From Tubulanus polymorphus (Eukaryota; Nemertea; Palaeonemertea; Tubulaniformes; Tubulanidae), in assembly GCF_964204645.1 (NCBI RefSeq), contig NC_134027.1:23176485-23240484 (forward strand): 64,000 nucleotides of DNA, written 5' to 3'. A program made the translations under genes and the position numbers. Shown in pieces: positions 1 through 64,000 of the stretch (position 1 is the stretch's first letter; the number at the start of each line of letters is the position of its first letter). The notes below the pieces were generated by a model. It had not been told where the DNA came from. It saw nothing but the letters and a program-made list of their open reading frames with translations, and did no database searches.

Positions 1-824
1 TGCGCCACCGCGCGGGATTTACGCGAAGCAGCAAACACAAACATGGCCACTCTCTCAATTTTCAATGATAGAAATCGTGTGTGCATTTCAATTATTTCGG
101 CTGTTAGGGTTTTAAGGCACAATATAAGTTGATGATGTGATATGGCGATGTTAATTAATGATAATTCCGCAGTGAAGCTAGTCACGAACGGTGCCGATTG
201 AGTGTACAGCTGCCAAAAACACTGAAATGTGCATAGTTGCGTAACTATTTGCAGTGAATTGCTGACGACGTTTAAAAAAATACAAATCGCAATTGTAATA
301 TAAAAATGAGATAGAACCTAAGTTAAAATTCTGGCCATTTCTAAAATGTTATTACTAACTATTAATGTTATTACTGACTATTATTGTCAGTGCCGAACGT
401 TTAGTTTTCCAACAATAATGAGGGGTGGTAGGTAGTCATGCAATTCAAGTCATCATTTATCACACGTTACTTCCGTGTCGTTGAAAATCTCGCGAGTCCT
501 GGACCAAACCCCATTGAACAATGTGATCTGTGTGCTGGCCACAAATGCACACAGATCACACTACACCACCCATTAAACACTCCAGTACCCACAGCTTTCA
601 TATATCCATCCAAATATTTAGAGTGTCTTTCTTCCTGGATTGTACTCCATCTATGCTCGACTGGCTGGACTAGTTCAGCGACTATGGCAGAAGTTCAATA
701 CTTACGATGCAATCAGGTTCGAATCCCGGTTAGGCGGAATAACGGAATTTAGCCAATGCTAACTCGTTCGTTAACTAATTCGTTTTTAGACGTATGTAAT
801 CTGTAATTACTACTGGTTTTGTAG
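1..824. other. non-coding left edge
   Basis: I see no supported gene here. The open frame at 438-752 has no recognisable family and overlaps repeat-like DNA: bases 690-735 resemble one arm of the palindromic MITE family described at 1713, ending in the shared GGTTCGAATCCC motif. A perfect hairpin lies at 523-559. The lectin-type exon that follows begins at 825, so this stretch may hold upstream intron or promoter of that gene, but no upstream exon could be identified. Confidence 0.5.
523..559. repeat. perfect 13-bp hairpin
   Basis: GTGATCTGTGTGC at 523-535 and its exact reverse complement at 547-559 are separated by an 11-base loop. No terminator or element context explains it. It may be the tip of an old foldback element. 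Confidence 0.8.
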
Positions 825-2117
825 ATGCTAAACCGTGCCTGAGAGGACGCTTTCCAGACGGTGAAAAAATCAAACATCAGAAGTTCAGCATAGCTGTCAC
901 ATACGCGGATGCGCAAAGAAGCTGTTTAGCACTCGGAATGGATATCTTGAATAACCACAGATGCTTGGACACCGGGAATATGGACGATTAGTGAGTCGAG
1001 AAAGAAAACACAATATCCGTGTATGATGAATAAACGCGAGAAATCCCACGATAAATGCAGCCAAATCGAGAAACTTGTGATGACGCCTGAAGATGGCTAA
1101 TAGTCTTTAGCCGAAACGTTGCGCAAATATATACTCTTCTATTCAAGTTTCTCGTTTTGGCTGTATTTATTGTGGGTTGTCTCGTGGTTTGGACGATAAG
1201 TCGGTACATCATTTCTTAGTCGCTTTGAGTTGTTTTGCGTGTTTTGATAAATGTTTCATTTCGATTCAATTTTAGTCCGGATGAATTTTGGCAACACTCG
1301 AACATAGGAAACGGGACGATATGTGAAACACTTTCAAAACACGCCACAGAAGATAAGTTTATCAAGTCGAAGCGTCCGTGTGGTGACGAAATCCCCTTCG
1401 TTTGTGTAGAGAAATATTACAGGTCAGTCAGTAAACATTTTATGTTTGGCCCATCTAAAGTTTAATGAATTTGCCTCCAGCGACTATACAACAGGCAATC
1501 CGCTTAGCGGCGCACGTTTTCGAACTAGACTTTCGTAGTTAGTCGAGTGGTCGGAACTACAAAGCGAACGCACTATATTTGGTCTTTGAACTCGGTCCGA
1601 ACTACAGCGACTGTGCTCAATCCCGTGGTCGACTATTGCCGGAACATGGTTCCGACTAACTGGCATCGGGTTTCACTTAGTTCGTAAATGATCAACTATT
1701 CCCGCTGCCAAACATCCTCTCCTGACAGGGATTCGAACCTGATGGCATTGCTACACTCAGCCACGGCACGAACCGTGGCAATCTCGATACCATCAGGTTC
1801 GAATCCCTGGCGGGGAGGATGGCTACCAAAGTTCGCCTTGCCTCATTGTAAGGTGCGCAATGAGACATCGTGTCTTGCCGTGGCTGTGTCTCGATGCCAT
1901 CAGGTTAATATCCCTGCTGAAGGAGGATGTATTTGAAGGAACACAAATCAGTGAAATCAAAGCTTGTTCATGATTATATGCTGAACGAGAAATGATATGA
2001 TTTTTTTTTGTTGCGCAGGTTTCCGTCTAGAACCGGATCGGTACTCCACGAGCTAAATAGAAAAGTCGGGATTTGTAACAAGCTGCCAGAGAATGACGGA
2101 GAAGCGACATACGGGTG
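825..2117 (+). CDS. C-type-lectin-like domain gene, three internal exons
   Basis: Three exons join in frame: 825-990, 1276-1422 and 2019-2117. Acceptors are TTTTGTAG, AATTTTAG and TGCGCAG; donors are GTGAGT, GTCAGT and GTAAAT. The first exon carries the CTLD helix-2 type motif YADAQRSCLALGMDI, and the second ends with CGDEIPFVCVEK, the usual Cys-containing terminal strand of a CTLD. The third adds about 33 residues beyond the lectin fold. No signal-peptide exon and no stop-containing last exon were found, so both ends are missing. A damaged duplicate lies downstream at 3427-3639. The broken LDL-A/LRR/7TM receptor follows on the same strand; some invertebrate receptors of that class carry a lectin domain, so these exons could be its 5' part (inference). 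The carbohydrate-binding residues are not clear. Confidence 0.6.
1037..1184. mobile_element. 148-bp foldback MITE with hammerhead-like core
   Basis: Arms of about 41 bases (1037-1077 and 1144-1184) are near-perfect inverted repeats; both read CGAGA..., then a TAAATGCAGCC-like segment, then CGAGAAACTTG. The centre holds CTGAAGA (1087-1093), a GGCTAA/TTAGCC stem and GAAAC (1113-1117). The element lies in the intron between lectin exons 1 and 2. The corresponding intron of the duplicate at 3443 is only about 60 bases and lacks it, which marks it as an insertion. Confidence 0.7.
1500..1690. mobile_element. MITE, TAGTCGACT family, copy 1
   Basis: Contains TTAGTCGAGTGGTCGGA near the left and TTCCGACTAACTGG near the right, resembling the element at 42297-42525 and the one near 18828-18958. 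This copy is diverged and its ends are approximate. Confidence 0.45.
1713..1821. mobile_element. palindromic MITE with B-box-like arms, short copy
   Basis: The arm CATCCTC...GGGATTCGAACCTGATGG is mirrored by CCATCAGGTTCGAATCCC...GAGGATG. The flanking 9 bases are GCTGCCAAA on the left and GCTACCAAA on the right, an 8/9 target-site duplication. This is the most compact of four family members in the window (others at 19021, 45441 and 63082). Confidence 0.75.
1840..1931. repeat. solo right half of the palindromic MITE
   Basis: Ends in TCGATGCCATCAGGTTAAT and GAAGGAGGATG as do the right arms of the full elements, but has no matching left arm. It sits directly behind the short full copy. Confidence 0.55.
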
Positions 2118-3426
2118 GTAAATATCTTTAGACTTCAGAAAGAGGAACCGCATGCCTCTAGGATGATTGAGAAGTGTTTGGTTATATTAAGTAAAATCAA
2201 ATTTGTTTTATTTTGTATATAACAGTATTTTTGGTTCATTGGTTTAATTTGCTTAACGTCGTTCGGATCTTGGGTTCCCAAGACTAACCCTATTAGATTC
2301 ATTATTAACATCACGACTGGACGACCATTGAGCTGTTACCGCGCGCGCACAATTCACGGTGAATCACTTAGTATAATCAAAATTCAACAAAAACCTCTAC
2401 GATAAAACGATTTATTGGATATGACTAAAAAAGAATTTTGTCCCAACTATAAAAATGTAATTAATCTCACACTGGATATAACGAACTATCAGTTATAACG
2501 AACGTATTTTCTTGTCCGGTGAATTTCGTCGTAACAAGGTTCCACAGTGTGAATAAACAAATGTTTCTTACTTGAATAACTGAATAACTTCAAGTGAGCA
2601 AGTTTTCTCTGATTGAATGAATCCAAATAGCGTTTGTTCTTTATATTTCAGCATGTTTAAAGCGTCAATGTGCAACTAGCAGATGAAAAAAGAGTGGCTT
2701 CAGTCCTATAGCAGAAGAAATGAATACAGACTTTAAAATTGCACTTTAGCTGTACAATTGAATTTCTATAAATAAATGACACATACACATTTCTTTCAAA
2801 TGTTAGACGATTTTTAATCGACAGAAAAAATGAGATGGGCATTGCTAATTGTTGTTCAATTACCGAACTCTAATCTTTTCGGAGACAATTTTTCCCATCT
2901 TTTTATATCCATTTCCAGTAGAGTTTATATGCCATATATGGTTGGAAATTGTAGGTATTCGAAAACTTGTTTAATGATATTTGATTCGGGAGTCTAAAGA
3001 TTGGTCAATTTGGTATGTGCCGGTACCTCGACACAAGCATCAGTCTGCAGCCATCAACAACCCACTATAGTAGTATGAAAATCTTGTCAATCGCTTTATT
3101 GGAATGAATACGATGTCTGTAGCTAATTGGTTAGTTACTTGTCAGTCGAGATGAAATCCTGAACGCACAAAACGTCTGGCTTATCAGAAATATTGCAAGA
3201 ATGGTGATAATGCCTCGAATACCTTAAGAGACTGGTCTGGGCATATATATTTTATAATAAATCATGATAAATCATGAATAAAGATTTCAGTTATCTACAA
3301 AAGAAAAGATCCATATTGATGAGAGTTTCTGCGAACAAAATGAAAATAGTGAGAAATAATTCGGGGACCTTAATGGCAATACTAGGTCGCTTCAGCAAGC
3401 ATCCAGTGAGTATCCGAGCAAAAGCA
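2118..3426. other. gap without recognised gene
   Basis: AT-rich DNA between the lectin exons and their damaged duplicate. No exon with good splice signals or family similarity was seen on either strand. Confidence 0.5.
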
Positions 3427-3639
3427 GGAATATGGACGATTAGTCAGTAAATAATTTTTCATCGATATGAGTCTGTTTCTCGTGCATTCGATTCACATTC
3501 CATTTCGGAAACACACGAACAAAGGAAACGGGACGATGTGTGAAACACTTTCAAAACATGCCACTGAAGATATGTTTGTCAAGTCGACGCATCCTTGTGG
3601 TGACGAAATTCCATTCGTTTGTGTAGAGAAATATTACAG
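3427..3639 (+). pseudogene. decayed duplicate of the CTLD exon pair
   Basis: 3427-3442 repeats the end of lectin exon 1 with its donor (AATATGGACGATTA then GTCAGT). The bases up to 3639 repeat exon 2 nearly base for base, including CETLSKHATEDMF and CGDEIPFVCVEKYY. The intron between them is shortened to about 60 bases, and the acceptor TTTTAG of the original has become CACATTC, so no splice site remains. The rest of exon 1 is absent. This is a partial tandem duplication that can no longer be spliced like the original; it lies directly before the rearranged LDL-A region. Confidence 0.7.
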
Positions 3640-3721
3640 GTCAAGTTCGAGATCACTATTTAAAATCTGGAAGCCGGTGGCTGAACAAAAATTGCAATGT
3701 GACTCTAAACGCATCATCTAA

Positions 3722-3850
3722 ACATTCCTGGCCATGAAAATATGTTGCAGTTTTGTTCGTCTTCCGAATTAGGACAATTTGATTGACTATCGCACACCTG
3801 TCTGATTGGTATACATTATGATGCGGGACATTTCACAGTACCAGCTGGGC
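3722..3850 (-). repeat. inverted copy of an LDL-A module (arm A)
   Basis: On the minus strand this encodes FECPAGTVKCPAS, a stop, CIPIRQVCDSQSNCPNSEDE and a final Cys, i.e. an LDL-receptor class A module with one stop codon. About 105 bases are the near-identical reverse complement of 4526-4627 (arm B). The two arms bound the opposite-strand LDL-A array. Confidence 0.8.
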
Positions 3851-4029
3851 ATTCAAAAATGTTCACACCTCAATACGTGCTCAAGATTTCTACAAACAGG
3901 GTAATCATTTGCCAACCCATCTAGAATACATCGATGACGTCGAGAATAGCAATTCGGGGAAATAAAAGAACACCTCTGTTTAACAGATTACGCATAGAGG
4001 TTTGGGAAATTAGTCATACAATGATTATC

Positions 4030-4560
4030 ATTACTGCACTGAACCGTAGGATTCACTGTAACATTAGTTGATGTTAGTATTTCATCTTCTTCTCGGCTTC
4101 CACTGCAATCCACGACACCATCCTGATACAACTGGGAACTGATACACAGTCTCCACCGTTACACATGAACCCCTGACATAGTTCAATAGTGCACTTCAAT
4201 TCATCGGATTTATCTTGACAACTATTGACTCCATCACATCTGTTAGATGAACTGACACATTGGTCACTCATACATTGGTATTGGCCAGATAGGCACGAAG
4301 TATGGAAACACGAGTTATCGTCTGAGCCATCCGGACAATCACGTACGAAGTCACATAAACCGCTCATTGATATGACCCTTCCATTCTTACAACGGAATTG
4401 ACTGTATACATTTATATCCGTACAATCAAGTTCATCTTCACCGTGTTGACAGTCGTCCCTGGTGTCACATACACGGTGGTCACTGATGTATCTTCGATCA
4501 TTACATTGGAACTGATGTCCCGCATCATACTGTATACCAATCAGACAGGTGTGCGATGGT
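4030..4560 (-). pseudogene. LDL-A repeat cassette, inverted relative to the receptor
   Basis: Reading leftwards from about 4545, one frame gives consecutive LDL-A modules: QFQCNDRRY...CDTRDDCQHGEDELDC, FRCKNGRV...CDFVRDCPDGSDDNSC, YQCMSDQCV...CDGVNSCQDKSDELKC and FMCNGGDC. The fourth shifts frame near 4115 and continues as YQDGVVDCSGSREEDE in the next frame. No start or splice signal makes this a gene of its own on this strand. The 7TM receptor that should own such modules runs on the other strand just to the right, so this is best read as an inverted piece of it. LDL-A modules bind calcium through the acidic C-terminal SDE motif, which is kept in three of the four. Confidence 0.7.
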
Positions 4561-6287
4561 CAATCAAATTGTCCTAATTCGAAAGACGAACAAAACTACG
4601 ACATATTTTCATGGCCAGGAATTTTAGATGTGGCCACGAAAATAGATGTATTCCACAGTCTGAAGTGTGTGACGGTGTTGTGCACTGTAAAATCAGCACT
4701 GACGATGAGGCATTCTGTAACATCACGTGTCCCAACCGTTGTAAATGTCAAGGTCATTCTGTTGACTGTAGAAATATTGGTCTCAGTGATATAACCGGCC
4801 TCATCACGATGTCAACCAGAATCCTATTGTTGTCAAATAACCGAGTTATTTTCAATGTTTTCGTCTTTTGTTTATCTTCGTATGGTCAACATCTCCTCAA
4901 ATGGAATATCCTACATTTTGCCCAACTCGATCTCAAACCTACATAACCTACACACCTTAGATCTTACACATAACAACATTACGTCCTTACCCGCGAATGC
5001 TTTTATAGGCTTGGGTAGATTGAAAGAACTGTTCATAACAGGAAATCCAATTCGATATTTAGAAGAAGGTAGCTTTCGGGGTTTGATATCTCTTGCAATT
5101 TTTGATCTTCATGGACTGCATATTTCGGTGCTTGGCGAAAACGTGTTCGACGGTCTATCCTCAATGGTTATACTGAACATTAGCAGCACTCGAATCAACC
5201 GTATATCGAAGTATGCATTCTCTGGTTTAAGCAATCTTTCGCATCTTGATTTTACCAATAAATCCAAGTACATTTCTACAGAAAATAGCACTTTCGACAA
5301 CTTGACATCGTTAGTGTCCCTAAAATCTGATGCTTACAAATTTTGCTGTATGGCTCCGAATGTCGGTCAGTGCCTTCCCAAAGCAGATCAATTCTCCTCC
5401 TCTGATTTGATGGGTAACTCAGTCCTCAGAGCGATCATATGGGTCATCGCTGCGTTCAGCTTTTTCACCAACAGCATTGCCAATTTACTTCGCATTAAAC
5501 TAACATCATCCGCAACGCGCAACAGATCTTCTGACATCCTCATCATGAATCTCGCAGCTTGTGATTGCCTGATGTCGATTTATTTGTTTGTAATCGCAGG
5601 AGCCGATTACATTTATGAAGGCGTTTATTTCATAAATTCTGAAATTTGGACGAGCAGTTCATTGTGTCGGGTTGCTGGGATTTTAGTAACTGTTTCTTGT
5701 GAAGGCTCTTAGACTTTCCTGCCCGTTCTCACACGTCATCGATACTCGAATATCACAGATCTATTTTCCGACAGTTTGTTCGTATCCCTAAAACATGTCA
5801 CCAGTATTTGTTGTATCTGCTGGGTCATTCTGAGTATAATTTCTTTGTTACCGCTTTCACAATTGTCATACTTCGGTCAGAACTTCTATGGCACTACCGG
5901 AGTTTGTTTACCTATGAATCTGCTAACCATTGATGTCCACGCCTGGCAATATTCTTTAGCCATTCTTGTCGTATCGAACTCGGCTATACTTGCTACAATA
6001 ATGGTGACTTATGCGCAGATGTGCAGACTCGTATCTGGAAGCAGGTCTGGCTCGGGTAGAATTGATCCTACCGAACTAATTTTGGTGGGTAGGAGTTTGG
6101 TGATTTATCTTTCTAATTTAGTTTGCTGGCTGCCGATATTTACCGTTCAGTTTTGTGCGTTGATCTGAGTAGAAATACCAAATCAGGTGGCGGCCTGGCT
6201 GGCGGTTCTTTTCCTACCGATCAACTCGTCCCTTAATCCCCTTCTTTACACTATACTGACCATTGATTTAAAATCCATATGTGCAAA
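4526..6287 (+). pseudogene. relaxin-receptor/GRL101-like LDL-A, LRR, 7TM receptor, broken
   Basis: Domains in order: an LDL-A module starting at its second half (CIPIRQVCDGQSNCPNSKDE, 4526-4610); after a frameshift near 4615 a second LDL-A (FRCGHENRCIPQSEVCDG) and a Cys-rich LRR cap (CPNRCKCQGHSVDCR); after another frameshift near 4850 about six leucine-rich repeats; then a rhodopsin-like 7TM region to 6287 ending with the helix-7 motif NPLLY. The 7TM part is one reading frame interrupted by two stops, TAG at 5710-5712 in helix 3 (between CEGS and TFLPVL) and TGA at 6166-6168 before helix 7. No intron is seen, unlike most receptors of this class, which suggests a retrocopy or a naturally intron-poor family. 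Relaxin-type LGRs couple hormone binding in the LRRs to G proteins; with four lesions this copy should not make a receptor. Confidence 0.8.
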
Positions 6288-6728
6288 ATAAAAAAGTCGT
6301 CGACAATAGACTAGAGTAAACTCCCTGTACATAATCAACATTTACGTAACAGATTGGTGTTCCTATATATTATTTCCGTGCGTTTGCTAGGAGAAAGAAC
6401 AAAGCTCTTGGCTTATTTTTCTTCAATGCAGGGCCCAGGTACACAGTTCGAGTAACTTTCTAATGTGGCTTGAGCAAAATTGTTGTCGCACTAGCCTTAA
6501 ATCTAAACAATGACCATGCTACTTGGTCCAGTGACTTCAGACAATGGAACGATTGACAAAGTCTGGGGATCCGATTTTTTTCTGCATTATGGCGGATATA
6601 TCATTCATGTCTTTAGGGTAAAAAACCGCAGATAGATCCTAGCATGTTTGTTTTGTGGAGTCTTTTGGCGATCGGTCCTTGTAATGATGGCGAATTTATG
6701 TCCATTGTGTGAAGTTGGATACAACAAC

Positions 6729-6866
6729 AGGGGCCTTTAGTCAAGACTTAATACAAAAAGTGGTGTTAAATCTTAAGACTGGTCTTAAGTCGTTAGATTG
6801 GCTCTAGAACTTAGTTGGTCTTAGAACGGTCTTAAGTCTAAGCCCTGACTATGGAACCGGCCCCTG
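6729..6866. mobile_element. MITE, CAGGGGC family, copy 1
   Basis: Starts CAGGGGC and ends GGCCCCTG; the interior is rich in TTAAGAC/GTCTTAAG motifs in both orientations. Related copies lie at 12186-12300 and 35417-35552. Confidence 0.7.
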
Positions 6867-7880
6867 ATACCAATAATGGATTTATTATTGTACATTACAC
6901 GGGGATTCAAGCAGAGCTTACGGTCTTCATTTTTCTCACTTATCGTTGTTTACGTGTCGTATAAAAAACAATTTTCTCGAATTAAGATTCTAAGTCGAAT
7001 GATGAAAAGGTCGAAGGACTGATTATTTTTTGTAGAGGTTTACATCGTACAAAATTGAACAAAAAGTAGAGCTTGTTGTAGGTTGGGATGACGACCCCAT
7101 AATGAGATCCCTCATTATTCGTTTTCGGTTGACTCCTCGTTGAACGACTCAGCTATGAACTTATTTAAAAGATTTCTTTTTGGAAAGACTTTCCTATCCA
7201 ATTTCCGCCGTCAAATGTGTGAGAGTAGCTGCGAGAAAGGTGGAATCTAATTGATAGAAATAACAGAGATGATGCAAGTCCTCCTTAGGTTATCTTTATT
7301 TCATTTAAAATACGAACTTTAGCTACGAGTGCATACGTGGTAGCTTCCACGTTGCGCGCCAGTGACGATCTGTTCGAAAAGAACTGAAATTAGCCGCCTG
7401 ACTTAGAGATTGAAAAATGCATTGCTTTGAAATGTTCGGAACATATGTTTTAGCCGATTTAGCCGAATTTCCGTCTTCTAGAAGCCGACTTTGAGACGGA
7501 TTTGAACAGGAAAATGAACTGAATCCTTCACATTTTCTACATTATAATGATAATGACACATCTAATAGCATAGAGAGATATAAGAACGTTGAAAATGTTA
7601 TTCCAATTTAAACTTTATATAATTCATTTCGTACACAGATAATAAGTAAAGTTAAATTTACACAGATATTGTTCAACTCTCCAATTACGGAAAAACAAAA
7701 TTAAATTTTGCAGTGACACATGTAAACCATACATTTATGTGACCTCCAGGTGTTCAGTTCGCTCGCGTCGTCTAAAATCCTGCCGTCGAGTATCGATATG
7801 ATACATTCCAGAGCTGCGACTTAAGACGATTACATTTGAGGTGAAACAAAGAAATGGAACCATATAACGTACATTTTGGT

Positions 7881-7945
7881 GCGACTTACGATGTGTTTAC
7901 ACGACTTACGATGTGTTTACACGACTTACGATGTACGACTTACAG
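7881..7945. repeat. 20-bp tandem repeat, about three units
   Basis: Unit ACGACTTACGATGTGTTTAC, repeated twice nearly exactly, then a shortened third unit and a further TACGACTTAC. Confidence 0.9.
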
Positions 7946-8705
7946 ATAGATTTTCTATGGTGTATATTTGGCGAAGAAACAAAATGGGATTTTAAAATGT
8001 TTACGACTTTGAAGAGTGTGCGATGCGACTGATGCGACTATTCATCGTGGTGACGATTCTTCCTCGCACCGACTGCCCCAATATTTGCGTACCTCGGGGA
8101 AGATTCGTTGGTCTACCGCATACAATCATCATGTCGCTTGAGCGCAAGTTGAATAAGGGAAAATCACGGTAACCCATGTCAATTTTATCTGGCAATTCGC
8201 TGAATATTTGATAAAACGTATGCCCTCACTTGAGAAGATTCGCTCCTCAAGGCTTTAAACATCGGAACTGTTCAATCAGACTCGCTTATCGTTACCAGCT
8301 AGATCCATCTCTGTTGAAACACACTGGGACTGGTCTAGTTATATCAATCGTCGGCCGGGATTGCGTTCGATGAAGCGATGTAATTTTGCGAGACCGTGGA
8401 GCTGTCACGACAGAATTGAAGTAGTTTCTAGGTCTTGATATCTTCATACGGGTTTTGATCAATTTCAAGTTCGGCTTTTATTTGGAAAAAAATAAGAAAA
8501 TTATTTTCAAAAAGAATCAAAAGACATGTTATTAAGTGAATGAATCGATCGCAATCATGTTCCAGATAGAGCGAGGATGTTATACTTTCCCCAGTGATGG
8601 CGGGTTGCAGAGCTAAGAACGTTTGGAAAAGACAAGATGACATGTACATGTTTTTATGATGTTTTCTATAGAAGTATGTTCGCAAGAATGTTAGAGAATA
8701 CTTAC

Positions 8706-8750
8706 CACTGAATGCTAGATTTACATGCGGCATTGCCACTGCGTAAGCGT
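8706..8750 (-). CDS. IgSF copy 1, tail exon with His in place of Tyr
   Basis: 45 bases, phase 1-1, encoding AYAVAMPHVNLAFSG. The other copies have PYVN here (copies 3 and 4 PYVNV, copy 2 PYVNT); copy 1 has PHVNL and so lacks the phosphorylatable tyrosine. Confidence 0.7.
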
Positions 8751-11700
8751 CTGAAACATATTTGTTTATTATAAGAAAAATGATAGCAGAGCACGGGCGG
8801 AAATGTGTGGAATATACGTACGTGAATATGTGGGGTCATGCAGCTCATAAGTCTTAGAATAATCTGTAAAGGATAGAAAACGCTTTCATGAGTACTTACG
8901 ATATTCAAGTACATTAAAAGATACTCAAGACACGCCCTGTTAAAACGTAATGCCATTTCCAAAAATAACTGATTAGACATGCTTGGAATTTGTACTATCT
9001 ACCAATATTGTGTACTTGAATTAAAAACAATTGTAAAGAAAATACTTCCAATTCAAACCATAGAAAAGTTTCCAGAGGCGGTCCCACAGGTCCCCGCATT
9101 GTTGGACAGATTTTATCATTTCCTAAGCTAAAACCTTTAGTCGCGTGATTAATTGTCGTTTATCCCTCTTTTGGCACAAAATTCAAATTTATGAATCGTT
9201 ATCGATTTTCAATGATCAAACTGAATCTTCTTGCCTGAGGACAAAGTATTTGCATGTAATATTATCACTCATTCCTCTTGATACAAATCTTAGCGTGATA
9301 CCTATTCCTTTCACTTGAAATTGACAAAACTTTTCGAAATATTGTGTCTTAATATTTTACTATTTTCTTTACTGCTTTGCACAAATAAAAATCTATCGAT
9401 TAATCGAGATTATCTTATCAATGATACTCAGTACTCAGTATTGATAACCCGCGAAAACATATATATTATTAGTTCTTTTACTCATTTCTACGAAGAATCA
9501 GTTTTACCTTTTGATGAAACTTTAGCTTTAGTTTGCCTGAAATAAAAGCATTTATTTTAACGTGGCATTTTGTCAATTGCAAGTTTGGCAAATATCAATC
9601 AAGTTCACCGAAATTGGTCGATTCGAGGAAATAATGGGATTCGAACCTACTCAGATATTAAGTCTATTAACTAGGAACAATTATGTTCAGAGCCCGTGGT
9701 GAACATTCTGCTCTTTGAAACATCATCAAATCGTCCTTATTTTGTGGCCATACGTGATTTTGACAAAATCAAGTGCTGGATTTTCTCGTTTGATGGCGCT
9801 ATTCAGAACCGGAATATGTTTATTTTTTAAATATTTTATATGAAATATCGTAAACTCTACGTACCCAATGATTGGTGAGAGAGTAATAAAAAACATCATT
9901 GCTTTGTATGGTGTTGTACACGGATCTAAATTCGCCTCTTTTAGCTTAATCTGTTTGTTTTTTATGACATTTAGAGTGATTTCTAGGCCTTTGAATTTAT
10001 AATTTGTCACATCCAATGCATCATGAGCATCATGAGGATACATTTTAAAGGATTAAGCGTGACGACGTATAGTAAAAGAGTTGAATTTTGTCGAAACCCG
10101 TATAGTAAATATTCCTGTTTATAGAAACCCGAAAACAGTATCATTCCGTGTCATCAATTGGTGGTTCATACCTAAGCTATAGTATCAAGCAGATATAGAT
10201 AGAATAGATTGATATAGCTAGTTGGTGCGAGATAAAGGGACAGCAGATGATTTAATGAAAACTTACGGTTGATTCGATTCGTGCTTAACGACAAGACCTC
10301 CGTTTCTGAGTTGTCTTGTTATATAAACAAGTGCGAGCAAGAACATCACGACCAGAACGAACGACGTGCTACCAAGAATCACACCGGCAATCATTAGGGG
10401 ATTAACTGTTATGGCGTCACTCCACTTGCCACCAACTGAATAGAGAAATGACATTCAAATGAGATGCAAATCCATTATCTTTGAGAGGCATGAGATTCGC
10501 TGAGGAAGCACTACTAGATTCAGAATAAAACCTAAAAATCTAATAGAACACGGCAAAAACTTAAATCAGACACCCAACTCAGTGTCACTGATACAGCAGT
10601 CTTTGAGACGATTGTTAGATTTGACGGTGTTTTTGGAGGTCCTAAAAACAAAAGCGAATAAAAAGACAAGACGGTACGCGTTATTTCTGCAAAGATAACA
10701 AAGTTATAAAAAAAAGAATATTCTTTTGAGATGGAATTTTGTAGGAATCATTTTACATTCACGTTTCAGCCATGATATTTCAAATTAACTTCATCGATGA
10801 CCAAATAACTAGTACACATAATCGGCAAATGAAAAAAATGTTTTGAAAACTCCATGTCTGGAAATAAACGTCTAATGCTCCAGAACTTACCGAATTCTAT
10901 GAGTTTTAATGTAATTTCTAAGCTACCAATGGAATGCTTCAGTTGACACGAATGAAATCCATAATCGGACGCCTGAACTGATTCCAAAATAACCTTCCAG
11001 TACATTTTTACCGGGGTTGACCAAATTCCCTTGGATGTTAAATTGGAGCTGCAATTTATAGTTGTCGTTGACGGATTTGCATCGTAGATTATCGTGAATT
11101 CAGCACTTTCTCCTAATCTCGCTGTGACGGGTTCGAGTTCTCTTGAGAGCCTTGGTGCATCTATGGGGAAAAAAGGGATATCGTTCATACAACATATCTT
11201 CTGTCTGGATCGCTATGACATTTCTCCACGGTTCAATATTTCACTTAACATATGATTGGAAATAAGTTGTCTGGGAAGCAGAAATCTGGCATAAGTCAAA
11301 TCCATCAAAATGCGACATCAAAATTAGTTTTCAACAGCGGGAGACGTTTAATGTTTTAGATCGATGTCCTCTCGAATTGTCAATTATTTAGGTATCATCG
11401 CATTTGCATCCAGATATTTACTATAAGAATTATTTTTAGCTAGTACGTCAATTGTCATGAGTAAACACTTGTTAACCTGTCCATTTATAGATGCTCTTAA
11501 TGAAAATGAAGTTTTGGGTCCGGTTACTTACATTGAACATCGACAGTAGCAATATTACTGATAGTAAAACCCGCTGTATTTGTTACTTGACATCTGTATC
11601 GCCCTGAATAAGCTTTTGATAAATTGTCCAGGTTGAGATGATCCTTTCTGGATTCAGTTGATTCAATTGATTTCCAGACACCCGATATAGCTGAGAATTG

Positions 11701-14700
11701 CCAGCGAAAAGTGTAATTGCTAGGATTACCATCGGTTGCAGAACAGTTAAACCGAATTGAACCGCCTTTTCTTACTACACTTTTTAATGGTGTCAACGAA
11801 ACGGAATCGGCGGGATCTGTAAAACAAGACACAGCCACTTTGCTTTTTAACGTAAGACCACTCGGAATATATCGAACTGCCATCATCTGAAATAATGCAT
11901 CATTTTCATGCAAAATCAATCATAAGATAAATATGTAATGATAATTACTCAAATTGGAATGATTAGATAAACACCACTAAAGATTACACAGTACGGACAA
12001 TGAAGCGTTTTTGGTGACACTATTGACAGGTTGGCGGTTCTGATAAGCTGTATATCTATATTGTCTTCCATTTTTATCCTTATCAGTTGGTACTATTATA
12101 GACTACTAGAGCAATTGTGAGGTTCGGGTTTATGATTGGTTGCTCTGATATAGGCGTTGACGCCAAAGTAGGCCGGTTAAGTTGTCAGGGCTTAGACTTA
12201 AAACCGATCTAAGACTAACTTAGTTCTATATCCAATCTAACAACTGTTGGATATAAGATCACATTTTGGTCTCACGTATAGACGATGGAACTGGTCTCTG
12301 AGCTGTTACCGAACTTACAGTGAACGATAACTGTTGTATCTTTATATAGATTTCCAGTTTGACATCTGTATCGAGCCTGATTCATGGTTTTAATTGCAGT
12401 AATCGATAATGTACTAGTAGCCACAAACCCGTGATAGGCTGCACTAGTTTTACTCGTAGCTGGTTGAGGGTCAAGTATGTGTCCATGTTGTAGAGGAATA
12501 TGTGAACCACTGAATCTGTACAGCCGGGTTTGACGAGTCAGTTCTACACTCTGTTACGAGTTTATTTGTAGGCTACATTGAACAATTTGACAGAATCGAA
12601 AAAAATCAAATGTTTGGTAAACGTGTTGTGTCTAAACTTACAGTGAACGGTAATTGTTGTATCTTTGTAAAGATTTCCAGTTTGACATCTGTATCGAGCC
12701 TGATTCATAGTTTTAGTTGCAGTAATAGATAATGTACTAGTAGCCATGAACCCGTGATTGGCTGCACTAGTTCGATTCGTAGCTGGTTGGGAGTCAACTG
12801 GTGTCCATGTTGTAGTGTAATATGTGAACCACTGAATCTGTACAGCCGGGTTTGACGAGTCAGTTTTACATTCCAACTGTTGATTATTGTTTTCTAATAC
12901 ATAATCTGCCGGTTTCTTCATCATCGTCAGTGTTGTTGCTTGAACTGGAAATAATTAGTTTTCATTAAATTGTCAAAATCCGGGGATATTGACGAAACAG
13001 AAATTAGTCAAAGGTGGTAGAACAACATTCACTCCATGAGCAGTACTTACAGTTGACAATTAATTGAACTTTATTAGAATTCATTTGTGTTGGTATACCA
13101 GCCCCAGTAGCTGTACATTGATATTCTGCCCGGTTATCTGTTTTATTGACGGATTTTGAATATGTAAAAGGACTGACTCCTTGTTTCACAGTGCTGCCCC
13201 CTTGTATTCTAGTTATGACTAGGTTTGGTGCCGGGTTACCCCCTGTAGCTGTACACGTTAAGTCAACAGATGCAGATTCCTGAACGGGTGACGTCGGTCC
13301 TTGTAATGTAACACCACTGGGCGGGTCTGAAATGAAGTAAAATAAGGATTGACCCGAACTGGAACCAAATTCACTTCTTGGAATAATAGTTATGAAACTA
13401 TCTGAGCACTTACAGTTGACAGTTAATTTCACTTTATTAGAAATCATTGGTGTTGATATACCAGCCCCAGTAGCTGTACATTGATATTCTGCCTGGTTAT
13501 CCGTTTTAGTGACGGATGTTGAATATGTCAGGGGACTAACTCCCTGTTTGACAGTGCTGCCACCTGGTGTTCTGGTAATGGCGAGGTTTGGTACCGGGTT
13601 ACCCCCTGTAGCTGTACACGTTAAGTTAACATATGTTGAGTCCTGAACGGGTGACGTCGGTCCTAATGTAACATTACTTGGTGGGTCTTAAATGAAGTAA
13701 AATAAAGATCGGCCAATATTACTTATAATTTCGAGAAATGAAATACTTCGGGTGTTGGAGCGATTATGTATATCTATGTGTTAGTTGATTTCAATAGGTC
13801 TACCCATGGATATTTCAATCGCCTGTCAATCACAGGGACCTGTTTCGCTTGAATCTGGGTTAAGTTAAATTGTGGGTGTAAAAAATCAAAGAAATAATCG
13901 GTATCAAAGCCACTCGCTATGCGACTTTGTCTCTTCCAATCTTCCCGCCATTTGGATTCATTTTTGTGAGTACTCAATTTCATATTCTCGTCGAATTCTT
14001 AAGATATTTTTCTTCCGGTTTATGAGTCATTATTATCGCTTATCGCTGATAGATATATGTTTCGATAATGACAAAATTTGAAACGTCAACATCATGTACA
14101 AACAAGCGCATGAGTTTTCGTTCAACGGCTCCGTGATCTTTATGACATTTTTTATCTAAACTGCAAAAACGATCAACTATTTGAAAAATGACATGTTTGA
14201 TACTAGTTCTAAGTGTGATCGAATGATTTTAAGTGAAGAGTAAAGTGACCACGTGTTTATGAAATACTTACGTAGAACATCGATAGTAATACTACCAGTG
14301 ACTGATCCTGCTATATTCGATACTGTACATGTATAAACACCTGAATCAGTTCTACTGATTCGTGTAAAACGTGTAATGTGAGTTTATTATTAGATTGTCC
14401 TGATAGATTGACACCACTCCATCTATACTTCAGTCCCGTAGCTCCAGACTGTGAACCGTTACATGTGATTGTTAATGGTGAATTCTCCTGTACTGTGACG
14501 ATGTTGTTGATCGCGGTGTTTGGTTGAGATGTTAGAACTGGTCCACGCGGGGGTGCTGTAAATTTGAAACCATGTAGAACTACATAGAACTGGAATTGCA
14601 TAGTGTCTGAATATATGAAACTTAGATAGAAAATATAAAAAGCCAGCAGGAGAAACGTAGGATGAGAAATTTCCTATCATGCTCCCAGAACAGCTGTAGA

Positions 14701-16119
14701 TTTTGAAAATCAATTGAACCAATTCATCAACGTCGGCGGCTATGAATATTTCAACGTTGTCGAATAGATTACGATTATAATTCGGCACGATTTTCTAATC
14801 TCAATTAATAGAACTAAAGTAATGAGTATTCCGTGAGGAATTCAAAAAGTAACAATCGATTTCAGTTACAAAGAGCAGCTGGTGAATTGGATTGAAAATG
14901 ACCGATGATTCATTAATTATTTATCATTTTTGTCATTTTGATATCATTCAATCGTTTTTCATTCTCACCTACTACAGTAAGTACTGTTCTAGTATTTCGG
15001 AAAGAGTTCATGTAGTTACATGCCCATGTCCCAGCATCAATCATCGGTACATTAGTGATACGCAAACCATAACGTCCAGCTGTGACGTCACATAGTCCAG
15101 TGTACCGGGATTCACTGATAGCGCCACGAGGACAGTTTGTTTTATCAAACGCATACTGTACAGTAGGGATACTGAATGTCATTCTGTGACCGCAGAAATT
15201 TCTACTGGGTGGTGAAACCTGACATTGTACGACAGTGGTGCCACCTAGTTTTACAACTGCTGGTGTTACAACCATCGTGAATGTCGTATCCGCTGCGTCT
15301 ATACAGTTCTGCTGTTGACCTAAACAAGAAGAATAAACAAGAATTTTGGTCGGGCGATATAGCAATTCTCTTTTTAACATATCAGAGACCATGGCAAATT
15401 ACTACTTTACTCATTAACACCAAGAGCAGTTCCCAAGGGCATCGCCGCGGGTCGGGGGCCTGAACGAGGAAACTAAGTCAAAAAATAAGTTCCGATTTAT
15501 TCGTCATAAAAGACTTTATTTCTGTCTTTTCGTTTTTAATTCTTGAATTCGCTTAAAATGCCCGAAAAAATATATTGCAGAGAATTCAATTTGTTTCGAA
15601 GGAACCCCGTACCGCCAATCGCCTTTCGCCTTCGGCGCTTGTGTTCCGGATATTCCCAATTCCAACCTTCCTGCGGGAAATCCTTGAAAGGACCATGGTT
15701 CAATAGTAGTTAATCGAGTTAAACCTTCACAATTTATTATCACTTCTTGGTCTACATTTTAGCTCATCAGTTATTCTAGTCTTTTATTTTGATTAAACAG
15801 GATAGAATCAGATTTGATTATCAATCGTCTCATGATACGTTCGTTCAATGCGTTAATTTTTATAGAACCCTCTTTTTTATTCTGTTTACCGTTTATTTCT
15901 GTGTACATCATTACACACATGAACAGACTCATGAGCAGATTTTCCTGCAATTTGAAAAAAGGCAAAAATGGCAAAAGGTGTTACTATCTAAACTGTTCGA
16001 CAAACCCAAAAAGGGCTGCCGCTCATGCAGTAACCACATTTGTGGCTCATATTTGTCGACATATCAATAATAATTTGGAACTGTATGTACAATAAAAAAA
16101 TTCTTACCTTCAGAAACAT
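8706..16119 (-). CDS. IgSF transmembrane receptor, copy 1 (probably damaged)
   Basis: Exons from the 5' end: 16108-16119 (MFLK), 15890-15944 (rest of signal peptide), 14969-15319 (Ig1), 14272-14555 (Ig2), 13414-13686 and 13051-13326 (two Ig of one type), 12642-12944 (Ig5), 11532-11816 (Ig6), 10891-11160 (Ig7), 10267-10435 (membrane segment), 9508-9536, 8822-8863 and 8706-8750 (cytoplasmic tail). Every exon ends in GT and follows AG, and all Ig exons are phase 1-1. Ig2 is 284 bases instead of 276 in the other copies because of an 8-base insertion near 14372-14379, which shifts the frame; skipping the exon would restore it. A pseudo-exon (12319-12545) repeats Ig5, and the FN3 exon is reduced to 10567-10640. 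The last exon is unknown. Ligand and function are unknown; the architecture suggests a surface adhesion or recognition receptor. Confidence 0.75.
8822..8863 (-). CDS. IgSF copy 1, tail exon DYSKTYELH
   Basis: 42 bases, phase 1-1, encoding DYSKTYELHDPTYS; three tyrosines. Acceptor TTTACAG, donor GTACGT as in copy 3. Confidence 0.6.
9508..9536 (-). CDS. IgSF copy 1, short juxtamembrane exon
   Basis: 29 bases encoding QTKAKVSSK, acceptor TTTCAG, donor GTAAAA. Aligns with 23-base exons in copies 2 (19563-19585) and 3 (27826-27848) and is exactly two codons longer, so the phase is kept. Confidence 0.6.
10267..10435 (-). CDS. IgSF copy 1, transmembrane exon
   Basis: Encodes VGGKWSDAITVNPLMIAG followed by a run of about 23 hydrophobic residues (VILGSTSFVLVVMFLLALVY) and the basic stop-transfer RQLRN. 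169 bases, phase 1 to 2. Homologous exons at 19899-20058 and 28558-28693 keep SFVLVVI and LLRN. Confidence 0.8.
10567..10640 (-). pseudogene. IgSF copy 1, truncated FN3 exon
   Basis: Starts correctly after TTTTTAG with PPKTPSNLTIVSKTA and VSVTLSWVSD, matching the first quarter of the FN3 exon of copy 3 (29052-29357), then breaks off. Because Ig7 and the membrane exon have compatible phases, a transcript without FN3 stays in frame. Confidence 0.7.
10891..11160 (-). CDS. IgSF copy 1, Ig domain 7
   Basis: 270 bases, phase 1-1, open. Contains LGESAEFTIIYDANP, TINCSSN and ASDYGFHSCQLKHSIGSLE. The first Cys sits later than usual, a trait shared by all copies. Confidence 0.75.
11532..11816 (-). CDS. 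IgSF copy 1, Ig domain 6
   Basis: 285 bases, phase 1-1, open. Contains IRFNCSATDGNPSNYTFRW and GRYRCQVTNTAGF, then ISNIATVDVQC. Equivalent exons: 22317-22589 (broken) and 31196-31471. Confidence 0.8.
12186..12300. mobile_element. MITE, CAGGGGC family, copy 2 (diverged)
   Basis: Shares CAGGGCTTAGACTTAA on the left, CTAAGACTAACTTAGTTCTATA in part, and GGAACTGGTCTCTG on the right with the copies at 6729 and 35417. Lies in an intron of IgSF copy 1. Confidence 0.6.
12319..12545 (-). pseudogene. pseudo-exon, duplicate of Ig domain 5
   Basis: Keeps CRTDSSNPAVQIQWFTY and the donor GTAAG, but after TTTWTH-like residues one extra base brings in a stop, a second stop follows, and the 5' part with the acceptor is missing. 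It is flanked on its left by the MITE at 12186-12300, which may have accompanied the event. Confidence 0.7.
12642..12944 (-). CDS. IgSF copy 1, Ig domain 5 (copy-specific)
   Basis: 303 bases, phase 1-1. Contains QQLECKTDSSNPAVQIQWF and ARYRCQTGNLYKD. No equivalent was found in copies 2 and 3, so it was gained in copy 1 or lost in the others. A damaged repeat follows at 12319-12545. Confidence 0.75.
13051..13326 (-). CDS. IgSF copy 1, Ig domain 4 (duplicate of domain 3)
   Basis: 276 bases, phase 1-1. Contains GPTSPVQESASVDLTCTATG and RAEYQCTATGAGIPT. Close to exon 13414-13686 along its whole length including flanking intron, so it arose by local exon duplication; copies 2 and 3 have a single exon of this type. 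Confidence 0.8.
13414..13686 (-). CDS. IgSF copy 1, Ig domain 3
   Basis: 273 bases, phase 1-1, fully open. Contains GPTSPVQDSTYVNLTCTATG and AEYQCTATGAGISTP. One codon shorter than its sister exon 13051-13326. The acceptor is TTTAAG rather than TTTCAG. Confidence 0.75.
14272..14555 (-). CDS. IgSF copy 1, Ig domain 2 with 8-bp frameshift
   Basis: Starts APPRGPVLTSQPN, reaches the B-strand motif LTITCNGSQSG and KYRWSG, then shifts frame after NNKLT. Compared with copy 3, eight bases (GTGTAATG on the plus strand) are inserted, an imperfect repeat of the neighbouring CGTGTAAAAC. Downstream of the shift the original frame still encodes DSGVYTCTVSN. Length 284 versus 276 in copies 2 and 3. Confidence 0.75.
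14969..15319 (-). CDS. IgSF copy 1, Ig domain 1
   Basis: 351 bases, phase 1-1. N-terminal V-like domain: begins GQQQNCIDAAD, has VQCQVSPPS (B-strand Cys) and ends DAGTWACNYMNSF (F-strand Cys). Extra Cys at NFCG, TNCPR and LCDV suggest additional disulphides. Same length in copy 3. Confidence 0.8.
15890..15944 (-). CDS. IgSF copy 1, signal peptide exon
   Basis: Encodes ENLLMSLFMCVMMYTEIN, a hydrophobic signal-peptide core, ending phase 1 at donor GTAAAC. Acceptor is TTGCAG. Confidence 0.75.
16108..16119 (-). CDS. IgSF copy 1, exon 1 (start codon)
   Basis: Encodes MFLK and splices at AAG with donor GTAAG. Copies 2 and 3 have the same tiny exon (MFIK, MIIK) preceded by the shared context AGC-AGC or similar, which fixes the start codon. 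Confidence 0.75.
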
Positions 16120-17478
16120 GCTGCTTACATACGTACGTACAAGAATCCTTCAATGAAAATAGGCGTTTTTAAGGAAAATGTACAGTGGCAATTTTCTAAT
16201 GGCAGCGGTAACACCTGACAATAATATCTGGTTTGAATCTCGAAACTTCGTGTCTTTTGAATTAATTTCTGATTGAATAAGTTCGCCATTTTAAAACATA
16301 AATCCGTGTATAGTGGGTTTCTATCTTATTATCTGTTCTCCACGCCTGACCGCTGTTATTTTACTAAAATGGTAGTGGTTTTTATTAAAGTACATTTCCC
16401 AGCTTGTTTAAACTTTAGATATTCGCTTCAAATTAAGGTAACACTGCCCCTGTTCCGTTGCCCCTTCTTCAGATAATAACGAAAAGTTCCTTCATTGATG
16501 CAGTAACTTCTGCGATTAAAGTTAAGCCCGTAGATGAGGAAACACCAAAAAATGAAAGTTTGTGTATGACGTGTGTTCATTATTATGATAAATGAAGACA
16601 ACGCCAAAGCGAAAGTGCGCAAAAGCTTTTTTCCCCAATATACGTCAATGTATATGCGTCAAAAGATCTACTACTTACCAGAAAAAAATATTTGAATCGC
16701 AGATCAGTTGAAGACAGTGTTCCCGCAGTACGGAGATGAATGTTTTAAAAGATCTCATCCGACCAGGAAGAATTATACAAGGATATTGATAAAGTTGCGT
16801 GGTACAAAACCACGAAAACATGAATTCAAGGGAAGAGATAAGTTTTAATCAATAAAGGCTACAGTCATTAAGTGGGTGGGTGTACGTAAATAATTCGTGC
16901 CCTTGTGTTTTATGTTTAGAAAAACAACGAAAAGAAATATGGAAGTTCAACTTGTGATATGAATGAATAAGAATGCCAAATATAGTATCTTACCAAGACT
17001 GATGAAAAATAAACATTTCATTACCGATCTAAGGTCGAAGGTAAAACAGCACGGGTAATTTCCATACTGAGGGCCTAGTATGGTGGCTCATTGGGGACAT
17101 TAAAAAGGAAACGATTTGAGACTCAAACGCCTTCATTTCTTTTTTAAACTCAAAATCAAAAAACGCAACGTTCAATCCAGCTTTTTGTTTTAACGTCGCG
17201 TTAAACAAGATCATTTGTAGTTTTGGGTCGCCTTAAAAATTATTCTATGAATCCAGCGAGAATGCATAAGATGTTGCGGAATAAATTGGATTTAGACTTT
17301 GAATTGATTAACGTATGTAGTGAGAAAAGAAACTTGAGTTTCCCCAGAATGGTGACGTAGAACAATATGGTGGGTTAATCATCAATAAACAATTTTAATA
17401 ATGATGACAGTCTATTTATATATCAGTGGTATTCTATGAAATTCATAGCCCTTTGAAAAAGGTTGTAATAGTAATCAT
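16120..17478. other. intergenic between IgSF copies 1 and 2
   Basis: No gene seen. 17020-17180 resembles 34790-35060 (GATCTAAGGTCG, then GCACGGGTA), the equivalent place between copy 3 and the copy 4 relic, showing that flanking DNA was duplicated with the genes. Confidence 0.5.
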
Positions 17479-18072
17479 TAGCACATGAAGGTGGTAATTC
17501 AATAAATACAAAACTAAGTTAATCAAAGCAAATATTATTCTTGATGATACGTTTCCGCTACAAATGTATGCACCTTAAATAGGACGAACATTATGCATTA
17601 GTTCGAAACATCTTGCAAATATCAACAGTACATAATGGTGCATCAAACGTTGGAGCTGGTTTCAGGTTTCATTGTTTTCCTATTTTACTGACACGATCTA
17701 TTTCCAATTTCCCAGAATAAGTACATCGTGACGGGTCATTTATTGATATTCATGAAAGATACGTGACTTTTTGTTTATGTTCTATATTCAGAAACACGTT
17801 GTTTCGCCAACAGTCTGACAGGAGACCTGACACTGCCGAAACCACCCGGGCAATGGCGTAGCCATAATTTCTAAGTATTGACATAGCAGGCCGTGGTAGT
17901 ATGCTTGAACATCGAACATTTCGTCATTACGTCAGCGAAAAGAAGTGCTTCCGAATCATTCCGAATAGCTATTTCGTTTACATCTTAACGTCTTCCTAGA
18001 GGCATGGATCGGCTTTTTGTGAGAGAAACAAAGAAAATATTAAACGAAATTAATAGATGTATCGAAATCAGG
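17479..18072. repeat. 594-bp direct repeat, unit 1
   Basis: Matches 18162-18755 at a constant offset of 683 bases with only a handful of substitutions seen (for example AATGGTG/AATTGTG, GTATTGA/GTATTTA, GTGCTT/GTACTT) and no indel. It lies in the presumed 3' flank of IgSF copy 2. Confidence 0.9.
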
Positions 18073-18161
18073 ATCAAATTGATCCCCACTCAACACAATT
18101 TACATCTTTTGTATAGGATTAACATGGACGAATCATAATATAATAATAGCCGATAATAACA

Positions 18162-18755
18162 TAGCACATGAAGGTGGTAATTCAATAAATACAAAACTAA
18201 GTTAATCAAAGCAAATATTATTCTTGATGATACGTTTCCGCTACAAATGTATGCACCTTAAATAGGACGAACATTATGCATTAGTTCGAAACATCTTGCA
18301 AATATCAACAGTACATAATTGTGCATCAAACGTTGGAGCTGGTTTCAGGTTTCATTGTTTTCCTATTTTACTGACACGATCTATTTCCAATTTCCCAGAA
18401 TAAGTACATCGTGACGGGTCATTTATTGATATTCATGAAAGATACGTGACTTTTTGTTTATGTTCTATATTCAGAAACACGTTGTTTCGCCAACAGTCTG
18501 ACAGGAGACCTGACACTGCCGAAACCACCCGGGCAATGGCGTAGCCATAATTTCTAAGTATTTACATAGCAGGCCGTGGTAGTATGCTTGAACATCGAAC
18601 ATTTCGTCATTACGTCAGCGAAAAGAAGTACTTCCGAATCATTCCGAATAGCTATTTCGTTTACATCTTAACGTCTTCCTAAAGGCATGGATCGGCTTTT
18701 TGTGAGAGAAACAAAGAAAATATTAAACGAAATTAATAGATGTATCGAAATCAGG
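18162..18755. repeat. 594-bp direct repeat, unit 2
   Basis: Second unit, separated from the first by an 89-base spacer. The near identity indicates a recent local duplication. Confidence 0.9.
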
Positions 18756-18814
18756 TCCCAGGTCGAACAGCAATACGTCACACAGCTAGAAAAAAGCAGA
18801 CGTGGGTGAACTTC

Positions 18815-18960
18815 AGGTTTTGTAGTAACAAAGTAGTCGACTTAATGTCGGAGCTAATAATCGATCGCGCTTTGCTGTTTTCCGGACCATTTTTGACTTA
18901 ATTGACATGATTCAGTTTTACTTAGATCGCAAATAGTCGATAACTCCGCTCGCCGAAGTT
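18815..18960. mobile_element. MITE, TAGTCGACT family, copy 2
   Basis: Contains AGTAGTCGACTTAATGTCGGAGCT on the left in part and AATAGTCGATAACTCCG with CCGAAGT on the right, as in the element at 42297-42525. Confidence 0.55.
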
Positions 18961-19020
18961 TATAGTTAAGCTTTTTACGTAGTCGTCTCTGCATCGCCTA
19001 AAAGATATCTTTCTTAATAA

Positions 19021-19309
19021 CATCCTCCCTCGGGATGATTTCGAACCTGATGGCTTCGCTTTGACTCAACCACGGCACGAAACCCTACCACATTGGGCCA
19101 CAGGTACACGCAGGTTTGCCGCACGAAAACTTGCGGCACCAATCAGATTTCCCGTTGTATAATCGCCGAGACAAATTCCGCAGATAAATTATAAATTGAC
19201 TATGATAAAACTTGAATTCTGGTTGGCTAATATTTACATCATCTATGTTGCGCATTCAGCCCTGTCAGTCTTGAAACAATTAGGTTCGAAATCTAGCCGA
19301 GGGAGGATG
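19021..19309. mobile_element. palindromic MITE with B-box-like arms, diverged copy
   Basis: Starts CATCCTCC with TTCGAACCTGATGGC, ends AGGTTCGAAATC...GGGAGGATG. The interior shares CACGGCACGAAACCCT and TTGCGGCACCAATCAGAT-like sequence with the copies at 45441 and 63082. No clear target duplication. Confidence 0.65.
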
Positions 19310-22075
19310 AGAAATACAGGCATGCTAATTGGGAATACACACCGTTAAAAGTCGTATTTACATACGGAGTGGTCGAAGCGTAATCACATAAAATATTACA
19401 ACACACATTTAAACAATATACTGAAGGAGACGTGAGTCTGTTTCATGGAGTTCATTACTTTTAGCATATTCTGTAACGATACAAAATTCGTTAAGGAATG
19501 ATAACATTATCAATGACAATTACATTGTCGATAATGTCCATTCTTATACACGAATTTGTTACCTGTCGTCGATTCTTTAGTTTTTCTGAAATTAGAAATA
19601 ATTTTTTTTCATGAAATTCTAAATCCAACGCAAGTGATAGTTTTAAGTGCATATCATAATAGGTTTTTAGTCAATTTCAGGAAATACTTTTAAAATTGGA
19701 AGGTACAACGTGTGCGTGTCCATTTTGACGTTCAGCTATTTGAAATGCAAACAATTTGGCATTTTGCTACTTAAATACTTATTTCTAAAATCAACAAAAA
19801 CGTTGCAAAGAATGCTTTATTTAAATGTGTTTTCACGCTTTTTGCGTTGATTTGGTGCAGTCACGACATCGACTGTAAATGGATCATAAGGAACTCACGT
19901 TCTGCTTGATTTGTTGTCGAAGACGCAACCTTCATTTCTGAGTAGGACTATTAAAAGTACGATCACCAAGATTACTACCAGCACAAACAAAATGATACCA
20001 AAGACAACACCAACATTGATCAGTGGAACTAGGGAAGTGACGGCCCACTTGTCAGCAACTGAAAAGATGATTTAACTGATGATTTTAATTTTAGAAGTAA
20101 TTCAGATATTTAAGTACAATGGAATACAAGCCATTGGATAACTGAAACACTATACTATATAACATAGTAACTGCAGGTATTATGGAGCTTTCATGACATA
20201 TATTATTGGGCTTTCGTGAATTATATCAATGGGCTTTCAGGAGATATATCATTGAGCTGCAGTAATTAGCTATAGTTATTATTAACTATAGCAACGCAAC
20301 AAGTAATGTAATGTACGGAAGCTGGAGTTTGGCCTGTATTGCTGTTATCAGACACCCTGCATTGATGCCTGCGTCATACATAAACAATAAATAGAAGTAA
20401 TGTAAATAAAACATGTCTGGACGAGACGTATGTATCCACGTAGGGAGCCTAAATATGGCGCATCCATGAGCAACGACGAGTGCAAAAGGTATTTTAGGAT
20501 ATCGTGACGTGTCGAGAAACATAAACACTCCATACATGGGTCAGTGGAATGTTGTGAAGTATGAATCCGTGAATACCTTGCCATGCGTGGTAAAGGGCCT
20601 GTATACGTTACTAAACAGTAAACGATATAAATTGGAAGAGCGGGTCTTTGGGGAGCGCTTTAGAAATATAATGTGTAAATTCGGTTAAGAAATGAATATG
20701 GATATATAGACTTAAAATTTAAGAAATCCTGCCAAGTTTTACATACAGGAGCATTAGAAGCAAATCAAGGAACCAGGACCGAAAATCTGGCCAAAAAACA
20801 CGGTGAACAATTACTACAACACAGCTAGATATTATATCGCCACAACACAGGTACAAACATCTCGTACAAAGAATTGTCAACCACTGTTAATTAACCGTGA
20901 TGATTATTGCATTTACGTAGTGGTCCTATAAAAACCGCCGAATATCATAGAACTCATTAACCATATATTCTACCTACGTAGAGATTAAACCTATTGTCGT
21001 CTTATATGAAACGGTCTTTTGTAGGTATCAATCTACGAACGGACCGTTTCAAGACATTTGGCTATTAAGATCTCCACTCAACACAATTTACGTCGTTCAG
21101 ACATCACATGTATTAATTTCTTCACACTACCGACATTTCTAATTGATAATAAAACATACATACTAACAACACCAGTCATTGGGGAGTTCATCCCCACACT
21201 CTGCTGAACATCTATAGACCTGACAGGAATAGTTGTTATTAAGAGGGGGGGTCGTGGCAGTAGATTTCGAAACGCTGTAACACATCTGCCGGAGTTTCGT
21301 ATATAGTACGGCTAGGCTGTAGTACTTACCAGTCTCAATGAGTTTCAGTGTTATTTTCAAACTCCCAACTGAATTAATGAGTCTACACGAATAAGATCCA
21401 TAATCAGACGCCTGAACTGATATTATAATGACCTCCCATTGCCTTAAATCTGTATTAATCACGATAGTTTTATCATGTGTTTCCTTGTGACTGCATACCA
21501 AAGTTGTTGCTAATGGGTTCGCATCATAGCGTAGCGTAAATTTAGCAGATTCTCCGATTTTTGCGCTCTGGGTTTGAGTTCTGAGAGCTTTGGCGCATCT
21601 ATTGGATAAGTAGAAAAAAGGTTGAGTAAATGCACATTCCGTGTGTGACCTAGATGAGAAGAGATCTAGACGACTGCCTTAATACATTTTTGCGCCCTTG
21701 TGAACATGAAAAAGATTGTATGAAAAGGGAAGGTCAGGCATTAAGGTCGTATTGTTTTGTTGCATATGGATCTACTCCCGAAGCTATGGATCATATTTGA
21801 ACGAAGGAGGGAACTGGTTTGAACATGATACGCTGGGTATGATTATACCATTATGTCGATCTCCTTTCAGGCAATGACTTTTTAGAAAATTGTGAAGTTC
21901 GTATAAAAACATCATGTCCAAAGAAAGAAGTGGCCAATTTCTGTCCATAATGAATGTGAACTTATACTTCTTCACGAATACTCCCTTGTCGAGGTAGTCG
22001 TGTGGAAATGGAACAACGAGGAAGACTGCAGATCACATGCTTAATAAATAATTAAATCGCACATGACTGTGTTAT

Positions 22076-22290
22076 ATGGCATTTCACATTCAGGAATGTA
22101 TCACACGTGTGATTAACCTTCAGGGCTGTTACCCATTTGTGATTCACATGTGTAAAAATGGGACAAAATCACGCGTATGATTCACATTCAGGGATGTATC
22201 ACACGTGTGATTTTTAAATCACACGTGTGATCATGTCCTATTTTAACACATATGAATCGCATGTGTTTTTTAAAACATCACATGTGTGGA
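22076..22290. repeat. cluster of CACGTG-type palindromes
   Basis: ATCACACGTGTGAT occurs complete three times (about 22091, 22198 and 22217), with degenerate versions (TTCACATGTG, ATCACGCGTATGAT, ACATCACATGTGTGG) between them and a repeated spacer TTCACATTCAGG(A/G)ATGT. It lies in the intron between Ig7 and Ig6 of IgSF copy 2. Confidence 0.8.
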
Positions 22291-25200
22291 TTTTTCTGTA
22301 AGGGGATATTACTTACATTGGACATCGACAGTAGCGATATTACTGATAGTAAAACCCCCTGTATTTATCACTTGACACCTGTATTGTCCTGTATCAGCTT
22401 TAGATAAATTGTGCAGGGCAAGCTGATCATTCGTAGTTCCTATCGATTTCCAGACACCAGATACCGTTGAGAATTGCCAGATGTAAAATGTAACTATTAG
22501 GGTTTCCACCAGTTGCTGCACAATTAAACCAAATTGAATTGCCTTCTGTTCTTACTTAGCTGGAATCAGCGAAACAGAATTAGCCGCATCTGTAAAACAT
22601 AGCACCTAAATTGAAAATGAAGGGAGGGGAAACATATATGCCAATATTCCTAACTTGCACAATAAAGACATTGTCGTGGATTTGGTAACATCATAACAAG
22701 TTGACAATCCTAGTAAAATGTTTCACACATGCCATACACTGTTTATTTATACTATCTACAAAAAGTATTTCATTAGAAGAACAAGTAATTAATAAACTAT
22801 CTGCATTACTTACAGGTTACATTTAATTCAACTTTATTAGAAATCATTGGTGTTGATATACCAGCCCCAGTAGCTGTACATTGATATTCTGCAAGGTTAT
22901 CGGTTTTAGTGACTGTTGAATATTTTAGAGGACTAACTCCCTGCTTCACAGCGCTGCCTCCTGGCGTTCTAGTTAAGGAAAGATTCGGTACCGGGTCACC
23001 GGTAGCTGTACACGTAAAGTCAACAGTTGCAGATTCCTGAACGGGTGACGTCGGTCCTTGCAATGTGGATCTTGGCGGATCTGAAATGAAGGAGATTTAA
23101 GTATCAATGTTGTAGTAGAAAATTTGGATTATCATTCATAGAGCTTTTTGATTGTGATCGTGTGATCTTTATTGTAAGCATTTTCTCATTATATTTGACA
23201 CACCTAATGAATACAGTACCACCGACGGTAGATGGGTATGAATATTTGATTAATGGGGGATTTTTGCACTAAATGGTGGCACGATATTCACTTGAATGCG
23301 AAATGAAAACTTATTGTTGCTAGTTCTCAATTAAGGTGAATGTATGAATATATACTTAGACATAAGTTAAATAGATAATTACATTGAATGTTAATAGTAA
23401 TTCCACCAGTAACTGATCCAAATGTATTCGATGCTGTACACGTATAAACACCTGAATCAGTTCTCCTGACTTCTGTAAACATGAGTTTACTATTAGACTG
23501 TCCTGATAGATTGACACCACTCCATTTATACGGCAGTCCTTTAGCTCCAGACCGTGAACCGTCACATGTGATTGTTTATGTTGAATTCTCCTGTACTGTG
23601 ACGATGTTGTTTGTGGTGGTGTCTGGTTGAGATGTTAAAACTGGTCCACTCGGGGGTACTGTAAACATCGAAACAGAATGAGAACTTCAACAGGCTCAAT
23701 TTCCATTCACATATTCTGAGCGTTTTTAGGCTCTGCTTGATCATCTCATATATTGATTGATTGATTGATTTCATTTTCATAGAACATAATTGCATATTAT
23801 AGTAATTTCTCTTCAAAAATGAACTATGAAGGAGTCGTCCGGAGCCTGAAGGTTGTAACTCCGTACAGAGTGGACGGAGGCGCTCCGGGGACTATGAAAT
23901 GGATGGTGATAATGTTAATATCAATATTATCAGGCTTTATCAAGCTTTTTTTCAAAACTACATTCAACAAACAATGTCAATACTATAACACCTATTATAT
24001 GATACAAACATACTATGATTTGAATATTCTAGAGGATCATTTATTGATTTCTTACACATGAAATAAAATTTCCGGACTTTCCTTTGAGGGGGTTTTATTC
24101 GTAATGCTCAGTTGTCATGCCCATTTCTTTCTAAAGAGATTAGAAAATAGGTGATTTTCTGTGTTTCACACCAAACATACAAAAGTCGCATCCTAGGGTA
24201 CAGTTCCTATGATTCACTATGTACAAGTAGAATTGGCTGTGGCGAGGAGTCTGTCACTGAGATTTCATCTAATACATATTAGGGGGGGGGAAGAGATTTA
24301 GATATTCAACACTTATTTATTGATCAGTTGTTTTGTAGATTTGGTGAATGAATGAATCGAAGTGTATTTCTTAATCGAATTTTGTCATCGATTTTTTTTT
24401 TTTATAAATGCCTGGAGCTTTATTGAGTGAGTAATCATTGAACGTATTTGTTTTGTGACGGGCTGATTGTGGATAATTTCTTAATCTTGTGTCATGTCTG
24501 TGGTTTACTTGGTTGTGTTGAAACAATGCTCTTATTGGCACTTTTCCTTCATAGTACGTACTTGTCGCCAATATTTGCGAGGTCTAGATTTATAATGTCT
24601 TAAAATTTTAGGATTTCATATTTTCTTGATAATTGAGATGTGGGCGCATTATAGCGGCTTTTATCAATAGATTGCCGTTTTGAAAAATGATGTCGATTTG
24701 CTGTTTTAGAGAAGAGTGTTCTCTGTCCTGCATAACAAAAATTTACATATATTTGGCCATGGAACAGCAGTTCTTTCTCCATGCGAGATATATTGAAAAT
24801 GCGTCTTGTACTTCGAAATGTAGCATTGAAAAACTGAAAACAAATAATACGAAAGAAAGGGCGGTCCTCTAGCACCTAAGGCGAGCCGGCGGATCCGCGT
24901 CTGTGATACAGAGCACGAATAGACTGAGTAAAATGTGGCATTTTCCCGCATAATTAGACTAAACTGAATACAGTACTTATTCGTGAATTCTTACCTTTGA
25001 AAAAATATTTAGAAAGATCATGCATGCACTTGAATCCCCTATCGTTATACTAAAAACACGATTGAAATGAGATTTATTTCAACTGTTTTTGATTCTCACC
25101 TGCTACGGTAAATTCTGTTTTACTATCTGGGAACATGCTCATGTAATCACAAAATCCTTTTCCCAGCATAATCATCTGTACATTACTGATATATATGTTA

Positions 25201-26266
25201 ACCATATCGCCCGGCTGTGACGTCACATTGTCCGGTGTATCGGGGCTCAATATTAAAGGCAGTTTTACGAGGACAGTTTGTCTTATCAAACTCATACGGT
25301 ATTAAACGGCTACCAAATATCATTTTCTGACCACAGAAATTTTTACTGGGCGGTGAAACCTGACATTGTACGTCAGCGGTGCCACCAATTCTAAAAACTA
25401 CTGGCGTAACAACTACCGTAAGGTTCGTATCCGCTGCGTCTATACAGTTCTGCTGCTGTCCTAAACAAGAAAAATTAACACACAACGATTCATATTCTAA
25501 TTACGGGTTGATAAAGCAATTATTTTGAATTAATTATTAATCATATCAACAGCATGCGGCCATTGCGAGCGAAAGTCGATGAATGTCGTCACTTATTCGA
25601 CAGCTATCAAGGTTCGAATCCCAGTCGTCGCTCACTAAGAATCCGACCACACATTTTCATTAGCTCATTACAGAGCCGTGGGGGGGGGGGAGGTTTCGTG
25701 CGAGAAAGCCAAAATGTTTAGACAGGGTAAAATCGTTGAAATATGAATAGCTGCACTAAAGTAACACGTCAACAATTTTGAAAGTCTTGTGGTTTGTTTT
25801 CTTAAAAGTCAAGAAGGCAATATTGTCAAAATATAACTGCAAAGTAACGGGTTTTCTGTTTGCAGCCGTCTGAAGTAAATTTGCATTTCCATTGGAATAA
25901 GTTACTCCCGACTTCAATAGAATAAGCACGGGCCAAATTTGCCTCAGGCCTGCTCCGTAACAATTTTTCGGAATTAGAACTCGCCGGTAGGCCTACTTAC
26001 CGTTTATTTTAGTATACACCATTAGACACATGAACAGCGTCACGACAAAACACTCCTACAATTAAAACATTCCGGCAAGTCGTGGTCCTCTCAGTTCCAG
26101 CAGGGCGAATAGTTGTCGATGCGGCATTTGTCGACAACGACACTGCATGGGTGGAGAGATTCAGCCTCGAGTGCTGTTCGGTTCCGTGTCGCAGCACCGC
26201 CGAAGGGGAAGTAGGGGTCACCACCTCCAGGTGATTTTGTATTTTGTACTTATGTCGCTGACAGTT

Positions 26267-26390
26267 GCAATTTGAGCGTTTGCGGGGACGTCGAATTTAA
26301 TTTTCCACACATCCGAAATAAGGGGATAAAATTTGAGCGTTTGCGGGGACGTCGAATTTTATTTTCCACAAATCCGAAATAAGGGGATAA
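26267..26390. repeat. 61-62-bp tandem duplication
   Basis: The segment from AATTTGAGCGTTTGCGG to AATAAGGGGATAA occurs twice in a row with three or so differences. It lies in intron 1 of IgSF copy 2; a single, shorter relative is at 33405-33435 in copy 3. Confidence 0.85.
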
Positions 26391-26482
26391 CTATTATGTC
26401 ACTCAATACGTGGTTTTTAACGTGGTTATGGACACATGGACTTAATAATATGTAATTATATTGGCCTTACCTTGATAAACAT

Positions 26483-27501
26483 GCTGCTTTGTTGAAATCA
26501 CTACAAAACTCTCATGAAGATTAATTTTTTTTTAATTTCACTCAGGGTTTTTAATACACAAAGCATCATATAAATTCAAATGAATTCAATAATATATGCG
26601 CACTAGAACTTGGAGTAATCAGTCTGAATTATCACTTCAAAATTAGACTCTTCGTTATTCGCTACCCATCAACTCGTCACTGAACGACTCGCCGATCTGT
26701 CGAAGGAGCATTCCTATTTGGAACGTTCATTGCCCCGAGCTCTCCTCCCAATTTCTAACTTGGTATTCACGGTCGCCTTTACAGGTAGCAGCGAGTAACG
26801 TAGAGTCAAATGTATATGATTAGCATAGATTACATAATTAGAGCCGATGATGACTACGTAACAAAATATATGGAGGTAAAATGTTAGAAAAAATACAATT
26901 CTATTCATACAAAACTAAAAGTTTATATACACAAATATTTTCCAATGCTATAGAAATAAATATAAGTCTTGTACCACGGGTCAATTTAATCATGTACAGG
27001 GTGAATTTATGGGGTTGACTCGGGGATCCCGGCCCCTGCCTTCCAATCGAGGTTGCCATTTTTGTCAACACAGAGGTCGCAAAAATCCATTTGACACTCA
27101 TCCGGATATTGAATGTTTGTGTTTATCTCTTATATTATGCATAATACTGAGGGAGGGCCCCGCTAATGTGACTTAGCGTTACACACTCCTAGTATGTCCT
27201 ATATTTCACGCCGGGAAAATGTCCCTAATCAAAGTTGGTTTTCTATTTCATTCACATCTTCACATCTTCATAAAAGTTTGGATCGTTTTCATGAGGCTCA
27301 CCTGATGATGAAGAAAAACAGAAAACAACGAAATTAATGAATGTCAGGTTTGTTCCATATCAGACAAGTACGGCTTTCTGAAAAGTGACGAGGTCGCAGA
27401 GTTTTGAACGAGTCACGAGGTTTTCCCGTAAATTTCCCTCAATTGAAAGAATCTTTGATTAACATTTAGAAACAAACGTAGGCATGGCAATTTAGACTCA
27501 C
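26483..27501. other. intergenic, 3' flank of IgSF copy 3
   Basis: Upstream DNA of copy 2 and downstream DNA of copy 3. A minus-strand stretch at about 27012-27095 reads as a coding-like, Cys-containing segment (CQMDFCDLCVDKNGNLDW) ending in TAA at about 27013, but there is no convincing acceptor and no match in the other copies, so it is not called. Confidence 0.4.
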
Positions 27502-27546
27502 CACTAAAAGCCACATTTACATACGGCGTCGCCGCTGCATAATCGC
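27502..27546 (-). CDS. IgSF copy 3, tail exon with YVNV
   Basis: 45 bases, phase 1-1, encoding DYAAATPYVNVAFSG. PYVNV fits the Grb2 SH2 ligand consensus Y-x-N. The exon continues phase 1 into a last exon that I could not identify. Confidence 0.75.
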
Positions 27547-30500
27547 CTGAAATATAACAATATAGATATGTACGAACACAAAGGACTGTTAAAATTGGCA
27601 AAGATACGGGAGGTTTAGAATCCTAAGCTCATACGTACGTGAATCTGCGTCGTGGGTTTTATTTTCATTACAGCTAGTATACTCTGTAACGATACAAAAA
27701 AAAATCCGTTAACATCATCAATGATATTCAATATTATCATATGTGAATGTATATTTCCTTTCTTTTAGAGATCGGATTAAGTTTTGTAAATGCTGATTTG
27801 TATTTTCAATATGATCAATATTTACCTGTTGTTGGTTCTTTAGTTTTTCTGAAATAAAAGGGTAATTTCATTGCGATTTCGATGGTTATCGATTCAAAAT
27901 ACATACATATTTCATTACAGCGGGTCAGTATTTATTTGGGGGGGGGGGGGGGGTAGAATTCGAACCTACTCAGAGAGGTGTAAAGGTATATGTTCAAACA
28001 ACCACGTGTTACCCATTATTGACATGCTGCTTTTTGGCATGCAATCGAATTTGGGACTTTCTGTTACTCGGAGGCAATGGAAAATCTAGTCATTTTGAAA
28101 ATTGATAAAGCCATTGGAGAGTGTTATTTTCATGTAAAAGCTGTATCCTTTTTGTGCACTCTCTATATAAAGGTGTAATTAATATCAAATAAGGCAGTCA
28201 GGAAAATTCACCCAATCAGTCGCTTGCCGGTTCAGACTGAATGGAAGATTGTTTGAATGAACCAGAACCGAATTTCCCAATTATGTACTTCGATTTAAAC
28301 AAAACATTCTGTAAATTTGTCCGTCGATCACACAACTATATCTGTACTTCGATTTCCGATTTCAAAATCAAACCCCCTGTTTCGTTTTCGGCAGGTGCGG
28401 TGAGTCTGTAAGGGGCACTCCATCAAAATATCAAACGAAATTAACCAAACCAAATAAGTAACATCGACAATCCCTATTTCAAGATCAATACCAGGCAATC
28501 AAAATGATTCACGAAGATAACGCGGTTATACCGCAGTGTATTGGCCAATAAACTTACGTTTTTCTCAATCTGTCGATTAAGACGATACCTCGGTTGTTTC
28601 TGAGTAGCTGTATCAATACTACGATGAACAATATTACAACCAGAACAAACGATATGCTACCAAGAACAACACCAGCATCAGATTGATGTACTACTGAAAA
28701 TTAGATTATGCTTTAGTTGGGATAATCGGTATTTTTCTAAATCTACCGAATACTGCAAAGTTCTTGTAAAAATCATCTACCGAACAGGCAAATTTTCCGT
28801 TCATATTGATAATCGCTGCGAGTGGCGTAAAGATCGCATAATCATCAGACCACCAACCGGCGCCCGCGTACGTTCTACATTCTTCCAATGAGCCGTCTGC
28901 TCGCAAAGATGCAATCAATAGTTGCAATAAATTTATAAACTTATACATGGCCGGGATCGATATTAACCATTCGAGCAGAGCACTGATGAAAAAACTCAGT
29001 GCTTGAACGACGAGCGAGGAAGCAGGAAGCATTGCGTGCGCATTTGCTTACCATTTGTTTTAGTTGTAACTATATCGGTAGATAAACTTGTATTATCACC
29101 AGGATTTGAGTTGACACTTTTCACTTTGAACAGATAATCAGTCGCTGGTTTTAATCCGGTTATTTTTGTTTGTACCAGTTTTCTATAACCGGGATCGGTT
29201 ATTTCTGTTTTATTGACGAATTGCGTAGAGTCTAGTGCCCTGTAACTGAGGGTGAACGTCTGTTCGGAGCCACCCGCAAATTCAGACACCCAACTCAGAG
29301 TCACGGATTCAGCTGTTTTTGCAAGAACTGTCAGATTTGTCGGGGTTTGTGGAGGTCCTTAACAAGATAGATACAAGAATAGGTGATGTAACCTCTCGAA
29401 TTGATGGTATGCTTAATATTGCGTTTCTAGGATAGATTTCTACTGAAACGTTTTGTAATACTTCATATACTTACCAGTCTCTGCGAGTTTGATTGTAGCC
29501 GTTATGCTCCCAATTGAATTTTTAACTCTACACGAATAAGTTCCATAATCAGACTCCCGGACGGATTTTATGATTACATTCCATTGAGTTTTGCTCATCG
29601 TGGCAAAATATGAGGCTTCCCTCATTCTGTGACTGCATCTCAAGGTTGTGGGTGTCGGATTCGCGTCGTAATTTATCGTCAATTTAGCAGTTTCTCCTAT
29701 TTTTGCTGCAACCGATTTAACTTTTCGCTTAAGCTTTGGTGCATCTATCGGAAATGAAAAAAAAAGAAATATTTGGAAGCACTTTCTGCGAGTGACCTGA
29801 CTACAATATTCATAATCCTAGCATTGGTGCTTCAAGCTAGGCACAGATCAACCCTAACGTGGCAATTCAACTGATCGGTGACTGATGTCGACCGTCACAT
29901 TTCTGCCACCGCGATCTCAATCGATCTGAGTCTAGCTATGGTTGTTTACGGAACCGTCGACGAGTCCCTAGAATTGAAAATGTTCTACTTCTACGATGCG
30001 ACGGAACCGGTGTGCGCGCTGCGGTGGGCCGACAACCGGGGCCGACAACAGCAAATGAAATCAAATCCTAACGGCAGTCTATTGGCCGTCTGATGAATTT
30101 GTTTGAAACTATCATCGTAATTCTGTTGGGATAATTGCCTTATCTAGGGGAATTCGGTTATTTCAGTTTTGAAAATGTGAGTAATATCGGCGTAAACAAA
30201 TTCTAGCCATATTTCGATCAAAATCAAATACGTACTCAACGTTATTTGATTTTTGGTGTTCCGCATCTTCCACCAAATATATGAAAATTTAAGCGCAATA
30301 TATCGGCAAATCACTGGAAAATTGTTAAATTTTTCGTAGAGGCAAATGGTGCATTTAACCTTTATTCTGAAGGTTGTATATTAGAACGAGTCTCATGATT
30401 TACCCATAGAGAAACTACGACAGGGGTGTATCTGCATATCAGTACAGATTAACAGGCCAAGGGCGTTGTTGAAAAAATTTCCTTTGACGATCCGACATTC

Positions 30501-33500
30501 AGAGGCGTTGTCAATGAAATTTAGGCTGGAATTTCAATGAAGTGGCTGGGATCGAGTCGCTGGTCGTTTGCGTGGATTACCTTTATGTAAAGTTGCTGGG
30601 ATCGAGGGGGCTGTGTGTTAACGCAGATAATCCCTTTATAAAAGTAGCTGGGATCGAACGACTGGGTGTTTGCGTGGGTGTTTACCCTTGTACAAAGTGG
30701 CTGGGATCGAAAGACTGTATGTTATTATGTTGGATATCGGGCGAGCGGGTTTTGATTTTTATACAACAAAAGACAACGATGCTTTGCTGATGCGGGCGAG
30801 CGCATTTGACTTTTCAAAATTTGTATTAGGGACTTTTTATGACGCAAGCGGCATTTGACCTTTTTTGAAAAATTATGGTATTTCTTTGTTTGGCCTAGTA
30901 CCGGTATTGCAGATTCTCCAATCATCATCTTTAAACGGTTATCACCAAGTAACCTCAAATATAGCTATACACATTACAAAATCAATATTCATTTGGTGAT
31001 TGTCGGATCGTCGAAGAAAACTTCCTCGACATTGCTTGGTTTCTGATTGTCGGATTGTCGAAGGAAATTTTTTCGACAATGCTTCTAATTGTCGAGAGAA
31101 GTTCTCGGGACGAAAACCGCATTACGCAGTTTGTGCCTACGACCTCGGCACAAATCAACCAGAAAACGGATACCAGCATACCGATTACTACTTACATTGG
31201 ACATCGACGGTAGCGATATTACTGATAGTAAAACCCACTGTATTTGCCACTTGACATCTGTATAGTCCTGAATCAGCTTTTGATAAATCATGTATGACAT
31301 GATGATCAATGTTCGGTCCGATTGATTTCCAGACACCCGGCGCAGTTGAGAGTTGCCAGGTGTAAGTGAAATTATCGGGGTTTCCATCAGTTGCAGCACA
31401 GAAAAACCCAATTGAATTGCCTTCTGTAATTAACGACTTAACTGGAGTCAACGAAACAGAATCAACGGCATCTGTAAAATATTACCCGGCATTCAGAAAT
31501 GACTGTGTAAAAATAGGCCTGCATGTAGTGATTATTCCACACTTGTTCATTACACACTTTTTCATAGATTAGGTAAAACCATAGACAGGTTGACAAGTCT
31601 GATAAGACATTTCGCAAATTCTTGGGAACTATCTGTATAACTTACGGGTGACCGTTAATACAACTTTATTAGAAATCATTGGTGTTGGTATACCAGCCCC
31701 AGTAGCTGTACATTGATATTCTGCCTGGTTATCTGTTTTATTGACGGATGTTGAATATGTTAGAGGACTAACTCCCCGTTTCACAGTGCTGCCCCCTGGT
31801 GTTCTAGTTATGGCGAGGTTCGGTTCCGGGTTACCCCCTGTAGCTGTACACGTTAAGTTAACAGATGTTGATTCCTGAACGGGTGACGTCGGTCCTTGTA
31901 ATGCAACACTATTTGGTGGATCTGAAATTCAACGAAATGAAGATGGTCAAAATATATCGTTCATCGCATCTGAGGATTGGTAAGTGTAGCTAGATTCCGT
32001 ATTGTTACCGGAGCTCACGCCAACACAAAACCTATGAAATTGTGTGTAGAAAACTACTTACTATTTCAGCACCTTATCAAGGATATTATTACTGGACGAT
32101 GTTATTTGCGGTGTTGACCTTTTGTATGTGAGCAAAATGACACAAGTTAATGAAATACTTACATTGAACGTTGATAGTGATTCTACCAGTAACTGATCCA
32201 TATGTATTCGATACTGTACACGTATAAACACCTGAATCAGTTTTACTGATTCGTGTAAAACTGAGTTTATTATTAGACTGTCCTGATAGATTGACACCAC
32301 TCCATTTATACGTCAGTCCTGTAGCTCCAGACTGTGAACCGTCACATGTGATTGTTAACGATGAATTCTCCTGTAATGTGACGATGTTGTTGATTGCGGT
32401 GGTTGGTTGAGATGTTAGAACTGGTCCACTCGGGGGCGCTGTAAATATCGGAACAGAATAGATTTAAGTTTTTACGATTCACCTTTCATTAGCATGCTCC
32501 AGATTCATTTATTAGGATTTTCATTATACACAGCTTAAGAATGAAAGTATGACACAATGCATCAATAGACTACGAGTTAAATGTGGCATTGTCAATCTCA
32601 TCCGACTAAACTAAATAAAGCATCTATTGGTAAATTCTAACTTGAGGACAAAAATGACGTAGAAAATCAACTCAAAGCGGCAAATAATTCAATGCCAATA
32701 ATTATTACTAAACACGATTAAAATGTATGAATCATTCGTTTATAATTCTCACCTACTACAGTAATTACTGTTTTACTATTTCTGAAAGAGTTCATGTAGT
32801 CACATGACCATGTCCCAGCATCAATCATCTGTACATTAGTGATGCGTAAACCATAACGTCCAGCTGTGACGTCACATTGTCCAGTGTACCGGGGTTCAGT
32901 GATAGTTCCACGAGGACAGTTTGTCTCATCAAACTGAAACGGCATAAAAGGGCCAGACAAGACTATCCTGAGACCGCAGAATTTTTTACTAGGTGGTGAA
33001 ACCTGACATTGTACGACAGTGGTGCCACCTAGTTTTACAACTGCTAGTGTTGCAACTATCGTGATTGTCGTATCCGCTGCGTCTATACAGTTCTGCTGCT
33101 GCCCTATACAAGGAAAGTAAACAAGTAACTATTCCTCTCTAATTACATGTTAATAAAGCCATTATTTGAATTAATCTTATCATCGACGAAACATAACCCT
33201 GGTTCGTATTAATCATAAGAATCCAGCACTTATTTTTCATTTTTACTCGCCGTTTATTTTCGTGTACAACATTAGACACATGAATAGAGTCGTGACCAAA
33301 AACTCCTGCAATGAAAGAATCATTAGATGAGAGCTCTGAGCTCTACATTGTCGACAAACGAACAGTTACCATGTGCAATCTTAGCGTTAAAAAAAATCAA
33401 GGACAAATATGATTTTCCACCCGTCCGAAATAAGAGGACCCTATTATGATCTTCGTTCAATCTCGAGTACTGCATAGAATGAATTAGATTATTCTTTAAG

Positions 33501-34168
33501 CTTCAAATTACAAATAATTTTTCAATGTAAAATACATGGTTAAATACATGGAAATATACAGTTTACATACTCCTGCACAGTATTTTAACATAAACTGCAA
33601 GTTTTCTTAATCACATTTCTATCGTCTGAATTAGATAATTTACTAAATTTATGAATAGTTGTATTTCCTTTTCGCAGACGATTCAAGTTTAATTCACAGT
33701 AACAAATGCTCTAAAACCCTCGAAACCGAAATGAACTATGAACTCATAGTTCGTCTTATATTACACTATTTTTTATATATTCCTGCTACCTTCATATTGT
33801 AATTCGAATCGTGGATAAAACATTATTATGACAGATTTGGTATAAAGCGGTTATGTGAGCTCAAGCGGTTATCTCTCGGTATCGTGGCGATGTAATCCGA
33901 CAGGTTAGGCGTGGTCACCTGACCGGTAACTTTGATTTCTACCAAGTGGCACACTATAGTCAAAGTGCTGTCTTAAATCTGCTATAACTATCATAGACAG
34001 GGCTAGCAGTAGACAATTTTGACAAGAGTAGACAAAATAACACTGAACACATGCTATCTATAGAATTCGTTCTTCAAAAAATCTATTCCCCAAAGATTAT
34101 GGCGGCAGGCTTGAGTCGACCCTGGACTCTACGATATGTATCTATATCGGTCTTACCTTGATGATCAT
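27502..34168 (-). CDS. IgSF transmembrane receptor, copy 3 (open in all exons found)
   Basis: Exons from the 5' end: 34157-34168, 33251-33305, 32753-33103 (Ig1), 32163-32438 (Ig2), 31646-31921 (Ig3), 31196-31471 (Ig6-type), 29475-29744 (Ig7-type), 29052-29357 (FN3), 28558-28693 (membrane), 27826-27848, 27639-27683 and 27502-27546 (tail). Exon lengths are 12, 55, 351, 276, 276, 276, 270, 306, 136, 23, 45 and 45, and all phases agree, giving about 690 residues before the unidentified last exon. Order: signal peptide, five Ig domains, one FN3, one membrane helix, cytoplasmic tail with TPYVNV. Intron 2 starts with GC instead of GT. This is the only apparently functional member in the window. Nearest general analogues are nephrin/hemicentin-like or other adhesion IgSF proteins; no specific orthologue is claimed. 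Confidence 0.8.
27639..27683 (-). CDS. IgSF copy 3, tail exon EYTSCNENK
   Basis: 45 bases, phase 1-1, encoding EYTSCNENKTHDADS between TTACAG and GTACGT. Confidence 0.65.
27826..27848 (-). CDS. IgSF copy 3, short juxtamembrane exon
   Basis: 23-base microexon encoding KTKEPTT between TTTCAG and GTAAAT; conserved in copy 2 and, two codons longer, in copy 1. Confidence 0.65.
28195..28500 (-). repeat. interspersed repeat, family R, copy 1
   Basis: Reverse-complement relative of 39535-39760 and 60415-60620: shared landmarks are GATTGTCCCTGTTATT-like, TGTGTGATCGGCGGTC-like and TCGAAGTACATAATTGGGAA. It lies in an intron of the IgSF copy 3 tail region. No open frame and no terminal repeats recognised. 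Confidence 0.6.
28558..28693 (-). CDS. IgSF copy 3, transmembrane exon
   Basis: 136 bases. About 24 hydrophobic residues (VVLGSISFVLVVILFIVVLI) followed by LLRNNRG and RLRK. Confidence 0.8.
29052..29357 (-). CDS. IgSF copy 3, fibronectin type III domain
   Basis: 306 bases, phase 1-1. PPQTPTNLTVLAKTAESVT, LSWVSEFAGG, LKPATDYLFKVKSVN: the Trp, Leu and Tyr positions of an FN3 fold. Only copy 3 has the complete exon. Confidence 0.85.
29475..29744 (-). CDS. IgSF copy 3, Ig domain 5 (Ig7 type of copy 1)
   Basis: 270 bases, open. IGETAKLTINYDANP, LRCSHR and ESDYGTYSCRVKNSIGS. Confidence 0.8.
29878..30092 (+). pseudogene. coding-like fragment of unknown origin in an IgSF intron
   Basis: An open stretch of about 70 codons with base composition clearly richer in GC than the surrounding intron, containing HISATAISIDLSLAMVVYG and EPVCALRWADNRG. 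The pattern weakly recalls a WD-repeat blade. It lies on the plus strand in the intron between Ig7-type and Ig6-type exons of IgSF copy 3 and has no equivalent in copies 1 and 2. It may be a captured or retrocopied exon; function not assigned. Confidence 0.3.
30537..30725. repeat. tandem repeat around GCTGGGATCGA
   Basis: GTGGCTGGGATCGA or a close variant recurs four times (about 30541, 30592, 30646 and 30698) at 51-54-base spacing; the spacers share TGGTCGTTTGCGTGGA-like and CCTTTATA-like segments. Located in an IgSF copy 3 intron. Confidence 0.8.
31000..31092. repeat. tandem ATTGTCGGATNGTCGA units
   Basis: Three units each combining a TGTCG(G)AT...GTCGAA(G/A)GAAA strand and a TTCGACAATGCTT strand, so each can also fold back on itself. 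Immediately downstream (minus sense) of the Ig6-type exon of IgSF copy 3. Confidence 0.6.
31196..31471 (-). CDS. IgSF copy 3, Ig domain 4 (Ig6 type of copy 1)
   Basis: 276 bases, open. IGFFCAATDGNPDNFTYTW and GLYRCQVANTVGF. Confidence 0.8.
31646..31921 (-). CDS. IgSF copy 3, Ig domain 3
   Basis: 276 bases, open. GPTSPVQESTSVNLTCTATG, then AEYQCTATGAGIPTP. Confidence 0.8.
32163..32438 (-). CDS. IgSF copy 3, Ig domain 2
   Basis: 276 bases, open. APPSGPVLTSQP at the start, LTITCDGSQSG, YKWSGVNLSG and DSGVYTCTVSN. It serves as the undamaged reference for the lesions in copies 1 and 2. Confidence 0.8.
32753..33103 (-). CDS. IgSF copy 3, Ig domain 1
   Basis: 351 bases, open. Starts GQQQNCIDAADT; key residues VQCQVSPPS, KFCG, TNCPRG, GQCDVTAGRYGLR and DAGTWSCDYMNSF. 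Confidence 0.8.
33251..33305 (-). CDS. IgSF copy 3, signal peptide exon with GC donor
   Basis: Encodes EFLVTTLFMCLMLYTKIN. Acceptor TTGCAG. The donor is GCGAGT, where copy 2 has GTAAGT and copy 1 GTAAAC. Confidence 0.75.
34157..34168 (-). CDS. IgSF copy 3, exon 1 (start codon)
   Basis: Encodes MIIK with donor GTAAGA; equivalent to MFLK and MFIK of copies 1 and 2. Confidence 0.75.
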
Positions 34169-34779
34169 GCTGCTTTATGAAAACCACCACAGAACCTCTT
34201 TAATGAAAATAGACAATCTTTTCAAACATTTCAATTTCAAATATTAAATATGAATGTAACGACACCCGTTCACGAAAACATAACTGATTGTTCTTTTAAG
34301 CGATATCTTCAACGATTGAAGTTATGCTAAAATACTCGTAATGTGGTAACATCGAAAATGAAAGTGTGTGTTTTTGACCTTTCATAAATGAAAGAGGAAA
34401 AAGAGGAAATATATAAAAGCCACTTTTCCTGGAATGTAAGATTTTCACGCGTAAAAGAACTACTCACACGAATATTTCGAATTGTGAATCAATATCACTA
34501 ATTGAATGGTGACAGCGTTCGCACAGTGCCTAAGAACGATATTTCGAGATAATCATTCCAACCAGGAAGTAAAATACAAGGACATTATAATGCGCGCTAT
34601 GGAAATCATGAAAAAAAAAACTAAATTCAATGGACGGGTATTGATTAAGAAGACACGCTATGCAGACAGTTTTATTTCGTGCCTTTATACGTTGTATGTA
34701 GAAACGAAAATGAAACAAAGAAGTCCAAACTGATATAAATATACGACATAAGATATGCTCCATATTTAACCAATTGTGA

Positions 34780-35070
34780 CTGGAAAAAGACACACTTCTC
34801 TACTGCCGATCTAAAGTCGGGGATTAAACGGCGCGGGTATTTCCTGCACTGAATGTCTACGTATCTTGGCTGATCCGGGCCATACGCGTATCAAAACAAG
34901 AGAAAGGCCCAGTCAAATATATGAGATAGGAATGCTCCGTAATTTACCAAGATTGAACTGCTACCGAAAAACAAACACTTCTACTGTCGATATAAGGTCG
35001 ATAACAAAACGGCACGGGTATTCCCCGCACTGAAGTAGGTCTACGTTTCGTGGCTTATCCGGGCCATATC
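34780..35070. repeat. tandem pair of about 185-bp intergenic units
   Basis: ACACTTCTCTACTGCCGATC...GGCGCGGGTATT...GATCCGGGCCAT (34788-34870) is repeated as ACACTTCTACTGTCGATA...GGCACGGGTATT...TATCCGGGCCAT (34974-35068). A third relative lies at 17020-17110. Confidence 0.7.
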
Positions 35071-35373
35071 AAAAAGAACGACATTCAATATACACTATAA
35101 TATTAACTTTTTTAAACACACTCGCAAACGCAACCTTGAATGCAACTTTTCTCGTTTTCGGGTTCGCCTCTTAAATGAAGAAAAACGAAAAACAACGAAA
35201 TTAATGAATGTATCGCAATCGCAGGTCTCTTCAAGATCATACAAAAATGGCTTTTCGTAAAAAGGACGAGGTCCCAGAGTTTTGAGGTTAATAGGTTTCT
35301 TTTCGTAAATTTACCTTGATTGAAATGATTTTATATCTCCAGAAACATAGGCATGGCAATTGGGACAACTCAC

Positions 35374-35416
35374 CGCAAAGCCACATTAACATACGGCGTT
35401 GCCGCAGCGTAATCGC
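35374..35416 (-). pseudogene. IgSF copy 4, solitary tail exon relic
   Basis: Encodes DYAAATPYVNVAL then meets GTGAGT; two bases shorter than the 45-base exon of copies 1 and 3, so the phase is lost. The acceptor side is occupied by the MITE at 35417-35552. No other exon of a fourth gene was found to the right, where a retrotransposon fragment follows at 36078. Confidence 0.75.
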
Positions 35417-35552
35417 CAGGGGCTGGTTGCATAGCCATGGCTTAAACTTAAGACCAGTCTAAGACCAACTAAGTTAGTTCTATAGCCAATGACCAGTCTT
35501 AAGATTTATGACCACTTTTGGACTTAAGGGACGACTGTGCAACTGGCCCCTG
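35417..35552. mobile_element. MITE, CAGGGGC family, copy 3, in a splice junction
   Basis: CAGGGGCTGGTTGCA at the left and TGCAACTGGCCCCTG at the right, with only the central base of the arm differing. The interior has CTTAAGACCAGTCTAAGACC. It separates the exon of IgSF copy 4 from its former acceptor; the uninterrupted sequence is seen at 27541-27558 (AATCGCCTGAAATATAAC). Confidence 0.85.
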
Positions 35553-36077
35553 AGATATAACAGTAAAAATTTATAATACAATGTATTCAATGTATGTCTT
35601 TATTTATTTATTCATTTCAGAAATAAATCGCAACAAAGTGTGAAACAGTATGAAAGATAATACATAATGTTGTAATATTAAGACTTGGACTCAATCTTGG
35701 ACGCGACGTTATTCGTTAAGAGTCAAGCTTCCTCATTCCACATAATCTGCAACTTGTGTATTAATTTGCACGTATTCGTTCTTTAGGCCCGCAGGCAGAC
35801 TGTCCTTTTGAAAGGTTTGCATACTGGGCGTAATTCATTTTGACGACGCAGACGGTTTAACAACACTAAATGTCAATGATAATTGTTTACATATTTCATC
35901 TATGTTTCGTATTTCTTTATATATATATATTTTATTCGTAAACAAAGTTTACAATACAAAATTCAAAATTTATAATATCCACTGACCAGTTACATTATAT
36001 ACATATCAGGTAATAATTAGTTCGATAATAATGTCGCGCGTTTCCGCAATAATCAACTCATCAGTCGCAGATTGGGA
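35553..36077. other. gap, AT-rich
   Basis: No exon of the fourth IgSF copy recognised. A short ATATAT run lies at 35918-35930. Confidence 0.5.
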
Positions 36078-36748
36078 CTAGTGCATGAAGTCGATAATTG
36101 CGGCGGCCTTTCTCAATGTATCTTCATCTGACTGATCTCGATAGATTTGTGGTACTGCAAGTTCATTCCTTTCAATATCGAAAAGTCGCGAACAGAAGGT
36201 AACATTATTCGAGCATTGAGATCCGCTGCCACTAAGAGCAAGATAACCATATGTTCTGACAATTCTATTGGTCGAATGTTTGATGGCAGAGAAAAACTTA
36301 ATAAATCTATTATACACCTGATGTGCAATAGGGTCATCGAAATTAAATGGAACAAGTTACAATGGGTACGATAAGGTAAACCGAGTACTTTTCTGACGGC
36401 TTTTCTCAAAGCAGTGAACATTTTTGCAATATTATTTTTTGTGAAGTCCCAATGTTTACAGCCATACAATGATGAACAAAATTATTTGAAAAATTTATAA
36501 AAGCGTATATGAGCGTTAACGTGACTGAATTGAGATATTAGTAAATTGACCCGTCTGTTGAAATCCGATATACATTCTTGAACGCGTAAAGCGTCAGAGT
36601 TGATCCCAATCAAGTTGCCCAAATGTTTAGCGGAATGTGATTCTTTTATAATGGTTCCTTCTAAAATAATACTAATGTCAAAAGTAAGAACGCTCATTCT
36701 CACCTGGAAAGTATAGATAAACAGTCTTTTTAGCATTGAAAAGTACAT
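36078..36748 (-). pseudogene. non-LTR retrotransposon, 3' part of reverse transcriptase ORF
   Basis: Reads, in three frames connected by two frameshifts, as the region after the RT catalytic core of jockey/CR1-like LINE elements: KHLGNLIGINSD, RVQECISDFNRRVN and SQFSHVN (36748-36482); YGCKHWDFT, RKAVRKVLGLPYRTHCNL (36469-36330); then NRFIKFFSAIKHS and IVRTYGYLALSGS (36317-36078). The motif block WRKAVRKVLGLPYRTH-like is typical of these elements. No catalytic RT motif, endonuclease or poly-A tail is present, so it is a 5'-truncated or eroded copy. Confidence 0.8.
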
Positions 36749-38585
36749 AAAATTCTACCGAGAATTCTACACACAATCTTAACGTAGTATTCATGGAGTA
36801 TTTACTAGGTGCAAGTAATATTATGGTCGACGTCGGAAATCCGGAACAGAGCATAAGAGTAACTAGTGGTTTTATGTCTCCATCTAATTACTCATTGTCC
36901 TGTGAGACAGTTTGCCTGTGTCAGAATGCGTTGATTGTGGTTTGTCTCACTGTCATGTCACAACCTTTGTTTTTGTATCATTTCCCATGTATCAACCTGT
37001 CATAGTCAGTCCAGTTTTAGTATTCCAAACTGATAGTTCACTCGTTACTCTTTTGCTCTGTTCAGGATTTCCGTCGTCGACCATTCTTCGAGAATAGGAC
37101 TGAAAATAGCTGTGCTAAAACTGTGCGCCACTGGTGCACCGGAACAAAATTGTATCTTAAGTTGTAAACTTAAGATACAATTTAAAATCCACGCAAAGTA
37201 TAATCATGGACGTATAAACTAGATTATTCGTCCATGGTATAATACATCGACTGGCCAGCCCGAATATATAAAACTCATAGAAATCTCGCACCAGGTAGGT
37301 CGAATGTAATTCATGTTTAATTGTTTACTTATCGTCGTTAAATACTTTGAAGAAATATGACTGATATTTGTTGAAGTTCAGCGAGGATTCCTTGACACCG
37401 TTTCGATAAAATTCCACACAACAAAGGCCAATCTTATATCATATACGTATATATTTGAGTGTGCATTGTGTATAATGACTTATTCAGAACATTATTGATT
37501 GGTTTTCATTTTTCCTCTGCTGCGAGTCTTAAATCTTCGGTTTCTCTTTGACTTAGTTGCGCAATCTAACCCTTTTCTTATCTGCATTCACGCGATGGGA
37601 ATTATTGTAAAGTAAAAATCGCAATCCGCCTAATACAGACACTTTCGACAGGGTCTATAAATATACGAACACGCACATAGGAAATGCGAAGGAAATTCAT
37701 ACATCTGTGGTGTATGTTATAAACGCTATCGATTCTAAATTAAGGATTTGTTGCGTATTTGAAATTTGTTACCTCGAATTCGAAAATACGCGAAGAAAGG
37801 ATTTTATCGTATTAGAAAATCAATCGTCAATTATACGGTAAGCTTATTGATCATCGACGCATACGAGGGACCTCGTTCATTTTTATTTCGTCAAATATAT
37901 AATATTGGGCAATTCTATCATGTGCGAAGGCCACTGCGACCGCTCATTCTTCGAGGTGTCATTATATAGGCTGCTAGCATTATCACTTTTTTAGATTGGC
38001 TCCCAACAGGGCTTACGTATTCATAGGAAAACCAGTTTAATTACCGAAAATAAGTGTCCTTTATAAACTTTTACGAAAAACGTATGCGAAGCCAAATATC
38101 TATCAGTCGTCATTTTGAAGAAGGTTTGTCCATTCAACTATTTCTTTTTTTCTCTATTCATTTTGCGTATAACATTAAAAAAAACCCTCGAAATGACAGT
38201 GGGGGTCTTCAGGAGAGCTTATATAAGCGATTTGTTCTTTAGTCTTACAGTAACAATTGACTCATTCCAGTTGGCAGTACCGCGCCGCCTAGTAGACCGG
38301 CTATTGTTCGCATGGCCCGGAGGCGTTCGGAAGGCTCTAATTAAATTTTCTGATGGTTGTCATTCGTACACAAAAGGATATCCACATTAAAAAGGAATAT
38401 ACAAAAACATGTCAGTATATACGTATTGCGAATGATTTTTTGTGAACTATGAACGGATCAACTAAAATGATTTATAAGGTGCCGGAGACATCGCACGTGT
38501 ATGTATCGGTACCTGCGCTAATGCCGAAATAAGAGTATTTCTATGAATCTAATCGTTAAGGTTTTACGCATTATTGATAGTTAAT
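36749..38585. other. gap before the SLC10 gene
   Basis: No gene seen. A perfect inverted repeat at about 37154-37183 (TTGTATCTTAAGTT/AACTTAAGATACAA) forms a tight hairpin. Promoter elements of the SLC10 gene must lie at the right end, but none stands out. Confidence 0.5.
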
Positions 38586-42036
<3,451 letters not shown>

Positions 42037-42162
42037 TAACACTTATTAAGGGTAGGGATTGGGTGCGCGCTATAATAAGCGTATATACCAAAGAAGATTG
42101 ACAATTTAAGCTTTATATCAGACTTGTTCGCGGATTTTGAACATTTTGAGTTCACACAGACA

Positions 42163-42164
42163 CA

Positions 42165-42247
<83 letters not shown>
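42163..42247. repeat. (CA)n microsatellite, about 85 bp
   Basis: Pure CA run about 125 bases after the SLC10 stop codon, possibly within its 3'UTR. Confidence 0.98.
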
Positions 42248-42250
<3 letters not shown>

Positions 42251-42296
42251 TCCTCGTGGAGGGGATGAATTCGCGACATTCGAAGCCTTGGGCGAA

Positions 42297-42525
42297 CTTC
42301 ATAGTTCGTAGTTAGTCGACTTTAGTGGTCGGAGCTATTACGATCGAGCGCACTGCGCGTTTCGGTTCCATTTTACGATGCATGTGTTGGCCATCCTGGA
42401 ACTAGTTCCGGACTACAGCGACCTAGCCAATAATTCTAATCATTCAATATTTCTGGACTATTCTGACATTCGGTTTGCGCTCAGTTCGCAAAATAGTCGA
42501 CTAACTCCGATAACCGAAGTACACG
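42297..42525. mobile_element. MITE, TAGTCGACT family, copy 3 (best preserved)
   Basis: Left end ACTTCATAGTTCGTAGTTAG then TCGACT; right end AATAGTCGACTAACTCCG then ATAACCGAAGT. The ends are inverted repeats of about 30 bases. Relatives at 18815-18960 and 1500-1690. Located 260 bases downstream of SLC10. Confidence 0.65.
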
Positions 42526-45440
42526 CATTCACCTATTCAGCTGCGAAGCATGAATAAAGGTTTAAGGGGGTCGTTTTCTCTCTTGGAACGATATAGCTAT
42601 ATAAGCATATCGACGACACACACTGCCGTGAATTGCACAAGTTTCAAAAATTAATAACGTTTCAACACCTATGAACACCCGGTGGCTTTCTCACTGCGAT
42701 GAGTTCGCGGAAAGATGGATTGATCGCTCGATGATAGAACCGCAAGCAACGCTACAACTCCAGCACAGAACTGTTTCGAGCCCACGTTTATGCAATATCT
42801 ACTAGAAATCACATTATAGAAAAATTGAAATACATGTACATTTGTATATTTCTGATATCATGAATTGGTTTGGTTTTTTCATTTAAAATTTCCATTCTTA
42901 AGGTTGCCTAATAATGCTTGGTTCTGATTGTTACGCCAAAAAAAGAATAGATATGCCCCTATCGAGGAAGGACACCGTTGGTTTTTATTTTATATTTCTA
43001 TCTATTTCTGTTGCCATGAACTGATTTTCTTTTTGCATTTTAAATTTCCATTTTGAAGGTTGCCTCATATAATGCTTGATTCTGATTGTTCATTCGCCTC
43101 AATAAACCAGATAGGCAAGGAACGACACCATTTAGTTATTCTGTAGAGACCAATGGGACTGGAAATGACCATCGATACATTGCGGAACTGATAATATGAT
43201 GAAAGACCGATTAGATGATTAACCAATTTGACGATAGACCAATGACAGGCGCAGGGACGTTTCCAGGGGGGATTTCAGGGGTCTGGGAAACCCCGTCAAA
43301 AAAATTATTTTCTTAACACTGCTATTCAAAATGGATCTGAGAAAAATCAGTACAGAATTCTCTATAGAATTATCTCCTTCGTGACTGAGTGTTTCATTTC
43401 ACTGGTTAAATGCAGGAACTGTATCTGGAGGTTTCAAATAGAAAAAGTTTGGTGCTTGGCACTTGCTTCACTGCTGATTAATTTCAACCTTTGAATCCCC
43501 TCATGTCTAATCCTGGATCCACCATGGGGATGCCGGGATAGTGGACCCAAACTTTCTGAATTCCTCCACTCAAGGCTAATGTACCGATGAACGATCAATG
43601 TCGCGCCGACTCGTTGGAATAGCGCTCGCTGTTCACGACAAATCATTTTTGTGAAATTGTTGATGATATTTTCCGACTGTCGGTGTCATTAATATGACAA
43701 TTACGTATTTGACATCGTTCCCACGACGAAACAGCATTAAGTTAATTGACTTTAAGCGATGAGAGAATACTTCATCCGCGAATTCACCTAAGTGGACCGT
43801 TATGGTAATTGGTCGATTAGAATCTAATTTCTGTAAAATGGTCTGAAAAGGCTGCAGCGCATCTGTCGTCAAATAAGCTACAATAAAAACGTCGCCGCTG
43901 CAAACAGTATCATACTGATAAGCTCAGGTCTATTCGAACATCTCTGTCTAAAAGTTAAGTATGTTCGTTAAATCGAGGATTTGCCTTTTCGAAAACAAAT
44001 ACCTAGGTGCTTCTTGGAACTCATCAAACATGGAGGATATATAACAATAAATTGATATTTAAAACATTATTCGCAAATTTGTTTTATTTCATAAAACGAA
44101 TGATATTTTTGATAATAATAATAATGATAATATAATATTCATTAATATAAATATTCTAGCAACGTATCTCATTCATGTAGCGCAGATAACCTATCGGCAA
44201 TTCTATATAGTATGTTATTAAATGCGTCCTTGCAGCTAAAGCATTTTCTGAAAACAGATGGGTCTTCAGATGTGTCCAACACTATTCTAAGTCAATTGAT
44301 TGGTACTCGGGAGAGAATGTTTGAGTTCCAGTGAAACACATCGAGAAGCTGCTCTTGATCTAAACGTGCTTCAAGGAAACTGGGGTTCGCAAAGTTTAGA
44401 ATGGTGAGCTGGAAGTTTCTAAAAGGTTTGCACATTTCAATCGATAACAAAGGTATATAAGCTGAACTGACGCTAGCCGAAAAAGAGGCATATGTATTTG
44501 TTTACCATAGTCGGTCTGTAAGCAGAAGAAGTGTATCATTTTCCTTGAAAGTTTCATTCATAGTCTAATGTCTTCCATTCCTGGCAGAATCATACTTGGT
44601 ACAATTCATTAAATGCTGAAAAATATTCACAGCGGTGGCGCCAGCGGACCGACACGCGCGCTGTAAATGTATCTCGTATGTCATATGTCATAATGTCGTA
44701 TCTCGTATGATATATCTCATATCATATATGTCGTCTGAGATCTTCCATACCTAAACCGCTTATCTATAGCGGCAGCAGCTCTTGCGCTGGCCAAATTCTG
44801 TATAATATGTCGTCGGCTTCGATTTTCGTATACAGTAGCATGATACGTCTAATGAAGGCAGTGTTACAATTTGGTGGCCGAGTTGTGACAATGCAATTAG
44901 CAAATCACCCCAACAGGGATTTAATTACGTCGAGGAGTTCAAATCAGATTCAATAGTAGACAATAAAACGAATCGATACGCCCCCAACCGTCGACTAGAC
45001 GATGCCGTGTTTATATGTACGGTGGGTGAAAGCCCATTGTTACGCAGTTCTTTTTGTATTCCGACACCCAATATTTTTTTATGAGAAGACATACCGTATC
45101 TGACATAAATACCATCAATCCACGCAAAATGACGCCATCTAAGTAGAAAAGCAGCACTCTGACGTGGAGAATAGATAATAGAATTTAGTAGGCCTACCCA
45201 AAACTGAAAAGATTAAAAATTAAGATTTAAAGGCAGTACGGGTCATTCCGTAATTTCGTTTCGTATTTCATTTAGTACTTTAGCAGGACTCAAAAGACAG
45301 TGTTTCGAACTCTCACTGCGGATCATCTTCAGGCGCCATGTTTACTTGGTTCCAAATCTATATACATGTATGACATCATCATATTGGACTGGTTGTTTGT
45401 TCACACCGAAAACCTGAACATTACGTTCCATGTCAGTTGA
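42526..45440. other. gene-free stretch with local duplications
   Basis: No gene seen. About 42862-42935 and 43018-43098 are diverged copies of one segment (AAATTTCCATT...AAGGTTGCCT...TGATTCTGATTGTT). A stretch at 44665-44735 repeats TATCTCGTATG and CATATG motifs. A hammerhead-like core lies at 45302-45332. Confidence 0.5.
45302..45332 (-). other. hammerhead-like core (CTGAAGA...GAAAC), minus strand
   Basis: On the minus strand CTGAAGATGATCCGC is followed by TTCGAAACACTG. This matches the conserved CUGANGA and GAAA boxes, but the helix between them is weak. Flanking helices were not established. Confidence 0.3.
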
Positions 45441-45780
45441 CATCCTCCCCCGGCAGGGATTCGAACCCGATGGCATCGAGATTGCCACGGTACGAAACCC
45501 TGCCACACAAGACCGAGTGCGCAGCTACACGCGCAGCTTAGATGATGTCATTATTAGCCAATCAGATATCCCGTATTATTTTAGCCCGGGTTTTCCTATT
45601 TATAATTCTTCCGTGAAATTTACCTCAGCGATTATACAACGAGCAATCTGATTGGCGCCGCAAGTTTTCGCGCGGCTAAGCTGCGCATGTACCTGTACAC
45701 CCGGTCTTGTGTGGCAGGGGTTCGTGCCGGGGCTGAGTCTAGCGATGCCATCAGGTTCGAATCCCTGCGGTGGGAGGATG
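45441..45780. mobile_element. palindromic MITE with B-box-like arms, full copy with 9-bp TSD
   Basis: 340 bases. Starts CATCCTCCCCCGGCAGGG, ATTCGAACCCGATGGCATCG; ends CGATGCCATCAGGTTCGAAT, CCCTGCGGTGGGAGGATG. Inner arms are also inverted (GCCACGGTACGAAACCCTGC against GTGGCAGGGGTTCGTGCCGG). Exact 9-base duplication GTCAGTTGA on both sides, the length expected for Mutator-like elements. Confidence 0.9.
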
Positions 45781-46037
45781 GTCAGTTGATAGCCTAGGCT
45801 GGCCCGTACATAGTCATTTTCAAAGTAAAGGATAACCATACGCTACACAGTCAACTCCCGATTTAGCGCTGGGTTCGAACCCCGGCTGCAGTATGAGTAT
45901 CAACTAATCATAAGAACAGAAAAATCCTTCCACAGCAAAACATCAGACAAATTGTTAGAATTGAGTCGCATCGATCATGCTTTATTTTGGGACTAATAAG
46001 GAAAGATTGGCATTTGCGTTTTATATTCAAACGAATA

Positions 46038-46232
<195 letters not shown>

Positions 46233-46240
46233 TTAAGAGA

Positions 46241-46660
46241 TCAACAGCCAGACGACTCTAAATGTTCTGTAATGACTTTCACCGCTTTATTCACGTTGCC
46301 TTGTAGCCGTGACGTTTCCTTTCCGATTACAATCACCACCGCTGTTTTGGACGTACACGCCGTAACGTAGCCCTGATCCTTTTTCTTGGCGAGTACCATT
46401 TTATCTGCTTCGTCGGCCCTCAAAAACTGAAATTTAACCCCGTTTAGATGTACTCCACCGGCCTGCAATGTTGATGCGTCTCCACCGTCGCAAGCTCTAG
46501 CTATATTTATAACATCGTCGACTTCAATTTCTCCGAGTGTAAATGAATGAGCGTGGTCGCTCGAGGTCCAAGGTTTTCCGTCCTTGCCACCTATCCAGAC
46601 TTTGTCTACATCGTTTGGAGCCTGCTCGATTAAATTGTCGATATAACTATCCCACGACAT
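46241..46660 (-). CDS. profilin A
   Basis: 139 residues, usual profilin length. [11 protein letters not shown] at the N-terminus, [55 protein letters not shown] and a C-terminal helix ending EHLESSGC. Profilin binds G-actin and proline-rich proteins and controls actin polymerisation in the cytoplasm; the Trp and Tyr of MSWDSY and the second Trp region form the polyproline site in known profilins. Coding region has no intron, but TTTTTTTGTAG ends 9 bases before the ATG (exon start 46669), and a matching non-coding exon lies at 47971. Diverged from B and C (for example [11 protein letters not shown] against TQQGNLNKGV). Its promoter side carries an inserted element (48055-48878). Confidence 0.95.
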
Positions 46661-47970
46661 GATGTTGCCCTACAAAAAAAACAAACCCCTTGTATAACAA
46701 ATAAGCGACGATCACATATATCAATTTAATCGCTAATTTCAACTAGGTTCAGTTTAAGTTTGAGTGGAACTTCGGCGAGCTTTAACTTGTCAAGTGAAAA
46801 TCAAAAAAGAGAACCAAGATATGCTTAAACTAGTTTTTTTTTTTGTTTTCAAGATTGTCCATCAATGACTATTGTATTCTGTATGGGGTCAAGCCCGGGT
46901 TAAGTTAAAGGGGGTCTTGTGAACAGTTTCAATGAGAATTTCAACTCTTTATATAACAACCGATTTGTTTTTAGTTTTAAATGCTATGGAATTTAAAAAA
47001 ATTAGTTTTCAAATTGTGCGCAAATAGTGGATTCTTATCATGTAAATCTATATTTTCCACGTTTAAGTGTGGCTTTTCTCCTGAAAGGTGTTGAATTTTG
47101 TAAAAGATAGCTTTCATTTTTTGGGGAAGAAACCATGTCCCTCCCAGATGGTATGAAACAACTACTATACCCTATGTATTACAATGCAAAATTTGTAACA
47201 AATCAAATCCTGTCGATCCTGTTTTCAATCGCTCGTGGTCAGTTTGGCACAAGTAGAAATTTGACTGGGTTTAAATGAGTCACGCTCCATATATCCCCAT
47301 TTCATGCTGCATTGTCATAATGCTCACGCTGTCAATCATTTTTTGTTGTTTTTCAGCCTTCGAACACACCCATTTGCGATCTCAATAAAGTTTGGCCTTA
47401 TATATTGTCTTCAACTCATGTTATGGGCCATTTCCTGTCGGAGGGTCTCGTTTTATGAAACACTGTATCCTAGATAGTTGGCATTCGGTTTTAGCCGAAA
47501 TCACACGATTCAGTCCGTGCAAAATTTACAAAATTTGCGAATGGACGATTCACATCGTTTTGTTTGAGCAATTGTTTAGTATATCGAGTTAGTGGTTAAC
47601 GTGTGGACTTGATGTGTAATAAGACACGGGCCAAATTTGACTCGGAACTGATTTAATGTTCCCACTAGGCCCTGGCCAAATCGTCTCCGGGCTAAGTGTC
47701 AAAGGGCAAGGCCTACTAGGGGATCATAAAACTTACTTCGGGACCCGCCCGCTCAGCTCAAAAAATAAATATACCCTATCGAATGAAACAAAAACACCGA
47801 CCGTCGACATATGACAATTACTGAATCACTGGGTCGGCTTCCATCGCTTTTTCATACACGTATCGCGGGAAATAAATCAAAATTTTTATCCTATGTACGC
47901 AAATGATAATTTTCTAATTCTGCGCAACTATATACATCCATACATAAAATACACTAAAGTCTACGCCTAC

Positions 47971-48054
47971 CTTGTTGCCTGGAGAGTCCTCAATGCAAGA
48001 ATTGAATACCGACTATACTAGGCCAGACGTTTTATTCATCACTATGGCAGGCTA
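47971..48054 (-). other. profilin A, 5'UTR exon (predicted, interrupted)
   Basis: The 3' end GGCAACAAG followed by donor GTAGGC is conserved in the three units (47971, 54143, 56276). In unit A the segment is cut at 48054 by the hAT-like element, which in the intact unit would be about 10 bases downstream of the start site expected from the TATA box. Confidence 0.6.
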
Positions 48055-48878
48055 CAGGGGCGGATCCCGGGGGATGTGTAGACAGTATTGGAAGACAATT
48101 GAAGGGCACCTTTCTGATCTTAGGGCACACCCAGTAAACAGGTCAATGCGAGCGCCGAAGGCGCGAAGTGCTTAGAGGGGGGTCAAATTTTGAAAATATG
48201 GTACCATTTAAAGGCTTTTAGAGGGCTTCTAGAGGCTAGCAGAGCAATCCAGAATAAACGAATTCGAGACAAGATTTCAACAGATGCGGATAAAAAATGA
48301 AGCTGGCGAACCCATGAAAGAATGGTTGTCGCCAACTTCGCCTAGTGCCCCTATAATCTTTAAAGTGCCCCTTAACAATTATACAGAATACGGCTAAGTG
48401 CCCCTTCATTGTTAACAATCGGCAAAAATTGCCTCGTCTTCACATTCATCCTCATGTCGTGTGCCATCTTCCAAACCAAAAGTGCCCGTAAAATTTTAAA
48501 AATTAGGCAAAAAAGTGCCCTTTTCTTCAACATTTTCCGCGTATAGTGCCCTCTTCTAAAGTACGAGTGCCCCTTTAGCCCTCCCTGAAAAGGCAAGGAC
48601 AAGGTGCCCTCATCTAAAGCATGAGTGCCCCTTGCAAAAGGAAAGTGCCCTATTTAATTTATCATGATTAAAGGCTTTACAAATATGATTATCTCTCCTC
48701 ACTTTCTCGGCAGCAGTATTTACCGATTAATTTTATAATTATGCCCGGATTACGGACACGGAATTAGCGGTTGCTGAAATAATGCCGTCAAAATTATTGC
48801 CGGTGAAATTTCAAAGGGCACTTAACAATTCTAGACCGTATTGGGCAATACGGCTAATACGGTCTGGATCCGCCCCTG
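48055..48878. mobile_element. hAT-like non-autonomous element in the profilin A promoter
   Basis: 824 bases, from CAGGGGCGGATCC to GGATCCGCCCCTG. The flanks carry GGCTA twice, while the paralogous site at 54222-54226 has it once, so boundaries and a 5-bp duplication are clear. The interior has many AGTGCCCCTT/AAGGGGCACT-type repeats and no transposase frame. Confidence 0.85.
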
Positions 48879-48914
48879 GGCTATTGAGAGAGAACTGGTT
48901 CGGCCCGAACAACG

Positions 48915-48930
48915 CGCCGTATATAGACAA
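48915..48930 (-). promoter_or_regulatory. TATA box of the profilin promoter, unit A (displaced)
   Basis: TATATA at 48920-48925 in a GC-rich surrounding (GGCGCGTTGTTCGGG on the minus strand). The same element at 54263-54268 stands about 120 bases from the 5'UTR donor; here the 824-bp insertion separates it from the exon. Confidence 0.55.
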
Positions 48931-49753
48931 GCGAGCCTGACATCACCTCCGTGTTATGTTGTTATGTACGTATATAAAAGCAAGAGCCGATCAATACAAG
49001 CGATTCAAACTAGGACGCCCATTTTAATATGAACTCACTATACGTTCAACGCTACACTACACGCCGTGTACTGCGTATATGCAACTGGTTTCGTATTAGA
49101 ATATTTCTATGGAGTGATAACACAAATTTCGAAATATTCTTTTAATGCAAGCGTAAATTCAGAACAATTTATATTTAAGTATATAGATAAGCCATGCGGT
49201 CCAAAACAAAGGGGTTGCCGGAGTCCCAACACTGTGTCACGTCTACGAAATAAAGGGTTGAAGATTTCCAATTGATTGATTTTTTTAGTTTTCAATTGTG
49301 TCCAAATGTAATCATTATTTTGACGCTACGACCCTTACATTATTGCATATTGATACGCTTCAAGGTTTAATTCTATCGCACTATTGTTTGTGGAACATAG
49401 CGAGTGCAAGGCAAGGACATCGATCGTCTCTCAAAAGGAACTACCCAGACTAAAATTTCCACGAGTCAGAAATCTACAGAGAGGAAAATCTATTATCTAG
49501 ATACGTAGGCCTATAGTCGGAAATGCGATTATCTTATTTAGAATGATTGTCTCGAGGAGAAGAATAAACGCACATAAAAATCATTCCACAATTACTGACA
49601 AATTCTAGAATTGAGTGTGTCACTAATCATATTTTATTAGGGATATATTGGAAATAACGACATTTCTCTGTAACAAACGAATATTTGTATACGGTTTTAA
49701 TAATGACTGAATTAACGCATATAAATGTATCAATGTGTGGATACACCATGCAA

Positions 49754-50164
49754 TCACATGCCAAGTGATTCCAAATATTCTGAAATGACTGCCACCCCTT
49801 TATTCAGGTTGCCTTGCTGCGTCCCCTCCTTTCCAATTGCAATCACCACCGCTGTTTTAGACGTAACGGCTGTAACGTAGCCGTTATCTTTTTTCTTGGC
49901 GAGTACCATTTTATTCGTCGCATCGGCCCTCAGAAATTGAAATTTGATCCCGTTTACATGTACTCCACCAGACTGCAAAGGTGTTGCGTCTCGACCGTCG
50001 CAAGCGGCAACTATATTTTTGACATTCTCTGATTTCATATCTGTGATTGCCATTGTGTGGGCGTCCGAGGTCCAAGGTGTTCCATCTTTGCCTCCTATCC
50101 AAACTTTGTCCGCAGAACCACCAGCTTGGCCGGCTAAATTATCGATATAACTATCCCACGACAT
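49754..50164 (-). CDS. profilin B
   Basis: 136 residues, [20 protein letters not shown] to EYLESLGM, all profilin motifs present ([46 protein letters not shown]). A 5'UTR intron is indicated by ATCTTGTAG 12 bases before the ATG (exon start 50176). The matching 5'UTR exon is at 54143, so the intron is about 4 kb and holds the long-inverted-repeat element 50541-53603. An AATAAA signal on this strand is at about 49634. Nearly identical to profilin C except for residues 13-37. Confidence 0.95.
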   Translation of the reverse strand: MSWDSYIDNLAGQAGGSADKVWIGGKDGTPWTSDAHTMAITDMKSENVKNIVAACDGRDATPLQSGGVHVNGIKFQFLRADATNKMVLAKKKDNGYVTAVTSKTAVVIAIGKEGTQQGNLNKGVAVISEYLESLGM

Positions 50165-50540
50165 GACGTTTTGATACTACAAGATACAAAATACAAAACC
50201 TGTGTATAACATACATTTTCAATTGAACCATTCATTCAGGGTTCAATTCAAGTTAAGTTGAACCACAGTGCGCTTGGACGGTGTAAGTTGTAAGATTGTC
50301 GATTGGGTGAACCAAGATATATGCTTAGACTAGTTATGAATAGTTAGATTTTCCCGTAGAACGATTGCCCAACGATGGCTCCATTTATCCCCATTCCATG
50401 CTGCATTGTCATAATGCTCATGCTGTCAATCATTTTTTGTTGTTTTTCAGCCTTCGAACACACCCATTTGCGATCTCAATAAAGTTTGGCCTTATATATT
50501 GTCTTCAACTCATGTTATGGGCCATTTCCTGTCGTAAGGG

Positions 50541-53500
50541 TGTATGCGACAAATAAGGAAAATACAGTTAATTTCCCTGTTTTCGGCTTAAATTTGAAGT
50601 AGGTGAAAACCTGTTTTCTTTGAATTGATGCCACGGGAACCACTTAACCTCATTTTCAAGCCGGCTTAGAATTGGCGATGTCGGGTTATTATGTCATTGA
50701 TTTGCACAAAACGGACACCAGTATAATCAAATTCCAATCCTCGATGGCAAGCGTTTCCAAAAACCCAGCAACAGTGAGTTCCGGGAACTCATTTTGACGT
50801 GGAATGTCGGAATCGAAGCCTTCGATAATTTCCCGTCTTTCTAATGGCCCAATAGGGTCAAATACCGTGATTTACGGATCTGAGAGTTAACGCGGCATTA
50901 AAAATTCTAAACCTGCCAGGCAATCGAATTTAAAACAAGTAGAAAATAAAGAAAAACTCCTAAAAAAAACTATTCTATCTTATATATTACTATTGTTAAG
51001 TCCATTACATATAAACCTAAATTGAAACCTCATTAATCAGTGGGTTGCACTATACATCTTTTTATAATATATTATAACAATCGAAATCTTAAGTTCCAAA
51101 ACCTGGTACAAAGTTCCCGTAATTATAAAAGTTACAATTAATATAGGGAAGTTACTTTATCAAATTCTGATGCTTGATAGAGTGTAAAACATATTTGTAG
51201 AGTGTAAGCGCATTTATTTTCCAACCTCCTCAGTTTATATAAAACATCCCGTTAGGGAATTCCAGTTCAGTAAACAATTCCATTCAACCTTTAGCGTCGT
51301 CATTATATAGGCCTACTTTGAAATTCTGAAATAACTGAGCCATATTGACTGTATTTTCTGCTCTCGATTTCAACGAATAAATAGTCCGAAAGTTAATATT
51401 AACACATAGACTATGAAGGCACGCTATGGTTAACATAATATTGAAAACGAAAAGTCTATTGCGACACAGATTAAAATAATCGGTAATGAAAACTAGTGTA
51501 TGATAAATAGGGTCTGAAGTGCTGACTCCTACACCCTAAATTCTAGTAAAGAAATTTTTTTTTTCATGTGTCCAACCAGTATTTGATGAATCTATGCTAT
51601 TGAACCTACATAAAGATCGCATAGGAGACACTTTAGGTGATGGTCTCACTGTATAAACTATAGGGTTGCTAATGTTCACCTATTAATGACGATCGTTCAG
51701 CCGCTCTCAAGAGCTCTCAAGAATACTTAGTTTTAATCCATCCCAAAATAAATTGGGCCATTTGTATTGAAGCCCGTTACCTTATACAAAAACAAGAGCA
51801 TATCGCCATAGTTGCACCATGGGCTCGCTATAACAAAAACAACTGAGGAGGTCAATAGTCAACGGGATCCAATATTCGCTACTCTGCTTTAAAATTAAAA
51901 TGGACCTGCGAAAATCCGAACACATCTCTGCAGTTCGTTTCATGTCTTGCAAGAAAAAAGAAAAAAACTACACTCTCAAAAACGATGATGTCTAAAATGT
52001 GCAATGAACATATTTAGGCAAATACTGACCTTCAAATTCAAACATTGTATATATAGATTAATAATACAAAATACGATATACATCAATACACATAATTTAG
52101 TTATCGGGCCCATTGCAGGTCTACGTAATTTTCTGATAATATTTGAATGTGTATTTGTTAAGAAAAATGACGCATTAATACGGTTGTTGATTGATAAGCG
52201 TGAGTCTATCCGGGTAACGGGTAATAATCCACCATATGAAAATCTCGCCCTTCCAAATTGAATTTCATAACATGTTAATCGATGATTCTCATCTTGATTA
52301 AGAAAAACATATAATGATTTGACTATTTCTACTGAGCACTAGATGATCGACAGTAATCCCTTCAAAGTGAACTGAAAATGCTAGCGAGGCACAAGAATCA
52401 TTTTAAGGATTGACAACTTGAGGATATTTTGATTTGAGGAGTACGAGTTGTTGATTAGATTCGAAACTCAGCCCATAGAATTAGACCATTGGCTAATTAA
52501 GGTCACGTGAAAATGAATAATTTCTATTTAGCATTAATTCACTGATTTTACATACATATATTCCTCAACACCGTTGTGAAAAATATTAGGCCTATCCACG
52601 GGTTTCTAAAATGATCTATGATTAGAATTACTATTTCATAACCTTGTTTTGTTTATCGACTCTAGGTGACAGTGATCAAATGATAATTGAGAATAATAAA
52701 GAATATTGTTCCTGAAGTATACTTCAGAAACAATATTGTGCTTGGGGTATGTTTTTCGATTGAATTCGATAAATTCGCCATGTAAAACAAAAGCGATCAG
52801 ACCATTTTACTACCCCGATAATACGGATTTAGGCACGGGTATTTGTGCGGGCATCGCGATAGATTATTGTTGGAGATTTATATCAAAAGTCAAAGCACTT
52901 ATGCAGCATTGTAGTAAAGATTGACCGTTTATTTCCTGACGCCCATTATGGCCTACTGTTACAGTTACTTTATCAGAATTTCATAAAGTAACTTCCCTAT
53001 AATAATTGTGACTTTCATAATTACGGGAACTTTGTTTCAGGTTTTGGAACTTAAGATTTCGATTATCATAATATATCATAAAGATGATAGTGCACAACCC
53101 ACTGATTAATGAGGTTTCAATTTAGGTTTACATGTAATGGACTTAACAATAGTAATATATAAGATAGAATAGTTTTTTTAGGAGTTTTTCTTTATTTTCT
53201 ACTTGATTTAAATTCGATTGCCTGGCAGGTTTAGAATTTTTAATGCCGCGTTAACTCTCAGATCCGTAAATCACGGTATTTGACCCTATTTGGCCATTAG
53301 AAAGACGGGAAATTATCGAAGGCTTCGATTCCGACATTCCATGTCAAAATGCGTTCCCGGAACTCACTGTTGCTTGGTTTTTGGAAACGCTTACCATCGA
53401 GGATGGGAATTTGATTATACTGGTGTCCGTTTTGTGCAAATCAATGACATAATAACCCGACATCGCCAACTCTAAGCCGGCTTGAAAATGAGGTTAAGTG

Positions 53501-53603
53501 GTTCCCGTGGCATCAATTCAAAGAAAACAGGTTTTCACCTACTTCAAATTTAAGCCGAAAACAGGGAAATTAACTGTATTTTCCTTATTTGTTGCATACA
53601 TGC
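50541..53603. mobile_element. 3-kb long-terminal-inverted-repeat element in profilin B intron 1
   Basis: Left arm about 50541-51169 and right arm about 52967-53603 are inverted copies of roughly 630 bases; ends read TATGCGACAAATAAGG and CCTTATTTGTTGCATA. The interior (about 1.8 kb) has no frame longer than about 85 codons and no transposase motif, so it is non-autonomous. The empty site is at 47435-47450 in unit A. The bases just outside (TCGTAAGGG left, TTCGGGGG right, TCGGAGGG in the empty site) allow a diverged 8-9-base target duplication. Long arms and such a duplication would suit a Mutator-like or Foldback-type element. Confidence 0.8.
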
Positions 53604-54142
53604 TTTCGGGGGTCTCGTTTTATGAAACACTGTATCCTAGATAGTTGGCATTCGGCTTTAGCCGAAATCACACGATTCAGTCCGTGCAAAATTTACAAAA
53701 TTTGTGAATGGATATACGACTCACATCGTTTTGTTTGAGCAAATGTTTAGTATATCGAGTTAGTGGTTAACGTGTGGACTTGATGTGTAATAAGACACGG
53801 GCCAAATTTGACTCGGAACTGATTTAATGTTCCCACTTGGCCCGGGCCAAATCGTCTCCGGGCTAAGTGTCAAAGGGCACGGCCTACTAGGGGTTCATAA
53901 AACTTACTTCGGGACCCGCCCGCGCAGCTCAAAAAATAAATATACCCTATCGAATGAAACAAAAACACCGACCATCGACATATGACAATTTACTGAATCA
54001 CTGGGTCGGCTTCCATCGCTTTTTCATACACGTATCGCGGGAAATAAATCAAAATTTTTATCCTATGTACGCAAATGATAATTTTCTAATTCTGCGCAAC
54101 TATATACATCCATACATAGAATACACTAAAGTCTACGCCTAC

Positions 54143-54235
54143 CTTGTTGCCTGGAGAGTCCTCAATGCAAGAATGGAATACCGACTATACTAGGCCAGAC
54201 GTTTTATTCATCACTATGGCAGGCTATTGAGAGAG
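54143..54235 (-). other. profilin B, 5'UTR exon (predicted, intact)
   Basis: Bounded by donor GTAGGC at its 3' end (54142 and below) and by a start site expected about 30 bases from the TATA box at 54263-54268. Non-coding; joins to 50176. Confidence 0.55.
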
Positions 54236-54254
54236 AACTGGTTCGGCCCGAACA

Positions 54255-54275
54255 ACGCGCCGTATATAGACAAGC
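54255..54275 (-). promoter_or_regulatory. TATA box of the profilin B promoter
   Basis: TCTATATACGGCGCG on the minus strand, identical in unit A. It is the only uninterrupted promoter-to-exon arrangement among the three genes. Confidence 0.55.
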
Positions 54276-55085
54276 GAGCCTGACATCACCTCCGTGTTGT
54301 GTTGTTATGTACGTATATAAAAGCAAGAGCCGATCAATACAAGCGATTCAAACTAGGACGCCCATTTTAATATGAACTCTCTATACGTTCAACGCTACAC
54401 TACACGCCGTGTACTGCGTATATGCAACTGGTTTCGTACTAGAATATTTCTATGGAGTGAAAACACAAATTTCGAAATATTCTTTTAATGCAAGCGTAAA
54501 TTATGAACAATTTATATCTAAGTATATATTTAAGCCATGCGGTCCAAAACAAAGGGGTTGCCGGAGTCCCAACACTGTGTCACGTCTACGAAATAAAGGA
54601 TTGAAGATTTCCAATTGATTGATTTTTTTAGTTTTCAATTGTGTCCAAATGTAATCATTATTTTGACGCTACGACCCTTACATTATTGCATATTGTAACG
54701 CTTCAAGGTATAGTTCTATCGCACTTTTGTTTGTGGAACATAGCGAGTGCAAGGCAAGGACATCGATCGTCTCTCAAAGGAACTACCCAGACTAAAATTT
54801 CCACGAGTCAGAAATCAACAGAGAGGAAAATCTATTATCTAGGTACGTAGGCCTATAGTCGGAAATGCGATTATCTTATTTAGAATGATTGTCTCGTGGA
54901 GATGAATAAACGCACATAAAAATCATTCCACACTGACAAATTTGAATTGAGTGTCTCACTATATTTTATTAGGGATATATTGGAAATAACGACATTGCTC
55001 TGTAACAAACGAATATTTGTATACGGTTTTAATAATGACTGAATTAACGCATATAAATGTATCAATGTGTGGATACACCATGCAA

Positions 55086-55496
55086 TCACATGCCAAGTGA
55101 TTCCAAATATTCTGAAATGACTGCCACCCCTTTATTCAGGTTGCCTTGCTGCGTCCCCTCCTTTCCAATTGCAATCACCACCGCTGTTTTAGACGTAACG
55201 GCTGTAACGTAGCCGTTATCTTTTTTCTTGGCGAGTACCATTTTATTCGTCGCATCGGCCCTCAGAAATTGAAATTTGATCCCGTTTACATGTACTCCAC
55301 CAGACTGCAAAGGTGTTGCGTCTCGACCGTCGCAAGCGGCAACTATATTTTTGACATTCTCTGATTTCATATCTGTGATAGCCATTGCGTGGGTGGCCGT
55401 GGTCCAAGGTGTTCCATCTTTGCCTCCTATCCAAACTTTGTCCGCAGAACCACTAGCATGGCCGGCTAAATTATCGATATAACTATCCCACGACAT
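55086..55496 (-). CDS. profilin C
   Basis: 136 residues starting at [20 protein letters not shown]; the frame is open 23 codons further upstream but the first Met there lies in the intron, and B and A fix the start. Acceptor TTGTAG at 55507-55508. Compared with profilin B, six amino-acid differences all fall in residues 13-37 (including TTATHA for TSDAHT), the other 110 or so are identical. The 5'UTR exon would end at 56276, but the sequence beyond 56361 no longer matches the promoter of units A and B. Confidence 0.95.
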   Translation of the reverse strand: MSWDSYIDNLAGHASGSADKVWIGGKDGTPWTTATHAMAITDMKSENVKNIVAACDGRDATPLQSGGVHVNGIKFQFLRADATNKMVLAKKKDNGYVTAVTSKTAVVIAIGKEGTQQGNLNKGVAVISEYLESLGM

Positions 55497-56275
55497 GACG
55501 TTGATACTACAAGATACAAAATACAAAACCTGTGTATAACATACATTTTCAATTGAATCACTCATTCAGGGTTCAATTCAAGTTAAGTTGAACCACAGTG
55601 CGCTTGGACGGTGTAAGTTGTAAGATTGTGGATTGGGTGAACCAAGATATATGCTTAGACTAGTTATGAATCGTTAGATTGTCCCGTAGAACGATTGCCG
55701 AGGTGAATTAAACGGGGACTTGTGTCCGGTTTTTATAAGGATACAATCAACTCTTGTATGAAAATCGATTTATTTCTTATTCTAGATTTTTGAATTAAAA
55801 GATTTGTTTCGAGATGTTTATTACGTATTACCTGTACAACGTATTAAGTAGATTTTCATCGTATGAATCGATATTCCCCACGTTTGAGTTTTGGCTATTC
55901 CTACCAAAACGTGTTGAATTTTGTCAAAAGTAGCTGTTGTTAAATTACTCCCGCATGAAGCTACTATCCCAAGTATGTATCCCAGATATTTGCCATTAGA
56001 ATATGTTATCAAACCTTTGGCCAACTGGGGATGGTTAAACTCAAGACAGGGACCCCGCCTCCCCACCCCCGCCCCAAGTAACTACAACAAAGAAAGAAAT
56101 ATCCACCGTCGACATATGGCAATTAACTGAATCTATAGATTGGCTTCTATCACTCTAAGTGTCGAGACTGAGGAGATTTATCGAAATGCTATCAAATGTA
56201 CGAATATTCATTCATTTTCTAGGCAATATATACAGCACACATTGCTACGCGTATGCTAAGTCTACATATACCTAC

Positions 56276-56361
56276 CTTGTTGCCTGGTCAGTTGTCAACG
56301 CAAGAATGGAATACCGACTGTATTAGGCCAGACGTTTCATTCATTACTATGGCAGGCTATT
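56276..56361 (-). other. profilin C, 5'UTR exon (predicted, promoter side replaced)
   Basis: Donor GGCAACAAG/GTAGG conserved. Similarity to units A and B stops after GGCTATT at 56361, within two bases of the place where the hAT-like element entered unit A. The continuing ancestral promoter sequence reappears only at 59272. Confidence 0.5.
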
Positions 56362-56466
56362 CATACATGTCACGTGCGGTCAGTGTAGCGGTCAGTCTTC
56401 GTTTTGGGGTGTGCGAGTTGAGGCTAGTCCAGTAGAGCGCTCTCCTGAAATACTTCCGGTGCTTTA

Positions 56467-56468
<2 letters not shown>

Positions 56469-56501
<33 letters not shown>
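56469..56501. repeat. (TAA)n microsatellite
   Basis: About eleven TAA units. Confidence 0.95.
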
Positions 56502-56502
<1 letters not shown>

Positions 56503-57237
56503 TTTATTTCTTATATATTCTTAATAATAATCTATGCGCTGTACAAAGGGTTAATTCATTTACATAAAATCAAGAACTTCAAAAGCATATGATAAAACAG
56601 CAGGAGCAAAGACACGGTAAAATAGCTTAAAACATATAAGTCCTTTTAAAAAGGTACGTTTTTAAATTTGACTTAAAACATTGCACTGATGGACTAAGCC
56701 TTACAGCTCTCCGATTAATTTCAAGATGTTTCTTATTTTTTTACTCGGCAGAAGCTGGTATCCATGAATTACTCTCGTGACCAACTCCACGACATTCGGG
56801 GAAGACCGACAACAAAACTCGGAAGCTGATTCGCTCACCAAGCCGCAGAAATAAACATCCTAACAACCCAGGGTCGAACTTAGCCTAGAGTTGCCCTGGT
56901 CCACAAACACGTGAATATTAGACACTCGACTATAGATCCATGAAGGATTTTTACTCGTTTCCAAATTTCCAATCCAGAATTTTACCTATTGATCTGAGAC
57001 ATAAACTTGAAAGATTATCAAGGTTAACGGACATCAAACACAAAAACGACACACAACTGAACCAGTTATCAACGCTAATTGACATTAATTCTTACTACGA
57101 GATATGCCCCTTCATGCCTTCCTAAAACAGCCGAGTTTGATGTATTAAATAAATTTGATGTATTTAGATAAAACAATCCAGTTTTGTAGAAGGACTATGA
57201 ATGCATGTATTTCCTTTTGCTGGATAATATTCTTCAG

Positions 57238-57352
57238 GGTCCAGGTCCGCAGTTCCGAGTTAAGATTTAACTCTTAAGTTAACTCATTGAAAATGAACTA
57301 ACTCTATCTCACAGTTGACACTAACTCGCAACTGTGGAACTGGGTCCAGTAC
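57238..57352. mobile_element. 115-bp MITE with GGGTCCAG termini
   Basis: GGGTCCAGGTCCGCAGTTCC and GAGTTAAGATT on the left are mirrored by TAACTCGCAACTG and TGGAACTGGGTCC on the right. The right terminus is the likely source motif of the SLC10 intron minisatellite; a partial relative is at 6428-6455. Confidence 0.7.
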
Positions 57353-58815
57353 ATTAGTCTCTATTGATACTTTTCAATCATCACTTTATAGATACATAAT
57401 GTGTTCGTGATATTTTCACGTTTTGTCATGATATAATCTATTAGTTGTCTTTGTTTTTTTTTTAATGTAACTCTTGAGAGTTATAACAAGCATCAGCTTT
57501 CTTTGTATCGTCCTCGCTGGCCTGTACTTACATTTCAAATTCCATCCATTATATTCAGATGTAACATCAGAAACTAGCATGTTTAGTCACAATTTTATGA
57601 GTATACGTAGTAAAAAGAATAACAGCAAAAAAGATATCTAATGATGATAAGATGATAACAGTTCAAAGGAGGAGGACCTTTAAAATGATAAGTGTCCATT
57701 GAGAGACCGTTCTTTTAGAGTAGGACAAATGATAGAATCAGTCCTATAGAAAGACCATTAAAGTGTTGAAATCCGAAGTCCAGTGTGTAAAAGAGAGTGA
57801 CGAATTCGGGATCGACTGTATTTGTGTGGGGCGATTTGAAGCTCATCCAAATCCAAAAGCTAAAATCAGTTTTTCCAGTGCATCGTCGACCCTATACTTT
57901 GCTTATGGACTTCTCAAAAATTTGGATTTAAGGTTTTCCACGGTCTGAATTCATTTTGTGTTCCTTTGTGAAGGATCATTGCAAGCTTTGGTCATCGTTG
58001 GTGGCAAGTGATCTAGGGTCGACTGATTGCATTCTAGAAGATTTACTTTATAGATCTGGCCACATTCAAGTGCATTCATAAGAACCGGTTGTCTTTAAAA
58101 TCGACGTAGGCCTATATTGTACATTCTCGTTGCTCGTCCAAATGCCACAGGTTTCTTATAAAGACCTGTCCTTTATCACACTTGCATGGGGCTATTGAAC
58201 CAAAATTTTTTCTCTATCTATGAATGGTGTTAACTCTTTTTACCTGTATATGATATTCATATTTCATAGATTACGTCAGTTGTATACGTTAGACGTGTTA
58301 TGGGGCGCTCTGCAGCCTCCCGCCCACGCTATTTAATTACTCATTCTCTTCAGACATACGGGTATTCAATGATTTAGTAATTTTTGTCGGACTTGCAAAC
58401 GCTGGGTGGGTACGTGAGTGCAGGGACGGAGTAGGGTTTGGTGGCTGTTTATTGCAACGGGCGATTTACCGACCAAAGACATTTTATACAACATTAAGAG
58501 AATAGTCCTGGGCCACATATTTACTAAGATCTGCAGTCCGCGCCGGCGTGGCGGGGGAGGGGGGCAGTTGGGCTAGACTGGTTTCTCTTTCAGAAGGGAC
58601 CATTTTCATGGGTGCGCATCGAACCATTTCGGTAGTCATATTCCCCAATGAAACATTTTAATGTTATTTCGGTTATCGGGCGGGAAAGCCAGGCGTCGCA
58701 ACAGAGCTGACGCGGTGTGAGACAGCATTTCATAAATACACGCCCGCATGCGGGCCTCATAGTCGGTACTGCGCAGTGAATGATATTCAAATGTGATATC
58801 GAGAGAACTGAATGT

Positions 58816-59268
58816 AGGTAAATGTCCCTTAAAAAAATGTCCCCGCAAAAAATGTTCCTTAATGTAGAAAAAAATGTCCTAGTCTATCATTACTAATTTA
58901 GCAAATTTTCCCAAAAAAATAATTCATTGAGTGACAATGAGAATTATAGGCCTAGAATTTCGAGATTAATTAATTTCACGTGTTGAGAACATGTGAACTC
59001 ACTACATGAAACGTCAAATTTAAGAAGATTTTGAATTTATAATACAAATAATTAAATCAAGTAGAGCCATTTTTGCTATCAAATGTAAAATGGTAATTAA
59101 AATCTATTACCAAGTTGTATCTCTGGTGTTATTATGATGTGAAATTAACTTCATTACCAAGTTAGTAATCATAGACTGGGACATTTTTTCCCGGGACATA
59201 TTTTACCTGGAACATTTTATCCGGGGACATATTTTCCGGGACATTTTTTCCCGGGACATTTTTACCGT
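58816..59268. repeat. foldback element with ATGTCCC terminal repeats
   Basis: The left end repeats AATGTCC(C)(T/G)NAAAAAA four times (58816-58885); the right end repeats CCGGGACATTTTT-like units six times in inverse orientation (59175-59268). Both outer ends read GGTAAA(AA)TGTCCC inward. GAGAGAACT occurs just outside both ends (58800 and 59276). Confidence 0.65.
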
Positions 59269-59271
59269 ATA

Positions 59272-59905
59272 CCGAGAGAACTTGTTCGGCCCGGACACGC
59301 GCCGTATGAAGCCAACGAAGCTTGACACCACCGCTCATATTATGTTGTTTTGCGCGCAAGTAAAAGCAATCCGATAAATAGATTCAAACTAGGACGCCAA
59401 TTATACACTGTGTATATTCATACATATTGTGCTCAGTGCAATATTGTATTGATTGATTGTGCGAGTACAAACACTACGTTTTTACGTGTGTATAAATGCG
59501 TATATGAAAATATAGAAAATAAACAAAACATTTTTGAAATATTCTTTCATTAAACATCTATTATGTACAAAAATGTATATATGTACCTTCAAAACAATTT
59601 ATATATGAATGTGTTAACACGCTAGTTAAAAACAAGGGGTACCAGTAAGATTACTGAGTCCCAACAAGTTGGCTTATCTAATAAGCCAGCACACTAAATG
59701 AAGAGGAGCTTGCACTTGTAGGCCTATTTTCGATCAAAAGATTTTTTATTTTTTTCAATCCTTTCATATATGCGAATGAAATCATTAATTTTGACGCTGC
59801 CGACCCTTGTTTTATTTCATATATACATGCAGATGTCACATTGTACATACGCTTCAAGGTTTCTCTGATCACCACTTCTTGGAACACAAACCCGAAAAAC
59901 AAAGC
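59272..59905. pseudogene. relic of a fourth profilin unit without the gene
   Basis: GAGAGAACTTGTTCGGCCCGG, CGCGCCGTATG, AGATTCAAACTAGGACGCC, TGACGCTGCCGACCCTTG and ACGCTTCAAGGTT follow the order of 48885-49405 in unit B, with more divergence and insertions. The TATATA motif is replaced by TATGAA. No profilin coding sequence follows where it would be expected (about 60.1-60.6 kb). Confidence 0.6.
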
Positions 59906-60414
59906 GCAAGTTATAAATAGTTCAAGTCTTTCAAACGAAATCACCCAAGCCTGTCCACGATCCTGAAATCTGTTCTTCAGATCTTGAGTGGTTCGTACAT
60001 TCATAAACGGGCCTGTTTTGCCGTGTTGAACTTAATGTCCTTTTTCGCTTTTATAGATATGAAGTCCTTCGCCGAAAATAGTAATTCCTTCAGCTTGATG
60101 ATGAATCGAGATTCTTGTTTCTTGTTCTTGTTCGAGAATATTTCGACACTTCTGGGATAGTATTAAAAGAGACATATAGCTCGAACTACTTGTCGAACAC
60201 CGGGATACTCCCGAGGAAGACCAACTACTAGAAATATAGAAAGAACTAGGAAACAAGAAGCTGGCAAAAAAGACGTCGATTGATAAGAAATAAGACCGAA
60301 CTTATTAAAAAGAGATTAAATCTTTGTGAGGATTATCTCGTAATTTCAATCGAGTAGTTAACTTCTTTTTCATTTGTTGGTCTCGCGGATTACTCGGTTT
60401 GAGTCATTGAGCGG

Positions 60415-60620
60415 ATAATTGATCTTAAAATGGGGATTGACCCTGTTATTTATTTGATGGGTTTCAGTTTTTGAGTTGGTGACTCTTATACAAACCCACC
60501 ATAAGTGGCCGGGAGGGTTTGATTTTGAAATCGAAGTTCAGATAAAGTTGTGTGATCGGCGGTCGAGCTTACAGAATTATTTGTTTGAATCGAAGTACAT
60601 AATTGGGAAATCCGCCGCTC
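60415..60620 (+). repeat. interspersed repeat, family R, copy 3
   Basis: GGGATTGACCCTGTTATT, ACAAACCCACCATAAGTGGC, TGTGTGATCGGCGGTCGAG and ATCGAAGTACATAATTGGGA match the copies at 39535 and (inverted) 28195. Confidence 0.65.
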
Positions 60621-61017
60621 TCCCGCGAAATGTCGGTTACTTCTTCGGGTCACATGAGAATATACGTTGGGCCTACTCCCTTTCACTTTCGGCTTCGCGT
60701 CATTCATAATTCGTTTAGTGATCAAGATGATCGTTGAAATCACAGACGTTGATTCTTTTTAGAGGGCATTGAAATCGCGTACGGAGAGACAGGGCAGAAA
60801 ACCCTGTTGTATTCCTCGGGATTATTATTTATCCACTTTTTTCCAACATAAAATGTATCCTCTCTCAGATTTCAATCGGCAAATAAGCGCTCTTATCAAT
60901 GTAGTAAGGATAGCGCTCTGAGAGCAGGTTAGAATTCTTTGAAATGTATGGCGGACCCTAAATCCGGCATATGTGTGGACCCGGCCTGCTGATAGAGTGC
61001 CGATACATGTAACAGCA

Positions 61018-61247
61018 CAGGGGCGGATCCATGCTGGTAAATTTGAGTGTATTCCTGAAAATTACTGCTCAAATTATCTGCCGGTGACGAAGCTGATTAA
61101 AGGGATTCGATATCCAAAAAAAATTACTCATTTTCCTTCTAAAGGCATTCTGGACCTGTCAGATTAGGTTCTTCTAGAAAGTATGTTATTCACATTTTTC
61201 TGACTGTATTCTGGAATATTGTGGAATATAGCTTGGATCCACCCCTG
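61018..61247. mobile_element. 230-bp hAT-like MITE with 8-bp TSD
   Basis: CAGGGGCGGATCCATGC at the left, GCTTGGATCCACCCCTG at the right. Flanked by TAACAGCA and TAACAGCC, an 8-base duplication with one mismatch. Same terminal motif as the 824-bp element at 48055. No coding capacity. Confidence 0.85.
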
Positions 61248-63080
61248 TAACAGCCCATGTCACAGCTGCAGCTGTGACATGGGCATGAACGGCTGGCGAC
61301 TGAGTGGGAATGCTTGATGCTGACATGGAGGTGACGGGTCCGTGGATAGCTAGAAAAAACGTTGGTGTACCTTCAAATAGTATAGTTTATTCATGAAAAT
61401 GATTTGTCAAAAGCGTATAAATGTTCGTCTTTTTGGTTTTCTCACACACGATGTACGCGCGTATTAATACACTGCTGCTATACGCGCTGGCTGTGCTGGA
61501 GGTTCACTAATGCCACTCACATGTGTTAACGCTGGAGCTTGTGTCAGGCGCAGTTGGAATTTATGGTTCATTCCATAGAGATTTATTTGCAAACAATAAC
61601 ATATGTATTGATTTCAACAATATTGATGATTTTTCCAGTTACGTTTTGTTGAATACTGTAATCATTAGGAGCCCGATTGTGGCTTGCGCCATCTATCAAG
61701 GAAATGACATATTAACTAGGCTAACGATTCCGTTTGTATCATGATTTCCGAGATTTCACCACGAAAGTCTGAGGTCAAAGGGACCAGGTAGGCCAAGAAT
61801 CGATGAATTCTCACGACAGAATCCTTGGTTGACTTGAACACGAGCATTAGACTATACGCTCAGGATAAATAAATCGCTCTGATCTCTCTAATGATCTGTT
61901 TATGATTCTGTGGATTCACGGAGTCAAGGGTTTTGGATTCAATCAATAACCAAGTAGAGCTAACATACGTAGTTAATACGTTGAGATAAAAATCCACATG
62001 AAATTAGAAAAATACTTAGTGTGACAGATTATTCGAACAAAATGCACATTTTAGATAGGATTTTTCTTCAAAATACCACAAGATCTTAAGTTGATTGATG
62101 GGTTATATGTTCAATAAAGGACATTATTTCAAAATGTCGATACATCAGCCAGAAATCTACTTTCGACAAACTATTTGCGCAATCTGGCGGAGTACCGGTT
62201 CTTCATTCGACCAGCAATTCTTATCAGAACGCGGTAGATATTTCTTTCATTTCTCGTCGGAAAGGAATATCAACGAAAGCGCGCATTTAAGCGATCACGC
62301 CCGAGAGAGTAGCTCATAAATTCAGTGATCTATACGAGCCTCACTTGTACTAATATACTCGCGGCCGCTATGAAGCATTTATTAATATTTACTCCCAGGC
62401 AGCGTTTAGTCTCGTGTACCGTGTGTACTTCCTTGAAATATGTGTTTTGAGCAAACACCTTCTTCTAGCAAAAACCTCGACGCAAACATAATATACCAGT
62501 CGATCGGATGGTTTCGCATATATGCACGACTTCGGTCGGTCCAAGGGCGATGGGTTCGAATCCCGAATTTCTCGGTCGATGGTTCTCTAGCCGCGCGGCA
62601 AAGAGCTAGTTGTACCACGAAGAAAACATCCGGATTCTCGTTTTTGTGTAACGGTATATTGGTCAATGGTTCTTCCTTATTTTGGAAAAATTATCCTCGG
62701 AATTTCCAATGTGGTCCCGAGTAGCGGGCCAGGAGGAAGATAGGCTATTGTACGCTATTGCGCTTCGTATATATCGCAAAATAAACTTCCGGCACAATTA
62801 CATTACACTATAGTCCGGACATGTCAATCACATACCAGCAGCGATCTCCACTTCCGGAAGACGATACAAACCTTCTCAGTGTGGACAGGACCAGATGAAG
62901 GTCATCATATCGTATCGCTTCCATGTTCAATTGTTGCAAATTTGTGAAATTGCAAATTTGCAAATTTGTCGCCATGCCAAAGTTGTTAAAATCCATCTTA
63001 AGACCTATGAAAATGACATAAAACATGCATCGTATTATTCAGAAAAGACGATAGGAACGACCCAACCATTCCATCTTCCT
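61248..63080. other. gene-free stretch
   Basis: No supported gene. Near 61255-61285 a perfect palindromic run around AGCTGCAGCT (GCCCATGTCACAGCTGCAGC and its reverse complement) forms a strong cruciform. 62520-62600 contains GATGGGTTCGAATCCCG, a tRNA T-arm-like motif without a full tRNA around it. 62936-62970 repeats AAATTTG(C/T) motifs. Confidence 0.5.
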
Positions 63081-63081
63081 T

Positions 63082-63375
63082 TGACAGGGATTCGAACCTG
63101 ATGGCATCGAGACTCGCCACGGTACGAAAACCTGCCACTTTACTAGACCACAAGGTGCGCCGGTAGGCCTACATGCACAGCTTAAATGATGTCAGTCGTT
63201 TTAGTTTATCCCGGGGTTTCCAGCGATTATACAACGAGCAATCTGATTGGTGCCGCAAGTTTTCGTGCGGCAAACCTGCGCATGTATTTGCGCAGCCGGT
63301 CTAGTGTGGCAGGGTTTAGTGCCGTGACTGAGTCTAGCGATGCCATCAGGTTCGAATCCCTGCTGAAGGAGGATG
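63082..63375. mobile_element. palindromic MITE with B-box-like arms, copy with diverged TSD
   Basis: Left arm CATCTTCCTTTGACAGGG, ATTCGAACCTGATGGCATCG; right arm CGATGCCATCAGGTTCGAAT, CCCTGCTGAAGGAGGATG; inner arms as in the copy at 45441. Flanking 9-mers CAACCATTC and CAACCACGC agree at 7 of 9. Confidence 0.8.
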
Positions 63376-64000
63376 CAACCACGCCGGACAAACGTCCCAT
63401 AACAAAATAGCGGCTAGCAACTTCAAAATGGTTTTATTATTTTTTTGTTAATTGGAATAACCGAAATGGAAAACATTTGAATTTCGGTTCACTCTGGTCG
63501 TTCGTGTAAGCACTGAGGGATTTGGAAATGATGGACACACTTCCTATACTGATATTATAGCCATGTAATCGTTCACGTATGTGGCCTAATCCGTGCATCC
63601 ATAAACTCAAGCATAATCCGCGCCACGGAATATAGACCGTCTTACTCGGTAATTGGATCAACGCAGTCTGGATGAAGAGACGTATCGAAACAATTCGCTG
63701 ATAGGATATTTAGATATATCCAGTAGCCCCGGTCTATTAGAGACTCTCTCTCTGTCTGCCTGTATCAATTTCATAATGAAATACCCTCGCATTATCCAGT
63801 CGCGACTGCGTATGATATGTCCTTAGGATATTGGCAGCGCCATTTCAGATATCATCATATGATAAGTGTTGCTTCGGGGGTCGTTTATCGGCAGTCCTTA
63901 TCCTTGTTCTTATCTACGTATTTCTGTAAATATACCATATCTCGAGGTATAACGTATCATTGTCATCTACGAATTTAAATACCTCAAAACATATCTATAT
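63376..64000. other. non-coding right edge
   Basis: No gene or clear element recognised. Confidence 0.5.

Follow-up and report, generated by a model that had tools for sequence, protein, structure and literature searches.

The window analysed here, a 64,000-nucleotide stretch of the nemertean Tubulanus polymorphus (C3:23176485-23240484, contig NC_134027.1, of a 267.8-Mb genome), carries an array of immunoglobulin superfamily (IgSF) receptor genes that is the edge of a larger family with 30 near-full-length first-Ig exons. The receptors have Ig1 and Ig2 at the outer end, a variable stalk of Ig3, Ig4 and Ig6 domains, and an inner end of Ig5, FN3, a membrane helix and a tail with tyrosine motifs. 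Judged from their sequences, they are most likely lineage-expanded recognition receptors with phosphotyrosine signalling; their immune role, ligand and expression we infer. The array was described earlier from the letters alone (the original prediction). That observation is confirmed, with the corrections given below, and its interpretation is partly supported.

Three receptor genes and a relic in the window

Aligned to itself, the window yields three paralogous blocks on the minus strand and one relic. The paralogous exons are 65-91% identical at the DNA level, with E values from 0 to about 1e-28, and chance is excluded as the source of this likeness. A signal peptide, Ig exons, a membrane exon and tail exons are common to the paralogues. 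Self-alignment, exon models and Pfam bear out the three related minus-strand genes and the relic of the original prediction. The Ig exon counts given there, seven in copy 1 and five each in copies 2 and 3, were right, and two of those in copy 2 are damaged pieces.

Copy 3 is the sole complete copy of the window. Our script-checked model spans 34168-27252 on the minus strand in 13 exons, with 2121 nt including the stop, no internal stops and a product of 706 residues instead of the ~690 first estimated. It consists of a signal peptide, five Ig domains, FN3, a membrane helix and a tail. The signal peptide is encoded by a first exon reading ATG ATC ATC AAG (34157-34168) and a second at 33251-33305. 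All exon borders are canonical, save for a GC donor (GCGAGT) after this second exon; homologous exons elsewhere have a GT donor in all five cases listed, and the GC donor could weaken copy 3. Ig1, of V-set type by Pfam and with six cysteines, lies at 32753-33103, followed by Ig2 (32163-32438), Ig3 (31646-31921), Ig4 (31196-31471), Ig5 (29475-29744) and FN3 (29052-29357), all supported by Pfam. The membrane exon (28558-28693) was placed by the exon model and hydrophobicity, and the most hydrophobic 19-residue stretch of the product starts at residue 617. Four tail exons complete the gene: t1 (27826-27848), t2 (27639-27683, with Tyr662), t3 (27502-27546, DYAAATPYVNVAFS, with Tyr678 and Tyr684) and the last exon t4 (27252-27301, ending NFYEDVKM-stop, with Tyr701). 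The motifs of t3 and t4 were also found by motif scan.

Copy 3 belongs to the Immunoglobulin superfamily, with Pfam Ig_3 at 103.7 bits (cut-off 30, E 7.6e-30) and I-set at 88.1 bits (cut-off 23.7). Its fn3 match scores 36.6 bits (cut-off 25, E 5.4e-9). The predicted phase 1-1 for every Ig and FN3 exon holds in this model. Because the exons are phase 1-1, a domain can be added, dropped or skipped with the reading frame kept.

Copy 1 (8428-16119, minus strand; exon models and motif scan) has the order Ig1, Ig2, Ig3a, Ig3b, Ig6, a decayed second Ig6, Ig4, Ig5, an FN3 remnant, the membrane exon and the tail. The seven recognisable Ig exons are thus joined by an eighth, decayed one at 12566-12317. 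The copies had been graded from intact to dead; copy 2 is indeed dead, and copy 1 in its present form is damaged: 8 extra bases shift the frame of its Ig2 exon (284 nt vs 276), and its FN3 is truncated, with 28 of 102 codons matching. The remaining exons are open; when joined with Ig2 omitted, they give 718 residues with a single terminal stop. The P-Y-V-N tail motif that the copies were said to share is present in copy 3, but copy 1 reads PHVN there, with PYEDIKT at the end. Its Ig6 exon (12642-12944; exon model, Pfam and genome search) is of a type that copies 2 and 3 lack and that is common across the genome-wide family.

In copy 2 (~26482-17979, minus strand; exon models and reading by eye), Ig1, Ig2, Ig4 and the t3 acceptor are damaged. 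An FN3 exon was looked for in the locus model and not found. Its last exon is doubled, and read by eye each version has TAG at the tyrosine codon. A tandem duplicate of ~605 bases (17468-18072 and 18153-18755, 98.8% identity) takes in this last exon. The relic (35152-35417, minus strand; self-alignment and motif scan) had been described as a single exon. The t3 exon (DYAAATPYVNVA) is there, but so is a decayed last exon, and 35417-35152 aligns to 27547-27283 with 72% identity over 282 columns.

Several other features lie in the window. Three tandem frames, all open and profilin-like, lie at 46241-46669, 49754-50176 and 55086-55565 on the minus strand; the first, the one submitted to Pfam, matches profilin at E 5.7e-23. 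Self-alignment shows blocks 48879-50369 and 54222-55699 to be 96.8% identical. A minus-strand frame at 4074-4559 has LDL-receptor class A repeats (E 3.7e-22). Within 4074-6168 it is adjoined by a plus-strand leucine-rich-repeat frame (E 3.4e-40) that continues into a possible 7-helix receptor. An inverted repeat (3715-3831 and 4630-4515) is 94.9% identical. A probable bile-acid-symporter-like gene occupies 38553-42036 on the plus strand, its first exon matching SBF weakly and below the cut-off (E 0.042).

The family across the genome

Searching the genome with the copy 3 Ig1 exon gave 41 matches at E up to 0.01. Thirty of these are near-full-length (at least 112 of 117 positions) and without a stop, a family count of first Ig exons, not of whole genes. 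They fall into a 0.41-Mb stretch at C3:22.80-23.21 Mb (21 exons), a group at C3:24.34-24.93 Mb (7; one at 24.34 and six at 24.90-24.93) and C9 (2). The Ig6 exon as query gave 63 matches, with C3:22.81-23.19 Mb accounting for 53, and a membrane-and-tail query gave 22 at E up to 1, on C3, C9 and C12. The genes lie on both strands, with four pairs of Ig1 exons head to head ~4 kb apart. Blocks around 22.90-22.99 Mb recur, both directly and inverted, in pieces of 0.8-9.1 kb that are 87.6-99.9% identical, the trivial overlap of the two queries being set aside.

We modelled 18 loci, from 200 kb of the main cluster and some further stretches. Both Ig1 and FN3 are present in 11 of the 18, and these 11 carry 5 to 11 Ig exons. 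The shortest layout is Ig1-Ig2-Ig3-Ig4-Ig5-FN3 (copy 3 and L042), and the longest is Ig1-Ig2-Ig3-Ig6-Ig3-Ig6-Ig6'-Ig3-Ig6-Ig6'-Ig5-FN3. FN3 has a single match in 14 of the 18 loci (two interrupted, one a remnant) and none in the other four. The flanks listed for intact exons of the modelled loci fit phase 1-1. Two short loci, b146 and b187, are without Ig1. For b127, b168, b49, b28 and b82, whose Ig exons look intact, membrane or tail exons did not come up under the cut-offs applied. In being a cluster of single-pass IgSF receptor genes, the family resembles the Hydractinia Alr type.

An array on C12 is probably related to the C3 family. It has six membrane-exon matches at 1.33-1.46 Mb, all weak (E 0.05-0.10), and five weak Ig6 matches in the same stretch. 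The one copy read, L054, has an Ig5-like frame ahead of the membrane exon. Elsewhere, ~205 kb at C1:8.286-8.492 Mb are rich in I-set domains, one within a 3168-residue open frame; these are probably giant titin-like muscle genes.

The first Ig domain and selection on the outer domains

Ig1 alone matches Pfam V-set at 27.5 bits (cut-off 26). Its six cysteine columns are invariant in 21 aligned copies. A profile built from 21 of 31 Ig1 exons matches the solved V-set domains of B7-H4, Skint-1, MOG and butyrophilins weakly (best E 0.0036). The whole ectodomain matches generic IgSF chains, with Robo, contactin, neurofascin, IgLON, titin and FCRL5 among the best solved structures. Among the ectodomain matches listed (60 of 97), no best stretch falls wholly within Ig1, and three begin there (CD276 twice, and FCRL5). 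An AlphaFold2 model of Ig1, with the three window copies as input, reached pLDDT 39 and was set aside.

Mean dN over mean dS is 0.62 for Ig1, 0.86 for Ig2, 0.48 for both Ig3 and Ig4, 0.47 for Ig5, 0.55 for Ig6, 0.56 for Ig6' and 0.32 for FN3. We then compared site models M1a and M2a in our own code, counting identical copies once. The selection tests used stop-free exons with at least 90% coverage, and Ig4 (five sequences) was left out of the site test. The Ig1 site test used 28 of 29 distinct sequences; the divergent C3_24888967 was omitted there and kept in the pairwise table. Twice the log-likelihood difference was 31.2 for Ig1 (n=28), 20.8 for Ig2 (n=16) and 10.5 for Ig3 (n=20), vs 1.4 for Ig5 (n=16), 2.7 for Ig6 (n=17) and 0.7 for FN3 (n=13). 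These results show positive selection on Ig1, Ig2 and, more weakly, Ig3, and not on Ig5 or FN3. The gradient from outer to inner domains is not perfectly clean, because Ig6' also gives 8.1 (n=9; p 0.018).

Recombination within exons can inflate site tests. With trees from the first or second half of each exon, the statistic was 33.8 and 50.1 for Ig1, 33.4 and 20.7 for Ig2, and 16.2 and 16.4 for Ig3. As a null control, Ig1 was simulated 24 times under M1a with a tree switch at mid-exon; the maximum was 8.7, for simulations with a single break and with numeric overflow warnings in some of the fits. Ig1 sites 44, 56, 97 and 99 have posteriors above 0.9, and 56, 97 and 99 return in all three runs (full, first-half and second-half trees). 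Sites 97 and 99 lie on either side of the invariant W98, shortly before C100. In V-set domains, a W or Y stands two positions ahead of the cysteine of strand F, and its two neighbours point to the GFCC' face; sites 97 and 99 would presumably fit such positions. The alignment of Ig1 with Skint-1 would set site 44 two residues from the core tryptophan, on the core side.

Tyrosine motifs of the tail

Two tyrosine motifs are conserved in the tail: TPYVNV, and a C-terminal YE(E/D)(V/I) of Src-SH2 type. The original prediction had found the first and missed the second; therefore, its Grb2 site is one of two. Our tail survey covered 15 terminal t3 exons among the loci examined. Y-x-N, the Grb2-SH2 docking motif, is present in 13 of them, copy 3 included, and the exceptions are copy 1 (H for Y) and C3:22940094 (N lost). 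Threonine at -2 is kept in 14 of the 15, and asparagine at +2 in all but one. The t3 pN/pS is 0.32, from 10 distinct sequences of 13 full-length terminal t3 exons. Two duplicated genes, L035 and L039 (C3:22932477-22933882 and 22973688-22975091), have three tandem t3 exons each; the first two of each (four in all) are without the tyrosine and the third has LYVNV.

The last exon has YE(E/D)(V/I) at 13 of the 15 terminal loci, under a search pattern that itself demands Y(E/D)(E/D)(V/I/L) shortly before a stop and at most 1.5 kb from t3. Copy 2 and the relic are the two that do not match. Y-E-(E/D)-(V/I)-(R/K)-x-stop is found in 12 of the 15; at the thirteenth locus, C3:22975050, the frame continues beyond the usual stop. 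BLAST also recovered seven t4 matches, with E values of at most 0.89. One additional match, downstream of L042 (+1104), seems to be due to chance.

An ITAM consists of YxxL/I, 6 to 12 residues and a second YxxL/I; copy 3 has YVNV, 13 residues and YEDV, which does not make one. The ITIM consensus is S/I/V/L-x-Y-x-x-I/V/L, and copy 3 departs from it at position -2, where it has T for Tyr684 and N for Tyr701. TPYVNV in copy 3 agrees exactly with the ITSM consensus, given as TxYxxV/I/L in the available text of PMC3958483. In the available text of PMC2888578, pYVNV binds tightly to the Grb2 SH2 domain, and IC50 values for the Src SH2 domain are 0.5 uM for pYEEI, 0.8 for pYEEL, 1.1 for pYEEV and 7.9 for pYVNV; pYEDV does not appear in the table with those values. 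The Grb2 reading of PYVN was therefore right as chemistry, as far as that text goes, but incomplete, since the site also agrees with the ITSM consensus and a second motif of Src-SH2 type follows it.

Comparison with known receptor families

The nearest functional analogue that we found, likened by description, is CgIgIT2 of the oyster Crassostrea gigas, for which a review (PMC11999971) reports binding of Vibrio and LPS and action through ERK. Like copy 3, it has five extracellular Ig domains, one membrane helix and a tyrosine motif in the tail. In that review it is described without FN3 and its tail motif is called an ITAM, whereas copy 3 has FN3 and TPYVNV plus YEDV, with no ITAM. No family of the same layout was found in the literature searched on such families.

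Vertebrate KIR, LILR, SIRP and SLAM are also tandem IgSF genes with birth-and-death evolution and phosphotyrosine tails, but usually with fewer Ig domains and no FN3. We saw no specific sequence relation to these leukocyte receptors, the Ig1 matches to B7-H4 and Skint-1 being weak. SLAM receptors bear ITSMs, according to the available text of PMC3958483. Molluscan FREP and VIgL proteins join Ig domains to a following fibrinogen or lectin domain, and neither is among the 21 Pfam families of copy 3. LAT and Shc have YVNV Grb2-docking sites and are adaptors without an Ig ectodomain, whereas here the site lies within the receptor itself. Arthropod Dscam has 10 Ig domains, 6 FN3 and arrays of mutually exclusive exons; by its five Ig domains and one FN3, copy 3 is not of that kind. 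IgSF receptors that are clustered, evolve fast and have tyrosine tails are known already; within that kind, the present layout and tail seem to be new.

Discussion

Birth-and-death evolution of a modular, recognition-type IgSF receptor, as originally proposed, has more support than the letters alone could give it, from the 30 Ig1 exons, recent segmental duplicates, damaged copies and selection on the outer domains but not on Ig5 or FN3. Our preferred reading, to which we give about an even chance, is that the locus is the end of a cluster of lineage-expanded single-pass recognition receptors, with variable partners outside and a Src/Grb2 tail inside. Ig1 and Ig2 would contact variable partners, most likely microbial or parasite ligands. 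Receptor clustering would let a Src-family kinase phosphorylate the tail, where pYEEV or pYEDV would retain the kinase and pYVNV would draw in Grb2, leading to Ras-ERK signalling. The germ-line repertoire would be diversified by segmental duplication, domain duplication and domain loss. The pair of tail motifs is consistent with such a kinase-plus-adaptor module. Against it, the Y-x-N tyrosine is lost in copy 1 and missing from the four upstream t3 exons, and TPYVNV would suit a switch motif equally well.

That switch is a rival reading of the tail: TPYVNV may serve as an ITSM and bring in SHP-type phosphatases or SAP-like adaptors, in which case the family would damp or tune a response and not start ERK signalling. 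The exact TxYxxV/I/L match (in the available text of PMC3958483) and the retention of T at -2 argue for it, but N at +2, which an ITSM does not need, is kept just as widely, and YE(E/D)(V/I) is a Src-type sequence and, with N at -2, not an ITIM. We consider an inhibitory or switch receptor improbable. The same available text reports GRB2 itself with the phosphorylated ITSM; therefore, the Grb2 and ITSM readings overlap.

The outer domains admit other partners. Selection there would also be expected if the receptors bound one another, or allelic forms, in trans through Ig1 and Ig2 and so set self from non-self, as in allorecognition by Hydractinia Alr1/Alr2. Those are cnidarian genes whose function was shown by allele matching (PMC11067881, available part), whereas ours are likened to them by layout, and we rate allorecognition as low as the switch. 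Alternatively, this could be a family for adhesion, wiring or gamete recognition whose expansion is incidental, serving cell pairing in the nervous system, in tissue or at fertilisation and not immunity. The presence of Robo, contactin, neurofascin and IgLON, beside titin and FCRL5, among the best ectodomain matches points that way, and gamete proteins also evolve fast; but the matches are at the level of domains, and wiring molecules seldom show recent segmental duplication together with many broken copies. We think this more improbable still.

A more specific form of the Src/Grb2 reading is possible, if doubtful: an undescribed invertebrate repertoire of ~30 germline receptors with a six-cysteine V-type domain, each tail pairing a kinase-holding YEEV/YEDV with a Grb2/ITSM TPYVNV. 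If true, Ras-ERK would be reached without a separate signalling subunit or a Syk-type kinase, unlike in ITAM-based receptors, and phase 1-1 exons would leave domain number free and even rescue a damaged copy by exon skipping. It has long been asked how animals that lack antibodies recognise varied non-self, or each other. In this clustered family, the selected outer domains, the variable stalk and the conserved two-site phosphotyrosine tail offer concrete genes, residues and peptides that can be put to the test. Outer change under selection together with a kept signalling tail is what would be expected of receptors for varied partners, such as microbes or other cells.
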